The translations under genes were made by a program, and so were the position numbers. This document shows, piece by piece, positions 1 to 32,470 of a stretch of 32,470 nucleotides of DNA (positions within the stretch are counted from its first letter, which is position 1; each line of letters starts with the position of its first letter). The notes under the pieces were generated by a model. It was given only the letters and a program-made list of their open reading frames with translations. It ran no database searches and was not told the DNA's origin. Source of the stretch: a virus. Location: the IMG/VR virus record IMGVR_UViG_3300037189_026290, positions 1-32,470 of that record; one strand, 5' to 3'.

Positions 1-87
1 CGCTCCCCTCGCCCCCGCTGCTGCTGCCCCGCCGGTTGCCCAAGTGGACGGCCCCGCAGGGACTCAGAACGATCCTGAGGGCGGCAA
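1..87. repeat. Terminal overlap of a circular assembly (left copy)
   Basis: These 87 bases are identical to the last 87 bases of the window. The repeat lies in the middle of an open reading frame, and joining the two copies restores one uninterrupted gene (31734 to the end, then to 556). This fits an assembler overlap of a circular molecule rather than physical phage ends. Confidence 0.95.
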
Positions 88-556
88 GGAAATCACCGGT
101 CCCGCCGGAACACAAAACGAGCCAACCGAAGGGCAGCCCCCTGCCGGAGAGCAAGCCCCTGCCGGAGAGGCCCCTGCCGGAGAGCAGGCCCCTGCCGGAG
201 AGCAAGCCCCTGCCGGAGAGGGGCAGCCGGGCGTCGAAGAGACCGAAGAAGATCACGGCCCCGAGGCATATGCCCGCCGCGCCACGGCAATCGCGGATCG
301 TATCAAGGCATTGTCAGCCCGCGCCGAAGCGGCCGAGGCGCAGGCCAAAGCTTTGGTCACCCGCGCCGAAGCCGCTGAAAAAGCCCTTGCCAATCTGGAG
401 CGATCGCTTGGCGTCGGCGCCGCCAGCCACAAAGCGCAAGCAAAGATCGAACCGCCGTCGGCAATCGTCGCCACAATGACTCTTGAGCAATTCCGCGCCC
501 TTCCGCACGGCGAGCGAAGCGCATTCCTGCGCAAAGGCGGAAAAATCACCGAATAA
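2..556 (+). CDS. Head maturation protease-scaffold, C-terminal part (continues from 31734)
   Basis: This is the 3' part of the gene that begins at 31734 and crosses the circular junction; position 2 is the first base of codon 218 of 401. The part seen here is the scaffold region. It contains two copies of a GPAGTQN-type motif, then a run of five PAGE-type repeats, then a long alanine/glutamate-rich helix (about residues 310-365 of the whole protein) that should form a coiled coil. It ends with a basic tail near the stop. Scaffold domains of this kind direct coat assembly inside the procapsid and are then removed by the protease. The coat gene follows 51 bp downstream. The ORF beginning with the ATG at 44 is only a fragment of this frame. 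Confidence 0.88.
   Translation, partial: APLAPAAAAPPVAQVDGPAGTQNDPEGGKEITGPAGTQNEPTEGQPPAGEQAPAGEAPAGEQAPAGEQAPAGEGQPGVEETEEDHGPEAYARRATAIADRIKALSARAEAAEAQAKALVTRAEAAEKALANLERSLGVGAASHKAQAKIEPPSAIVATMTLEQFRALPHGERSAFLRKGGKITE
136..220 (+). repeat. Tandem PAGE-coding repeats in the scaffold
   Basis: Five copies of CCCCTGCCGGAGAG are separated by CAAG, G, CAG and CAAG. They encode an APAGEQ-type low-complexity segment. The spacers are whole-codon differences, so the frame is kept. Copy number could change by slippage, altering linker length between protease and coiled coil. Confidence 0.9.
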
Positions 557-607
557 AAACAAGCACCACCACCATCAGAAGCAACACCCAGAACCACCCT
601 TACGATC

Positions 608-1777
608 ATGGCAAACACCCTCACTTCCCTCATTCCCGACGTCTACGCCGCGCTTGACGTCGTTTCCCGCGAGCTGGTCGGATTCATCCCCTCCGTGGCC
701 CGCGATTCCAAAGCCGACCGCGTCGCCCTCAACCAGACCCTTCGCGATACAATTACGCAAAAGAATAGTGCCGGAGGTGACGTTACCCCCGGGATGTCTT
801 TGCCTAGCCGCGCGGATCAAACCGTTGACAATCGCGGTTTGACCATTACTAAAAGTCGCTTTTTTCCGTTCAGCTGGACGGGAGAGGAGCAGTATTCCGT
901 CAATCAGGGGCCTGGTTATTTGACGATTCGTCAAAACCAGATTGCCCAGGCGCTTCGCGCTGCGGTAAACGAGGTTGAGACCGACATTGCGACGGCCGCT
1001 TACAAGGGGGCCAGCCGCGCCTATGGAACGGCCGGAACCACCCCTTTCGGCACCAACCTTGGTGAGAGCGCTCAGCTCCGCAAGATCCTCGACGATAACG
1101 GCGCGCCCGCAAGCGACCGCAGTCTGGTCATGAACACCACGGCCGGAGCCGCGATCCGCACGCTGCTCAACAACCCGCTCAACGCCAACACGTCGCTGAA
1201 CGGTGACCTGACAGCGCAGGGCGTCATCCTGGATCTGAACGGTTTCAAGTTCCGCGAGAGCGCCCAGGTCGCCACCGTGACGGCCGGTGCGCTGGCTTCC
1301 GCTACCACCACCAATGCCGCGCTAACCGTCGGACAGACCGTCCTGCCGTTGGCAACGGCTGGCACCGGACTCGTGGCTGCGGGTGACATCATCACGCTGG
1401 CCAATGACACGAACAAGTACGTTGTCACGAGCGTCAGCTTTGCCGGTTCCGCTCCCGCATCCGGTGATTCCATCACCATTGCGGCCCCCGGGCTTCAAGT
1501 GGCTCAGGCCGCCGCAACCCGTGCCATTACCGTGGTGGCTACGTCCGCGCGTAACATTGGTTTCAGTCGCAATGCTATCGTGCTGGGTACGCGCCTTCCC
1601 GCGCTGCCTGCCGAAGGGGATCTGGCGATTTTCCGAGAGGTTGTCGTCGACGACCGCAGCGGACTGGCTTTCGAGGTCGCGGCCTACCCTGGCTTCCGCA
1701 TGGTCACTTACCATGTGTCGCTTGCCTGGGGCGTCTCGGTCTTCAAGCCCGAACACACCGCAGTCTTGCTCGGCTAA
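608..1777 (+). CDS. Major capsid protein, P22 coat (gp5) family
   Basis: The 389-residue protein resembles the P22-type coat family from start to end: an N-terminal MANTLTSLIPDVYAALDVVS segment, a TKSR-F-P-WTGEEQ segment near residue 80-95, the SRAYGTAGTTPFGT segment near 135-150, and a C-terminal AWGVSVFKPEHTA segment. An inserted beta-rich stretch (about residues 230-300) matches the expected place of the coat insertion domain. It should assemble into the procapsid shell with the scaffold encoded just upstream. The ATG has no Shine-Dalgarno site; it follows an A/C-rich leader of about 50 bases. A strong terminator follows the gene, as expected for the most abundant virion protein. The family call is from remembered sequence pattern. 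Confidence 0.88.
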   Translation: MANTLTSLIPDVYAALDVVSRELVGFIPSVARDSKADRVALNQTLRDTITQKNSAGGDVTPGMSLPSRADQTVDNRGLTITKSRFFPFSWTGEEQYSVNQGPGYLTIRQNQIAQALRAAVNEVETDIATAAYKGASRAYGTAGTTPFGTNLGESAQLRKILDDNGAPASDRSLVMNTTAGAAIRTLLNNPLNANTSLNGDLTAQGVILDLNGFKFRESAQVATVTAGALASATTTNAALTVGQTVLPLATAGTGLVAAGDIITLANDTNKYVVTSVSFAGSAPASGDSITIAAPGLQVAQAAATRAITVVATSARNIGFSRNAIVLGTRLPALPAEGDLAIFREVVVDDRSGLAFEVAAYPGFRMVTYHVSLAWGVSVFKPEHTAVLLG

Positions 1778-1804
1778 GACCTTCTCATCGGCACCATCGG
1801 CAAA

Positions 1805-1834
1805 GGGCCGTCCGGAATACCGGGCGGCCCTTTT
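1805..1834 (+). terminator. Rho-independent terminator after the coat gene
   Basis: An 11-bp GC-rich stem (GGGCCGTCCGG with CCGGGCGGCCC, one G-T wobble) with an AATA loop is followed directly by TTTT. It lies 27 bp after the coat stop codon. It would lower transcription of the connector and tail genes relative to coat. Confidence 0.85.
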
Positions 1835-1869
1835 CGCGTCTCCGGGCCCGTGAGTATCCAGTCGCGTGA

Positions 1870-1877
1870 TTTTGACA
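1870..1877 (+). promoter_or_regulatory. TTTTGACA start-proximal element
   Basis: TTTTGACA lies 13 nt before the GTG at 1891. No -10-like hexamer occurs at the right distance. The same box precedes several other late starts (see findings). Confidence 0.5.
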
Positions 1878-1890
1878 TGGCGTGGGTTTT

Positions 1891-2211
1891 GTGCTGCGTT
1901 CCGACATTTTGTTTCAGGCGAAGAAAAGCGCCCGCGAGCGGTTTGATGTGCATGGCGTAGACGTGGAGTTCCGAGGTGGCCGCGTACGCGTTTTGATTTC
2001 TGCGGCGCCTGCAAGCCTGGACCTCATGGCGGGTGGTTTTTCCACCAAGCAGGTTTGGAAAATCCGCATGCCATCAAGCATCACTCCGGTTCCAAAACCG
2101 CTGGAACGCATCACTACTGTCTCGGGTCGATATTACGTCATCACGTCCGTTCTTTCGCCGACCGGAGCCGCTCAGATGCAGGAACACGTTGTCGAGGCCG
2201 AATGGAGCTGA
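1891..2211 (+). CDS. Putative head-tail connector
   Basis: This 106-residue protein lies directly after the coat gene, where siphoviruses encode head-closure and head-tail joining proteins. It is predicted to be mostly beta-strand (DVHGVDVEFRGGRVRVLIS, then RYYVITSV near the end). No family motif is recognised, so the call is positional. An alternative GTG three codons upstream (1882) is in frame. I prefer 1891 because it is 13 nt from the TTTTGACA box, matching other late genes. Its stop is one base from the next start, so translation is probably coupled. Confidence 0.7.
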   Translation: MLRSDILFQAKKSARERFDVHGVDVEFRGGRVRVLISAAPASLDLMAGGFSTKQVWKIRMPSSITPVPKPLERITTVSGRYYVITSVLSPTGAAQMQEHVVEAEWS

Positions 2212-2212
2212 G

Positions 2213-2620
2213 ATGAACCACCTCGCGCTTGAACAAGCGGTGAAGGCCGCTCTAGCTGCATCGGCATTTCCCGCAACGGCCATCTATACCGGTTCGGGTT
2301 ACGACATCTTGGAACCTCAAAGTTCCAATCTGATCGTTTCGTGCCAAAACGCTCGTCAGGAAGGCATCGGCCTTTATGTGGCTGACGTGACCGTCCGGCT
2401 GACTGCTCCCGCGCTCCAGGGGGCTGATTCTTATGCGTCTTTTGACCAGCAGCTCAACATCCTTCGCGACGCGTTGACGCCCGTATACATGAACGCGAAT
2501 TGGCCAATCACGGCCTCCGCTCCCGCGTTTTTCGGTATGTGGGTGGAATCCAGCTCCACCACTTCCGACAACAACGCCTGGTCGTCGGAGCATTCGGTCA
2601 GCATGGGAATCGGCATTTGA
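2213..2620 (+). CDS. Putative tail terminator / neck protein
   Basis: The 135-residue protein lies between a connector-like gene and the tail tube, which is the usual place for tail-terminator (gpU-like) proteins. It has an N-terminal helix (HLALEQAVKAALAAS), a central alternating strand region with YVADVTVRLTAP, a helix around QQLNILRDAL, and a serine/threonine-rich end. This alpha-beta pattern fits tail-terminator folds but is not proof. ATG 2213 is chosen because it follows the upstream TGA by one base. No sequence motif confirms the role. Confidence 0.68.
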   Translation: MNHLALEQAVKAALAASAFPATAIYTGSGYDILEPQSSNLIVSCQNARQEGIGLYVADVTVRLTAPALQGADSYASFDQQLNILRDALTPVYMNANWPITASAPAFFGMWVESSSTTSDNNAWSSEHSVSMGIGI

Positions 2621-2681
2621 GGAAATGCGCATTTGACACGGAGGCCCAAGCGAATCCCCAACCCCACCAACCTAACCTACC

Positions 2682-3053
2682 ATGGCCGCCACACTTCTCG
2701 GCTCCTCCACCGGAGCCACCTTCGGATGCACCGCTGAGACCGGCATCCTGATCAACAGCTTTTCCGTTTCCACTTCGAGCGACAAGGTCGAGGTGAAAGA
2801 TGAAACGGGATCGGTAAAGCTCGTCGCCATCACCAATCCCCGTTCCGCCATCAGCCTTTCCGGGACGGTTGCCGGGACCACGGGTGTTGCCGCCGCCTCC
2901 GTCGGAGTGGCACTCACGCTTGCCAATAGCGACACGATCGGTGGCGTCTCTGCAGGAATCAACATCGTTGACTCCGTCCAGCTCTCCAAAAGCCAAAACG
3001 GGTTCAAGACCATCTCGGTCTCCGCGACCCGCTACCCGCTGATCACTTCCTAA
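2682..3053 (+). CDS. Major tail tube protein (putative)
   Basis: This 123-residue, beta-rich protein is small, has alternating hydrophobic and Ser/Thr residues, and contains a KVEVKDETGSVKLVAITNPR segment typical in style of tail-tube proteins. It sits before the chaperone and tape-measure genes, and a terminator follows it, fitting a highly expressed structural protein. It would polymerise into hexameric rings around the tape measure. The ATG has no Shine-Dalgarno site and follows a C/A-rich leader. A TTTGACA box lies 43 nt upstream of this ATG, farther than at other genes. Function is inferred from size, composition and order. Confidence 0.72.
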   Translation: MAATLLGSSTGATFGCTAETGILINSFSVSTSSDKVEVKDETGSVKLVAITNPRSAISLSGTVAGTTGVAAASVGVALTLANSDTIGGVSAGINIVDSVQLSKSQNGFKTISVSATRYPLITS

Positions 3054-3084
3054 TCGGATGAATCGCTGATCTTCATCGGGCTAC

Positions 3085-3124
3085 GCCCCCGGCCCGGCAT
3101 CTGAGCCGAAGAGGGGGCATTTTT
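3085..3124 (+). terminator. Rho-independent terminator after the tail tube gene
   Basis: GCCCCC (3085-3090) pairs with GGGGGC (3113-3118), with an inner GGC/GCC extension, and is followed by ATTTTTA. It lies 32 bp after the tail tube stop codon. A weaker GATGAA/TTCATC hairpin lies just before it. Confidence 0.75.
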
Positions 3125-3147
3125 ACAACTTACAATCCGAAAAACCA

Positions 3148-3567
3148 ATGTCCGAAAATCCCGATGCCCTGCAAGGGGGATGGTTTACCAGTTCCGACCT
3201 CAAGCTCGTCACCGCGCTGAACTGCGCCGGTTTCGCCTTCAAGAAAGACTCAGAGGTCACCCGTCTCAAGTTTTCCGATGGGCGTGACAGCTTCACCTGG
3301 CACCTGGAGGTCAACAACGATGCCGGAGAGCACATCAGCGAGTTCCTCAAGCTCTGGGAGAATCCAGCCGAAAGCGGACTTCCTAAGCCCGACAACCGCG
3401 TCATCTTTCTCTGGGCTCGTGAAGCCATGATGGCTCGGAACCACATCCTTGCCGAGACACACAAGGATCCTGCCAGTGAGTTCCGCCAGCGAGGCGATGT
3501 CCGCGTCGCCATCTCTCCCCGCCTCGGCAGAACCGAAAGGGAGCAACTCGCGCGCCTCGCAAGCTAG
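3148..3567 (+). CDS. Conserved-position tail protein, unknown function
   Basis: I do not recognise this 139-residue protein. It is acidic to neutral, without membrane segments, with many Phe and Trp residues in the first half (GGWFTSS, FKKDSEV, SFTWHLEV) and a charged, helical C-terminal half ending in TEREQLARLAS. It lies between the tail tube terminator and the tail chaperone, so a tail assembly or tail tube accessory role is likely. ATG 3148 follows an A-rich leader without a Shine-Dalgarno site. The next gene starts 13 bp downstream. Confidence 0.7.
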   Translation: MSENPDALQGGWFTSSDLKLVTALNCAGFAFKKDSEVTRLKFSDGRDSFTWHLEVNNDAGEHISEFLKLWENPAESGLPKPDNRVIFLWAREAMMARNHILAETHKDPASEFRQRGDVRVAISPRLGRTEREQLARLAS

Positions 3568-3580
3568 ACCGTCCATATTT

Positions 3581-4027
3581 ATGAAAAATGAAGACCTCGA
3601 CATGATGCCGGACCCCGGCATCGACACGGAGAAGCGCAACGCCGAGCTCGATGCCGACCTCCTGAAGGGTGGCGAGTCGATTGCCGGGATCACGCTCCGC
3701 CCGATCACGGCGGGGGATCTGGCGATCCTCATGCAGTCCGGCGTTGGAATCGTCCTGGGACGCACCGACAATCTGACCTATGACACCGGAGCCATTCTCT
3801 TTACCCAGTCCCAGCCCAAGGAGATCGTCCGCGAGGCCTTCAGAGATGGAACACTCAAGGACCGGGTGCTCGATTTCCTTGATGAGTACGACCCGACGCT
3901 CTTCAGCGAGGCAGTCCCCCGTGTGGCCGATCTGGTCGGTCGGATGAACCGCTCGAGGACGGCCATCAGCGGATCAGCACCTTCGTCGGGGGACCGCCCA
4001 AAAAAAGCTGGTCGCCGGGGTGGCTGA
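3581..4027 (+). CDS. Tail assembly chaperone, short form (gpG-like)
   Basis: This 148-residue acidic protein precedes the tape measure, the usual place for the tail chaperone that binds it during tail assembly. The body contains AGITLRPITAGDLAILMQSG (about residues 36-55), a segment with the style of chaperones of siphoviruses and contractile phages. Near the end the codons CCA AAA AAA GCT form a slippery site, and the frame closes at 4025-4027 with a basic AGRRGG tail. The -1 frame after the A-run stays open for 64 codons, so a longer fusion form is expected. ATG 3581 has no obvious ribosome binding site. Confidence 0.82.
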   Translation: MKNEDLDMMPDPGIDTEKRNAELDADLLKGGESIAGITLRPITAGDLAILMQSGVGIVLGRTDNLTYDTGAILFTQSQPKEIVREAFRDGTLKDRVLDFLDEYDPTLFSEAVPRVADLVGRMNRSRTAISGSAPSSGDRPKKAGRRGG

Positions 4028-4200
4028 CAAGTTACGTCGCCATTCTGGCTGAGAAGACCGGCTGGAGCATGGACCAGATCCTCTGGGAGCTTCCGTTTTC
4101 CGAGGGAATGCGGATCTCGGATTACCACGTCTGGATCGGTGGAAAGACCCTCCGGTGGGCGGATGATGTCTGGGATCTGGAAAGCGATCTGGGGCTCTAA
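3581..4200 (+). CDS. Tail assembly chaperone, -1 frameshift fusion (gpGT-like)
   Basis: Ribosomes that slip back one base on A AAA AAA (4000-4006) would leave the short frame after 142 codons and read AGC TGG TCG and onward to the TAA at 4198-4200, giving a 206-residue fusion. The added segment (SYVAILAEKTGWSMDQILWE, then a DYHVWIGGKTLRWAD region) has no start codon of its own close to its beginning and begins in frame only through the slip. Lambda makes gpGT in the same way from G and T. The minor, longer product normally recruits tail tube subunits to the tape measure. The frameshift is predicted from sequence only. Confidence 0.78.
4000..4006 (+). promoter_or_regulatory. Slippery heptamer for -1 ribosomal frameshift
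   Basis: Seven A residues sit as A AAA AAA in the zero frame, followed by GCT. A GC-rich stretch (GGTCGCCGGGGTGG) follows and could slow ribosomes. It joins the 3581 frame to the open frame ending at 4200. Confidence 0.78.
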
Positions 4201-4201
4201 T

Positions 4202-4405
4202 ATGGAACTCAGGAAATCAGGAATGGATCTGAAATGTCCCCACTGCGGATCTGGTCTTTGTGACGATGGTCAGGGATTTACCTGCGGGACCGGAGTGGTC
4301 CCCGAATGGGGCACCTCGAGGACCGGCCTCTGCCACCGACGGGCATCCTTTTCACTTTTGACACCCCGCCACGGGCAGAGTGAACACCAAGGTCGAAATC
4401 GATAA
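4202..4405 (+). CDS. Small zinc-ribbon-like protein
   Basis: The 67-residue ORF has cysteines at 12, 15, 20, 28 and 44, in a CPHCGSG ... FTCGTG ... GLCHRR arrangement that looks like a small zinc ribbon. ATG 4202 is one base after the stop of the frameshift product; a second ATG at 4223 is in frame. The last 25 bases overlap the next gene, whose TTTTGACA box lies inside this ORF. The role is unknown; it may be an assembly accessory or may act on host nucleic acid. The cysteine spacing supports it as a real gene, but the C-terminal 20 residues look less constrained. Confidence 0.66.
   Translation: MELRKSGMDLKCPHCGSGLCDDGQGFTCGTGVVPEWGTSRTGLCHRRASFSLLTPRHGQSEHQGRNR
4356..4363 (+). promoter_or_regulatory. 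TTTTGACA start-proximal element
   Basis: The box lies 16 nt before the GTG start at 4380, inside the end of the zinc-ribbon ORF. No -10 box is spaced for a promoter. Confidence 0.5.
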
Positions 4406-5210
4406 CCGCCAACTCCTCGCGCGTATGAAACGCCTCGAGGACGTCACTGGGAAAACCGTTTCCTCGACTTTGAAACGCGGGGCACGACTTCTGGCCGTTA
4501 ATCTGGCAACTTCCTCGCCTCCTTACGGCAAAAACAAGGATGCCCGCGCCCAAGGGGAGCAAGCCGTCCAGAACGACATTCTTCGGGTTTTCACTCCGGG
4601 ATCCGCCATCACGACAAAGCAAGGCCGATCCACCAAGAGCTTTGCCGAGGATGTTCAGAGCTTCATGACCCGCGACCTGCGGCTCCGAGATGCCATCGTC
4701 GCCGCTGTTCGTGCCGCTGATGCGACCGCTCTCAATAAAATCCTATCCAATGTGCCTGGATATGCCCGTTTCCATGCCACGACCACTGTGGATCGCGATC
4801 TGCACAAGAGCACCCGGAATGCCTATGGCCGCGTCCGCAAGGGATGGCGGTCCCGTGAAATCGTACTGGGGAATGCGCTCCCGCAGTACCTCAAGGAAAA
4901 ACAAGATCTCGTAGGCCTCACCAAAGCCGCATGGGCGTCCGCCGCATTAAAGGTCAATGCTGATGTAAAAGACGCCCTGAGTGGGCTCCCTGCATGGGTC
5001 AAGAGACACATTTCCAATGTTCCTTCCGCTGTTGTCGATAAGTCGGAGTCCAATTTACCGGTCATCACGATGACTTCCAAACTGCCCTGGGCAGACAAAG
5101 CCATGCCGGAAAGCAAATACAAAGAAGCTCTCCGGATCCAGCGGGAGAAATTCTACAACGCCATGGGCAAGGAAATCCGAGCCGCATTGAAAGCTCAAGC
5201 AACCAACTAA
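4380..5210 (+). CDS. Putative minor tail / tail completion protein
   Basis: This 276-residue basic protein starts with VEIDNRQLLARMKRLEDVTG, resembling the start of HK97-gp10-type tail completion proteins, but it is about twice their usual length and sits after the chaperone instead of before the tail tube. The middle is basic and helical, with KSTRNAYGRVRKGWRSRE; the end has KYKEALRIQREKFYNAMG. No enzyme motif is seen. The GTG start is supported by the upstream TTTTGACA box and by the protein sense of the first residues. The tape measure starts 4 bp after its stop. The function remains open. Confidence 0.72.
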   Translation: MNTKVEIDNRQLLARMKRLEDVTGKTVSSTLKRGARLLAVNLATSSPPYGKNKDARAQGEQAVQNDILRVFTPGSAITTKQGRSTKSFAEDVQSFMTRDLRLRDAIVAAVRAADATALNKILSNVPGYARFHATTTVDRDLHKSTRNAYGRVRKGWRSREIVLGNALPQYLKEKQDLVGLTKAAWASAALKVNADVKDALSGLPAWVKRHISNVPSAVVDKSESNLPVITMTSKLPWADKAMPESKYKEALRIQREKFYNAMGKEIRAALKAQATN

Positions 5211-5214
5211 TTTT

Positions 5215-7305
5215 ATGGCCGATATCAGCGTATCAATGGGGGTGACGGGCAAGGACGTTGTCCAGGGCGCGTTCAAAGATGTCGCGTCCTCAGCCGAGGC
5301 CATGGGGTCCGCGCTCATGGAGCATACCAAAAAATTGGCCCAACTCGCACTTGGATTTGAAGGGGTAAAGATTGCCTGCGATCAATTCAAAAGAGTCCTT
5401 GATGAAGGAGGAAAACTGAACGACCTGAGCGAGCAAACGGGGATCGCGGTGGAAAAACTTGTCCTCTTGCAACGTGCTTTTCAGAACAACGGCCTCGAGG
5501 CCGATGATGTGGGGAAGGTGGTCAATAAAATGCAGAAAGCCATCTCGGATGCAGGGGAATCCGGAAGTCAAGCGGCTGATAAGCTACATAAGCTTGGCCT
5601 CTTTGCAGTGGATCTCAAGTCCATGAACCCGGAGGAGCAGTTGGCCGCCTTTGCCAAAGCCATCAACAAGATTGAGGATCCGGCTGATAAAAGCGCCGCC
5701 GCGATGGATGTTTTTGGAAAGTCCGGCGGGAAATTACTGTCTCTGTTTTCCAATATGCCGGAGGAAATCAAGGGAGCCGCTGAGGAAGTCGGAACCTATG
5801 CCAAGATAATGGGCGACAAAGCGGCGGAATTTGACAAGATCGGCGACAAGCTCCAGAACGCTCTTGGTCATAAAGTCGTGGAATTTTTTGCCGGAGCGTT
5901 AAGCAATCTGTCCGGAGGTATTTCCGGCCTCTTGGATGCAGTTTCCAAGTTTGATGCTGCGGCATTTGGTGAAAAGATCACACACGGACTCTCCGAGCCA
6001 ATGCAGGCCCTCGCCACGGCCATCACGACAGGTCAGTTCATGAAAGCCCTGGAGCTGTCTTATGAACTGGTGAAATGGCAAGCCATGAAGATGGGCAATG
6101 AACTTTACCACGCATTTGAAGGGGCTGTGGCTGGCGTTCAAGAACTCTTTACAAAGGTTTTTGACCCAAACGGGTATATTTTCAATTACATCGCCACCGG
6201 ATTCCAAACCCTTGGCTCAATGATCAAAGGTATTTTGATTGAAGGAGTTCTTGGAGTCATTGATGGGATCCCTGGCTTTTCCAAAGTTACCGAGAATCTC
6301 AAATACCAACTTGAGACAGCTCATCAAGAAATCAAAAATGGCCAGAACGCCCTGGCTACTGGTTGGGAAGTTGCACAATCGGAATTGGGAAAAATTGTAA
6401 AATCCAGCGCAGATGTTGCGGTCAATGTCTACAACTCATCTGCAAACCTTTTTGATCAAAAGGCTCAATTTGATAAAATCTCTGAAATATCCAAAGACAT
6501 TCAGAGTGCGTGGCAACACAGTGCCGAAGCCGTTGATCGGTTTGTGGATCGGTTAAATAGTCCCACTCCGTTTGGGCAATGGAAAATGGGAAGCAATGGG
6601 GCGCTTGAGCCGGTTCAACAACCAAAGACGCCCATGCAAGAGTATCAGGACTCTTGGAAAGGCAACGGATCTGGCCCCATCGATGACGGCAAATCCGCGC
6701 CACCACCTCCTGGCGGTTCTGGAGGGAAAACCAGCCCAGCCCCCATTCCCATCTATTCCGACGCCCAAATGTCCGGCGGCGGCCTTTTCAACGTCAAGAA
6801 TGTCGGCATGGACATGGGTCAGGATCTCACTGCCGCAGGCATGGAGATCAAATCAAGACTTCAAAACCAATACGGACGCCAGCTGGCCGATGCTCAAAAG
6901 AATCAAGACTTCCAAGGGGCCGCGTACTACCAGCGGCAGATGATCGACCAACAAAATGCCATGGCTCAACAGGCACTTGGCGACGCGGCGGAAAAGGAAA
7001 CCAACCGGCAATACACCGGATCCGATCAAGCAAGCTCTGCCGACGTTCTGAGGCAGATTGAATCCAAATACCGTGGCACTATGTCTCCGGAGGATGCCCT
7101 GAAAGCGGCTCGGAAAGAATACAACGATGTCGTGAACAAAAACAAAGGCCCCATGGCCGATCAGGGTGGCCCCGGTGGTACTGATAAATCCGGATCGCAA
7201 AAATCTCCGCAAGATAAAGCCAACGATGTCCTGGACAAGATCCTGAGTTACCTCAAGGACACCGTCCGCCTTGATCAGAAGCTCCCCCTGATGGCCCTTT
7301 CCTAA
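5215..7305 (+). CDS. Tail tape measure protein
   Basis: At 696 residues this is the longest gene of the tail module. It sets tail length and is threaded through the tube. The first 60 residues are helical and Ala-rich; residues 70-200 contain LSEQTGIAVEKLVLLQRAFQ and EEQLAAFAKAINKIEDPADK, patterns common in tape measure proteins. Hydrophobic helical segments occur near residues 220-240 and 330-350. The C-terminal third is Gln/Gly/Pro-rich with a PPPPGGSGG linker and charged helices. With the usual 1.5 angstrom per residue the tail would be about 100 nm, assuming the full length is used. The gene has no visible frameshift or stop. It follows the chaperone module, as expected. Confidence 0.85.
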   Translation: MADISVSMGVTGKDVVQGAFKDVASSAEAMGSALMEHTKKLAQLALGFEGVKIACDQFKRVLDEGGKLNDLSEQTGIAVEKLVLLQRAFQNNGLEADDVGKVVNKMQKAISDAGESGSQAADKLHKLGLFAVDLKSMNPEEQLAAFAKAINKIEDPADKSAAAMDVFGKSGGKLLSLFSNMPEEIKGAAEEVGTYAKIMGDKAAEFDKIGDKLQNALGHKVVEFFAGALSNLSGGISGLLDAVSKFDAAAFGEKITHGLSEPMQALATAITTGQFMKALELSYELVKWQAMKMGNELYHAFEGAVAGVQELFTKVFDPNGYIFNYIATGFQTLGSMIKGILIEGVLGVIDGIPGFSKVTENLKYQLETAHQEIKNGQNALATGWEVAQSELGKIVKSSADVAVNVYNSSANLFDQKAQFDKISEISKDIQSAWQHSAEAVDRFVDRLNSPTPFGQWKMGSNGALEPVQQPKTPMQEYQDSWKGNGSGPIDDGKSAPPPPGGSGGKTSPAPIPIYSDAQMSGGGLFNVKNVGMDMGQDLTAAGMEIKSRLQNQYGRQLADAQKNQDFQGAAYYQRQMIDQQNAMAQQALGDAAEKETNRQYTGSDQASSADVLRQIESKYRGTMSPEDALKAARKEYNDVVNKNKGPMADQGGPGGTDKSGSQKSPQDKANDVLDKILSYLKDTVRLDQKLPLMALS

Positions 7306-7317
7306 GATCCAGACCAT

Positions 7318-8769
7318 ATGAGCACAACTTACCACGGCGTCACCTCCGCTCTCATCATTGCCCCCGGCGAGCAGATCACGACTGCCAACAGCGGCCTGAC
7401 CACTCTGACCCGCACCTACCAGTGCGCGGCTACCTACGAGGCCACCGCGGAGTCGATCCTCGTCCCTGGATACGCCCCGGCAGATTACCCTCTCCTTGCC
7501 CTTCAGACCGCGCCGGTCGCCCAGCGCACGGGCTCGATCACGACTTTTGCCTGCACGTTCTTTGGTGTCCTTTCGGAATCGGCTTGGGAAAGGTATTACG
7601 ATCAATACTCCAGCCGCAACGAGCAGGCCTCCTACACTTACGAGGATTTCAAGGGGATCAGGTCACTTGGTTTCTTGCTGACTTCTGCCACCGGAAAGTT
7701 CAATTACGGAGCCCCCGTCTTAAGCCGGAGCTATGTAGTTCCCCGCGCCACGATGCCCAAGGTTCCGGCACTTGCGGCCTCAGCATGGTCAGGCGTTCCG
7801 GTCTCGACGTTCAATGAAGTCCCCCCGGCCTCGACCGTCCCGACCACGGTCACCTTGTCCAGCGGCGACACGGTGGCCTATCCCGTGACTTTCGATCCCG
7901 ATCAGCCGCGCGGCAGTGACCTGCTTGCGGTCGGCATGACGACCAGGGTGAACAGTTTCTCGGTCGTGCCCTACGGAGCCGCCAATCTGGTTTCCATCGA
8001 TTACGAGCGGGTATGGGGGGCCGACGGGCACACTCTGAATCCTTACGCGCACGATCCGACAAATCTCCGCGACAGTTCCATCGATGCCTTGGTCCTACCG
8101 ACCAACAACTGCACGATATCAGGCCTTACGGTGACACCGGAGGCGTATGATTCCTCCGACACCCTTCAGGCCTCGCTCGGAGCCGGTCCGATTTCGGTCG
8201 GGTATGCGTCGCTCTCCAATCCGACGCCGGAATTCCCCGTGCTGGCAACGGGGATCGTTTGGCACGATCATTTTAACTCGCTTTCTGGTAACGATTACAA
8301 CGGATCCACCAGTCTTGCCTCCGGCATGTTATCAACGGCGCTCCATCTCAAGCCTTGGAAATACGACATCGCGGTCTCCGTCGCGACGGAAGGAGGGACC
8401 GCAAGCTCCTTTGTCTATAATGTGGTCACCAAGGGCGTACCTCCTCCTCCGACGATTACTTCTGGGTCGAGCACATTGACCCCAGCGGTGGGAGGCAGTT
8501 TTCCTCATGCGGCGTACACGACGTTCCGGGTTGATTTCGACGAAGCCTACCTTGGAGCCACGGCAGACTTCTCCATCACCTCCTACAGTTACCGGGCAGC
8601 ACAGGGCGGATCGACGCTGACTGCGGGATCGCCTTCGATTTCCGGCCCGTCGGATATTAACAAGCATTTGACCTTTACCTTGGCGGGAAATGTCGGAACC
8701 GATGTCACTCTCCGTGCGGTGAATGCCAGCGGATCAAGTGCCGTGGCCACCACGACGATCGCCATATGA
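7318..8769 (+). CDS. Distal tail / tail tip structural protein (unknown family)
   Basis: The 483-residue protein is rich in Ser, Thr, Gly and Val and appears all-beta. The N-terminal 160 residues have many aromatic residues (YYDQYSSRNEQASYTYEDF). The C-terminal third, from about residue 375 (GVPPPPTITSGSS), looks like immunoglobulin-like or fibronectin-like repeats, ending DVTLRAVNASGSSAVATTT. Such domains are common in tail tip and decoration proteins. It directly follows the tape measure gene, where distal tail proteins are normally encoded. The stop overlaps the next start by four bases (ATGA), so the two are translationally coupled. I cannot assign a named family. Confidence 0.72.
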   Translation: MSTTYHGVTSALIIAPGEQITTANSGLTTLTRTYQCAATYEATAESILVPGYAPADYPLLALQTAPVAQRTGSITTFACTFFGVLSESAWERYYDQYSSRNEQASYTYEDFKGIRSLGFLLTSATGKFNYGAPVLSRSYVVPRATMPKVPALAASAWSGVPVSTFNEVPPASTVPTTVTLSSGDTVAYPVTFDPDQPRGSDLLAVGMTTRVNSFSVVPYGAANLVSIDYERVWGADGHTLNPYAHDPTNLRDSSIDALVLPTNNCTISGLTVTPEAYDSSDTLQASLGAGPISVGYASLSNPTPEFPVLATGIVWHDHFNSLSGNDYNGSTSLASGMLSTALHLKPWKYDIAVSVATEGGTASSFVYNVVTKGVPPPPTITSGSSTLTPAVGGSFPHAAYTTFRVDFDEAYLGATADFSITSYSYRAAQGGSTLTAGSPSISGPSDINKHLTFTLAGNVGTDVTLRAVNASGSSAVATTTIAI

Positions 8770-9056
8770 GCACGACCCCTGACGGACTGGTCAGCTTCCG
8801 GTCGTATCTTTCCAATGTCGGAGGGCAAAACACGGGCCAGCCTCCGTACACGATCAAAGCCAAGGATCTCGATACCAACTTCCAGATGGTCACGGTCCGC
8901 CCTCCGGCCGCGTCCGGTGTCGGGAAATCTGCGGCATACACGGTCAAGATCACTCCGGTGGGGACCGAGCTTCAGTTCCATGTCGTGACGCTCCATGTCT
9001 GCGTCAATGGGGTCGATAAGCAGATCGATGTCCTGGCACTCGGTGACCCGTACTGA
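8766..9056 (+). CDS. Small tail-associated protein, unknown
   Basis: The 96-residue protein is beta-rich (SAAYTVKITPVGTELQFHVV) without membrane segments or recognised motif. Its ATG overlaps the stop of the previous gene and its own stop is two bases from the next start, so it belongs to a coupled tail-tip cluster. It may be a baseplate accessory subunit. The prediction of a real gene rests on coupling, length and codon use like its neighbours. Confidence 0.68.
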   Translation: MSTTPDGLVSFRSYLSNVGGQNTGQPPYTIKAKDLDTNFQMVTVRPPAASGVGKSAAYTVKITPVGTELQFHVVTLHVCVNGVDKQIDVLALGDPY

Positions 9057-9058
9057 CC

Positions 9059-9682
9059 GTGGCCACTTACCTGAAACGCTGTTCCGAGGGAGGTACTGCC
9101 GCCTGTCCGACTTGCGGGGGTACATCGACAGGGTGCTTTTATTCCGCATCCCTCGTCCTCGATGGCACGATCTCCATCGATGACTTGCCGGATAAGATCA
9201 AGGTCCGCTTGCAAACGGCAACGCCACCGTACCCGGAGGCGGATTTCGATTTCCTCAAGCAATCCGATGGGAGCTATCTGATCGATCCCGCCGTGGCATC
9301 CGGGGTTTACGCGGGATCAGTATTCTTGCAAAGCGGGGTTTCTTTCAAAGCCGCACCAGCATCGGTGTTTGATTTTGGCGGGGCTCCGCTCTGGGGATTT
9401 GTCAGCAGTAATCCGTTTTTAGGATTTACCAATAATTCCATCGGCCAGTGCATTCCGCCGTATTTCACATCGGAGAATTTTGTCCGTGATGCCTTTGACG
9501 ATCATTACACGACCGGCGGAGTCACCCTGACGCGGGTGTCGGATTATCTCTGGACGGGTGGAGGGCACGCCCTCTACTGGTCGGCCACCGGCTGGGGGTG
9601 GGTACTGGATGGCCATTCCAAGACCGGATTTCAGAACTCCCCCGTGGGATCCTACTCCGGCGGAGGCACGGTCACCGAATGA
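9059..9682 (+). CDS. Tail tip protein with N-terminal Cys cluster
   Basis: This 207-residue protein starts at GTG 9059, two bases after the previous stop. Residues 8-26 contain four cysteines (RCSEGG ... CPTCGGTSTGC), a possible metal-binding knuckle. The rest is Gly/Ser/aromatic-rich (GGGHALYWSATGWGWVLDG) and looks like a beta-sandwich or a receptor- or sugar-facing structural module. Phage tail tips sometimes carry iron-binding or disulphide knobs, but which applies is not known. The stop overlaps the next ATG by four bases. Confidence 0.68.
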   Translation: MATYLKRCSEGGTAACPTCGGTSTGCFYSASLVLDGTISIDDLPDKIKVRLQTATPPYPEADFDFLKQSDGSYLIDPAVASGVYAGSVFLQSGVSFKAAPASVFDFGGAPLWGFVSSNPFLGFTNNSIGQCIPPYFTSENFVRDAFDDHYTTGGVTLTRVSDYLWTGGGHALYWSATGWGWVLDGHSKTGFQNSPVGSYSGGGTVTE

Positions 9683-9888
9683 TCGAACGCATCGCCCAGG
9701 TCACCCGCTCGGTCACGCGCTGGATCGGTCAGGGGGCTCCGGTGACGCCTGCCGAGCTTCTGGCCAAAAGACAGGCCATCTGTGAGAAATGCCCTGCCAA
9801 AAAGGGTGCAAACTGCGACATCTGCGGGTGCTTTTTATCCGCAAAGCAATCCATGGCGACCGAGTCGTGTCCTTGGGAGAAGTGGTGA
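9679..9888 (+). CDS. Small Cys-rich protein of the tail-tip cluster
   Basis: The 69-residue protein has cysteines at 35, 38, 46, 49, 51 and 64 (CEKCPAKKGANCDICGC, then CPWEKW at the end). This C-x2-C ... C-x2-C-x-C ... CPxxKW layout recurs, in my memory, in small proteins encoded in tail regions of many phages, with unknown function; zinc binding is likely. ATG 9679 overlaps the upstream stop (ATGA). It adds a second Cys-rich product next to the Cys-rich N-terminus of the preceding protein, so both may bind the same metal site or cofactor during tail assembly. Confidence 0.76.
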   Translation: MIERIAQVTRSVTRWIGQGAPVTPAELLAKRQAICEKCPAKKGANCDICGCFLSAKQSMATESCPWEKW

Positions 9889-9889
9889 C

Positions 9890-9897
9890 TTTTGACA
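9890..9897 (+). promoter_or_regulatory. TTTTGACA start-proximal element
   Basis: The box begins one base after the upstream stop codon and lies 13 nt before the ATG at 9911. The gene has no Shine-Dalgarno site. Confidence 0.5.
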
Positions 9898-9910
9898 CCG
9901 CGCCCGAGGC

Positions 9911-10255
9911 ATGGCCTCTGTCTCTTTGCCCAGTATCGTCCAGTCTGCCGAGTATTCCTATCAGCTGACCGTCACCGACGGCTCCGGTTCTCCGGTCAAT
10001 ATCTCGACGGCCACGATCACGGGTCAGATCCGCAAGGCCGCTGGAAAAGATCTCTACGCCACCTTCACCGCCACGCCGGTCTCCGGTCAGGTCAACAAAG
10101 TGACCATGTCTTTGACACACACTCAGACCGCCGCGATCCCGGCCACGCCGGACGGCTCGGTCTGGGCGCATGACGTTTTCGTCCAGTTCACCGACGGAAG
10201 CCGCATCCGCGTCCTCCGTGCGGATATCACGGTCGAGGCTAGGGTCACTGCCTGA
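9911..10255 (+). CDS. Baseplate/tail fibre base protein with BppU-N-like fold (putative)
   Basis: The 114-residue protein is a single beta-domain: YSYQLTVTDGSGSPVNISTA, then ITGQIRKAAGKDLYATFT, then DVFVQFTDGSRIRVLRADIT. This order of strands is reminiscent of the N-terminal domain of the BppU baseplate upper protein and other fibre-attachment Ig-like domains. It precedes the fibre-like gene by five bases, fitting a fibre adaptor. The BppU likeness is from remembered pattern and would need a profile search. Confidence 0.7.
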   Translation: MASVSLPSIVQSAEYSYQLTVTDGSGSPVNISTATITGQIRKAAGKDLYATFTATPVSGQVNKVTMSLTHTQTAAIPATPDGSVWAHDVFVQFTDGSRIRVLRADITVEARVTA

Positions 10256-10260
10256 CGGCC

Positions 10261-11529
10261 ATGGCTGACGTAGCCGTCACGCTCCAGCCGGGACAACAGT
10301 TCCCCGTTTCGGTCACCGACCAGTTGACCACTGTCGGGACCGCCGCCCCCCTTACCAACATCGAGGTCTCCATCGCCTCGGTCGCAGGGATCAATGCCAC
10401 GGTTTCTGGAAATGCGGAACGCATTGTAACGGTCAGCGGTGGTGGCGGAGGATCTTCTGTCAAAGTTGTAGCCATTCCCGATGATGCCGCTCGGCTTTCG
10501 CTGACTCCCTCCCAAGTCAATGCCGGAGACCTCGTCCATGTCTATGTCGCGCCGGTGTCCTGGGTCAGTCCAGTCTTTCAACTGACGTTTGATTCCATCC
10601 CGTTTGATGGGACGGACTATTATCTGAACATCTACAGCGGAAGTTCTTGGGGTTTCAGCTACATCAATGACATAGGAGTTCAGGACGGAGACATCCCCAC
10701 ATTGGTCGCTGGTAGAGTGAAGCACTTCCTCGAGGTGAACTATTCGTCCGTTTTTAATGTTTCGATTTCTTTTGGCACAGTAACCACGGTCACGCTGAGT
10801 TTTAAAAATGAGGACTCAGACTATGGGTCGGTTAGTGGTGACTACGTTTCCGTTTCTCAAACTGTGTCTGAAGTCCGATCTACCGCTGGCTCAAGTGGTG
10901 GATTCTATCAAGTTATTGACGTTTCCAAGCTGGGAACTGCCGATGCTTTTGCCGTCCTTCCAATCAACAATCTTTTTCCATCACTATCGATAGGGTCTGC
11001 GGCAATCGATTCCCTGGGTAATATCACGGCGGCCTCGCAAATTCTCAACGGTGACGCTGGATCGGATTCGATCCTCAAAGTCGGAGCACTAGAGTTCCAA
11101 CCCTATGGGGTAAACAATGTGTGGTTTGGCGACAATGCCTACTATGCAGGCGGATTTTATTTCCGAAATAATGGATCGGCAGGTTTGTTTTACTTTCAGG
11201 GAGCAAACGCCGGTGGATCCGGTGAGGAAGGCCAGTTCCGCATGACTGGAAATGGAACTGCCGGGGATTCTTTTTCTCCGACCACACAACTGAAAATCGC
11301 TTACACCGGCGAATTTGGTGTTGGCCCTTCCGTCAGTACTGCGACTGGGGATTTCAATGGATCTAAATTTTACGTCGATGGAAACGGTAATGCCAGACTG
11401 TCCAAGTCGCTGAAACTCTCTCCGACATCAGCACCCTCATCCCCCAGTGCAGGCCAGATCTACTACGATTCCACGAGCAACCACTTCTATGGCTACAACG
11501 GATCGACCTGGAAACAACTCGACAACTAA
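10261..11529 (+). CDS. Tail fibre / receptor-binding protein (putative)
   Basis: The 422-residue protein has a short N-terminal domain, a Gly linker (SGGGGGSS near residue 60-66), a long beta-rich body and a C-terminal segment ending AGQIYYDSTSNHFYGYNGST followed by WKQLDN. Such a Y-D-xx-x-N-x-F-Y-G-Y-N-G-S-T-W ending is typical of trimeric tail fibre heads. Base composition drops here (more A/T, more TTT and AAT codons) than in flanking genes, which is common for exchanged host-range modules. It should contact the host surface. The start at ATG 10261 lies five bases after the previous stop. Confidence 0.82.
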   Translation: MADVAVTLQPGQQFPVSVTDQLTTVGTAAPLTNIEVSIASVAGINATVSGNAERIVTVSGGGGGSSVKVVAIPDDAARLSLTPSQVNAGDLVHVYVAPVSWVSPVFQLTFDSIPFDGTDYYLNIYSGSSWGFSYINDIGVQDGDIPTLVAGRVKHFLEVNYSSVFNVSISFGTVTTVTLSFKNEDSDYGSVSGDYVSVSQTVSEVRSTAGSSGGFYQVIDVSKLGTADAFAVLPINNLFPSLSIGSAAIDSLGNITAASQILNGDAGSDSILKVGALEFQPYGVNNVWFGDNAYYAGGFYFRNNGSAGLFYFQGANAGGSGEEGQFRMTGNGTAGDSFSPTTQLKIAYTGEFGVGPSVSTATGDFNGSKFYVDGNGNARLSKSLKLSPTSAPSSPSAGQIYYDSTSNHFYGYNGSTWKQLDN

Positions 11530-11533
11530 ATCT

Positions 11534-11782
11534 ATGAGTCAGATCACGATTACTCTTCAAACTGCGACCATCGACACTTCCAAGTATGTCCTGTCGGATG
11601 ACCCATCCACGAAACGGGTCACAGTTACCTTTGCAGGGCTTTTTGTTCCCGTTGTGATCTGGGATGGAGATGCCTACACCGCCGCCGGTGACTACACTCA
11701 AGTCCAAGTGGACGCCCGGATCACCGAGGTGCTTGGAGCCGATCCTGCCGCCAAGATTTCCAGTCTGCTCCGGCACTTATGA
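11534..11782 (+). CDS. Small protein after the fibre gene, unknown
   Basis: The 82-residue protein (ITITLQTATIDTSKYVLSDD near the start) is beta-rich with a short helical C-terminus (DARITEVLGADPAAKISSLL). ATG 11534 is four bases after the fibre stop and its own stop overlaps the next ATG (ATGA). It could be a fibre chaperone or a capping protein, but no motif supports either. Confidence 0.66.
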   Translation: MSQITITLQTATIDTSKYVLSDDPSTKRVTVTFAGLFVPVVIWDGDAYTAAGDYTQVQVDARITEVLGADPAAKISSLLRHL

Positions 11783-12027
11783 CCGACGCGGCAAAATGGC
11801 TTGATGTCGGCTTGAAGGTGTTGACCGCCGTCGCCGGTCTGCTCTTCATCACTATGAGCCGCAGTTTTGTCACCCGTGAGGAATACGAAAAAACCGATGC
11901 CAGGGTGCAGAAAATCGAGTTTGCCCTGGTCCAGCTCGTGGAACAGAACAAAGCCAATGACCGGCAGGATCAGATCATGGCCGACCATGAGTCGCGAATC
12001 CGGATGCTGGAGTCGCACCACCAGTAG
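11779..12027 (+). CDS. Small membrane protein with coiled coil (holin/antiholin-like)
   Basis: The 82-residue protein has one transmembrane helix (about residues 8-27, DVGLKVLTAVAGLLFITM) followed by a charged coiled coil (residues 33-80). It is the first gene of the lysis cluster. A single-membrane small protein ahead of spanin, holin and endolysin may be an antiholin or a class III-like holin. It could also be an integral-membrane spanin subunit working with the lipoprotein gene that follows. Its ATG overlaps the stop of the previous gene. Confidence 0.7.
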   Translation: MTDAAKWLDVGLKVLTAVAGLLFITMSRSFVTREEYEKTDARVQKIEFALVQLVEQNKANDRQDQIMADHESRIRMLESHHQ

Positions 12028-12035
12028 TTTTGACA
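12028..12035 (+). promoter_or_regulatory. TTTTGACA start-proximal element
   Basis: The box starts directly after the TAG stop of the preceding gene and lies 14 nt before the GTG start at 12050. Confidence 0.5.
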
Positions 12036-12049
12036 TGGTGGCTTCCTGA

Positions 12050-12529
12050 GTGAAGCAGTCCGCCATTCATGCGCTGGTCATTATTCTCTTAGCTTGGCTG
12101 GCCTTGACGGTCTGCCTCTTTGGCATTACCGGATGCGCTACGGCCCCGAAGCCTACAGCTCCGGTCTTCACGGCCCCGACCGTCACCAAGACTTGGACCG
12201 CAGTTTCCAAAGCCCGTGATGCCGCCCGTGACCTCGAGGCCGATGCCCCTGCCTCTCTCCGTCCTGGCATCGCGGCTCTTTCCCAAGATCTGGCCAATGC
12301 CCAGCAAGCCCTGAGCGATTATGCCGCGAGTGTTGGAACTCAGACGGATGCCCTGAACAAAGCCGAATCCGACAAGAACGCGGCCCTGCTCCAGGTCTCC
12401 TACCTCGAAGGCAAGCGTGAGAAGGCCCTGCGAGAACTCTGGATCCTCCGGCTCATCATCCTCGCCGAGATCGGTTGCGTGGTCGGATGGATCGCCCTAC
12501 GCGGGGGGATCCGCGCCATGCTCCCGTGA
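12050..12529 (+). CDS. Candidate unimolecular spanin (u-spanin)
   Basis: The 159-residue protein has an N-terminal hydrophobic signal (residues 7-28) ending in the lipobox FGITGC, with Cys29 as the predicted lipidated residue. A Pro-rich stretch follows, then a long helical region (about 47-130), then a C-terminal transmembrane helix (131-150, WILRLIILAEIGCVVGWIAL) and a basic end. Lipid anchor at one end and membrane helix at the other is the layout of T1-type u-spanins, which bridge the two membranes and fuse them after peptidoglycan breakdown. It lies between a membrane protein gene and the holin gene. The GTG start fits the TTTTGACA box. Alternative: an outer membrane lipoprotein of another use. 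Confidence 0.74.
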   Translation: MKQSAIHALVIILLAWLALTVCLFGITGCATAPKPTAPVFTAPTVTKTWTAVSKARDAARDLEADAPASLRPGIAALSQDLANAQQALSDYAASVGTQTDALNKAESDKNAALLQVSYLEGKREKALRELWILRLIILAEIGCVVGWIALRGGIRAMLP

Positions 12530-12774
12530 AAGATTGGCTCTCCAAGGTCTTCAGCGAGGCGAATGGTACACCCAGTAGCGTCCGCCTTCTGCTGGGGCTG
12601 GTGGTCTTCTGTGCCGTCGGGGCCGTGATCTATGTCCTGATCCAACACGCTCGACTCGGCACACTCATCGACCTGCCTCCAGGTGTGGTCTCGGTCGTGA
12701 ACTGGTCGGTCTCGGTCCTCGCCGGGGCCAAGGCGGCCAGCAAATTCGGAGAGCAACCCCCGACTGCGCCATGA
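12526..12774 (+). CDS. Holin (putative, two transmembrane helices)
   Basis: The 82-residue protein has two membrane helices (about residues 19-40, VRLLLGLVVFCAVGAVIYVL, and 51-67, PPGVVSVVNWSVSVLAG). An SSVRLL motif precedes the first, and a KAASKFGE motif follows the second. This SS-x-R ... K-xx-x-K-x-x-E layout is common in phage class II holins. GTG 12526 overlaps the spanin stop (GTGA) and the stop overlaps the endolysin ATG, so the three lysis genes are coupled. It should form the inner-membrane lesion that lets the endolysin out, or depolarise the membrane. Confidence 0.8.
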   Translation: MKDWLSKVFSEANGTPSSVRLLLGLVVFCAVGAVIYVLIQHARLGTLIDLPPGVVSVVNWSVSVLAGAKAASKFGEQPPTAP

Positions 12775-13313
12775 TGCTCCCTCTCAAAGACCTGTGGGAA
12801 TCCATAGAAATCACCGACTCGGCCCGCTTTATCCGGGCGGTCAAGGCGATCCGGGCGAATCAGGCCCACTATGATGCGGTGGCGGAGTTTTGCCGCATCC
12901 CGTGGCAGATCGTCGCTGTCCTACACACCCGCGAAGCCGATGGGAACTTTAACTGCCATCTGCACAACGGAGATCCCTTAACGGAAAGGACAGTTCACGT
13001 TCCCAAAGGATATCCCCTCGTCGGGGAACCTCCCTTTACCTGGGAGGAATCGGCCCGTGATGCGCTTTCCATGTCCAATTTGTCAGGCCGTGCCGGATGG
13101 GATGATATTGCCACGACGCTGGACCGCATTGAGCGGTTTAATGGCCTCGGCTACCGCAGGAAAGGCCTTCCATCTCCTTATCTCTGGGCGGGGACCAACC
13201 ATGCTCCGTCAGGGAAATTCACATCCGACGGGCACTTCGATCCTGCCGCCACCGATGCCCAGCCGGGAGGAGCAGGTCTCCTGAAGCTCCTCGGATACCG
13301 CACGGTCACTTGA
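12771..13313 (+). CDS. Endolysin, lysozyme-like
   Basis: The 180-residue protein belongs to the lysis cluster and has a VLHTREADGNFNCHLHNGDP segment (residues 50-69). The Glu in TREA (Glu55) is the probable catalytic acid, and the LHNGDPL block is, in my memory, a conserved mark of a lysozyme-like phage and bacterial muramidase family. A WEESARDAL helix (91-99) and a GGAGLLKLLG end complete the domain. There is no signal peptide, so release depends on the holin. Either of two adjacent Met codons (12771, 12774) can be the start; the first overlaps the holin stop. Confidence 0.8.
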   Translation: MMLPLKDLWESIEITDSARFIRAVKAIRANQAHYDAVAEFCRIPWQIVAVLHTREADGNFNCHLHNGDPLTERTVHVPKGYPLVGEPPFTWEESARDALSMSNLSGRAGWDDIATTLDRIERFNGLGYRRKGLPSPYLWAGTNHAPSGKFTSDGHFDPAATDAQPGGAGLLKLLGYRTVT

Positions 13314-13326
13314 CACTCCAACGGAA

Positions 13327-13509
13327 ATTTCTTCAACTGTCACGCTGATCGAGGCTTTGCGGGTTCTGGCTCGGACCGTCAAAACGCAGGATGGCGTGGT
13401 TTCCGCATGCCTAAATGCGGAGCCAGCCCGATTTCCTAGCGCTGCGCGCGCAGCGCGTGGCGCTAGGCTTCCGGCTCGTGCCCGTAGGCCCGGAGCAACT
13501 GGCGAGTGA
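13327..13509 (+). pseudogene. Remnant of a small phage gene with lost start codon
   Basis: Downstream of the endolysin the frame from about 13285 to the TGA at 13507 has no ATG, GTG or TTG until well inside the conserved part. Yet it reads SSTVTLIEALRVLARTVKTQ and then DGVVSACLNA, which looks like a real helical phage protein of the type LIEALRILARD-x-DG-x. An ATT at 13327 sits where a start would be expected, 11 nt after a TTGACA box. After residue 30 the sequence turns into the repeat palindrome and then antisense of the opposite gene. I read it as a decayed gene whose ATG became ATT and whose 3' end was replaced. ATT initiation is an alternative. Confidence 0.45.
13435..13467. repeat. Long palindrome containing the CGCTGCGCGCGCAGCG repeat
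   Basis: CCTAGCGC (13435-13442) pairs with GCGCTAGG (13460-13467). Inside is GCGCTGCGCGCGCAGCGC, whose 16-base core is found again at 22264 and 31206. It lies at the meeting point of rightward late and leftward genes and holds the stop codon of the leftward gene. It may act as a bidirectional transcription barrier, although no U-tract follows. Confidence 0.7.
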
Positions 13510-13690
13510 GGATGTTCTGTCGCTGAAGTTCCAAGATCTGCTTGGTTCCTTTCTCGTTCAGTGCCCAGAGCTGGAGAACGATCACAAAAGGCAACAGCGC
13601 GCAAACGATCCCGAACATGATGCTCAGGACGACGCCCAGGACACCTAATCCTGCAAAGACAGAAAACGCAGATGCCAGAAAGAATGTCAT
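13463..13690 (-). CDS. Small membrane protein
   Basis: The 75-residue protein is encoded leftward. It has a hydrophobic N-terminal half (about residues 1-42, FAGLGVLGVVLSIMFGIVCA and more) that could make one or two membrane helices, then a charged helix (NEKGTKQILELQRQNILTRQ) and an LLRAYGHEPEA end. The start is four bases after the stop of the upstream leftward gene (14092-13694), so the two are probably one operon. Function is unknown. Being expressed from the lysogenic strand next to a regulator, it may be a lysogenic conversion or immunity protein. Confidence 0.7.
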   Translation of the reverse strand: MTFFLASAFSVFAGLGVLGVVLSIMFGIVCALLPFVIVLQLWALNEKGTKQILELQRQNILTRQLLRAYGHEPEA

Positions 13691-13693
13691 TGA

Positions 13694-14092
13694 TTAAATG
13701 GCTTTGTGGATGGCATCGATAGCCTCTTCGATGAACTTGTAGTCGTTGCTGGCAATCACTTGATTGTGCCCTCCGGCAGCCACGATGTTAATCAGTTTCC
13801 GGGGCTTTTTCCTCCAAAGTTGAAAAAATACGACCATCAGGACCGCCGTGATCAGGGCAATAAAAAGGAATGGGGTCAGTTTTTCTTTTGCATACGAGGA
13901 AAGGGACATCCCTGTAAAAATTGCAAAAGCGAGCATCAGAAGGAAATTTGCCGACTTCCCTTTCACCGGTTCCAAATCGACCGTAACCCCTGCCACGCTA
14001 GAAGGGACAAATGTTGAATTGTTGATGATGATCAAGCGGTTGGTCACGCGGACCCCGTTTTTATCAAGAAAGACAGTCTCTTCGTTTTCCAT
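13694..14092 (-). CDS. Membrane protein of DUF6232 type (putative)
   Basis: The 132-residue protein starts ENEETVFLDKNGVRVTNRLI, the arrangement of DUF6232 proteins (a short beta domain, a VTN-R motif, then two membrane helices). The helices are about residues 49-66 (FLLMLAFAIFTGMSLSSYA) and 72-91 (LTPFLFIALITAVLMVVFFQ). The C-terminal domain (INIVAAGGHNQVIASNDYKF) is again in family style. Its cellular role is not known. The codon use is AT-richer than neighbouring late genes. It belongs to the leftward operon led by the RHH regulator, so it may be expressed in the lysogen. Confidence 0.72.
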   Translation of the reverse strand: MENEETVFLDKNGVRVTNRLIIINNSTFVPSSVAGVTVDLEPVKGKSANFLLMLAFAIFTGMSLSSYAKEKLTPFLFIALITAVLMVVFFQLWRKKPRKLINIVAAGGHNQVIASNDYKFIEEAIDAIHKAI

Positions 14093-14139
14093 ATGGTCTT
14101 ATTCGTGATACAAAGGGGATCCGTCGGGAAAGCGCAAAA

Positions 14140-14379
14140 TTACCGCCCCGTAGCCTTTTTCGGTTCCTCAGCCGCCCGAGGTGCGGTGACTTCGGTGACG
14201 GGGTACGTCGCCGATTCTTGAAGCAAGGCGTCCAAATGACGTTCAACCAAAGGAAGGCCTGCGGCAATCGCCATTCTCATGATTGAAGAATGGTCGGTTG
14301 CAGCGCGTTTGGCTAAGGCGGTGATTCGCTCATGAACGGGCCATTTAAGCCTGACTGTTTTGGTGATTTCTTTGTCCAT
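14140..14379 (-). CDS. Ribbon-helix-helix (CopG/Arc-like) regulator, leftward
   Basis: The 79-residue protein shows a strand (TKTVRLKWP), a first helix (VHERITALAKRAA) and a second helix (DHSSIMRMAIAAGLPLVERH), which is the RHH DNA-binding layout of Arc, Mnt and CopG dimers. The tail is Pro/Lys-rich and probably flexible. It is the first gene of the leftward operon and starts 90 bp from the divergent RHH gene. Helix two resembles that of the opposing protein (I-xx-R-x-AI-x-AGL-xx-VE). It is a candidate for the lysogeny repressor. A purine-rich AAGAAGG site lies upstream of the ATG. Confidence 0.8.
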   Translation of the reverse strand: MDKEITKTVRLKWPVHERITALAKRAATDHSSIMRMAIAAGLPLVERHLDALLQESATYPVTEVTAPRAAEEPKKATGR

Positions 14380-14469
14380 CGTTTGACACCTTCTTCTTTT
14401 TTAGAAGAATTTCCAATAATTTCTTGCCATCCACTATAATTTAAGCCAAAACACTACTTGCCACGACAC
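14380..14469. promoter_or_regulatory. Divergent RHH control region
   Basis: This 90-bp, AT-rich region separates two opposing RHH genes. It contains the palindrome TTCTTCT-TTTTT-AGAAGAA (14391-14409), a possible operator. A perfect TATAAT at 14435-14440 could be the -10 box of a rightward promoter with start about 14447; the -35 (TTCCAA) is weak. A TTTGACA at 14382 is spaced about 17 bp from AGAATT, a second possible rightward promoter. Leftward -10 candidates are not clear. Confidence 0.65.
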
Positions 14470-14667
14470 ATGAGCACCGAAGACAGAACCTTCTACATCA
14501 AGCTGCCGAGTACCCTCGCGGCCCGTTCTGAGGCTCTCAAGGAGCGGACGGGCATCAGCGAGGCCGCAATTCTTCGCCAAGCGATCACCGCAGGACTTGG
14601 CAAGGTGGAAGAGGCCATCGATCTCCTCCACGAAGACATGGACCCCGCCGATCAAGCCGTTTCCTGA
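14470..14667 (+). CDS. Ribbon-helix-helix regulator, rightward
   Basis: The 65-residue protein has strand TFYIKLP, helix STLAARSEALKERTG and helix SEAAILRQAITAGLGKVEEA, again the RHH layout. It is homologous in its second helix to the leftward RHH protein encoded across the intergenic region. The in-frame TTG upstream (14458) is less likely than ATG 14470. The leader (AGCCAAAACACTACTTGCC) is A/C-rich with no Shine-Dalgarno site. It may antagonise the leftward regulator, as Cro antagonises CI in lambda, or act on the excisionase gene two bases downstream. Confidence 0.8.
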   Translation: MSTEDRTFYIKLPSTLAARSEALKERTGISEAAILRQAITAGLGKVEEAIDLLHEDMDPADQAVS

Positions 14668-14669
14668 CT

Positions 14670-14984
14670 ATGGTTTCCTTAGTTCAAATCGACCCCGATC
14701 GTCTCGCTTTTCCCAAAGACTTGGCCGATCACCTCGGCCTCTCGCTCCGCGAGATGAGCCGCCTCAAGGCAATCGGGTGTCCTTTTTACGGCCGGAAGAC
14801 GACCCTGCGCTGGGTGCGCGCTTTCCTCGCATCCCAATCGGGGGCAAGAGCACTCGTTCCCGCGCGCTCTGTGCGTCGTTCGTCCCGAGTCGCGTGTAAA
14901 TCCGATGGACCATCCTCGTCGAGTGATTCACAAGGCGCATCGCCTGCACTTCGGAAAGCCCTGCCTGGTGGCAGCGCGAAATAA
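14670..14984 (+). CDS. Excisionase-like winged helix protein
   Basis: The first 55 residues (PKDLADHLGLSLREMSRLKA, then GCPFYGRKTTLRWVRAFL) form a short helix-turn-helix followed by a wing-like G-x-K-x-T-xx-W segment, as in MerR/Xis-like excisionases and phage terminase-type DNA-recognition domains. It follows the rightward RHH gene by two bases. From 14764 on it overlaps the 3' end of the integrase gene on the other strand by 221 bp, and this part (rich in Ser and Ala) is likely constrained by the integrase. It would bias recombination toward excision. Alternative: a transcription regulator. Confidence 0.66.
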   Translation: MVSLVQIDPDRLAFPKDLADHLGLSLREMSRLKAIGCPFYGRKTTLRWVRAFLASQSGARALVPARSVRRSSRVACKSDGPSSSSDSQGASPALRKALPGGSAK

Positions 14985-15855
14985 AGGAGACCCGGCAACA
15001 ATGACTCGTGGCACCTCTGGCAACCTTTCGCAGGATGGAGTTGAAGGCCTTGTTGGTCTCAACCTTGTCGACCGGCATGGTATGACCGTCGTACCAGGTG
15101 GCGTTTTTCAAGACCGCGGCCAAGTCGTCGCTCAGGGGAGCCGTGAACCATTTTCTTGGGTCGGTCGCGTCCCGTTTGGAGTCTTCGAGGAGAAGGGTTT
15201 TGCGGGTGTAGTCGACCCGATCCTTGGCAATCCTGGCTTCATAGAAACGGCAGCCGGTTTGAATCAGGATCTCGAAGACGGTTCCCATCCATGGCTCGGC
15301 TTTCTTAAAGAGAAGGCGAGCCTTTTTGATGTGGTCGTCGGAAAGCGCTGGTTTTTCCTTGGCGGCCGCAAGCGGAATTCTTGCCAGTGCAATGACATTT
15401 CGGTCGAGAAACTCCCTGCGCATGGCCTCCTGGAGGATGAAGGAGAGGTGTTTGACCTCAAGGCGGGCGGTGTTGTGCGCGATCCCCTGTCCTTTTCGCC
15501 ATGCCATGTATGCCTCAGCGTGGTCGTAACTGATTTCTCGCGGGTGTCGGATCCCTTTTTCGAGGAGAAAGGCATGCAGGGTCTCCCAGACTTTCATGTA
15601 GCGCCAGGAGCTCGACTCGCGCCTGTAGTGACTGCGTGTGAATTCGGGCACCCAGGAGGCGAGATTCTCGCCCATGTCCGGTCTGGTCTCGGCTTCGATC
15701 GCGGAGCGGCGAGTAGCCTCCTTTCGGGCCTTCAGGGTCTGCTTCGCATCGTCGTGTCGGAGCTTCAGGTTCTCCTCGAGCCAGCGCTTGGTCTCCGGAT
15801 CACGATAACGGAGATACCAAAAGGGACTCCGGGCGGTTTTGCGCAAGTAGGCCAT
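14764..15855 (-). CDS. int: Tyrosine recombinase integrase
   Basis: With the ATG at 15855 the protein is 363 residues. The N-terminal region (AYLRKTARSPFWYLRYRDPE) resembles arm-binding domains of phage integrases. A SAM-like core-binding domain lies at about 65-160. The catalytic residues are in order: Arg203 in TGCRFYEA, His285 and Arg288 in SHCCR, His311 in VNHST, and the nucleophile Tyr320 in HRIYTRLG. The ORF is open upstream to 15951 but the longer N-terminus lacks sense. It integrates the phage into the host chromosome at an attachment site not identified here. Its last 221 bp are antisense to the excisionase-like gene. A CCGCC/GGCGG hairpin (15898-15913) lies in its leader. Confidence 0.93.
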   Translation of the reverse strand: MAYLRKTARSPFWYLRYRDPETKRWLEENLKLRHDDAKQTLKARKEATRRSAIEAETRPDMGENLASWVPEFTRSHYRRESSSWRYMKVWETLHAFLLEKGIRHPREISYDHAEAYMAWRKGQGIAHNTARLEVKHLSFILQEAMRREFLDRNVIALARIPLAAAKEKPALSDDHIKKARLLFKKAEPWMGTVFEILIQTGCRFYEARIAKDRVDYTRKTLLLEDSKRDATDPRKWFTAPLSDDLAAVLKNATWYDGHTMPVDKVETNKAFNSILRKVARGATSHCCRVSFISRCHQAGLSEVQAMRLVNHSTRMVHRIYTRLGTNDAQSARERVLLPPIGMRGKRAPSAGSSSGRKKDTRLP

Positions 15856-16095
15856 GACCAAGAGTTCCCCATCCTTCCCCACGAAGGAAGCATTTTTCCG
15901 CCGTTTTTGGCGGGATAACAGAGAAAATCCACCACCAAACACCGTCTGCAATATGTTACCGTTACACCACAGGGCAGTAAATTACAGAGTAATCAAGGGA
16001 CTGTTCCCTAAGGGTTCCCCATTTTTTGGGGAAAGGTCCGTTGATCACGCCGGGAATTGTGCAGTTTTTACACCTCGGATGCAAGGAGGCTTGTC
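15856..16095. promoter_or_regulatory. Divergent integrase/early control region, possible attP
   Basis: These 240 bp separate the leftward integrase and the rightward early operon. They contain GTTACCGTTAC (about 15956), TTACAGAGTAA (about 15983), CCCTAAGGG (about 16005), and a hairpin TTCCCC-ATTTTTT-GGGGAA (16015-16033). The early gene at 16096 has a good AAGGAGG site (16083-16089). No convincing -35/-10 pair was found. Repeats of this sort next to int may be arm-type integrase sites or operators; the attP core cannot be located without the host sequence. Confidence 0.5.
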
Positions 16096-16209
16096 ATGAG
16101 CTTCTGGTCCTTTCTTTTCGTGGTGCTCCTCTTGGTCTTGACGATTGGCTTCCGTGAGGGAGTTGAAATCGTGGAGCGTGTCTTGACCTGGCTGGGAGGT
16201 CGGCGATGA
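16096..16209 (+). CDS. Small single-pass membrane protein
   Basis: This 37-residue ORF starts at an ATG eight bases after AAGGAGG and begins FWSFLFVVLLLVLTIGFREG, one clear transmembrane helix, followed by a charged amphipathic end. Its stop overlaps the next ATG (ATGA). It opens the rightward early operon. The coupling and strong ribosome site support it as a real gene. Small membrane proteins expressed early often affect host physiology or block superinfection, but there is no specific evidence here. Confidence 0.68.
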   Translation: MSFWSFLFVVLLLVLTIGFREGVEIVERVLTWLGGRR

Positions 16210-16373
16210 GTACCGATCCCTGCCTGGATGCCGCGCTGGCTTCCCTTCGGCCTTCGTTCTTTCGGCGTGCTTGGAACTGGTACAAGCGCGTTACCGGCTA
16301 CGACATGCATGTGCTGCAGGCCCGGACTGGGCTGCGGATTCGGAGCACTTACCGCCCGGAGGTGAAGCCATGA
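16206..16373 (+). CDS. Small early protein, unknown
   Basis: The 55-residue basic protein (FFRRAWNWYKRVTGYDMHVL, then RSTYRPEVKP) has no known motif. GGGAGGT lies just upstream of ATG 16206, which overlaps the previous stop. Its own end carries the GGAGGTG ribosome site of the next gene. It is probably a nucleic-acid-binding or host-takeover peptide, but this is a guess from charge only. Confidence 0.62.
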   Translation: MSTDPCLDAALASLRPSFFRRAWNWYKRVTGYDMHVLQARTGLRIRSTYRPEVKP

Positions 16374-16618
16374 GTCCCTGCTGCTCAATCTGCGACGAGG
16401 AGACGGGTTTCCTCACCTGCCCTCATGTGGGGCCGGTCTGCTTCGAGTGCTGGGGGTCGGGCATTCACGAGACGATGGTTCGGAAGGCCACCTGCTGGAA
16501 GGACTTCATGAATCTCGTCCTCGGCGAGGAGCAGCTGGCCATGCTCACCTGCGATTGGACGCACGTTTTCAAGAAATACGGGATCATCCCGTGCCGGAAG
16601 GTGGAGGTGGCGTCATGA
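16370..16618 (+). CDS. Cys-rich early protein (zinc-finger-like)
   Basis: The 82-residue protein has cysteines at 4, 5, 8, 17, 24 and 27 (CCSICDE ... FLTCPHV ... CFECW), a treble-clef or ribbon-like cluster, plus C42, C61 and C75. The second half is helical (KDFMNLVLGEEQLAMLTCDW). CGGAGGTG precedes ATG 16370, which overlaps the upstream stop. The gene end encodes KVEVAS, which carries the next ribosome site. It may bind zinc and nucleic acid or protein. No named family is recognised. Confidence 0.66.
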   Translation: MSPCCSICDEETGFLTCPHVGPVCFECWGSGIHETMVRKATCWKDFMNLVLGEEQLAMLTCDWTHVFKKYGIIPCRKVEVAS

Positions 16619-16785
16619 GCTCGCCCTCTTTCAAAGAGAAGCTGGCCCGCCTGATGCGGGAGACCGGAAAGAGCTATCAGGAGTGCTGCCGGATCCTCGG
16701 TCGTCGTGGCGCCATGGCGCGGGCGCGTCGGCTCTATGAGTTCTACAGCGAGAGGAGCAAACAGGAGGCCCGAGGGCTACGATGA
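16615..16785 (+). CDS. Small HTH-like protein
   Basis: The 56-residue basic protein contains GKSYQECCRILGRRGAMARA, compatible with a short helix-turn-helix, followed by an Arg-rich helix (RRLYEFYSERSK). It starts at ATG 16615 after GGAGGTG, overlapping the previous stop. It could bind DNA in early gene control. The assignment is weak because such short HTH patterns arise by chance. Confidence 0.6.
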   Translation: MSSPSFKEKLARLMRETGKSYQECCRILGRRGAMARARRLYEFYSERSKQEARGLR

Positions 16786-17099
16786 TGCGGCAAGTCACTA
16801 TCGACGACGCCCTGATCGGGCTCTTGCATGCCGTCATTCTTCAGGCGGTCGAGGATTACCGAGGCCTGCAGGCTCGAGGGGTCTTTCTGAAGGGAGAGGT
16901 CAACGAGGGGTTTTTTTCACGGTATCGCGCGGGCCGCGCCGGATACCGGAGGCCCATGAATTTCCAGCGCGAGTCCGAGATCACGGAGCTTCTGCACTTT
17001 TTTAATGATTGGCCGCTTGAGCTGTTGGGGGATCTCACAGGACTCCCTGCTTGTCGTGTGCGCCGGTCCCTAGGAATCAAGAAGGAGGTGGGGCGATGA
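16782..17099 (+). CDS. Early protein, unknown
   Basis: The 105-residue protein has a helical N-terminal half (ALIGLLHAVILQAVEDYRGL) and an Arg-rich middle (SRYRAGRAGYRRPMNF). The end (LLGDLTGLPACRVRRSLGIK) resembles a recognition helix. It has overlapping stop-start junctions with both neighbours, and GGAGGTGGGG at its end serves the next gene. No family is recognised. A DNA-binding role is possible from the C-terminal pattern. Confidence 0.66.
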   Translation: MMRQVTIDDALIGLLHAVILQAVEDYRGLQARGVFLKGEVNEGFFSRYRAGRAGYRRPMNFQRESEITELLHFFNDWPLELLGDLTGLPACRVRRSLGIKKEVGR

Positions 17100-17587
17100 G
17101 CGATCACGAGGAGAAAATCACCGAGACGCTCCGGGTCGCCTGGAGTCGTGAGCAGGCCGCCGGTCGTGATCCGGTCTACACCCGCACGCCGCTGGACGAG
17201 ATGGTGGCACGCGAGGAGGGGGAGCATTTCGAGGAGCACGAGGTGCGTCTGGAGGCTTTCCGTCGCCTGCTATCGCTTTTCTTTGCCGACGGGCCGCATC
17301 CCGGGGATGTCATGCGCCGGGTCTATGCCGTGGCCAAGGCGCTCCGTCCCGAGCTGATCCTTAACATGTCGTGCAAGGAGATCGGCGGGATGTTCGGTGA
17401 GACCAAGGCCGCCGTCAGCTACCGCATCAAGCAGCTGGTCAACCGTCCCATCGCCGCCCTCTCGGGCCACAGCGCCCAGCTCCCCTGGCAGAAATCTTCC
17501 TCGGCCTGCGCCAAATACGCCGCGCGGGCCAAGGGCAATCAGAACCGCCGAAACCACAAACCCAAGAAAAAACCCGTCACATCATGA
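17096..17587 (+). CDS. HTH protein, sigma-factor-like or early regulator
   Basis: The 163-residue protein has an acidic N-terminal half and a clear helix-turn-helix at about residues 91-116 (MSCKEIGGMFGETKAAVSYR). The pattern 'SCKEIGxxxGxTKAAVSYRxK' resembles regions of sigma-70-like and phage late-control proteins that read DNA. The C-terminal 45 residues are basic (Asn/Arg/Lys-rich), probably unstructured. It lies before the ParB-like gene, overlapping it by four bases. A role as an early activator, perhaps of late genes, is an inference from the HTH and location. Confidence 0.7.
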   Translation: MSDHEEKITETLRVAWSREQAAGRDPVYTRTPLDEMVAREEGEHFEEHEVRLEAFRRLLSLFFADGPHPGDVMRRVYAVAKALRPELILNMSCKEIGGMFGETKAAVSYRIKQLVNRPIAALSGHSAQLPWQKSSSACAKYAARAKGNQNRRNHKPKKKPVTS

Positions 17588-19344
17588 GCAGTCACCCTGA
17601 GTTCCGCTTCGTCGCGATCGATCGCATCGCCAAGTCCCCGACCAATCCCCGCAAGGTTTTTCCGCCGGAATACATCACCGAACTGGCCTCCTCCATCAGC
17701 CTCAAGGGGATCATCTCCCCGCTGCTGGTCCGATCGACCGATGATCTGCCCGCTCCGGTGGGCCATGAGTATGAGCTGATCGCCGGGGAGTGCCGTCTCC
17801 GTGCCGCGGAGCAGGCCGGTCTCTCCGAGGTGCCCGTCCTGGTGCGCGATGATCTCTCGGCCAATGACGTGCTCGAGCTGCAGCTCATCGAGAATCTCCA
17901 GCGCCGCGAGCTCGATGTCCTCGAGGAGGCCGAGTCGTATGCCGCCCTGCTCGAGCTGGAGGATGCCGGGGTGAAGCGTCACACGGCCGAGTCGCTGGCC
18001 GCCGCGATCTCCAAGAGCACGCACTATATCCGCGAGCGGCTCAATCTCATGAAGCTCTCGGGCAAGGCCAAGGAGGCGATCCGCGCGGGGGAGCTGACCT
18101 TCTCGGTGGCCCGCCTCATCGCCACGATTCCCTCGCCCTCGCTAAGGGACCAGGCTCTCGATGAGGTGCTCCATCCGACCTATGAGGAGGAGCCGCTGAG
18201 CTCCCGCAAGGCCGCCGCCTGGATCCGCGAGCACTTCATGGTCGAGATCAAGAACGCCCCCTTCGACAAGGAGTCCGAGGAGCTGCTGCCGGTCGAGTAT
18301 GACGCCATGGGTCAGCGCGTGAAGGGTGGCGCCTGTGCCACCTGCCCCTGGCTCTCGGGGAATCTGCGTCCCGAGGTCCATGGGGAGGAGCATCCCGGCT
18401 CGGGGAATCCCGATCTCTGCATGCACCCCGGCTGCTACAGCGAAAAGCTCGAGGCCAGCTGGCAGGAGTCCCGTGCCGAGGCCCTGAAGGCCGGAAAGCG
18501 CGTCCTCTCCGAAAAGGAAGCCGAGTCGGAGATCAATCCCTATTACGCCGGGCTCGTCTGGAACTCCAAGTATGTCGCCCTCGGGGACAAGGTGCCCGCC
18601 GGAGAGCTGGCTGATCCGAGCGGCAAGCCGCCGACCTGGAAGAAGCTCCTCGCCAAGGTCTCGGTGAAGCCGGAGGTCTGCGTCCTGCGGGACAAGAGCC
18701 ATCGCCCGCTCGAGGTCGTGCTCAAGCGCGAGGCGGTCGCCGCCATCAAGCTCGAAGCCGAGAAAAGTGGCGAGGCCTCCCCACTGCGCGGCCGTGGTCA
18801 GAACCATCCCGAGGAAAAGCAGTCGAAGGAGATGAAGGATCAGGCCCGGGCCGCCGAGAAGCTCGAGACCAAGATCGCCGTCGAGACGCTCCATGCCGGG
18901 ATCCGCGCCATGGTCGATCTCTTTGCCTCGGAAAAAGCCCCGGAGGATTCCGTCCTCTGGCCCCGTCTACTGGATGCGGTCATGACTTATGGAATCACCG
19001 ATCTGATCGCCGATTACCTCGGGGTCTGGGATGCCGGTGCCGATCAGGATGCGGCGATCCGCGAGAAGCTGATGGGCTATCCCGTGGGGCAGGCCCGCGC
19101 TGCGCTGGCCCCCTATGTCCTGCTGATCCCGACGCTCGACCATGGGTGTGACTACCAGCTGAGGCAAGGAAATGTCCCAGGGGAGATTGTGGAGCTGCTG
19201 GGTCGCTTCGGCATCGATCTGGTCGCTATCAAAAAGACTGTTGAGGAGGCTCATGCCGAGGAGGCCAAGGAGCTGAAGAAGGCCGCCAAGGCCGCCCGCA
19301 AGCAACAGGCCGCCCAGGAGGAAGAGGAGGCCGCTGCTGTCTAA
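17584..19344 (+). CDS. ParB-like protein with added Cys domain
   Basis: This 586-residue protein has the ParB/Spo0J N-terminal fold. SPTNPRK is at about 18-24, followed by ELIAGECRLRAAEQAG at 64-79, which is the CTP-binding region (usually GERRxRA; here Cys70 replaces Arg). IENLQRRELDVLEEAESYA is at 102-120 and a KorB-like helix-turn-helix at about 134-158. Residues 251, 254, 279 and 284 are cysteines (CATC ... CMHPGC), a likely metal site. The C-terminal half is helical and charged, ending Ala/Glu/Lys-rich. No ParA gene is present, so its work may be transcription, genome organisation or origin control rather than partition. It could bind the phage origin repeats. Confidence 0.85.
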   Translation: MSSHPEFRFVAIDRIAKSPTNPRKVFPPEYITELASSISLKGIISPLLVRSTDDLPAPVGHEYELIAGECRLRAAEQAGLSEVPVLVRDDLSANDVLELQLIENLQRRELDVLEEAESYAALLELEDAGVKRHTAESLAAAISKSTHYIRERLNLMKLSGKAKEAIRAGELTFSVARLIATIPSPSLRDQALDEVLHPTYEEEPLSSRKAAAWIREHFMVEIKNAPFDKESEELLPVEYDAMGQRVKGGACATCPWLSGNLRPEVHGEEHPGSGNPDLCMHPGCYSEKLEASWQESRAEALKAGKRVLSEKEAESEINPYYAGLVWNSKYVALGDKVPAGELADPSGKPPTWKKLLAKVSVKPEVCVLRDKSHRPLEVVLKREAVAAIKLEAEKSGEASPLRGRGQNHPEEKQSKEMKDQARAAEKLETKIAVETLHAGIRAMVDLFASEKAPEDSVLWPRLLDAVMTYGITDLIADYLGVWDAGADQDAAIREKLMGYPVGQARAALAPYVLLIPTLDHGCDYQLRQGNVPGEIVELLGRFGIDLVAIKKTVEEAHAEEAKELKKAAKAARKQQAAQEEEEAAAV

Positions 19345-19347
19345 AAA

Positions 19348-19412
19348 CTTTCCCGGAAATTAACCATCCCCTGGGGGGGGAGGAAGCCGCGCGGCCCGGT
19401 CATCCGGGAAAG
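19348..19412 (+). other. Structured leader: long inverted repeat
   Basis: CTTTCCCGG (19348-19356) and CCGGGAAAG (19404-19412) form a perfect 9-bp inverted repeat with a 47-base loop. The loop holds GCCGCGCGGC (19386-19395) and a run of eight G. It lies between the ParB-like stop and the next ATG, which follows an A/C-rich stretch. No U-tract follows, so it is not a standard terminator; it may be a translational control structure or a protein site. Confidence 0.55.
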
Positions 19413-19438
19413 GCCGCACAACTCCAAAAACACTACCC

Positions 19439-19804
19439 ATGAGCACACCCGAAGAAATCCTAACCGCCACGAAATCCGAGATCGTTTCCCTGATCGATAA
19501 GCTGCCGATCGAGAAATTGCAGCCGCTTCGTGATTACTTACAGCAGGAAGCGAAGAAATTAGAACCTGCCATCATGGAGGCGGAAAGCCGCCTCAAAACG
19601 ATCGCCAAGCATCTCTGGACCTGCATTCAGACGGGAGAGCATGCCGTCGTCACCGATGTCCACAACTTCCTCGTGGCCCGCGGAAAGATCGTGCCGTTCA
19701 CGCCTCCTGCCCCTGTTCCATCCCAGGCGCCTGAGACTGTGCAAGACGCCCCTGCTGCCCAGCAGGATGCCACCGCCGCTCCTGCGCCGACCGTGCAGGC
19801 CTGA
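19439..19804 (+). CDS. Early protein with helical body and Pro/Ala tail
   Basis: The 121-residue protein starts with a helical region (EIVSLIDKLPIEKLQPLRDY, then a second helix with EPAIMEAESRLKTIAKHLW) and ends in an unstructured Pro/Ala/Gln-rich tail (APVPSQAPETVQDAPAAQQ). It has no Shine-Dalgarno site; ATG 19439 follows the A/C-rich leader ACTCCAAAAACACTACCC. I cannot assign a function. It stands apart from the neighbours in having its own structured leader and no overlap with the preceding gene. Confidence 0.72.
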   Translation: MSTPEEILTATKSEIVSLIDKLPIEKLQPLRDYLQQEAKKLEPAIMEAESRLKTIAKHLWTCIQTGEHAVVTDVHNFLVARGKIVPFTPPAPVPSQAPETVQDAPAAQQDATAAPAPTVQA

Positions 19805-19818
19805 TCGCTTCATCCCCG

Positions 19819-19846
19819 GGGGATCCTTTCTGCCGAGAGGATCCCC
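19819..19846 (+). other. Hairpin in the leader of the next gene
   Basis: GGGGATCC (19819-19826) pairs with GGATCCCC (19839-19846). The spacer has 12 bases and no U-tract follows. An A/C-rich stretch (ACAACCAACACACACCCG) then leads to ATG 19867. The order hairpin, A/C stretch, ATG repeats that seen before 19439. Confidence 0.6.
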
Positions 19847-19866
19847 GGACAACCAACACACACCCG

Positions 19867-20115
19867 ATGGGAAATCCTGAAAAAGTCCATGGTCTGCTGA
19901 CCTGGAATCGACGCGAGGCCGAGCTGCACTTCGAGCGCTCCAAGGCCGAGCAATACATCCTCCCTTGGCGCGAAGTCGCCGGGGAGCTGGCCGAGAGTGG
20001 CAGTGCGCTGGTCAATGAGCTCAGAGATGGCCGTCGCCCCTGTCCTCTTGTGCTGAGTCTCTTCCTCGAGGCCTGCACGAGCTACGACCGCATCAAGCGG
20101 AAGGAGGTGGCGTGA
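19867..20115 (+). CDS. Early protein, unknown
   Basis: The 82-residue helical protein (LLTWNRREAELHFERSKAEQ, then RPCPLVLSLFLEACTSYDRI) is not recognised. Its C-terminal KRKEVA is encoded by the AAGGAGGTGGCG that serves the next gene, and its stop overlaps that ATG. No DNA-binding or enzyme motif can be claimed. It starts a run of ten or more coupled genes. Confidence 0.66.
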   Translation: MGNPEKVHGLLTWNRREAELHFERSKAEQYILPWREVAGELAESGSALVNELRDGRRPCPLVLSLFLEACTSYDRIKRKEVA

Positions 20116-20282
20116 TGGGCTTTATCGTTCCGCCACCTCCCGGACATCCGCGCGAGCGCGAGATCTGGGAGGCCATTGTGCGCTTTCAAAAGATCCAGAT
20201 GGGCGTGCTGCTTTTCGCCATCGTTGCCGTTTTTGTGATTGTTCTCCTTTGTGCCGCTGCCAGCGAAGGAGGTGCGAAGTGA
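20115..20282 (+). CDS. Small membrane protein
   Basis: The 55-residue protein has a proline-rich cytoplasmic start (VPPPPGHPRE), a short linker and one transmembrane helix (MGVLLFAIVAVFVIVLLCAA). It ends SEGGAK, in which the GGAGGTG of the next gene is embedded. GGAGGTGGCG lies just upstream of ATG 20115. Function unknown. Confidence 0.7.
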   Translation: MGFIVPPPPGHPREREIWEAIVRFQKIQMGVLLFAIVAVFVIVLLCAAASEGGAK

Positions 20283-20587
20283 GCACTGAGCCTGATCCTC
20301 TCTGGAAGCGTATCTGGAAGAGTTCCGGGATCCGTTGGCTGGGGCCTCGAGGCGACGGGTTTGCCGATGCCATGGAGCGGTTCCAGTATGGATTTGAGTG
20401 CGGGTATTCACTGAGTCGCTCCCGCCTCGTTTCTGCCCTGGCTGAATGGCGTCGGGAATGGGATGAGACGCCGCATCAGCATCTGATCTCGGAAGCATTC
20501 AGGCAGTCGGATCCCGAGGCCTATGCCGAGCAGGTGGCCGATCACCTGCTGGCCAAGCTCCTTTCCAAGGATGGAGGTGCCGCGTGA
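20279..20587 (+). CDS. Early protein, unknown
   Basis: The 102-residue protein starts at GTG 20279 with GGAGGTGCGAA immediately upstream. The protein is helical and Trp-rich (WKRIWKSSGIRWLGPRGDGF), with a charged C-terminal half and a KDGGAA end that carries the next ribosome site. Nothing is recognised. The chain of overlapping stop-start codons supports it as real. Confidence 0.66.
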   Translation: MSTEPDPLWKRIWKSSGIRWLGPRGDGFADAMERFQYGFECGYSLSRSRLVSALAEWRREWDETPHQHLISEAFRQSDPEAYAEQVADHLLAKLLSKDGGAA

Positions 20588-20862
20588 ACCCGTTTGATTT
20601 TCTGCCGCGCGCAGGTCAGTCGATTGAGATCCCGGGGGGAGTGATGTGGTGTGATCGCTGGGAGGTTCGTCAAGGCTATCACCAGGTCTATGACGGACCA
20701 GAATGTATCGCCACGGTCCTGACCGGCAATTTCACAGGAGAGATCACCTTTCGTTTTTTCACGTCGGATTCTTCCGCGCTTGACCCCAAAAGGATTCAGG
20801 TATCCGTGCCGGAGCTTGGGGATGCTCCACAACGCCCATTGCTCGAAGGAGGTGCGTCATGA
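20584..20862 (+). CDS. Early protein, unknown (beta-rich)
   Basis: The 92-residue protein has Trp/Tyr/Phe-rich strands (MWCDRWEVRQGYHQVYDG, then VLTGNFTGEITFRFFT) and may be a small beta-barrel such as an OB or SH3-like fold. It starts at GTG 20584, overlapping the previous stop, and ends EGGAS, again coding for the next ribosome site. No role is assigned. Confidence 0.65.
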   Translation: MNPFDFLPRAGQSIEIPGGVMWCDRWEVRQGYHQVYDGPECIATVLTGNFTGEITFRFFTSDSSALDPKRIQVSVPELGDAPQRPLLEGGAS

Positions 20863-21023
20863 CAAGGGCTGATGTTTCCGTGATCAAGTGTCTGCTCTTT
20901 ATGATCTGGGCGCGTCAGCATGACGGCATCGGTCATTGGGTGCTGCTCTTCATCGGAGTGCTTTTTGCTGTCGAGGCGTTCCTTTTCTCGCTGATCGATG
21001 TTTCCAAGGGAGGGCTGAAGTAA
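20859..21023 (+). CDS. Small membrane protein
   Basis: The 54-residue protein has two hydrophobic stretches (SVIKCLLFMIW near residue 7-17 and WVLLFIGVLFAVEAFLFSLI near 27-46). The end (SKGGLK) carries the next ribosome site GGAGGG. Coupled start and stop and a good GGAGGTG support it. It is one of at least four tiny membrane proteins in the early operon. Confidence 0.68.
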   Translation: MTRADVSVIKCLLFMIWARQHDGIGHWVLLFIGVLFAVEAFLFSLIDVSKGGLK

Positions 21024-21169
21024 TGGGCCCTTTCTTCAACTACATCATCATGGGGCTCTACCTGATCAATTCGGTCTGGTGGGGTGCCCGTGGGAAATGG
21101 GCGGACATGGCCTACTGGCTCTGTGCCGCCGGGATTACCGCCACCGTCACCTGGGAGTATAAGCGATGA
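21023..21169 (+). CDS. Small membrane protein
   Basis: The 48-residue protein has two hydrophobic segments (FNYIIMGLYLINSVWW and MAYWLCAAGITATVTW) separated by a short basic loop. Its ATG shares an A with the previous TAA. It ends in a basic YKR tail overlapping the next ATG. Function unknown. Confidence 0.68.
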   Translation: MGPFFNYIIMGLYLINSVWWGARGKWADMAYWLCAAGITATVTWEYKR

Positions 21170-21750
21170 AAGAGCGCCCCATCCTTTTCAACGGTGAGAT
21201 GGTCCGCGCCATCCTCGAGGGTCGCAAGACTCAGACGAGGAGGATCGTGAAAGATTGCTACCTCACAGGAGGACCTCCGGAGGATTATCTCCTATCTCGC
21301 TGTCCCTATGGCCAGCCGGGTGACCGGCTCTGGGTGCGGGAGACGTTTGCTTGGCCGAATGATCAGGTAACGATCTACAGAGCGAATTGGAGAGAGGACG
21401 CGATGAGACGGGGGCTGGATCATATTCCTAAGGATGACTCTGGGATCAGATGGAATCCCTCCATCCACATGCCTCGGTGGGCGTCGCGGATCTCGCTGGA
21501 GATCACGAATGTCCGCGTGGAGCAGCTGAATGAGATAAGCGAGGAGGATGCGATCGCGGAAGGGATCGATCGCGAGTCAGGAGAATATGAAGGGTATTTC
21601 CGGGATTATAGAGAGCCAGATGCAATCACTAAGAACGCCCGACTCTCGTATATCGGACTTTGGGAATCCATCAATGGAGCTGGCTCTTGGGATGCAAACC
21701 CCTGGGTCTGGGTGATCGAGTTTCAAAGGGTGGAGGAGGAGCAGTCATGA
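21166..21750 (+). CDS. ASCH-domain protein
   Basis: The 194-residue protein starts with the ASCH mark ILFNGEMVRAILEGRKTQTR, in which a loop with K-T-x-T-R-R lines the groove. It continues with GDRLWVRETFAW and ends GSWDANPWVWVIEF, all common in phage ASCH proteins. ASCH domains are PUA-like folds that bind RNA or nucleosides; the related YqfB hydrolyses N4-acetylcytidine. In phages their role is not settled; proposed roles include RNA binding and modification. GGGAGTAT is a weak ribosome site; the start overlaps the previous stop. Confidence 0.85.
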   Translation: MKERPILFNGEMVRAILEGRKTQTRRIVKDCYLTGGPPEDYLLSRCPYGQPGDRLWVRETFAWPNDQVTIYRANWREDAMRRGLDHIPKDDSGIRWNPSIHMPRWASRISLEITNVRVEQLNEISEEDAIAEGIDRESGEYEGYFRDYREPDAITKNARLSYIGLWESINGAGSWDANPWVWVIEFQRVEEEQS

Positions 21751-21962
21751 AATACTACGGCCAGCATGTGCCTTTTGGAGTTGGGCCGATTCCGAAGCTG
21801 GTCGGATTTTCCAAGGGGAAGATCCGGATCCGTCAGCGGAATGATGATTTCGTGACCATTTTCATCCGGACGAAGCATCGGTTCCTCGTCACGGTGCCGA
21901 TCGTTCACAAGGGGAATTGGCATTATTGCCCGTCCCTCAATTTCGCGCGGATATCCCGATGA
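21747..21962 (+). CDS. Small basic protein, unknown
   Basis: The 71-residue basic, beta-rich protein (KGKIRIRQRNDDFVTIFIR, then HRFLVTVPIVHKGNW) may be a small OB or SH3-like fold that binds nucleic acid. It starts right after GGAGGAGCAG, overlapping the ASCH stop, and overlaps the primase start. It lies next to the primase gene, so a replication accessory role, such as single-stranded DNA binding, is plausible but not shown. Confidence 0.6.
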   Translation: MKYYGQHVPFGVGPIPKLVGFSKGKIRIRQRNDDFVTIFIRTKHRFLVTVPIVHKGNWHYCPSLNFARISR

Positions 21963-23215
21963 GCACGACCCCCAAGCTCTCCGTCTTTGAGCGGGCTCAG
22001 AAGTATGTCGCCAAGATGGATGCGGCCGTTTCCGGCTCGGGTGGCCATGATGCCACTTTCGCTGTGGCCAAGGCGCTCGTGGATGGCTTCTCCCTCTCCA
22101 AGGAGGATGCGCTTGCCATTCTGAGGGAGTATAATGATCGCTGCTCGCCTCCCTGGAAGGATCACGAGCTGCTCCACAAGGTGAACTCGGTGACGGCCTC
22201 GACGGGCTATCTCCTGAAGGACTCCGACAGCTACACGCCTCGCCATGCCGCGGGATCACTCCCCGCTGCGCGCGCAGCGGAACCGGCGCCGACCTTTGAC
22301 TCGGAGAAGCTGGCCCGCTTTGCCGCGCCCTGGGCGTCGCAGGTGACGGCAGCCTGGCTGGCCGATCGCTCGGAGATCGATCCCACGGCCTGCACGACGC
22401 AGGAATTCCTCTCGGCGCTCTACTATCCGGAGCGTGGGGAGAAGGTGCTGATTTTCCTGAATGAGTTCTCCCAGGGGGAGGCACTCTGGCCCGATGACCG
22501 GGAGCTGCCCTCGGAGGGGCGGCGCGGGGTCTGGTATCTCGCCCAGCCGGTCGACGGCCGCTCGCGTCCGAATCCCCGGGGGAAGGATCCCTCGAAGCTC
22601 TCGCGTCGCATTGCCGAGTGCGTGGTGGCGTGGCGCTATCTCGTGCTCGAGAGCGATCAGGCCGATGCGCGCGACTGGATGGGGGCTGTCGTCCAGCTGC
22701 CTCTGAAAATCGCGGCCATCTACACCTCCGGCGGCCGCTCGGTCCATGTCCTGGTCCGGGTGGATGCCGTCAATGCCTCAGACTGGGATCGCACGAAGGC
22801 GGCGATCCTGAAGGGGCTCGTCACCCTCGGAGCCGATCGGGGGGCCCTCTCGGGGGTCCGCTTGACACGGCTCCCCAACTGCCTGCGTCTCGGGAAGGAC
22901 GTGGTCACCCCCTCCGATGATCCTGAAAAACCGATGAAAAAAACCTATCAACCGTTTCCACGTCCGCAGCTCCAGAAGCTGCTCTATGTCTGCCGCGAGC
23001 CCGCGGCCCGTCCGATCTGCGAGATGATCCCGCGCCGCGACACCGTGGCCTCCCTCGAGGGGCTGGTCCGCTCCTCGGGGCTCTCGCTCCTGGAGAAGCC
23101 CGCCGACGAGCTGCGCGCGCTCCATCGCCGTCTCCTGCATGTGGCGGCTCAGTCTCCCGTTTGCAAAGCCGCCTCCCGTGAAATCGGCGAGCTAATCGAA
23201 GGAGGTGTGAGGTGA
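21959..23215 (+). CDS. DNA primase, archaeo-eukaryotic-like (AEP)
   Basis: The 418-residue protein has an N-terminal helical domain (GSGGHDATFAVAKALVDGFS, ending SPPWKDHELLHKVNS) of the kind seen in phage primase and replication proteins. A short linker with the AARAAE repeat palindrome follows, then an AEP-like core. The acidic pair is in LVLESD (about 231-233, in place of the usual D-x-D), with the nucleotide-binding S-V-H at 261-263 and a further Asp at 269. It would lay down RNA or DNA primers for phage replication. The helicase gene follows three genes later. Because the first catalytic acid is Glu, activity should be confirmed. GGAGGTG at its end serves the next gene. Confidence 0.75.
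   Translation: MSTTPKLSVFERAQKYVAKMDAAVSGSGGHDATFAVAKALVDGFSLSKEDALAILREYNDRCSPPWKDHELLHKVNSVTASTGYLLKDSDSYTPRHAAGSLPAARAAEPAPTFDSEKLARFAAPWASQVTAAWLADRSEIDPTACTTQEFLSALYYPERGEKVLIFLNEFSQGEALWPDDRELPSEGRRGVWYLAQPVDGRSRPNPRGKDPSKLSRRIAECVVAWRYLVLESDQADARDWMGAVVQLPLKIAAIYTSGGRSVHVLVRVDAVNASDWDRTKAAILKGLVTLGADRGALSGVRLTRLPNCLRLGKDVVTPSDDPEKPMKKTYQPFPRPQLQKLLYVCREPAARPICEMIPRRDTVASLEGLVRSSGLSLLEKPADELRALHRRLLHVAAQSPVCKAASREIGELIEGGVR
22263..22280. repeat. 18-bp perfect palindrome CCGCTGCGCGCGCAGCGG
   Basis: A perfect palindrome inside the primase gene, read in frame as P-A-A-R-A-A-E in a linker between two domains. An identical 18-bp copy is at 31205, and a 16-base core copy at 13440. Confidence 0.9.
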
Positions 23216-23616
23216 GTGAGGAAATCAAGTGCCAGCACTGTGGCGGAGAATATCAAGATTACCTCACCGATGTGGGCATCTGTTGTTTCTCATGCGGGAC
23301 GGAGCCCTATGAGGAGCAATCACGTCTCTGTAAAGAGATCGTGGCGAGAAGAAAGGCCGAGGATGATCGGCAGAACATGTGGGATGAGCTTCATGCGGTC
23401 ACGGATTGTCTAGGAGCTGGACTTCCTGATCTGGATCCAGATTCCGGTAAAACTCCTTCGGAATTGGTCTTTGCCTTGAAAAAAAGGGCACGAGATCTCA
23501 CGGAAACGGCACGCATTATTGTCGAATACATCGAAGATCCCGAGCGGCGTGCCTTTTACCGGAATCAGATCGAGGTGGCCGGAACGGATGCTTTCCAGAA
23601 GGGAGGTGCGCTATGA
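23212..23616 (+). CDS. Early Cys-rich protein with shared C-terminal module
   Basis: The 134-residue protein has an N-terminal zinc-ribbon-like part (C7, C10, C24 or C25, C28) and a charged helical centre. Its C-terminal module (VEYIEDPERRAFYRNQI, then AF-KGGA) is nearly the same as in the next gene. It starts at GTG 23212 after GGAGGTGTGAG. The two genes are partial paralogues with different metal-binding heads. The primase stop and this GTG overlap, so they are co-translated. Confidence 0.7.
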   Translation: MSEEIKCQHCGGEYQDYLTDVGICCFSCGTEPYEEQSRLCKEIVARRKAEDDRQNMWDELHAVTDCLGAGLPDLDPDSGKTPSELVFALKKRARDLTETARIIVEYIEDPERRAFYRNQIEVAGTDAFQKGGAL

Positions 23617-23969
23617 GTAAGGAATCTTGTGACCGATGTGGGTTATCCATTTCTTCCGAATCACCTATTCCTCCGCTTCGTCGAAAGTCCATCGCTTTTG
23701 CTGGTCACGTTCAGAATGTCAATTTTGTCTGTGATATTTGTTATAAACGCTGGATCGCACTTGAGGGCTCTACCTTGGTTTGGCTCCATGAGGAAGATTA
23801 TGGAAGTCTTGAAAATGAATGGGCTGTCGATTCTGAAACAGCGCGGAAAATTATAGACGATTTAGTTGAAACCGTTTATCTCGCGGTCGAATACATCGAG
23901 GATCCCGAGCGGCGTGCTTTTTATCGGAATCAGATCGCGCTAACTGGCACGTATGCTTTCAAAAAAGGA
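23521..23969 (+). repeat. Duplicated 3' module of adjacent genes
   Basis: Copy one begins GTCGAATACATCGAAGATCC at about 23521; copy two begins GTCGAATACATCGAGGATCC at about 23887. Similarity continues for about 90 bp to the shared ribosome site at the end of each gene. The region between differs in sequence. It suggests recent tandem duplication or gene conversion of the C-terminal module. Confidence 0.8.
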
Positions 23970-23981
23970 GGTGCACGATGA
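23613..23981 (+). CDS. Early Cys-rich protein, partial paralogue
   Basis: The 122-residue protein has an N-terminal Cys pair (C6, C9) and a second pair (C40, C43) around a basic insert (PLRRKSIAFAGHVQNVNFVC), then a unique centre and the shared VEYIEDPERRAFYRNQI end. The middle is AT-richer than its neighbours (GATATTTGTTATAAACG), a sign of separate origin. GGAGGTGC at the end serves the next gene. Function unknown. Confidence 0.7.
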   Translation: MSKESCDRCGLSISSESPIPPLRRKSIAFAGHVQNVNFVCDICYKRWIALEGSTLVWLHEEDYGSLENEWAVDSETARKIIDDLVETVYLAVEYIEDPERRAFYRNQIALTGTYAFKKGGAR

Positions 23982-24487
23982 AGCCGATCTGGTATTTCCT
24001 TTTCGGAGTCTGGGCGGTGGCCCCTGTGTTCCTGCTGGCGGCGTGGTGGCCGTTTCTCGCCTCGTCAATTCGGAGGCGGTTCCTCCGGGATCGCCGTCCC
24101 GAGCTTATCTTGGCCCTCGAGGAGCTGGAGAAAGCCAAGCAACGGGTAGCCAAGATGCATTCCGCTTTCTCGCGCTGGTGGGGGTATTACATCACCGGAT
24201 ACTGCCTGATCGAATCGAAGGTCGTAAGAGCCTTCTGGGGGTTCGCGCATCGAAAGGGCTGTGTAGATTTCATGGCTTCCTCGGACTGGGAGCTTGTCCG
24301 CAAGGAGTTGATCCGAGATGAGGTCTCTCCTTTGACTGATAAGATCAGGTTGAGCGTGATGCATTTTCAGCAGGTGATGCTTGCAAGCGCGGACCTTTGG
24401 TACGTCGCAGAATGGGATTACCGGATGCGCTGCCGCAAATGTGGCCGCGTGCATCAGCGGACGATCACCCAATATCAACCGTTGTGA
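23978..24487 (+). CDS. Membrane-anchored early protein
   Basis: The 169-residue protein has an N-terminal hydrophobic region (about residues 4-28, WYFLFGVWAVAPVFLLAAWW) followed by an Arg-rich stop-transfer sequence (RRRFLRDRRPE), a helical body and a C-terminal C-x-x-C (RMRCRKCGRVHQR). It looks like a type II-like membrane anchor with a cytoplasmic domain. It overlaps the helicase start (GTGA). A role in placing replication at the membrane or in host takeover is possible, without direct evidence. Confidence 0.68.
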   Translation: MKPIWYFLFGVWAVAPVFLLAAWWPFLASSIRRRFLRDRRPELILALEELEKAKQRVAKMHSAFSRWWGYYITGYCLIESKVVRAFWGFAHRKGCVDFMASSDWELVRKELIRDEVSPLTDKIRLSVMHFQQVMLASADLWYVAEWDYRMRCRKCGRVHQRTITQYQPL

Positions 24488-26151
24488 GTAACCAAGCCGA
24501 TCTGACCAATGCGGTCCTGCAGAAGGCAGGCGTGATCGAGGCTCCGCCGCCGCCTGAGGCCTCCACGGAGCCGGTCGACTCGACGCTGTCGCTGCCGCCG
24601 ATCCGTCTCCCCGGGCGGAATGTCTATCTGTCGGAATTTGCCCGGCAACTGGGGCAGGTCTGCTCGACCAACGGGGTCTATGTGCGCGGCGATTTGCCGG
24701 TCTATCTCGATAAGCGGCACAACCGCCTCGAGCGGCTCGATCCCGACACGATGATCACTTATGCGGAGAAGCTGGCCTTCCTGCATCGTCTGGAGAAGTC
24801 GGGGGAGGAGTTCGTGAAGATCAAGGAGTCGATGAAGAAGGAGCATGCCCGCTCGGTGCTGGCCTCGACCCATTTCCGCGATCAGCAGCGCGAAATCTGG
24901 CGGGTGAATCCCGTCCCGTGCCCTGTCCTGCGGGTCAACGGTACGCTCGATCTGCTGAAGCCGGACTCGTTCGACCACGAGACGGGGATCCTGACGCTCC
25001 CGTCGGAGTTCCACTATCGCGAGATGCCGGTGGAGGAGGCGGTGGCCTTCTTTGCCAATCTCACGGCCGACTTTCCCATGCCCGGACGCGATGAGCGCGG
25101 GGTCTCACGGGCACTCACGGTCTGGATCGCCGCCCTGCTGACGCCCTTCGTGCTCGGGATGCTCGAGCGGGAGGATCTGGTTCCTTCGTTTGTGTTCGCT
25201 GCCAATAAACAGGGCTCCGGGAAAAGTCTTTGTGCCAAGATCATCCTCTGGGCGCTGTACGGCCGTCCGAGTGCTTTGCAGTTCGGCAAGGATGAGGAGG
25301 AGCTGCGCAAGGTGCTCGACACCGAGGCGATGGCTAATCAGCCCTTCCTCTTCTTCGATAACGTGAAGCGTGCCCTGTCGTCCGGATCGCTCGACATGTG
25401 GACAACTCAGCCTACCTGGAAAGGTCGCCGGATGCAGACTCAGTCGGGCTTTGAAGTGCCGAAGCAGTCGGTGATCATCATCAGCGCGAATCACCCCAAT
25501 CCCGACAAGGACGCGGATCGGCGCATGCTGTTCTGCGAGCTTTTCACCGAGCACGCGGACATTCAGAACAGGTCTTTCTCGCGGGTCATCAATGACGCCT
25601 GGCTGAAGCGTCCCGAGGTCCGCAATGACATCCTCTCGGCCGCCTGGTCTCTGGTCCTGCACTGGGATCGCTCAGGCCGTCCCCGCGGGCCGCGCTCGCT
25701 CGGGAGCTTCGAGTCCTGGGCTGCCCTGGTCGGCGGGATCTGCCAGGCCGCCGGGCTGCCCGATCCGCTCGACCGCTCGGAGAGTGTCGTGGCCGGGGAT
25801 GAGGATTCCAAGGATATGAAGGAGCTGGTGCGACTGCTGGCTCATGAGCTGATGGAGAAGATCCGAGCCGATGAGGCCGATGAGGAGCGGCCGCACGATG
25901 AGGAGGCGGCCAAGGCTGCCGAGTTCGAGTTCGATCGCGTGGTCGAGATTTGCGAGAAGTCGGACCTTTTCGTGAAGAAAATCGAACGCCGTGACGAAAA
26001 GCTCACGAGATCGTCCAGAATCAGCATGGGCCGTGTCCTGGGCAACGAGGCCGGTCAGATCTGGCAGGTCGACGGCGTCGGGCAAGTGCGGTTCGGTCGA
26101 CGTGGGAGCAAGAACTGGCGCTCCTTTACCGTGGAACTGGTGGAGGGATAG
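24484..26151 (+). CDS. AAA+/SF3-like replicative helicase
   Basis: The 555-residue protein has Walker A at about 241-248 (NKQGSGKS), Walker B at 288-293 (FLFFDNV), a sensor Asn336 in IISANHP, and a candidate arginine finger in DADRRM (346/347). This is the pattern of ring helicases of superfamily 3 and related phage helicase-primase proteins. The N-terminal 200 residues have no primase motif and may bind DNA or the primase. It follows the primase gene in the same operon and ends 47 bp before the lipoprotein gene, next to the iterons. The GTG start overlaps the previous stop. Its TAG stop lies inside one iteron copy (26143-26153). Confidence 0.84.
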   Translation: MSNQADLTNAVLQKAGVIEAPPPPEASTEPVDSTLSLPPIRLPGRNVYLSEFARQLGQVCSTNGVYVRGDLPVYLDKRHNRLERLDPDTMITYAEKLAFLHRLEKSGEEFVKIKESMKKEHARSVLASTHFRDQQREIWRVNPVPCPVLRVNGTLDLLKPDSFDHETGILTLPSEFHYREMPVEEAVAFFANLTADFPMPGRDERGVSRALTVWIAALLTPFVLGMLEREDLVPSFVFAANKQGSGKSLCAKIILWALYGRPSALQFGKDEEELRKVLDTEAMANQPFLFFDNVKRALSSGSLDMWTTQPTWKGRRMQTQSGFEVPKQSVIIISANHPNPDKDADRRMLFCELFTEHADIQNRSFSRVINDAWLKRPEVRNDILSAAWSLVLHWDRSGRPRGPRSLGSFESWAALVGGICQAAGLPDPLDRSESVVAGDEDSKDMKELVRLLAHELMEKIRADEADEERPHDEEAAKAAEFEFDRVVEICEKSDLFVKKIERRDEKLTRSSRISMGRVLGNEAGQIWQVDGVGQVRFGRRGSKNWRSFTVELVEG

Positions 26152-26153
26152 TC
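26143..26153 (-). repeat. Iteron copy at the helicase stop codon (inverted)
   Basis: GAGGGATAGTC is the reverse complement of GACTATCCCTC and matches the variant iteron at 26518. The TAG is the helicase stop codon. Confidence 0.7.
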
Positions 26154-26198
26154 CATTCACCAGGTGGCGCAAGCGGGGTTCCTGTGCCATGCTGATCC

Positions 26199-26366
26199 AT
26201 GAGAACAGTCCTGATCCTCGTGGTCCTGCTGTTGGTAGGGTGCGCCTCGAGCGTGACAACGGAGGATGCCCGCCTAGCTGCCTACAGCGCCGGTCTGGCT
26301 GATGGGGCCTACCTAGCCACTCATCCCGGCCGTCATGCTCTACCGTGTGGTCTGCCGCCACGTTAG
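26199..26366 (+). CDS. Small lipoprotein
   Basis: The 55-residue protein has a short hydrophobic signal (RTVLILVVLLLVGC) with lipobox LVGC, Cys15 being the predicted lipidated residue. The mature part is about 40 residues (ASSVTTEDARLAAYSAGLAD, ending PCGLPPR). It has no clear Shine-Dalgarno site. It stands alone next to the origin region. Short phage lipoproteins often mediate superinfection exclusion by blocking receptors, as in T5 Llp, so this is a candidate. The ATG at 26199 follows the helicase by 47 bp and may be transcribed with it. Confidence 0.74.
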   Translation: MRTVLILVVLLLVGCASSVTTEDARLAAYSAGLADGAYLATHPGRHALPCGLPPR

Positions 26367-26470
26367 AAAAGCTGGCTAACATAGGCCGTTCAGGCCTTCC
26401 TCATTGCGGCCGCAAGGCCTCTGCTGCACGGGCAGCGACACGGCCGTGCCTCGAACCTCCAGGGCCCTGC

Positions 26471-26668
26471 GACTATCCCACTCGACTATCCCACTGAGGC
26501 CTGCCCGCGGCCGCCTCGACTATCCCTCTCGGGTCTCATGCTGCCCAGACGGCGACCGGCCGCCGCCGCTCGGGCCTTCCCTCTATCCCATTCATTGCAA
26601 CTATCCCACAGACTATCCCACTGTTTAAGTTATTATTCTCCAATTATTTGGAGAATGAGTGGGATAGT
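26471..26668. repeat. Iteron array, consensus GACTATCCCACT
   Basis: Copies: 26471-26482, 26484-26495 (13-bp spacing), 26518-26529 (GACTATCCCTCT), a weak copy near 26583-26591 (CTATCCCAT), 26599-26610 (AACTATCCCACA), 26611-26622, and an inverted copy 26658-26668. Further inverted copies lie at 26143-26153 and 27410-27420. No good ORF covers this stretch. Repeats of this size next to replication genes are typical of initiator-binding iterons. Confidence 0.88.
26623..26660. other. AT-rich stretch with perfect hairpin; candidate origin unwinding element
   Basis: AT-rich sequence after the iterons contains ATTCTCCAA (26635-26643), a TTAT loop and TTGGAGAAT (26648-26656). The AT-rich arm and the hairpin sit between iteron copies. 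This is a usual layout of a DNA unwinding element in theta-type origins. Confidence 0.65.
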
Positions 26669-26692
26669 GAAGGAAGTGTCATGGGGTTACAG

Positions 26693-26775
26693 GTATTTGT
26701 TTACAAATACGGGCATACCAGAAGGGGCGAACATGCGGAACACTTTCCCACCCCCGGCTATCCGCACCCGGGGGT
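26693..26775. other. Two perfect hairpins between iterons and terminase
   Basis: GTATTTG-TTTA-CAAATAC lies at 26693-26710 and ACCCCCGG / CCGGGGGT at 26750-26757 and 26768-26775 with a 10-base loop. A T-tract (TTTTTGC) follows the second by 11 bases, so it could be a weak terminator for the early operon. A TAAAAT at 26797-26802 is a possible late promoter -10, but no good -35 was seen. Confidence 0.55.
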
Positions 26776-26825
26776 ACAAGGAATCTTTTTGCTAAATAAA
26801 ATCCTCTGCGGTTGGGCGCACTGGC

Positions 26826-26912
26826 GGTGTTTTTGTGCGCGTTTTTCGCATCATTAAAACGACGTTTGCCGTTCGCGGTGTTCGCTCGCATTCGCTTCTT
26901 GTCGTTTTGACA
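26826..26912. other. Candidate cos/terminase-binding region
   Basis: TTCGC occurs at 26844, 26872, 26881 and 26891, the last three 9-10 bases apart as GTTCGC, GTTCGC and ATTCGC. They lie inside an 8-bp inverted repeat AAAACGAC (26856-26863) / GTCGTTTT (26901-26908). In lambda-type phages the cos site lies just upstream of the small terminase gene, as here. No cohesive end can be read directly. Confidence 0.4.
26905..26912 (+). promoter_or_regulatory. TTTTGACA start-proximal element
   Basis: The box lies 13 nt before the GTG start at 26926 of the small terminase gene and is the right arm of the long inverted repeat. Confidence 0.5.
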
Positions 26913-26925
26913 ACGAAACGCGTGT

Positions 26926-27531
26926 GTGGCGACTTCGCATTCAGATTCCGCGCTCATCGCAGAGTGCGCTGGGCAACACGGCGTCACCGTGCGTTCGGTT
27001 CAAAAATGGAGAAAAACTGAAGACCGGCGTTGGTTGGAATTTCTTCGATCCCGCGCGGCCAGCGCTCAGATCGGACTTTTCTCCGCACCGCAGCAAGAAC
27101 GCCTCACGCCCCAACAGGAGGAAGACCAGGCAGCCCGCCGATACGCTGGGTTGGCCCTCATGGCCGACCGTGCGATTGCCGAGGGGAATTTCCTCGAGAT
27201 GCGTTCCGCCATCAAGGCCGCTGAAGACGCGCACAAGCTGCTGAAAACCGTCCGGGAGAATACGACCTCCGTTTTGGTGAACAGTGGGAAACTCGTTCCC
27301 GCCGACGAAGTCTCTGAACTGATCCTTGGGAACCTCTCCCTGGTCAAACGCCTCATCGAAAATTTGCCCGACGTCCTGGCTTCCCGGATTGAGTCCGCTT
27401 CCGACGTTCGTGGGATAGTCCGGGCAGAAGTCCATTCGATCCTCAAAGAAATTTCTTTGTCGGTGAGGTCCATGCCGTTTGTTGCCGAGCCGAGTGCTCC
27501 AAATCATGAGCCCGTCCCTCGCGCGGATTGA
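26926..27531 (+). CDS. Terminase small subunit (Nu1-like)
   Basis: The 201-residue protein has an N-terminal helix-turn-helix (LIAECAGQHGVTVRSVQKW) that should bind cos DNA, a Gln-rich linker (APQQERLTPQQEEDQ) and a C-terminal helical part for binding the large subunit. It directly precedes the large subunit gene and overlaps it by 26 bp. The GTG start fits the TTTTGACA box; two other in-phase-unrelated GTGs lie just upstream. An inverted iteron copy lies within the gene at 27410-27420. Confidence 0.82.
   Translation: MATSHSDSALIAECAGQHGVTVRSVQKWRKTEDRRWLEFLRSRAASAQIGLFSAPQQERLTPQQEEDQAARRYAGLALMADRAIAEGNFLEMRSAIKAAEDAHKLLKTVRENTTSVLVNSGKLVPADEVSELILGNLSLVKRLIENLPDVLASRIESASDVRGIVRAEVHSILKEISLSVRSMPFVAEPSAPNHEPVPRAD
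27410..27420 (-). repeat. Inverted iteron copy inside the small terminase gene
   Basis: GTGGGATAGTC is the reverse complement of GACTATCCCAC, 11 of 12 bases of the iteron. Being within a coding gene and about 750 bp from the array, it could extend the control region. Confidence 0.6.
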
Positions 27532-29266
27532 GTCGCAGCTCGAAAAGCTCTGGAACCCCCGCGAGCGCATGGACCCGCTCACATGGGCAGAGCGAGAAGT
27601 GATGATCGACGCGCGCTTCAGCCCAAAGCCAGGCCGCTTCGATTCTTCATTCACCCCGTACATCCGGCAGCTGCACCGTTGGTTCGGTGATCCGAACATC
27701 CGTCAGATCACCCTGCAGAAAAGCGCCCAGATCGGCGGTACCACCTTTTTGGCAAACCTCATGCAATGGGTGCCCGCGGAGGAACCGGGGCCCGTCCTCT
27801 ACGTCACCTCGACGGCAGACAATGCCAAGTCTTGGAGCGAACGGGAACTGATCCCGCGCATCCGCTCCTGCCCGGCGCTCCGGGATTTGCTTCCGGATGA
27901 TCCGGATCAGTTCAAAAAAACGGAAATCTTTTTCAAATCGTGCGTCATGAAACTGGTCGGCGCCCAGTCGGTCAGTGCCTTGGCGTCTCGCGGCGTTCGC
28001 TACCTTTTTTGCGACGAAGTGGACAAATGGCCGTCGCAAACCGATGCCGAGGCACCGGCGCTCGAGCTGGCGATGGCCCGTACGAATTTCTACGAACGCA
28101 TCAGCAAGACTGTCCTGGCCAGCACGCCCACCGTGATCGAGGGGGCAATTCACCAACAGTTCCTGCTCGGCAGCCAGCACCGTTATCATGTTGTCTGCCA
28201 GGATTGCGGAAAATCTCAGTGGTTGAAATTCGACCAGATCAAATGGTCCGAAGATCTGCGAGACGACGATGGTAAATGGGCGCTCGACGCCGTGGAGGAA
28301 TCGGCATGCTACCAATGTGAAGAATGCGGATCTCCTTGGTCGCAAGACAGAAAACGCGACTTGTTGATCCCCGAAGATCTCGGAGGCCGGGCGCATTGGG
28401 TTCAGGGAAACTCCTCGGCTCCCAGCGACCACATCAGCGTCCATCTTTCTGCGCTCTACTCGCCGCAACAAAGCTGGGGCCATACCGCCAAACTCTTTCT
28501 GCAAAAAAAAGACGATCCTGGCGGCTTGCACGATTTCCAGAACAACACGCTCGGGGTTCCTTACGAGACCCGCGTTTTTTCGCTAAAAGAAGAGCGTCTC
28601 CTTGATCTTCGTACTAGCGAATACCGTTTGCGGGAAATCCCGGCCGCCGCGTGTGTGAATCCCGAGTCCGGACCAGTCCTTCTAAGTATCTGCGCCGATC
28701 CGGGTCAAAAAGAAACGCATTGGAGCGTCGAGGCGCGAAACCTTGCCGGGGAAAGTTGGGTGATCGACTACGGCAGCGTGTTGGCCATCGACGACCTGAA
28801 CTCTGCCGCTTTCCTGTCCGGTCTCAGATACCGCGTCCAAGGAACAGAGATCTACCATTGCCCGACCGTGGGCCTCGTCGACAGCGGAGACTTCACCACG
28901 ACCGTCTACGACATGTGCGCGGCCAGCGGTGGCCGCTATTTCCCGTCCAAAGGATCGGCGGCTTCCTTTGGAACTTTTTCCAAAAGCCGCATTCACGGTT
29001 ACCCAAATCTGTTGCTTTTCACATACGTCGATTTTACTTGGAAATTTAGCCTGTATGATGAGCGGATCGGCCGCCGCCTGCCCCCGCTCCTGCATTGGCC
29101 AGCGGATGTCGGCAGGGATTTCATCCAAGGCCACGCCGGACAGAAAATCCTTGAGAACCGAAAGAACCGCAACACGCCGCGTTTTTTTGCAAAGGTGGCA
29201 AACGACCACTGGGGCGATTGCAGTAAGCTTCACCAAGTCTGCTGGGCCGAAATTCGATCAAGCTAG
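27506..29266 (+). CDS. Terminase large subunit, GpA type
   Basis: With ATG 27506 the protein is 586 residues. The ATPase has a Walker A-like QKSAQIGGTT (71-80), Walker B YLFCDEVD (166-173; Asp170, Glu171) and a coupling ASTPT (205-209). A Zn-ribbon-like part has C231-x2-C234 and C268-x2-C271-x2-C274. The nuclease acid is in ICADPGQ (about Asp398), followed by further Asp and His in the RNase H fold. Lambda gpA family proteins share this layout. It cuts at cos and drives DNA into the prohead with the portal. The earlier in-frame TTG (27479) is unlikely. The short gap before the next gene contains a TTTTGACT element. Confidence 0.93.
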   Translation: MSPSLARIESQLEKLWNPRERMDPLTWAEREVMIDARFSPKPGRFDSSFTPYIRQLHRWFGDPNIRQITLQKSAQIGGTTFLANLMQWVPAEEPGPVLYVTSTADNAKSWSERELIPRIRSCPALRDLLPDDPDQFKKTEIFFKSCVMKLVGAQSVSALASRGVRYLFCDEVDKWPSQTDAEAPALELAMARTNFYERISKTVLASTPTVIEGAIHQQFLLGSQHRYHVVCQDCGKSQWLKFDQIKWSEDLRDDDGKWALDAVEESACYQCEECGSPWSQDRKRDLLIPEDLGGRAHWVQGNSSAPSDHISVHLSALYSPQQSWGHTAKLFLQKKDDPGGLHDFQNNTLGVPYETRVFSLKEERLLDLRTSEYRLREIPAAACVNPESGPVLLSICADPGQKETHWSVEARNLAGESWVIDYGSVLAIDDLNSAAFLSGLRYRVQGTEIYHCPTVGLVDSGDFTTTVYDMCAASGGRYFPSKGSAASFGTFSKSRIHGYPNLLLFTYVDFTWKFSLYDERIGRRLPPLLHWPADVGRDFIQGHAGQKILENRKNRNTPRFFAKVANDHWGDCSKLHQVCWAEIRSS

Positions 29267-29270
29267 GGTT

Positions 29271-29278
29271 TTTTGACT
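29271..29278 (+). promoter_or_regulatory. TTTTGACT start-proximal element
   Basis: The box lies 12 nt before ATG 29291, just after the terminase stop. Confidence 0.45.
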
Positions 29279-29290
29279 CGGGACACTGGC

Positions 29291-29644
29291 ATGTCCTTCA
29301 CTCAGCATCAGAGCGCCGACCTTACCGGCGTGAAACGTCTTTTTCTTCGGAAAATCGCTGACGGGACATTGACGGTCTCAGATCTCAAAAACCTTGCCGA
29401 GCAAGCCGGAGAAGCGGCCTTGCAAGGAAAAGCCAGCGTCGAAATCACTTCCCTTTCCGCAGATGGATCCGCCAGTTCCGGCGTGGTCGTCATGTCGGCC
29501 AATGACCTTTTGGTGCTGACAATGGATTTGCTCGACGTAATCGACCCAGTCGATTCAACCGTGGCTCCGCGCAATATCTTTGTAAAAGCCGACTTTAGCC
29601 GGAGCCGTGGCCCGTTTGACTTGAACCCCTTCCGGTGGCTCTGA
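29291..29644 (+). CDS. gpW-position protein (head-tail joining)
   Basis: The 117-residue protein lies between terminase and portal, the place of gpW in lambda, which joins tail to head. Residues 14-45 form helices (VKRLFLRKIADGTLTVSDLK) and a strand part follows (ASVEITSLSADGSASSGVVV). Lambda gpW is shorter (68 residues), so the equivalence is positional. The stop overlaps the portal start by ten bases. ATG 29291 is preferred to an in-frame TTG at 29273 because of the element spacing and the absence of sense upstream. Confidence 0.72.
   Translation: MSFTQHQSADLTGVKRLFLRKIADGTLTVSDLKNLAEQAGEAALQGKASVEITSLSADGSASSGVVVMSANDLLVLTMDLLDVIDPVDSTVAPRNIFVKADFSRSRGPFDLNPFRWL
29615..29621 (+). promoter_or_regulatory. 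TTTGACT start-proximal element
   Basis: The box lies 13 nt before the GTG start of the portal at 29635, inside the end of the preceding gene, where it reads FDL. Confidence 0.45.
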
Positions 29645-31299
29645 AATCCAAACAATCCAAGCCCTCGCAAAAGAAAAGCGGGGGCCGTCGTCAAACAGTT
29701 CGTCGCGGTAAAACGGCTGGGCTTGTCTTGCCTGAAAACCGATCTTTCGAGGAGGCATTGCCCAGTTACAACCGGCCCACGGTCTACCTGACCAGCATCG
29801 AAGCAAAAAAGGAACTCCCGTCTTGGGACCGGATTCGCCTGATGAACCACGCGCGGTGGCTCGTCAATAATTCCCCCATCGCCGCCCGCATCGTGCGAGG
29901 CATCTCGCGGTACGCCGTGGGGAACGGGCTGACGCCCCAAGCCCGCACGGCAAACAACGACTGGAATACAAAAGCCGAGCAACTTTTTGAAGACCGAGTG
30001 GCTACAGATGCCTTTGCCTTCGACAAAGCCGGATCGGTGAATTTCTACGACAGCCAGCGCTTGATCGTGGAGCAGATGGTGGCCGACGGGGAATTCTTTG
30101 CCCAGCTCTGCACCTCCGAGAACGGCGGAGCGATGTGCAAGTTCTTCGGTGCGGAGTACGTCGGCAGTCGCATGGGCGACGAGATCGACGGATGGCGCGA
30201 CGGCGTCATGGTCAACGATGATAACCGCCCCGTGCTTTATCGCGTGTTGAGCAACCCCATGATAAGGGACGGAATTTTTACAGATATCCCTTCGGACGAC
30301 CTCATTCACATCCGCAAGCTTCACCGTCATGGATTTCAGCGTGGGCTTACCTGGCTCTGTTCCTCGGTCTCCCTCATTCAGGATCTGCGGGAAATGCTGG
30401 AGAACGAGCAAGCCGCCGCGCGCTTGAACAGCAAGATCGGGCTTGTCATCGAATCGCCGGACGCAGGAAACCTTGGCATGGGTGCCAGCATGCAAAAACT
30501 GCGTGCACAAGCCGTCGAGAACAGTCTCGGGGGAACCCTTGGCGGCACTGGCGGAGGAGCCGGTGCAGCGGGGGGCTCATCCCTTACCGACGAGCAAATC
30601 ACCTTTGATCGTTTGGTCAGTGGAGTCGGAAACATCCAACTCAAGCCCGGAGAGAAACTGCAAGCTCACGAATTCGACCGTCCCAACACCAATTTTGCAC
30701 CCTGGACGGAATTTGTTGTCCGCTCCATTAGCTGGTCGTGCGGGATGCCGCCCGAGCTGCTGTGGAATATGACAGGCGTCGGGGGAGCGGTTACGCGCCA
30801 CGTTCTGCAAGACGCAGAGGTTTTTTTCAGCGAAATCCGCCAGATCCTTGAGTATCAGTACTGTCGCAGGTTTTGGAGATACTGGGTCTGGCACGCCATC
30901 AAGCGCGGAGACCTGGAATATCCCGGAGACGACTGGTGGAGATGCGACTGGATTGCTCCGCAAAAACTCACGGTCGATACCGGCCGGGATGGAGCCCTGC
31001 GGTTAAACCTCGTCCGCAGCGGTCTTCTTTCTTCCAAAAGGTATTTTGCCGAACTCGGCCAAGACGTCGACAGCGAAACGGACGACATCATCCGTGATTA
31101 CGCCCGCAAGAAAAAACGTGTCGGGGAAATTGCACAAGAGACCGGCGTCGAGCTGACCATGCCGGAAGTCTTCCCTCCGGCGCCCGGGGCCACGCATATC
31201 ATGCCCGCTGCGCGCGCAGCGGAGGGTTTTTTCCCGGATCATGAGGGCGCAGATGGATCTAAGAACCCGCGCCGCCTCTACCCGCGACTTTTTGCCTGA
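29635..31299 (+). CDS. Portal protein, lambda gpB family
   Basis: The 554-residue protein has a basic N-terminus and the portal hallmarks RLMNHARWLVNNSPIAARIV near residue 64-83, a beta-rich clip/wing region (SRMGDEIDGWRDGVMVNDDN), and a Gly-rich insert (GGTLGGTGGGAGAAGGSS) around 300-320. It also has a C-terminal WRYWVWHAIKRGDLEYPG stretch. It makes the dodecameric ring through which DNA enters. GTG 29635 overlaps the previous gene's stop. Near the end it carries the 18-bp palindrome (P-A-A-R-A-A-E). The protease gene follows after the Dps-like gene. Confidence 0.9.
   Translation: MALKSKQSKPSQKKSGGRRQTVRRGKTAGLVLPENRSFEEALPSYNRPTVYLTSIEAKKELPSWDRIRLMNHARWLVNNSPIAARIVRGISRYAVGNGLTPQARTANNDWNTKAEQLFEDRVATDAFAFDKAGSVNFYDSQRLIVEQMVADGEFFAQLCTSENGGAMCKFFGAEYVGSRMGDEIDGWRDGVMVNDDNRPVLYRVLSNPMIRDGIFTDIPSDDLIHIRKLHRHGFQRGLTWLCSSVSLIQDLREMLENEQAAARLNSKIGLVIESPDAGNLGMGASMQKLRAQAVENSLGGTLGGTGGGAGAAGGSSLTDEQITFDRLVSGVGNIQLKPGEKLQAHEFDRPNTNFAPWTEFVVRSISWSCGMPPELLWNMTGVGGAVTRHVLQDAEVFFSEIRQILEYQYCRRFWRYWVWHAIKRGDLEYPGDDWWRCDWIAPQKLTVDTGRDGALRLNLVRSGLLSSKRYFAELGQDVDSETDDIIRDYARKKKRVGEIAQETGVELTMPEVFPPAPGATHIMPAARAAEGFFPDHEGADGSKNPRRLYPRLFA
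31205..31222. repeat. 18-bp perfect palindrome in the portal gene
   Basis: CCGCTGCGCGCGCAGCGG, identical to 22263-22280 and read in the same frame (P-A-A-R-A-A-E) near the C-terminus of the portal. Confidence 0.9.
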
Positions 31300-31302
31300 G
31301 CC

Positions 31303-31728
31303 ATGCCGACATTATTCACCCTTGCTTCACTGCTTCGCAGCCTGCAGCTCTACGCGCACAACGCTCATCACACGGTCTGCGGGGAAAGTTTCTTTGCCGA
31401 CCACAAGTTCTTGGCCAATGCCTACGCGGCTTACGAAGAATCCTACGACAGCGTCATCGAGCTGGCTATCGGCGACGGAATGGTCTGTCCGCTTGTCGAG
31501 ATCCAGCGCGAAGCCGTGGATCTCCTTGAGGAACTCTCTCGGATGGAACTCGACCAACTGGCCACCCTCTGGCGCGGCGAAGGACAGATCCAATCGCTGA
31601 TTGATGGATTGTGTGCCGGGCAGAGTGACCAGGGCATTGTCCAAGTGCTGGGAACCATTGCTCAGGAATCCAAAGTGCGTCGCTACAAACTGGGCCGCCG
31701 GATAGAGGCATTTGACAAGAGCGAATAG
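31303..31728 (+). CDS. Dps/ferritin-like protein
   Basis: The 141-residue helical protein shows the Dps helix pair: SLQLYAHNAHHTVCGESFF, then a DHKFLANAYAAYEESYDSVI segment. Spacing matches E. coli Dps: His22 (H51), Gly27 (G56), Phe30 (F59), His34 (H63), Asp49 (D78) and Glu53 (E82) fall at the same intervals; the acid equal to D67 is missing (Ala38). Dps proteins bind iron or DNA and form 12-mers. Its position between portal and protease suggests a virion or assembly role. Alignment is from memory and the loss of one ligand makes ferroxidase activity uncertain. Confidence 0.75.
   Translation: MPTLFTLASLLRSLQLYAHNAHHTVCGESFFADHKFLANAYAAYEESYDSVIELAIGDGMVCPLVEIQREAVDLLEELSRMELDQLATLWRGEGQIQSLIDGLCAGQSDQGIVQVLGTIAQESKVRRYKLGRRIEAFDKSE
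31711..31717 (+). promoter_or_regulatory. TTTGACA start-proximal element
   Basis: The box lies 16 nt before ATG 31734, inside the end of the Dps-like gene (reads FDK). Confidence 0.45.
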
Positions 31729-31733
31729 CTATC

Positions 31734-32470
31734 ATGAGCCGAACCTGGTATGCCATTTCTAACACCACCGACAACAGCGCGGACATTGAGATCTATGACG
31801 AGATTGGCGGGTGGGGTGTTTCTGCCAAAGAATTCATCAAAGGCCTTGCCGCCCTCAGTGGAAAACACCTCAACCTCCGGATCAACTCTCCCGGGGGCAG
31901 CATTGTCGACGGGCAAGCCATCATCGCCGCGCTGAACCGTCACGTCGGAGGATTCACCGCATGGGTCGACGGCCTTGCGGCGTCCATGGCCAGTGTCATT
32001 GCTTGCGCTGCCGAGCGCTGCTACATGGCGGACGGGGCCATGATGATGATCCATCGGGCCAGCACCGTTTCCATGGGGGACGCAAGCGACTTGCGCAAGG
32101 ACGCCGATATCCTGGAAAAATTCGAGCGCGGATTGCTGAGCGTTTATCAGAAAAAGACGGGCCTCGAGGAACCGGCGCTTAAGGAAATGCTTGCTCAGGA
32201 AACGTGGATGGACGCCCTGGAAGCCGTGGCTCTTGGGTTTGCCGACGGGATCACCGATGCGCCTGCGGCAATGGCCAAGCTCAGCGCAGTGGAAATGCGT
32301 GCGCGATTTGACACCTTCCGATCAAAAAACATGAATCCTCAATCTTCCGCCACCAAAGCCTCCACGGAAAACCCGATCGTCACCGCTCCCCTCGCCCCCG
32401 CTGCTGCTGCCCCGCCGGTTGCCCAAGTGGACGGCCCCGCAGGGACTCAGAACGATCCTGAGGGCGGCAA
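31734..32470 (+). CDS. Head maturation protease (ClpP/S14-like), N-terminal part of protease-scaffold
   Basis: This is the 5' part of a 401-residue gene that continues at position 2. It has the ClpP-like order: NSPGGSIVDG (51-60, oxyanion loop), nucleophile Ser84 in GLAASMAS, general base His107 in MMIHRA, and an acid-bearing helix after (DASDLRKDAD). Lambda gpC-type and P2/HK97-type phages use related proteases to trim scaffold and coat in the prohead. It lies between the Dps-like gene and the coat gene. An internal ATG at 32331 could give a separate scaffold. The last 87 bases repeat positions 1-87. Confidence 0.9.
   Translation, partial: MSRTWYAISNTTDNSADIEIYDEIGGWGVSAKEFIKGLAALSGKHLNLRINSPGGSIVDGQAIIAALNRHVGGFTAWVDGLAASMASVIACAAERCYMADGAMMMIHRASTVSMGDASDLRKDADILEKFERGLLSVYQKKTGLEEPALKEMLAQETWMDALEAVALGFADGITDAPAAMAKLSAVEMRARFDTFRSKNMNPQSSATKASTENPIVTAPLAPAAAAPPVAQVDGPAGTQNDPEGG
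32307..32313 (+). promoter_or_regulatory. TTTGACA element before the internal scaffold start
   Basis: The box lies 17 nt before the in-frame ATG at 32331, inside the protease coding region. It supports internal initiation. Confidence 0.45.
32331..32470 (+). CDS. Scaffold protein from an internal start (continues at position 2)
   Basis: ATG 32331 is codon 200 of the protease-scaffold gene. It begins MNPQSSATKASTENP and would give a 202-residue scaffold without the protease, ending at 556. In lambda the scaffold Nu3 is made the same way from within gene C. The ATG follows an A-rich run (ATCAAAAAAC) and a TTTGACA box at 17 nt. This is inferred from layout; no direct evidence. Confidence 0.62.
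   Translation, partial: MNPQSSATKASTENPIVTAPLAPAAAAPPVAQVDGPAGTQNDPEGG
32384..32470. repeat. Terminal overlap of a circular assembly (right copy)
   Basis: These 87 bases are identical to 1-87. The codon phase is the same in both copies, so the genome joins here. Confidence 0.95.

Follow-up and report, generated by a model that had tools for sequence, protein, structure and literature searches.

The closest described counterparts of the element analysed here are the start-associated sequences, SAS and ESAS, of Cluster K mycobacteriophages and Cluster EF Microbacterium phages (PMC3203893, PMC7302621). They consist of a highly conserved motif in one orientation, fixed just upstream of many phage starts in genes of different families; they have a second feature at some sites, occur rarely or never in the host genome and are suspected of a role in translation, and all of these properties are shared by the present box (PMC3203893, PMC7302621). 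The criterion of a start-associated sequence, a conserved one-orientation motif at a fixed distance upstream of many start codons, is met. However, the SAS spans 13 bp, contains AGGAG, lies 3-7 bp from the start and accompanies non-structural genes (PMC3203893, PMC7302621), whereas the box comprises 6-7 nt without a Shine-Dalgarno (SD) sequence or 16S complement, lies 13-17 nt away and precedes late structural genes; its added feature is a start-codon hairpin backed by arm-swap tests. No homology to the published SAS (GGGATAGGAGCCC / GGGAAAGGACCCC) was found, the core of the box being only TTGAC(A/T).

Further likenesses are found among boxA elements. The boxA of rRNA is an RNA bound by NusB-S10 and S1, and in most of the Verrucomicrobiota rRNA operons inspected its host spacer form is GCTCTTTGACA, with the box inside it; unlike this rRNA element, the phage box represents the 3' core only, goes together with start codons and fails to track the host boxA in one genome, G105. 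In E. coli, the rrnB boxA placed upstream of an SD raises expression and enhances translation, strong SDs being aided far more than weak ones (PMC2176067). Binding of boxA RNA by S1 has been described in a work available here only as cited by others (Mogridge and Greenblatt 1998). The boxA of suhB in E. coli also lies just upstream of a start and acts on translation, but it serves a single regulated gene, stands 6 nt upstream of the SD and is repressive (PMC5725501). The lambda nut site likewise joins a boxA-like element to a following hairpin; the hairpins at the box, however, overlap the start codon and differ from gene to gene, so that the lambda-type criterion of one conserved, N-bound boxB hairpin per phage is not met. 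Standby sites and the start-codon hairpins of RNA phages resemble the element in that an unpaired landing site adjoins a hairpin concealing the start. To our knowledge, standby sites are not known to require a fixed sequence at a fixed distance.

How start codons are chosen in SD-poor bacteria is an open question. The element described below is compact (fixed sequence, distance and hairpin), recurs at many genes in many phages and separates early from late starts; with it, gene starts in Verrucomicrobiota phages would be predicted more reliably, and it may connect the rRNA antitermination signal boxA with mRNA translation.

The phage and its box

The window, i.e. the whole 32.5-kb stretch of DNA that was analysed, is a virus record of IMG/VR and holds a tailed temperate phage with genes for the large terminase (TerL), portal, ClpP-type head protease, major capsid, tape measure and integrase. 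About 40 IMG/VR relatives share its TerL at about 60% identity. TerL relatives at 56-58% occur in MAGs labelled Chthoniobacter flavus and Spartobacteria, one family holding those genomes, and the nearest isolated phage by TerL (30%) is an Akkermansia phage. Based on these matches, the host is inferred to belong to the Verrucomicrobiota, probably to the Chthoniobacterales. Akkermansia phage Moulinsart was ruled out as a close relative, with TerL at 30% and the box absent. The genome is mosaic, since the capsid gene (608-1777) is 53% identical to that of a Rhizobium phage, a lineage unlike that of the terminase relatives. One member of the phage family, L049 (VERI01000017.1), comes from a MAG labelled Burkholderiaceae, probably through a binning error. 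Gene calls were home-made, and many relative contigs are fragments.

The heptamer TTTGACA occurs 11 times on the + strand of the window and once on the - strand. Shuffled windows contained a mean of 3.5 copies on both strands, and 12 were reached in 0 of 100. Given how many starts there are, seven or more of the 11 copies would fall 12-17 nt upstream of one by chance with a probability of about 1.4e-12. The seven copies at this spacing, all on the + strand, are located at 1871..1877 (13 nt before GTG 1891), 4357..4363 (16 nt before GTG 4380), 9891..9897 (13 nt before ATG 9911), 12029..12035 (14 nt before GTG 12050), 26906..26912 (13 nt before GTG 26926), 31711..31717 (16 nt before ATG 31734 of the head maturation protease) and 32307..32313, the last within the protease ORF and 17 nt before the in-frame ATG 32331, a putative nested scaffold start. 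The variant TTTGACT is found on the same strand at 29272..29278, 12 nt before ATG 29291, and at 29615..29621, 13 nt before GTG 29635 of the portal gene. A preliminary description of this DNA had listed the same nine starts, five of them GTG, with the same distances, and proved exact in every case; its eight-letter form of the box, TTTTGACA, did not hold, being present in five copies only, and the core in relatives is shorter. The 201-aa gene in the TerS position, which begins at 26926, and its box spacing are both kept in relatives. The remaining + copies, at 2632, 5830, 10111 and 14382, lie outside the 12-17 nt spacing.

A coding-score program that took no account of the box was used to call the starts in 44 contigs. 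Of these starts, 91 have TTTGACA at exactly 13 nt upstream and 54 have it at 14-18 nt, with few copies elsewhere, and almost solely on the coding strand. Each of 18 relatives scanned over the whole record had 4-11 matches, all on one strand, compared with 0-1 per strand for a reversed-motif control. Enrichment at this spacing in relatives was the check named in the preliminary description; it is strong, with a peak at 13 nt and a strand bias, and extends to Verrucomicrobiota prophages. In 75 non-redundant sites the box is the sole conserved part; neither the 40 nt upstream of it nor the stretch leading to the start shows a conserved partner. The variants at 13-17 nt are TTTGACA (86), TTTGACT (13), ATTGACA (6), GTTGACA (4) and CTTGACA (4), which defines the core as TTGAC(A/T). 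The characteristics of an SD are lacking, since there is no 16S complement near the 3' end and the box ends 13-17 nt before the start; pairing with 16S rRNA was excluded for want of a conserved complement. Rfam returned no match, and no paper describing this box was found in the open-licence literature searched.

Gene classes and the start-codon hairpin

The box was observed at 157 of the 292 late genes preceded by a gap of more than 12 nt, at 7 of 126 coupled late genes and at none of the 249 genes before TerL; a box was also counted when it fitted an alternative start close to the called one, equally in every class. An SD-like GGAGG instead precedes 108 of these 249 genes; an example of this early-gene signal in the window is GGAGGTG at 20103..20109 (+), before ATG 20115. 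A second classification, of 18 full-length maps, gave 1 boxed gene among 204 early ones. The order that recurs in the maps is a box, coupled genes, a further box with its coupled genes, and finally the SD-led early genes.

The nested box before an in-frame start in the protease gene is present in the window, L032, L043 and L050, where it is translated as Phe-Asp, and in L049 it lies in another frame. Being kept in two frames, it must there represent more than protein coding. The ClpP-type head protease gene of the window spans 31734-32468, with the internal ATG at 32331; by analogy with lambda C/Nu3, the nested start probably yields a scaffold protein.

The gene in the capsid position, which follows the protease gene, has neither SD nor box and carries an A/C-rich leader instead. 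Such heads mostly lack the box, and their gaps are longer (median 48 vs 32 nt). The leaders, (CAACC)n-like, form a third class of starts, seen at L011 15034, L014 5989, L030 5750 and orthologues. A late gene of about 125 aa has an atypical box in the window (2632..2638, +), 43 nt before ATG 2682 and with an A/C-rich leader; in L005, L013, L015, L018, L019 and L020, genes of about the same length retain a box 33-53 nt upstream together with such a leader. This gene is an exception to the spacing rule and counts against the model favoured below.

Folding around the start was analysed by swapping 5' and 3' arms between sites and comparing the folding energy by spacing class. Sites of the 13-nt class fold across the start codon better than expected by chance (mean -8.5 vs -6.2 kcal/mol, z -5.9, 0 of 300 swaps). 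By this test, TerL-clade sites with a spacing of at least 14 nt showed no excess of hairpins, nor did unboxed starts. In an independent set, composed of capsid relatives and Verrucomicrobiota prophages, the signal was replicated with z -4.2 at 13 nt and z -5.7 at 14 nt or more. An earlier score, the longest contiguous stem, had been weak overall (about 2.4 sd), and the energy-based swap test by spacing class resolved the signal. At most sites the stem starts only a few nt from the box, and its loop contains or adjoins the start codon; the hairpin sequences vary between the genes of one genome. In the window, GAGG-CATGG-CCTC (9906..9918, +) holds ATG 9911 in its loop and GGAC-actggcat-GTCC (29281..29296, +) holds ATG 29291. 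A possible hairpin, GCTTC-CTGAGT-GAAGC (12041..12056, +), was read from the sequence around GTG 12050, where a longer-range competing stem also scores.

At L175:14359 and L150:7172, the box stands at least 28 nt from the start with a strong hairpin between them, by which the effective distance would become about 12-19 nt.

Hosts, prophages and rRNA boxA

Among 80 relatives of the window capsid the distribution of the box is patchy. In boxed contigs, 58 of 346 starts have it at 11-19 nt, against 2 of 721 in the other contigs, and none was found in the boxed contigs at the control distance of 31-39 nt; the terminases of these boxed contigs are just 24-37% identical to that of the window. A search of 388 Verrucomicrobiota genomes revealed boxes of the form TTTGAC(A/T) in prophages with related terminases or capsids in at least nine hosts. 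Two further prophages, L266 and L258 (hosts G105 and G262), have GTTGACA at the same distances, i.e. a phage-specific first base. Since the box is patchy in the capsid clade and present in Verrucomicrobiota prophages, it was not inherited merely with the capsid, and it seems, as an inference, to go with host and lifestyle and not with a single virion lineage. Host genes are never boxed (0 of 352 sampled), which excludes a host-wide translation signal. An SD was identified in only 22 of the 352, which makes these hosts SD-poor; Akkermansia and another Verrucomicrobia have been listed as SD-scarce (PMC10783764).

The likeness to boxA had been suspected before the host rRNA loci were inspected. 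Five Chthoniobacterales-family loci carry TCTTTGACA in their 16S-23S spacers, about 510 nt beyond the end of the 16S gene, and the box-containing GCTCTTTGACA is present in 6 of 10 further Verrucomicrobiota rRNA loci. The spacer boxA reads ATTGACA in Akkermansia-like loci and TTTGAAAACT in G105 and G264. The phage box corresponds to the 3' core of the rRNA boxA without its 5' GCTC, an equality that, at the level of sequence, is suggestive but not proven. In G105 the two do not match, the spacer boxA being TTTGAAAACT and the prophage box GTTGACA; strict coevolution with the host rRNA boxA, under which TTTGAAA would be expected in G105 phages, was rejected, and the link to boxA is therefore retained as no more than probable. 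This comparison rests on few hosts, as rRNA operons are missing from most MAGs with boxed prophages.

A probable role in translation initiation, and competing readings

The preliminary description had left the choice between a translation signal, an RNA-processing signal and a late-specific control site, as opposed to a promoter, and the evidence favours an element of translation initiation at late uncoupled genes. Several features point to initiation at the RNA level: the box keeps a fixed distance from the start codon, is restricted to uncoupled cistrons, stands before a nested start as well and is joined by a hairpin on the start codon. It is judged probable, without any expression data, that the box makes up the 5' portion of an RNA element through which translation of late non-coupled genes starts without an SD, as a standby site with a boxA-binding reader. 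Position, strand, spacing, gene class, hairpin and spread are established by the data; promotion of translation is itself an inference. A single-stranded (U)UUGAC(A/U) would be exposed in the mRNA at about -20 to -14, directly followed in many genes by a short hairpin with the start codon in or at its loop. This position is just upstream of the place of SD pairing, near the site where S1 handles mRNA on the 30S subunit. A ribosome-associated factor may read the box and keep the 30S subunit beside the closed start codon, and opening of the hairpin would then permit initiation, which amounts to a sequence-specific standby site. The inferred role of the hairpin would be to set the rate, and unstructured A/C-rich leaders, as at the capsid gene, would bypass the box. 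The fuller formulation, in which a sequence-specific, SD-independent element, made up of a TTGACA box at -20 to -14 and the hairpin on the start codon, recruits the 30S subunit via a protein rather than 16S pairing and replaces the SD from early to late genes, is a tentative proposal that could well be wrong.

Since the box equals the host rRNA boxA core in most Verrucomicrobiota examined, its reader is taken, by inference, to be a protein that binds boxA, either S1 on the 30S subunit or NusB-S10. Given the G105 mismatch and GTTGACA in the G262 prophage, however, the box reader need not be the boxA reader. The favoured model is also opposed by the missing box in the host's own genes, by the phage box being without the 5' GCTC, and by two E. 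coli precedents, the greater gain of strong than of weak SDs from boxA (PMC2176067) and the repression at suhB (PMC5725501). No strong candidate for a phage-coded reader emerged, and ten early proteins searched in Pfam showed no known RNA-binding domain.

Placed on the start codon, a hairpin would on its own reduce translation, which counts against the favoured model. It speaks for box and hairpin forming a translational operator, at which low-copy late proteins would be repressed by an RNA-binding protein of phage or host origin, perhaps the Nus complex in the manner of suhB; the boxA-mediated repression of suhB in E. coli (PMC5725501) and the boxless abundant capsid agree with this. Such an operator is nevertheless doubtful, as the boxes stand in place of another ribosome signal and not beside one, the class at 14 nt or more lacks the hairpin in the TerL clade, and, besides primase, helicase-like and lysogeny-region genes, the only widely shared early product is a 106-aa protein of the window with matches in 11 of 17 relatives. 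Repression cannot be excluded. A similarly low likelihood is assigned to boxA/nut-like sites at which NusB-S10 on nascent RNA would keep RNA polymerase Rho-resistant in the untranslated gap before each late cistron; neither the binding nor a modification of the polymerase has been demonstrated. Identity with the core of the spacer boxA in Chthoniobacterales and related groups, the many boxes that begin at or right after the upstream stop codon and the boxA-hairpin order of lambdoid nut sites all suit antitermination, but it needs neither the 13-17 nt spacing nor a nested site inside a translated ORF and is less likely for that reason; the mostly boxless A/C-rich heads with their longer gaps and the G105 mismatch also oppose it.

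A site of RNA processing or stability heading each late cistron, e.g. for endonuclease cleavage or protection, would account for a conserved, strand-specific, single-stranded box next to a hairpin and leaves unexplained both the narrow distance to the start codon and the centring of the hairpin on it, which renders it improbable. Ordinary sigma-70 promoters were ruled out and retain next to no credibility: TTGACA is the exact -35 consensus, yet the absence of a -10 noted in the preliminary description was confirmed, similarity at 16-18 bp (mean 1.75 of 6 matches) staying below the controls (2.05-2.45), and no conserved upstream partner exists. Transcription would moreover start within the gene, the box is linked to the start codon at a fixed distance, and the hairpin covariation works at the RNA level.

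In 20 of 129 cases in full relatives, the upstream gene stops at the TGA that forms part of the box (TTTGA|CA). Most relatives (e.g. L011:12267, L049:2535, L050:12151) contain AAATCAAA repeats shortly after the portal start, which may pair with the TTTGA of the box or may be protein coding (Lys-Ser).

Follow-up and report, generated by a model that had tools for sequence, protein, structure and literature searches.

In phage P4, replication is initiated by the alpha protein, a helicase fused to a primase whose C-terminal origin-binding domain reads short iterons, and its origin region comprises ori and a distant crr. A different initiator, the rolling-circle Rep of geminiviruses, contains residues that covary with iteron bases among relatives. 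When DNA is bound by a winged helix, the usual contacting places are the recognition helix and the wing. The origins of PICI elements are located immediately 3' of rep and have their iterons in two sets, one on either side of an AT-rich region (PMC6092414). According to the same 2018 paper, no other known bacterial replicon had this layout (PMC6092414).

The DNA analysed here (the window) is the viral record IMGVR_UViG_3300037189_026290, with a length of 32,470 nucleotides. Since its two ends (1-87 and 32384-32470) share 87 identical bases, the window most likely represents an entire phage genome in circularised form, about 32,383 bp long. Its genes include those for coat, portal, GpA-type terminase, integrase, primase and helicase (HEL), and the hosts of these phages are probably Verrucomicrobiota. 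The window is not itself a PICI element, a satellite lacking the full set of virion genes, as it encodes coat, portal, TerL and others. Downstream of HEL there is an array of iterons which, with a probability of roughly 0.86, would be the replication origin of this temperate, cos-packaged phage, its iterons being bound by the C-terminal winged-helix-like domain of HEL. We infer the following sequence of events: this domain would bind the iterons flanking an AT-rich hairpin, HEL would be loaded at the array and would then melt the AT-rich segment, and priming of synthesis would fall to the phage primase. The origin would adjoin, and be separate from, the cos site at which concatemers would be cut and packaged. 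The coordinates of all these features are collected in Table 1.

Table 1. Genes, iterons and cos-associated elements of the window (whole-window positions)
Feature	Position	Strand	Evidence or remarks
PRIM, DNA primase	21917-23215	+	PHROG 2597 DNA primase, E=2e-9
ParB-like protein	17584-19344		
HEL, initiator-type SF3/D5-like AAA+ helicase, 584 aa	24397-26151	+	weak Pfam DUF5906; PHROG 10537; AF2 model
HEL C-terminal winged-helix-like domain (residues 507-584), proposed iteron-binding	25915-26148	+	AF2 topology; covarying columns at I542 and W574
Outlying copy, 2 mismatches	26142-26153	-	
Left iteron set (26471, 26484, 26518, 26581, 26599, 26611)	26471-26622	+	consensus GACTATCCCACT; conserved in G001 and G021-G023
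Iteron, exact	26471-26482	+	
Iteron, exact	26484-26495	+	
Iteron, 1 mismatch	26518-26529	+	
Iteron, degenerate, 3 mismatches	26581-26592	+	
Iteron, 2 mismatches	26599-26610	+	
Iteron, exact	26611-26622	+	
AT-rich segment with perfect hairpin, candidate melting site	26612-26657	.	70% AT peak; in relatives the stem is kept and the loop varies
Right-hand inverted iteron, 1 mismatch	26658-26669	-	position matched in relatives
Right-hand iteron, degenerate, 3 mismatches	26741-26752	+	CACTTTCCCACC; CACTATCCCATT in G021
AAGGAATCTTTT, putatively cosQ-like, about 20 bp before cosN	26778-26789	+	in the relatives examined, with small variations
cosN candidate GTTGGGCGCACT	26811-26822	+	contig ends of relatives, 9-12 nt shared
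TTCG(C) repeats, cosB-like (26845, 26872, 26881, 26891; CGAA 26914)	26845-26917	+	between cosN and TerS
TerS, small terminase	26926-27531	+	position and homologs; directly before TerL in relatives with 60% TerL identity; no match in Pfam or PHROG
Outlying copy, 1 mismatch	27409-27420	-	within the TerS coding sequence
TerL, GpA family	27479-29266	+	Pfam GpA_ATPase, E=3e-53

The first-pass annotation of the window had described direct and inverted copies of a repeat between 26143 and 27420, with paired spacings of 13 and 12 bp, an AT-rich stretch and a perfect hairpin, and had proposed a candidate replication origin. The repeat is real, its direct and inverted copies and both spacings are as described, and the hairpin (ATTCTCCAATTATTTGGAGAAT, 26635-26656) lies within the local AT maximum (26612-26651, 70% AT). 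The extent given had been too generous: repeats are found across that interval, but the functional array is narrower, comprising 26471-26669 plus the degenerate copy at 26741-26752. It contains seven ACTATCCC-type copies and one or two degenerate ones, all inside 26471-26752, the window iteron word being GACTATCCC. Six plus-strand copies are located to the left of the AT-rich hairpin and an inverted copy directly on its right, so that the right-hand set of the window is composed of one good and one degenerate copy. The outlying copies, one at 26142 and one at 27409, are probably incidental; the former is retained in the nearest relative (G001) only, and the latter sits in the TerS gene, the nearest relatives having an unrelated TerS.

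The array begins 320 bp past the HEL stop codon, with a short ORF intervening and the same interval in the relatives compared, and ends about 140 bp ahead of the cos site. A small lipoprotein-like ORF (26199-26366) between HEL and the array is conserved in G001, L033 and G022. There is also a palindrome, GTATTTGTTTACAAATAC, at 26693-26710, which is nearly kept in G001 but not in other relatives.

With respect to statistics, the core CTATCCC/GGGATAG is present 11 times in the whole genome versus 2.2 expected under an order-3 model, and nine of these copies fall inside the 1.28 kb originally described (Poisson P ~1e-15). Elsewhere CTATCCC appears as singles at 7878 and 19077, and the window contains no second array. 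When three mismatches are allowed, the whole-window iteron count (17, versus 18.15 by chance) shows no excess, and for this reason weight was placed only on the better copies. Taken by itself, this last count would suit a chance or low-complexity repeat, or else sites for a host factor without a phage partner. Such an explanation is very improbable: the strong core enrichment, together with the conserved offsets, the concerted change of the copies and the covariation with a phage protein described below, argues against both of its versions and already contradicts a chance origin.

What the array travels with was established by an exact search for two tandem iterons in the 2.9 million contigs of IMG/VR. 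The doubled window iteron was found in five contigs, in all of which the gene directly before the array is a HEL relative (76-96% identity), and an alignment-based search for the window-type HEL retrieved exactly these five. In one contig (L051), both array and HEL are present and the TerL is unrelated (21% identity). G001 shows 94% DNA identity to the window from HEL through the array and, beyond it (window 26823 onward), carries an unrelated TerS that is common to G021-G023. Because of these linkage patterns in L051 and G001, the array is to be grouped with HEL rather than the terminase. A comparison of G001 with the window also indicates that early and late modules have been exchanged around cos.

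The cos site itself can be located from the linear contigs of five relatives (G006, G010, G016, G017 and G022), whose ends share 9-12 nt at an aligned site. On the HEL side these contigs stop at the shared sequence, for example GTTGGGCGCACT in G006, and on the TerS side they start with it; further contigs start there too. The repeats placed between cosN and TerS vary with the TerS helix: TTCC is associated with VRNW, and TTCG with VQKW or VQIW; L171, obtained later, combines VQLW with TTCG. Judging from this correspondence, the TTCC/TTCG repeats are candidate TerS sites. They bear on the possibility, already raised in the first-pass annotation, that the iterons are TerS-binding cosB/R sites, a proposal based on their location just before TerS, to which the copy inside that gene can be added. 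Its probability is close to nil: the same array is found beside unrelated terminases, L009 and L035 possess 99.5% identical TerS proteins and different iterons, and cosN separates the array from TerS, which has its own distinct repeats beyond cos. The array as cosB was therefore rejected, since it tracks HEL and not TerS.

As binding partner, the primase, the helicase or the ParB-like protein encoded upstream had been suggested. The helicase is retained, covariation pointing to its C-terminal winged-helix-like domain. The ParB-like protein of the window would offer a further explanation, in which the repeats are a centromere (parS). This is extremely improbable, as the array is 7 kb away from parB and neither ParB_N nor the window ParB was found in 12 array-bearing sister records; the protein was found in G001, G022 and G023. 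ParB is thus an unlikely partner of the array.

A wider sister set was obtained by fetching 43 TerL relatives and reading the interval wherever both HEL and TerS were present. The suggested search of relatives for the same repeat gave a divided result: this sequence is absent from them, but they carry a repeat of their own at the same place. In relatives at about 60% TerL and 33-36% HEL identity, the HEL-cos interval carries iterons of a different sequence at corresponding offsets, and the HEL-TerS interval (approximately 530-750 bp) contains words such as GGACGAT, GGACTAT, CGACTAT, GGACGGT, CGATGGT, GGCAGGT, TGCAGGT and ACCATGTCC. For instance, L019, L067, L059 and L009 carry eight or nine iterons at near-identical offsets, the words being GGACTAT, CGACTAT and GGACGAT. 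That all copies within a phage changed together points to a common reader that also changed. The iterons of L013, L015 and L022 are degenerate; they were missed by the automatic word count and were read by eye. These comparisons give good support to the candidate replication origin. In sister phages such as L018 and L019, HEL is split into an N-part ORF of about 160-180 aa and a 367-aa helicase, sometimes with genes between them.

More distant helicases were also searched for. The Akkermansia phage Moulinsart, whose helicase is 25% identical, is devoid of the ACTATCCC array. A scan of genome contigs with a single HEL protein produced no matches, and an alignment-based scan of genome contigs detected four distant loci. 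In three Planctomycetota loci (L162, L163 and L164), with helicases of 28-34% identity, the short repeats TCCCCCA, AGAGTCA and CAAGTGT are located just after the helicase gene.

The AF2 model of the window HEL has a pLDDT of 75. Its best structural match as a whole is the SaPI5 primase-helicase 7OLA (VIA Z 14.9, 308 residues, rmsd 5.3, 12% identity), followed by poxvirus D5/E5, and a PDB sequence search with the helicase profile yielded nothing convincing. The predicted C-terminal topology consists of two helices (512-521 and 538-550) and a three-stranded sheet (554-558, 562-569 and 576-583), with a wing at about 570-575. Modelled alone, this domain has a pLDDT of 67 and a fitting topology, and no significant PDB match was obtained. 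Given this modest model without a match, the designation winged helix rests on predicted topology and covariation. In the sister-clade alignment described below, column 328 falls on the helix residue I542 and columns 360-361 fall on the wing residues N573-W574.

Which protein reads the repeats was examined in an alignment of 23 sister-clade helicases (367 columns), in which columns that predict each iteron base without exception were sought. Column 361, in the predicted wing, is the sole exceptionless predictor of base 1 (D, E and S with G; N and K with C; A with T), and column 328, in the predicted recognition helix, is that of base 6 (T with A; A, C, G and S with G). On a tree built from the ATPase part only, parsimony requires at least six changes of base 1 and at least five of base 6. 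When labels were shuffled among 15 blocks of related phages, a perfect column for base 1 arose in 0 of 2000 trials and one for base 6 in 13 of 2000. No column predictive of base 1 or 6 exists in the primase, HEL N-part, TerS, TerL or portal, for which about 1,800 columns were compared in the phage subset having each gene, and among the helicase columns none predicts bases 4 or 5. Base 3 was excluded as evidence, its many exceptionless columns tracking phylogeny.

In one set, nine near-identical helicases are accompanied by three iteron types. The ATPase part of L006, L009, L016 and L130 (GGACGAT) is near-identical to that of L035 and L133 (CGATGGT), and consistent differences are restricted to four of the 367 columns (328, 360, 361 and 363). 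Between L009 and L035, moreover, HEL-N is 100% identical. The rule had been recorded before L142 was obtained, and this phage agrees with it; L161, from a Spartobacteria MAG, agrees with the TGCAGGT group and is its close sister. In the window clade, the five helicases do not differ at residues 541-546 and 570-575, and the iteron hardly varies; this agrees with the code but is no test of it, the code having been read from the sister clade.

Among the sister phages, two C-terminal helicase residues thus change in step with two repeat bases, as expected of a repeat-reading protein. We lean slightly towards a recognition code in which the helix residue would set base 6 and the wing residue base 1, near-identical sister phages having switched origin specificity several times through few substitutions and concerted iteron change; in this same proposal, origin, cos and cosB, placed side by side, would act as the junction for the exchange of early and late modules. 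The near-identical helicase pairs, with four consistent differences and different iterons, are natural proteins for testing the evolution of origin specificity: whether the initiator or the iterons change first, and whether compatibility groups are created, could be addressed with them.

It had also been proposed to look for a change in GC skew at about 26.5 kb. Such a change exists, at about 26.3 kb, but it is a maximum of the cumulative skew, with the trough near 15 kb, and gives no support to a simple bidirectional origin. On the plus strand, early genes are more G-rich and late genes C-rich, a polarity opposite to the one expected if G-rich leading strands departed from a bidirectional origin. 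In eight relatives the skew likewise falls, from early to late genes, at the HEL-TerS interval, and in the window it follows the third-codon-position bias of late versus early genes. Because the change is in the right place with the opposite polarity, skew was set aside as origin evidence, being neutral to mildly unfavourable. The trough, away from the array, would suit iterons that bind HEL and are mainly regulatory, whether in autorepression, in copy control or in switching between replication and late transcription or packaging, the true origin being elsewhere; the location of the array beside cos, with the early operon on one side and the late terminase operon on the other, would be suitable for such a function. 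Nevertheless, we consider this unlikely, as tested PICI origins have this same arrangement, in which an SF3 helicase gene is followed on its 3' side by an AT-rich hairpin enclosed by two iteron sets, and a second array is missing from the window. The array as origin thus continues to be the preferred interpretation.

Compared with known systems, the cos region resembles lambda-type cos (cosQ-cosN-cosB, with a GpA-family TerL) in the 9-12 nt shared ends and the repeats on the TerS side, and differs from it in the cosN and cosB sequences and in the proposed origin lying directly beside cos. The geminivirus Rep shows a similar covariation, although its fold and lifestyle are unrelated to those of the HEL phages. 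P4 alpha and its ori-crr resemble the arrangement proposed here, an initiator helicase with a C-terminal iteron-reading domain, but the window has a single array and no crr-like second one. The PICI/SaPI rep-ori (PMC6092414; 7OLA/7OM0; PriRep1 7PDS) shares with this locus an SF3-type initiator helicase accompanied by a primase, an array placed immediately 3' of the helicase gene and two iteron sets flanking an AT-rich region, and the SaPI5 helicase fold is the one most similar to HEL. However, the present arrays occur in complete phages encoding capsid, portal and terminase, the primase is a separate gene and the N-part of the helicase is split off in sister phages, and the proposed origin abuts cos. 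On the best reading of these comparisons, the array would be a rep-ori origin of the PICI/SaPI style, carried by a complete cos phage and bound by the C-terminal domain of the helicase.

Follow-up and report, generated by a model that had tools for sequence, protein, structure and literature searches.

The gene between the portal gene and the head maturation protease gene of the viral DNA analyzed here (the window, 32,470 nucleotides, record IMGVR_UViG_3300037189_026290) almost certainly encodes a member of the Dps superfamily. The explanation that we favor, at about even confidence, is that it is an accessory gene of the head operon for a phage Dps-type ferroxidase that is made with the head and is probably carried into the prohead.

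Genomic Setting of the Dps-Like Gene

The Dps-like gene and the head genes of the window are as follows.
31303..31728, plus strand, Dps-like (ferritin superfamily) protein of 141 aa with an ATG start, assigned from its fold, profile matches, and ligands
29635..31299, plus strand, portal protein of the lambda family (PF05136, E 1e-43)
31734..32470, plus strand, N-terminal part of a ClpP-type head maturation protease (phrog_133, E 2e-72), which leaves the window at its end and resumes at its start
1..556, plus strand, C-terminal part of the protease/scaffold frame if the record is circular (terminal repeat)
608..1777, plus strand, major capsid protein (P22 coat type), which shares 350 of 389 residues with the capsid protein that follows the protease in locus L010
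27479..29266, plus strand, large terminase subunit (GpA type), head operon context
29273..29644, plus strand, small, conserved 123-aa protein encoded between the terminase and portal genes, also present in loci L073/L074 (54% identity)
26926..27531, plus strand, probably the small terminase subunit (phrog_141 and DUF1441 matched weakly)

The flanking-gene matches confirmed that the gene lies between portal and protease in the head operon, as had been proposed from the letters of the window. A family match was sought for the 123-aa protein and none was found. The gap between the portal stop codon and the ATG of the Dps-like gene is 3 nt, and that between its stop codon and the ATG of the head protease is 5 nt; no sigma-70-like promoter or terminator above chance expectation was found around the gene when positions 31000-32000 were scanned. 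The 3- and 5-nt junctions suggest co-transcription, and the gene is probably transcribed together with the head genes in a late head operon.

Bases 1-87 are an exact direct repeat (87 bp) of bases 32384-32470, and the protease frame crosses the record ends in frame and runs on through bases 2-556, with the capsid gene (608-1777) next. The terminal repeat and the in-frame protease indicate that the window is probably one complete circularly permuted genome of ~32.38 kb, with a complete series of portal, Dps, protease/scaffold, and capsid genes in this order. Alternatively, the assembly may have been joined at a tandem repeat, a reading favored by the correspondence of the 87 bp to 29 codons of a Pro/Ala-rich linker. 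An ORF at 17584-19344 of the same record encodes 586 aa with ParB N-terminal and HTH domains.

Locus L010 has the same order of portal, Dps (62% identical), protease (87%), and capsid. The head genes of L073/L074 are close (portal, 69%; protease, 74%; capsid, 81% to L010); the portal-protease junction of L073/L074 is 22 nt long without a Dps gene, and no Dps-like gene was found anywhere in these two records. Portal and protease could both be located in 15 portal relatives, and 14 of these were without the gene. Because a close head-operon relative has an empty 22-nt junction, the gene is an accessory insertion that was gained or lost as a unit. The location had been called unusual, which is correct for the exact slot, whereas Dps proteins in general are frequently encoded by phages.

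Identification of the Protein as a Dps Homologue

The six residues on which the sequence-only reading had based its Dps assignment (His22, Gly27, Phe30, His34, Asp49, and Glu53) are all present in the ORF at the Dps spacing, and Ala38 is found at the position of E. coli D67, as it had stated. When the window was translated in six frames, the pattern H-x4-G-x2-F-x3-H-x14-D-x3-E matched once; it matched nowhere in 200 residue shuffles (63,331 residues). The AlphaFold model of the monomer (pLDDT 96.7, pTM 0.91) is a four-helix bundle with a short BC helix and without helix E (helices A, 4-24; B, 30-57; BC, 64-79; C, 85-104; D, 110-140), and the confident Dps/ferritin bundle agrees with the fold that had been expected. 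The top matches of Foldseek against the PDB were all Dps. In regards to VIA-align (Z up to 17.7), MrgA, other Dps proteins, and bacterioferritins were tied at Z of about 17, and with such equal scores the fold alone cannot separate Dps from bacterioferritin. A bacterioferritin or ferritin was rejected in favor of Dps on the Dps-type ligand positions and on the best profile matches, which were all Dps.

The single protein gave no match that reached the cut-off in Pfam, matched phrog_3636 (phage Dps, 'DNA binding protein') with an E value of 1e-5, and matched solved Dps chains with an E value of 0.04 at best. The profile of the family, built from 36 members, matched HP-NAP, MrgA, and other Dps chains among the solved structures with E values of 5e-10 to 1e-3, and its best matches were all Dps. 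Furthermore, PF00210 was matched by 34 of the 36 members and phrog_3636 by all 36 (best E 1e-13). The differences from the nearest relative at codon positions 1, 2, and 3 were 0.28, 0.25, and 0.63, as expected under purifying selection. That the resemblance is fortuitous, or that the ORF is no real gene, is hardly conceivable: the lack of a Pfam match for the protein alone speaks for such a reading, and the 62% identity with the protein encoded in this slot in L010, the third-position-biased substitutions, the high-confidence fold, and the viral relatives, about 60 in number, speak against it. A chance match was ruled out by the absence of the pattern from the 200 shuffles together with the fold and the relatives. 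The claim of a Dps-like protein thus holds by fold, profile, and invariant ligands.

Conservation and Distribution of the Family

Relatives were sought in viral contigs, in which two scans found about 60, and in 84,980 species genomes, in which one scan found 2. The alignment of 36 non-redundant members showed no variation at R12, Q15, H19, H22, F30, D33, H34, F36, Y41, D49, and E53, and 35 of the 36 have G27; the residues first named are therefore conserved in all homologues aligned, with the exception of G27 in one. The position of D67 is occupied by Gly (30 members), Ala (3), Ser (2), or Gln (1) and is never acidic, and the position of the Dps Trp holds Asn or His, with one Ile. Because the D67 position is non-acidic, the protein is classed as a diverged Dps-superfamily variant, predicted to have an altered site, rather than as a canonical Dps.

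A member (E <= 1e-8) was present in 1 of 387 Verrucomicrobiota genomes, and no close member was found in 50,697 records of isolated phages. The family is an environmental phage family that is almost confined to phages. A host gene caught by a prophage was rejected as its origin on the 2 genome-collection records and the single Verrucomicrobiota genome. Loci L007/L008 were rejected as relatives; their similarity is limited to a C-terminal stretch, and they are unrelated.

The majority of the family members lie away from head genes. Members were found beside RecT and exonuclease (L002/L005 and L012/L014), beside Sak4 (L021/L024), and beside a primase-helicase (L052-L068), and in three loci the gene lies in reverse orientation between the terminase and portal genes in the manner of a moron (L022, 2530-2943; L023, 5888-6301; L030, 6503-6913). 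No S78 protease was found near any of the 63 loci of the family, nor near any of the 80 HWQT-type loci listed. The many other contexts and the lack of S78 neighbors indicate that the role of the wider family has no need of the head operon; the simplest such role is the control of iron and peroxide inside the cell, and the link to heads belongs to sub-lineages. The HWQT..A.HKA-type Dps-like proteins (DUF5856-like, about 120 aa) form a family that is very common in viral contigs, with at least 80 loci (L108-L187).

Predicted Metal Site and Charge

In Dps proteins, two His residues of one subunit and an Asp and a Glu of its twofold mate form the iron site, which oxidizes Fe2+ with H2O2 and thereby stops Fenton damage to DNA. 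A typical Dps is a hollow cage of 12 subunits that oxidizes Fe2+ with H2O2 or O2 and stores the iron as a mineral. The four ligands H22, H34, D49, and E53 match E. coli H51, H63, D78, and E82 in helices A and B, and the fifth ligand, an acidic residue at H63+4 (D67), is absent at Ala38. Because the four ligands are invariant, Dps-type iron chemistry is expected, and a working metal/ferroxidase site is predicted with good confidence. The loss of D67 and the fixation of H19 and D33 lead us to expect that the iron site is altered.

The protein has a pI of 4.8 with 12 Lys and Arg versus 21 Asp and Glu, and helix A begins at residue 4, so that the Lys/Arg-rich N-terminal tail is missing; most relatives are likewise acidic. 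It had been suggested that the protein may compact DNA, and these properties do not support compaction in the manner of E. coli Dps. The 'DNA binding protein' label of phrog_3636 and a basic cluster in the last helix (KVRRYKLGRR) are in favor of E. coli-type compaction during packaging or entry, but direct compaction of this kind by an acidic, tail-less protein is very unlikely.

Dps Domains and Phage Heads in Other Loci

The head-operon members (the window, L010, L011, and L070) form one clade with a support of 100/99. The head modules in this clade are very different, and the portals of the window and L011 are only 24% identical.

The Dps domain of L001/L006 is part of a protein of 272 aa, in which it is flanked on either side by RLREL-type peptides, and the peptide occurs 4 times in the neighboring 598-aa protein of L001 versus about 0.02 expected. 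Peptides of the RLREL(S/A)A type repeat in adjacent head-region proteins (L001, 4094-6708; L006, 5027-6720). The peptides may be head-targeting or maturation-cleavage signals. The Dps gene of these loci is located two genes upstream of a major head protein (phrog_1005, E 7e-37). The gene after Dps gave no match in PHROG, Pfam, the PDB, or the phage collection except for one weak match of unknown function, has few homologues, and gave a poor AlphaFold model (pLDDT 48); it is likely a protease-scaffold, as its motifs suggest. Because the protease identity is unsupported by matches, the case of L001/L006 depends on the next gene, that of the major head protein.

The search pattern for classical phage Dps (H..HW.V.G..F...H) gave at least 120 loci. 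Among the 120 classical phage Dps ORFs listed, at least 13 combine the Dps domain with a head maturation protease in one ORF, as follows.
Fusions of Dps to Peptidase_S78: L258, L267, L277, L288, L233, and L324
Other Dps-protease fusions: with phrog_9427 in L281 and with phrog_2753 in L264
Dps-protease fusions recognized by a home-made profile: L250, L323, L331, L344, and L347

Both domain orders occur, and the fused state required 4 changes on the tree of the Dps domain, a tree calculated from few columns. Moreover, the BFVD contains Dps-fold regions in proteins named 'Prohead protease'.

The gene immediately downstream of the head-tail connector gene in the podovirus ctEw122 is Dps-like and belongs to DUF5856. 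ORF78 of LIMEstone1 (L089, 2552-2905) matches DUF5856 with an E value of 9e-29 and is annotated as a 'confirmed structural protein'; it was recovered from virions by mass spectrometry with 3 unique peptides and 28% coverage (Table 2, PMC3296691). In regards to Sajous1, gp217 from the CsCl-purified phage was modeled as a ferritin (PMC10892097). The label 'starvation-inducible transcriptional regulator' that RefSeq and PHROGs give to DUF5856 looks misleading for a Dps-related group of which ORF78 was recovered from virions. The tie between Dps and heads that the sequence-only reading had drawn for the window recurs elsewhere, in the clade, the protease fusions, and the DUF5856 virion protein. 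The link to the protease is not general, as the 63 family loci and the 80 listed HWQT-type loci without a nearby S78 protease indicate. The recurrence beside head genes suggests that some phages build an iron-oxidizing protein into or alongside their heads.

Proposed Role and Alternatives

We propose that a phage-specific gene of the Dps branch of the ferritin superfamily was inserted as an accessory gene where portal and head protease otherwise adjoin, and that it is transcribed as part of the late head operon. The subunits would form a small Dps-like cage, and the dimer interfaces would hold di-iron sites composed of H22 and H34 from one subunit and D49 and E53 from the other. Such a site would oxidize Fe2+ with H2O2 or O2 and would remove the reagents that cut DNA. 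Less surely, the protein may enter the prohead or stay bound to the head and guard the packaged or injected genome. The probable synthesis together with portal, protease, scaffold, and capsid argues that the protein most likely acts at the head. Its presence in the mature virion of the window phage we judge to be slightly short of an even chance. Counted against the proposal are the non-acidic D67 position and the missing Dps Trp, so that the iron site may differ; the virion mass spectrometry, which concerns a remote relative and few peptides; and the position of most members away from head genes, several of them by RecT, Sak4, exonuclease, or primase-helicase. In a wider sense, several distinct phage groups may have recruited Dps-type ferroxidases into their heads via the head-maturation protease module, which we put forward tentatively. 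The coupling would take three forms: a free adjacent gene (the window), head-region peptide tags (L001/L006), and one polypeptide with the protease (L267, L288, L277, and others).

The members beside recombination genes make an intracellular antioxidant role the main rival. The protein would then be a ferroxidase of the infected cell, not of the virion, that lowers free iron and peroxide late in infection and borrows the head-operon promoter, that is, an auxiliary metabolic or host-tolerance gene. We regard this as a serious possibility, although one that we are inclined to doubt. It agrees with the variety of contexts, which include recombination and replication genes, with the moron-like, opposite-strand gene of L022/L023/L030, with the absence of the gene from all but one of the 15 portal relatives, and with the interpretation of gut-phage DPS enzymes as a means of oxidative-stress tolerance in the part of PMC8008677 that deals with them. 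It agrees less well with the single clade of head-operon members across very different head modules and with the head-region peptides fused on both sides of Dps in two loci (L001/L006), and the Dps-protease fusions are hard to account for by expression timing alone.

The position between portal and protease and the Dps-protease fusions of other phages would also suit a head-assembly factor, a core or connector chaperone in which the Dps bundle is a mere scaffold and the metal site a relic. The invariance of the four ligand positions in 36 diverse members and the close relatives L073/L074, which keep the head genes without the Dps-like gene, make this improbable. An iron-based entry has been proposed for the ferritin of Sajous1 (PMC10892097), and by analogy iron might be carried on the particle as a bait for host iron receptors (the 'ferrojan horse'). 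TonB- and FeoB-deficient hosts were infected by Sajous1 as well as the wild type (PMC10892097), and the gene of the window lies with head genes, not tail genes, so that we give this idea very little credence.

Phage Dps proteins and a virion-borne relative are already known. Neither the slot of the window gene nor the recurrent coupling of Dps with head proteases was found in the literature searched, the coverage of which was incomplete, and the same literature gave no description of a Dps or ferritin fused to a prohead protease. Phage Dps-like genes are widespread and are usually labeled as 'DNA binding protein' or 'transcription regulator' or regarded as host-helping enzymes. The ties to proteases and the virion proteomics of a remote relative lead to the testable claim that some tailed phages put an iron-oxidizing Dps domain in or on the head. 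If this is true, the genome would be defended chemically inside the particle or just after entry, the virions would bring their own iron/peroxide-scavenging cage or bundle for the packaged or injected DNA, and the occurrence of Dps domains in one ORF with head proteases would be accounted for.

Comparison with Known Systems

The protein resembles the Dps family (HP-NAP, Bacillus MrgA, Listeria Dps, and E. coli Dps; PF00210) in its bundle with a BC helix and in the H/H/D/E ligands at the exact spacing. It differs from that family in the Gly, Ala, Ser, or Gln at D67, the replaced Trp, and the additional invariant H19 and D33; the protein of the window is also shorter, acidic, and without the DNA-binding tail, and its family occurs almost only in phages. 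All 36 members match phrog_3636 (phage Dps), and they form a clade separate from the classical HWNV-type phage Dps. In regards to DUF5856 (phrog_858, including RB49 rI.-1 and LIMEstone1 ORF78), the podovirus member shares the ligand pattern in the A and B helices, the hhalign probabilities were 94% with P0003 and 89% with LIMEstone1 ORF78, and PF19174 was matched weakly by 18 of the 36 members. Unlike the window family, DUF5856 is a different subfamily of about 117-140 aa that is mostly outside the head operon in the phages seen.

The Dps-like enzymes of 'Gratiaviridae', Flandersviridae, and Lactobacillus phages are likewise phage-encoded Dps proteins of the ferritin superfamily; the part of PMC8008677 concerned with them discusses them as aids to an anaerobic host and describes no link to head genes. 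Encapsulins, which in the relevant part of PMC9321382 are protein shells with an iron-storing ferritin-like cargo, are comparable only in the way that they work, and unlike a virion, an encapsulin is a cellular nanocompartment.
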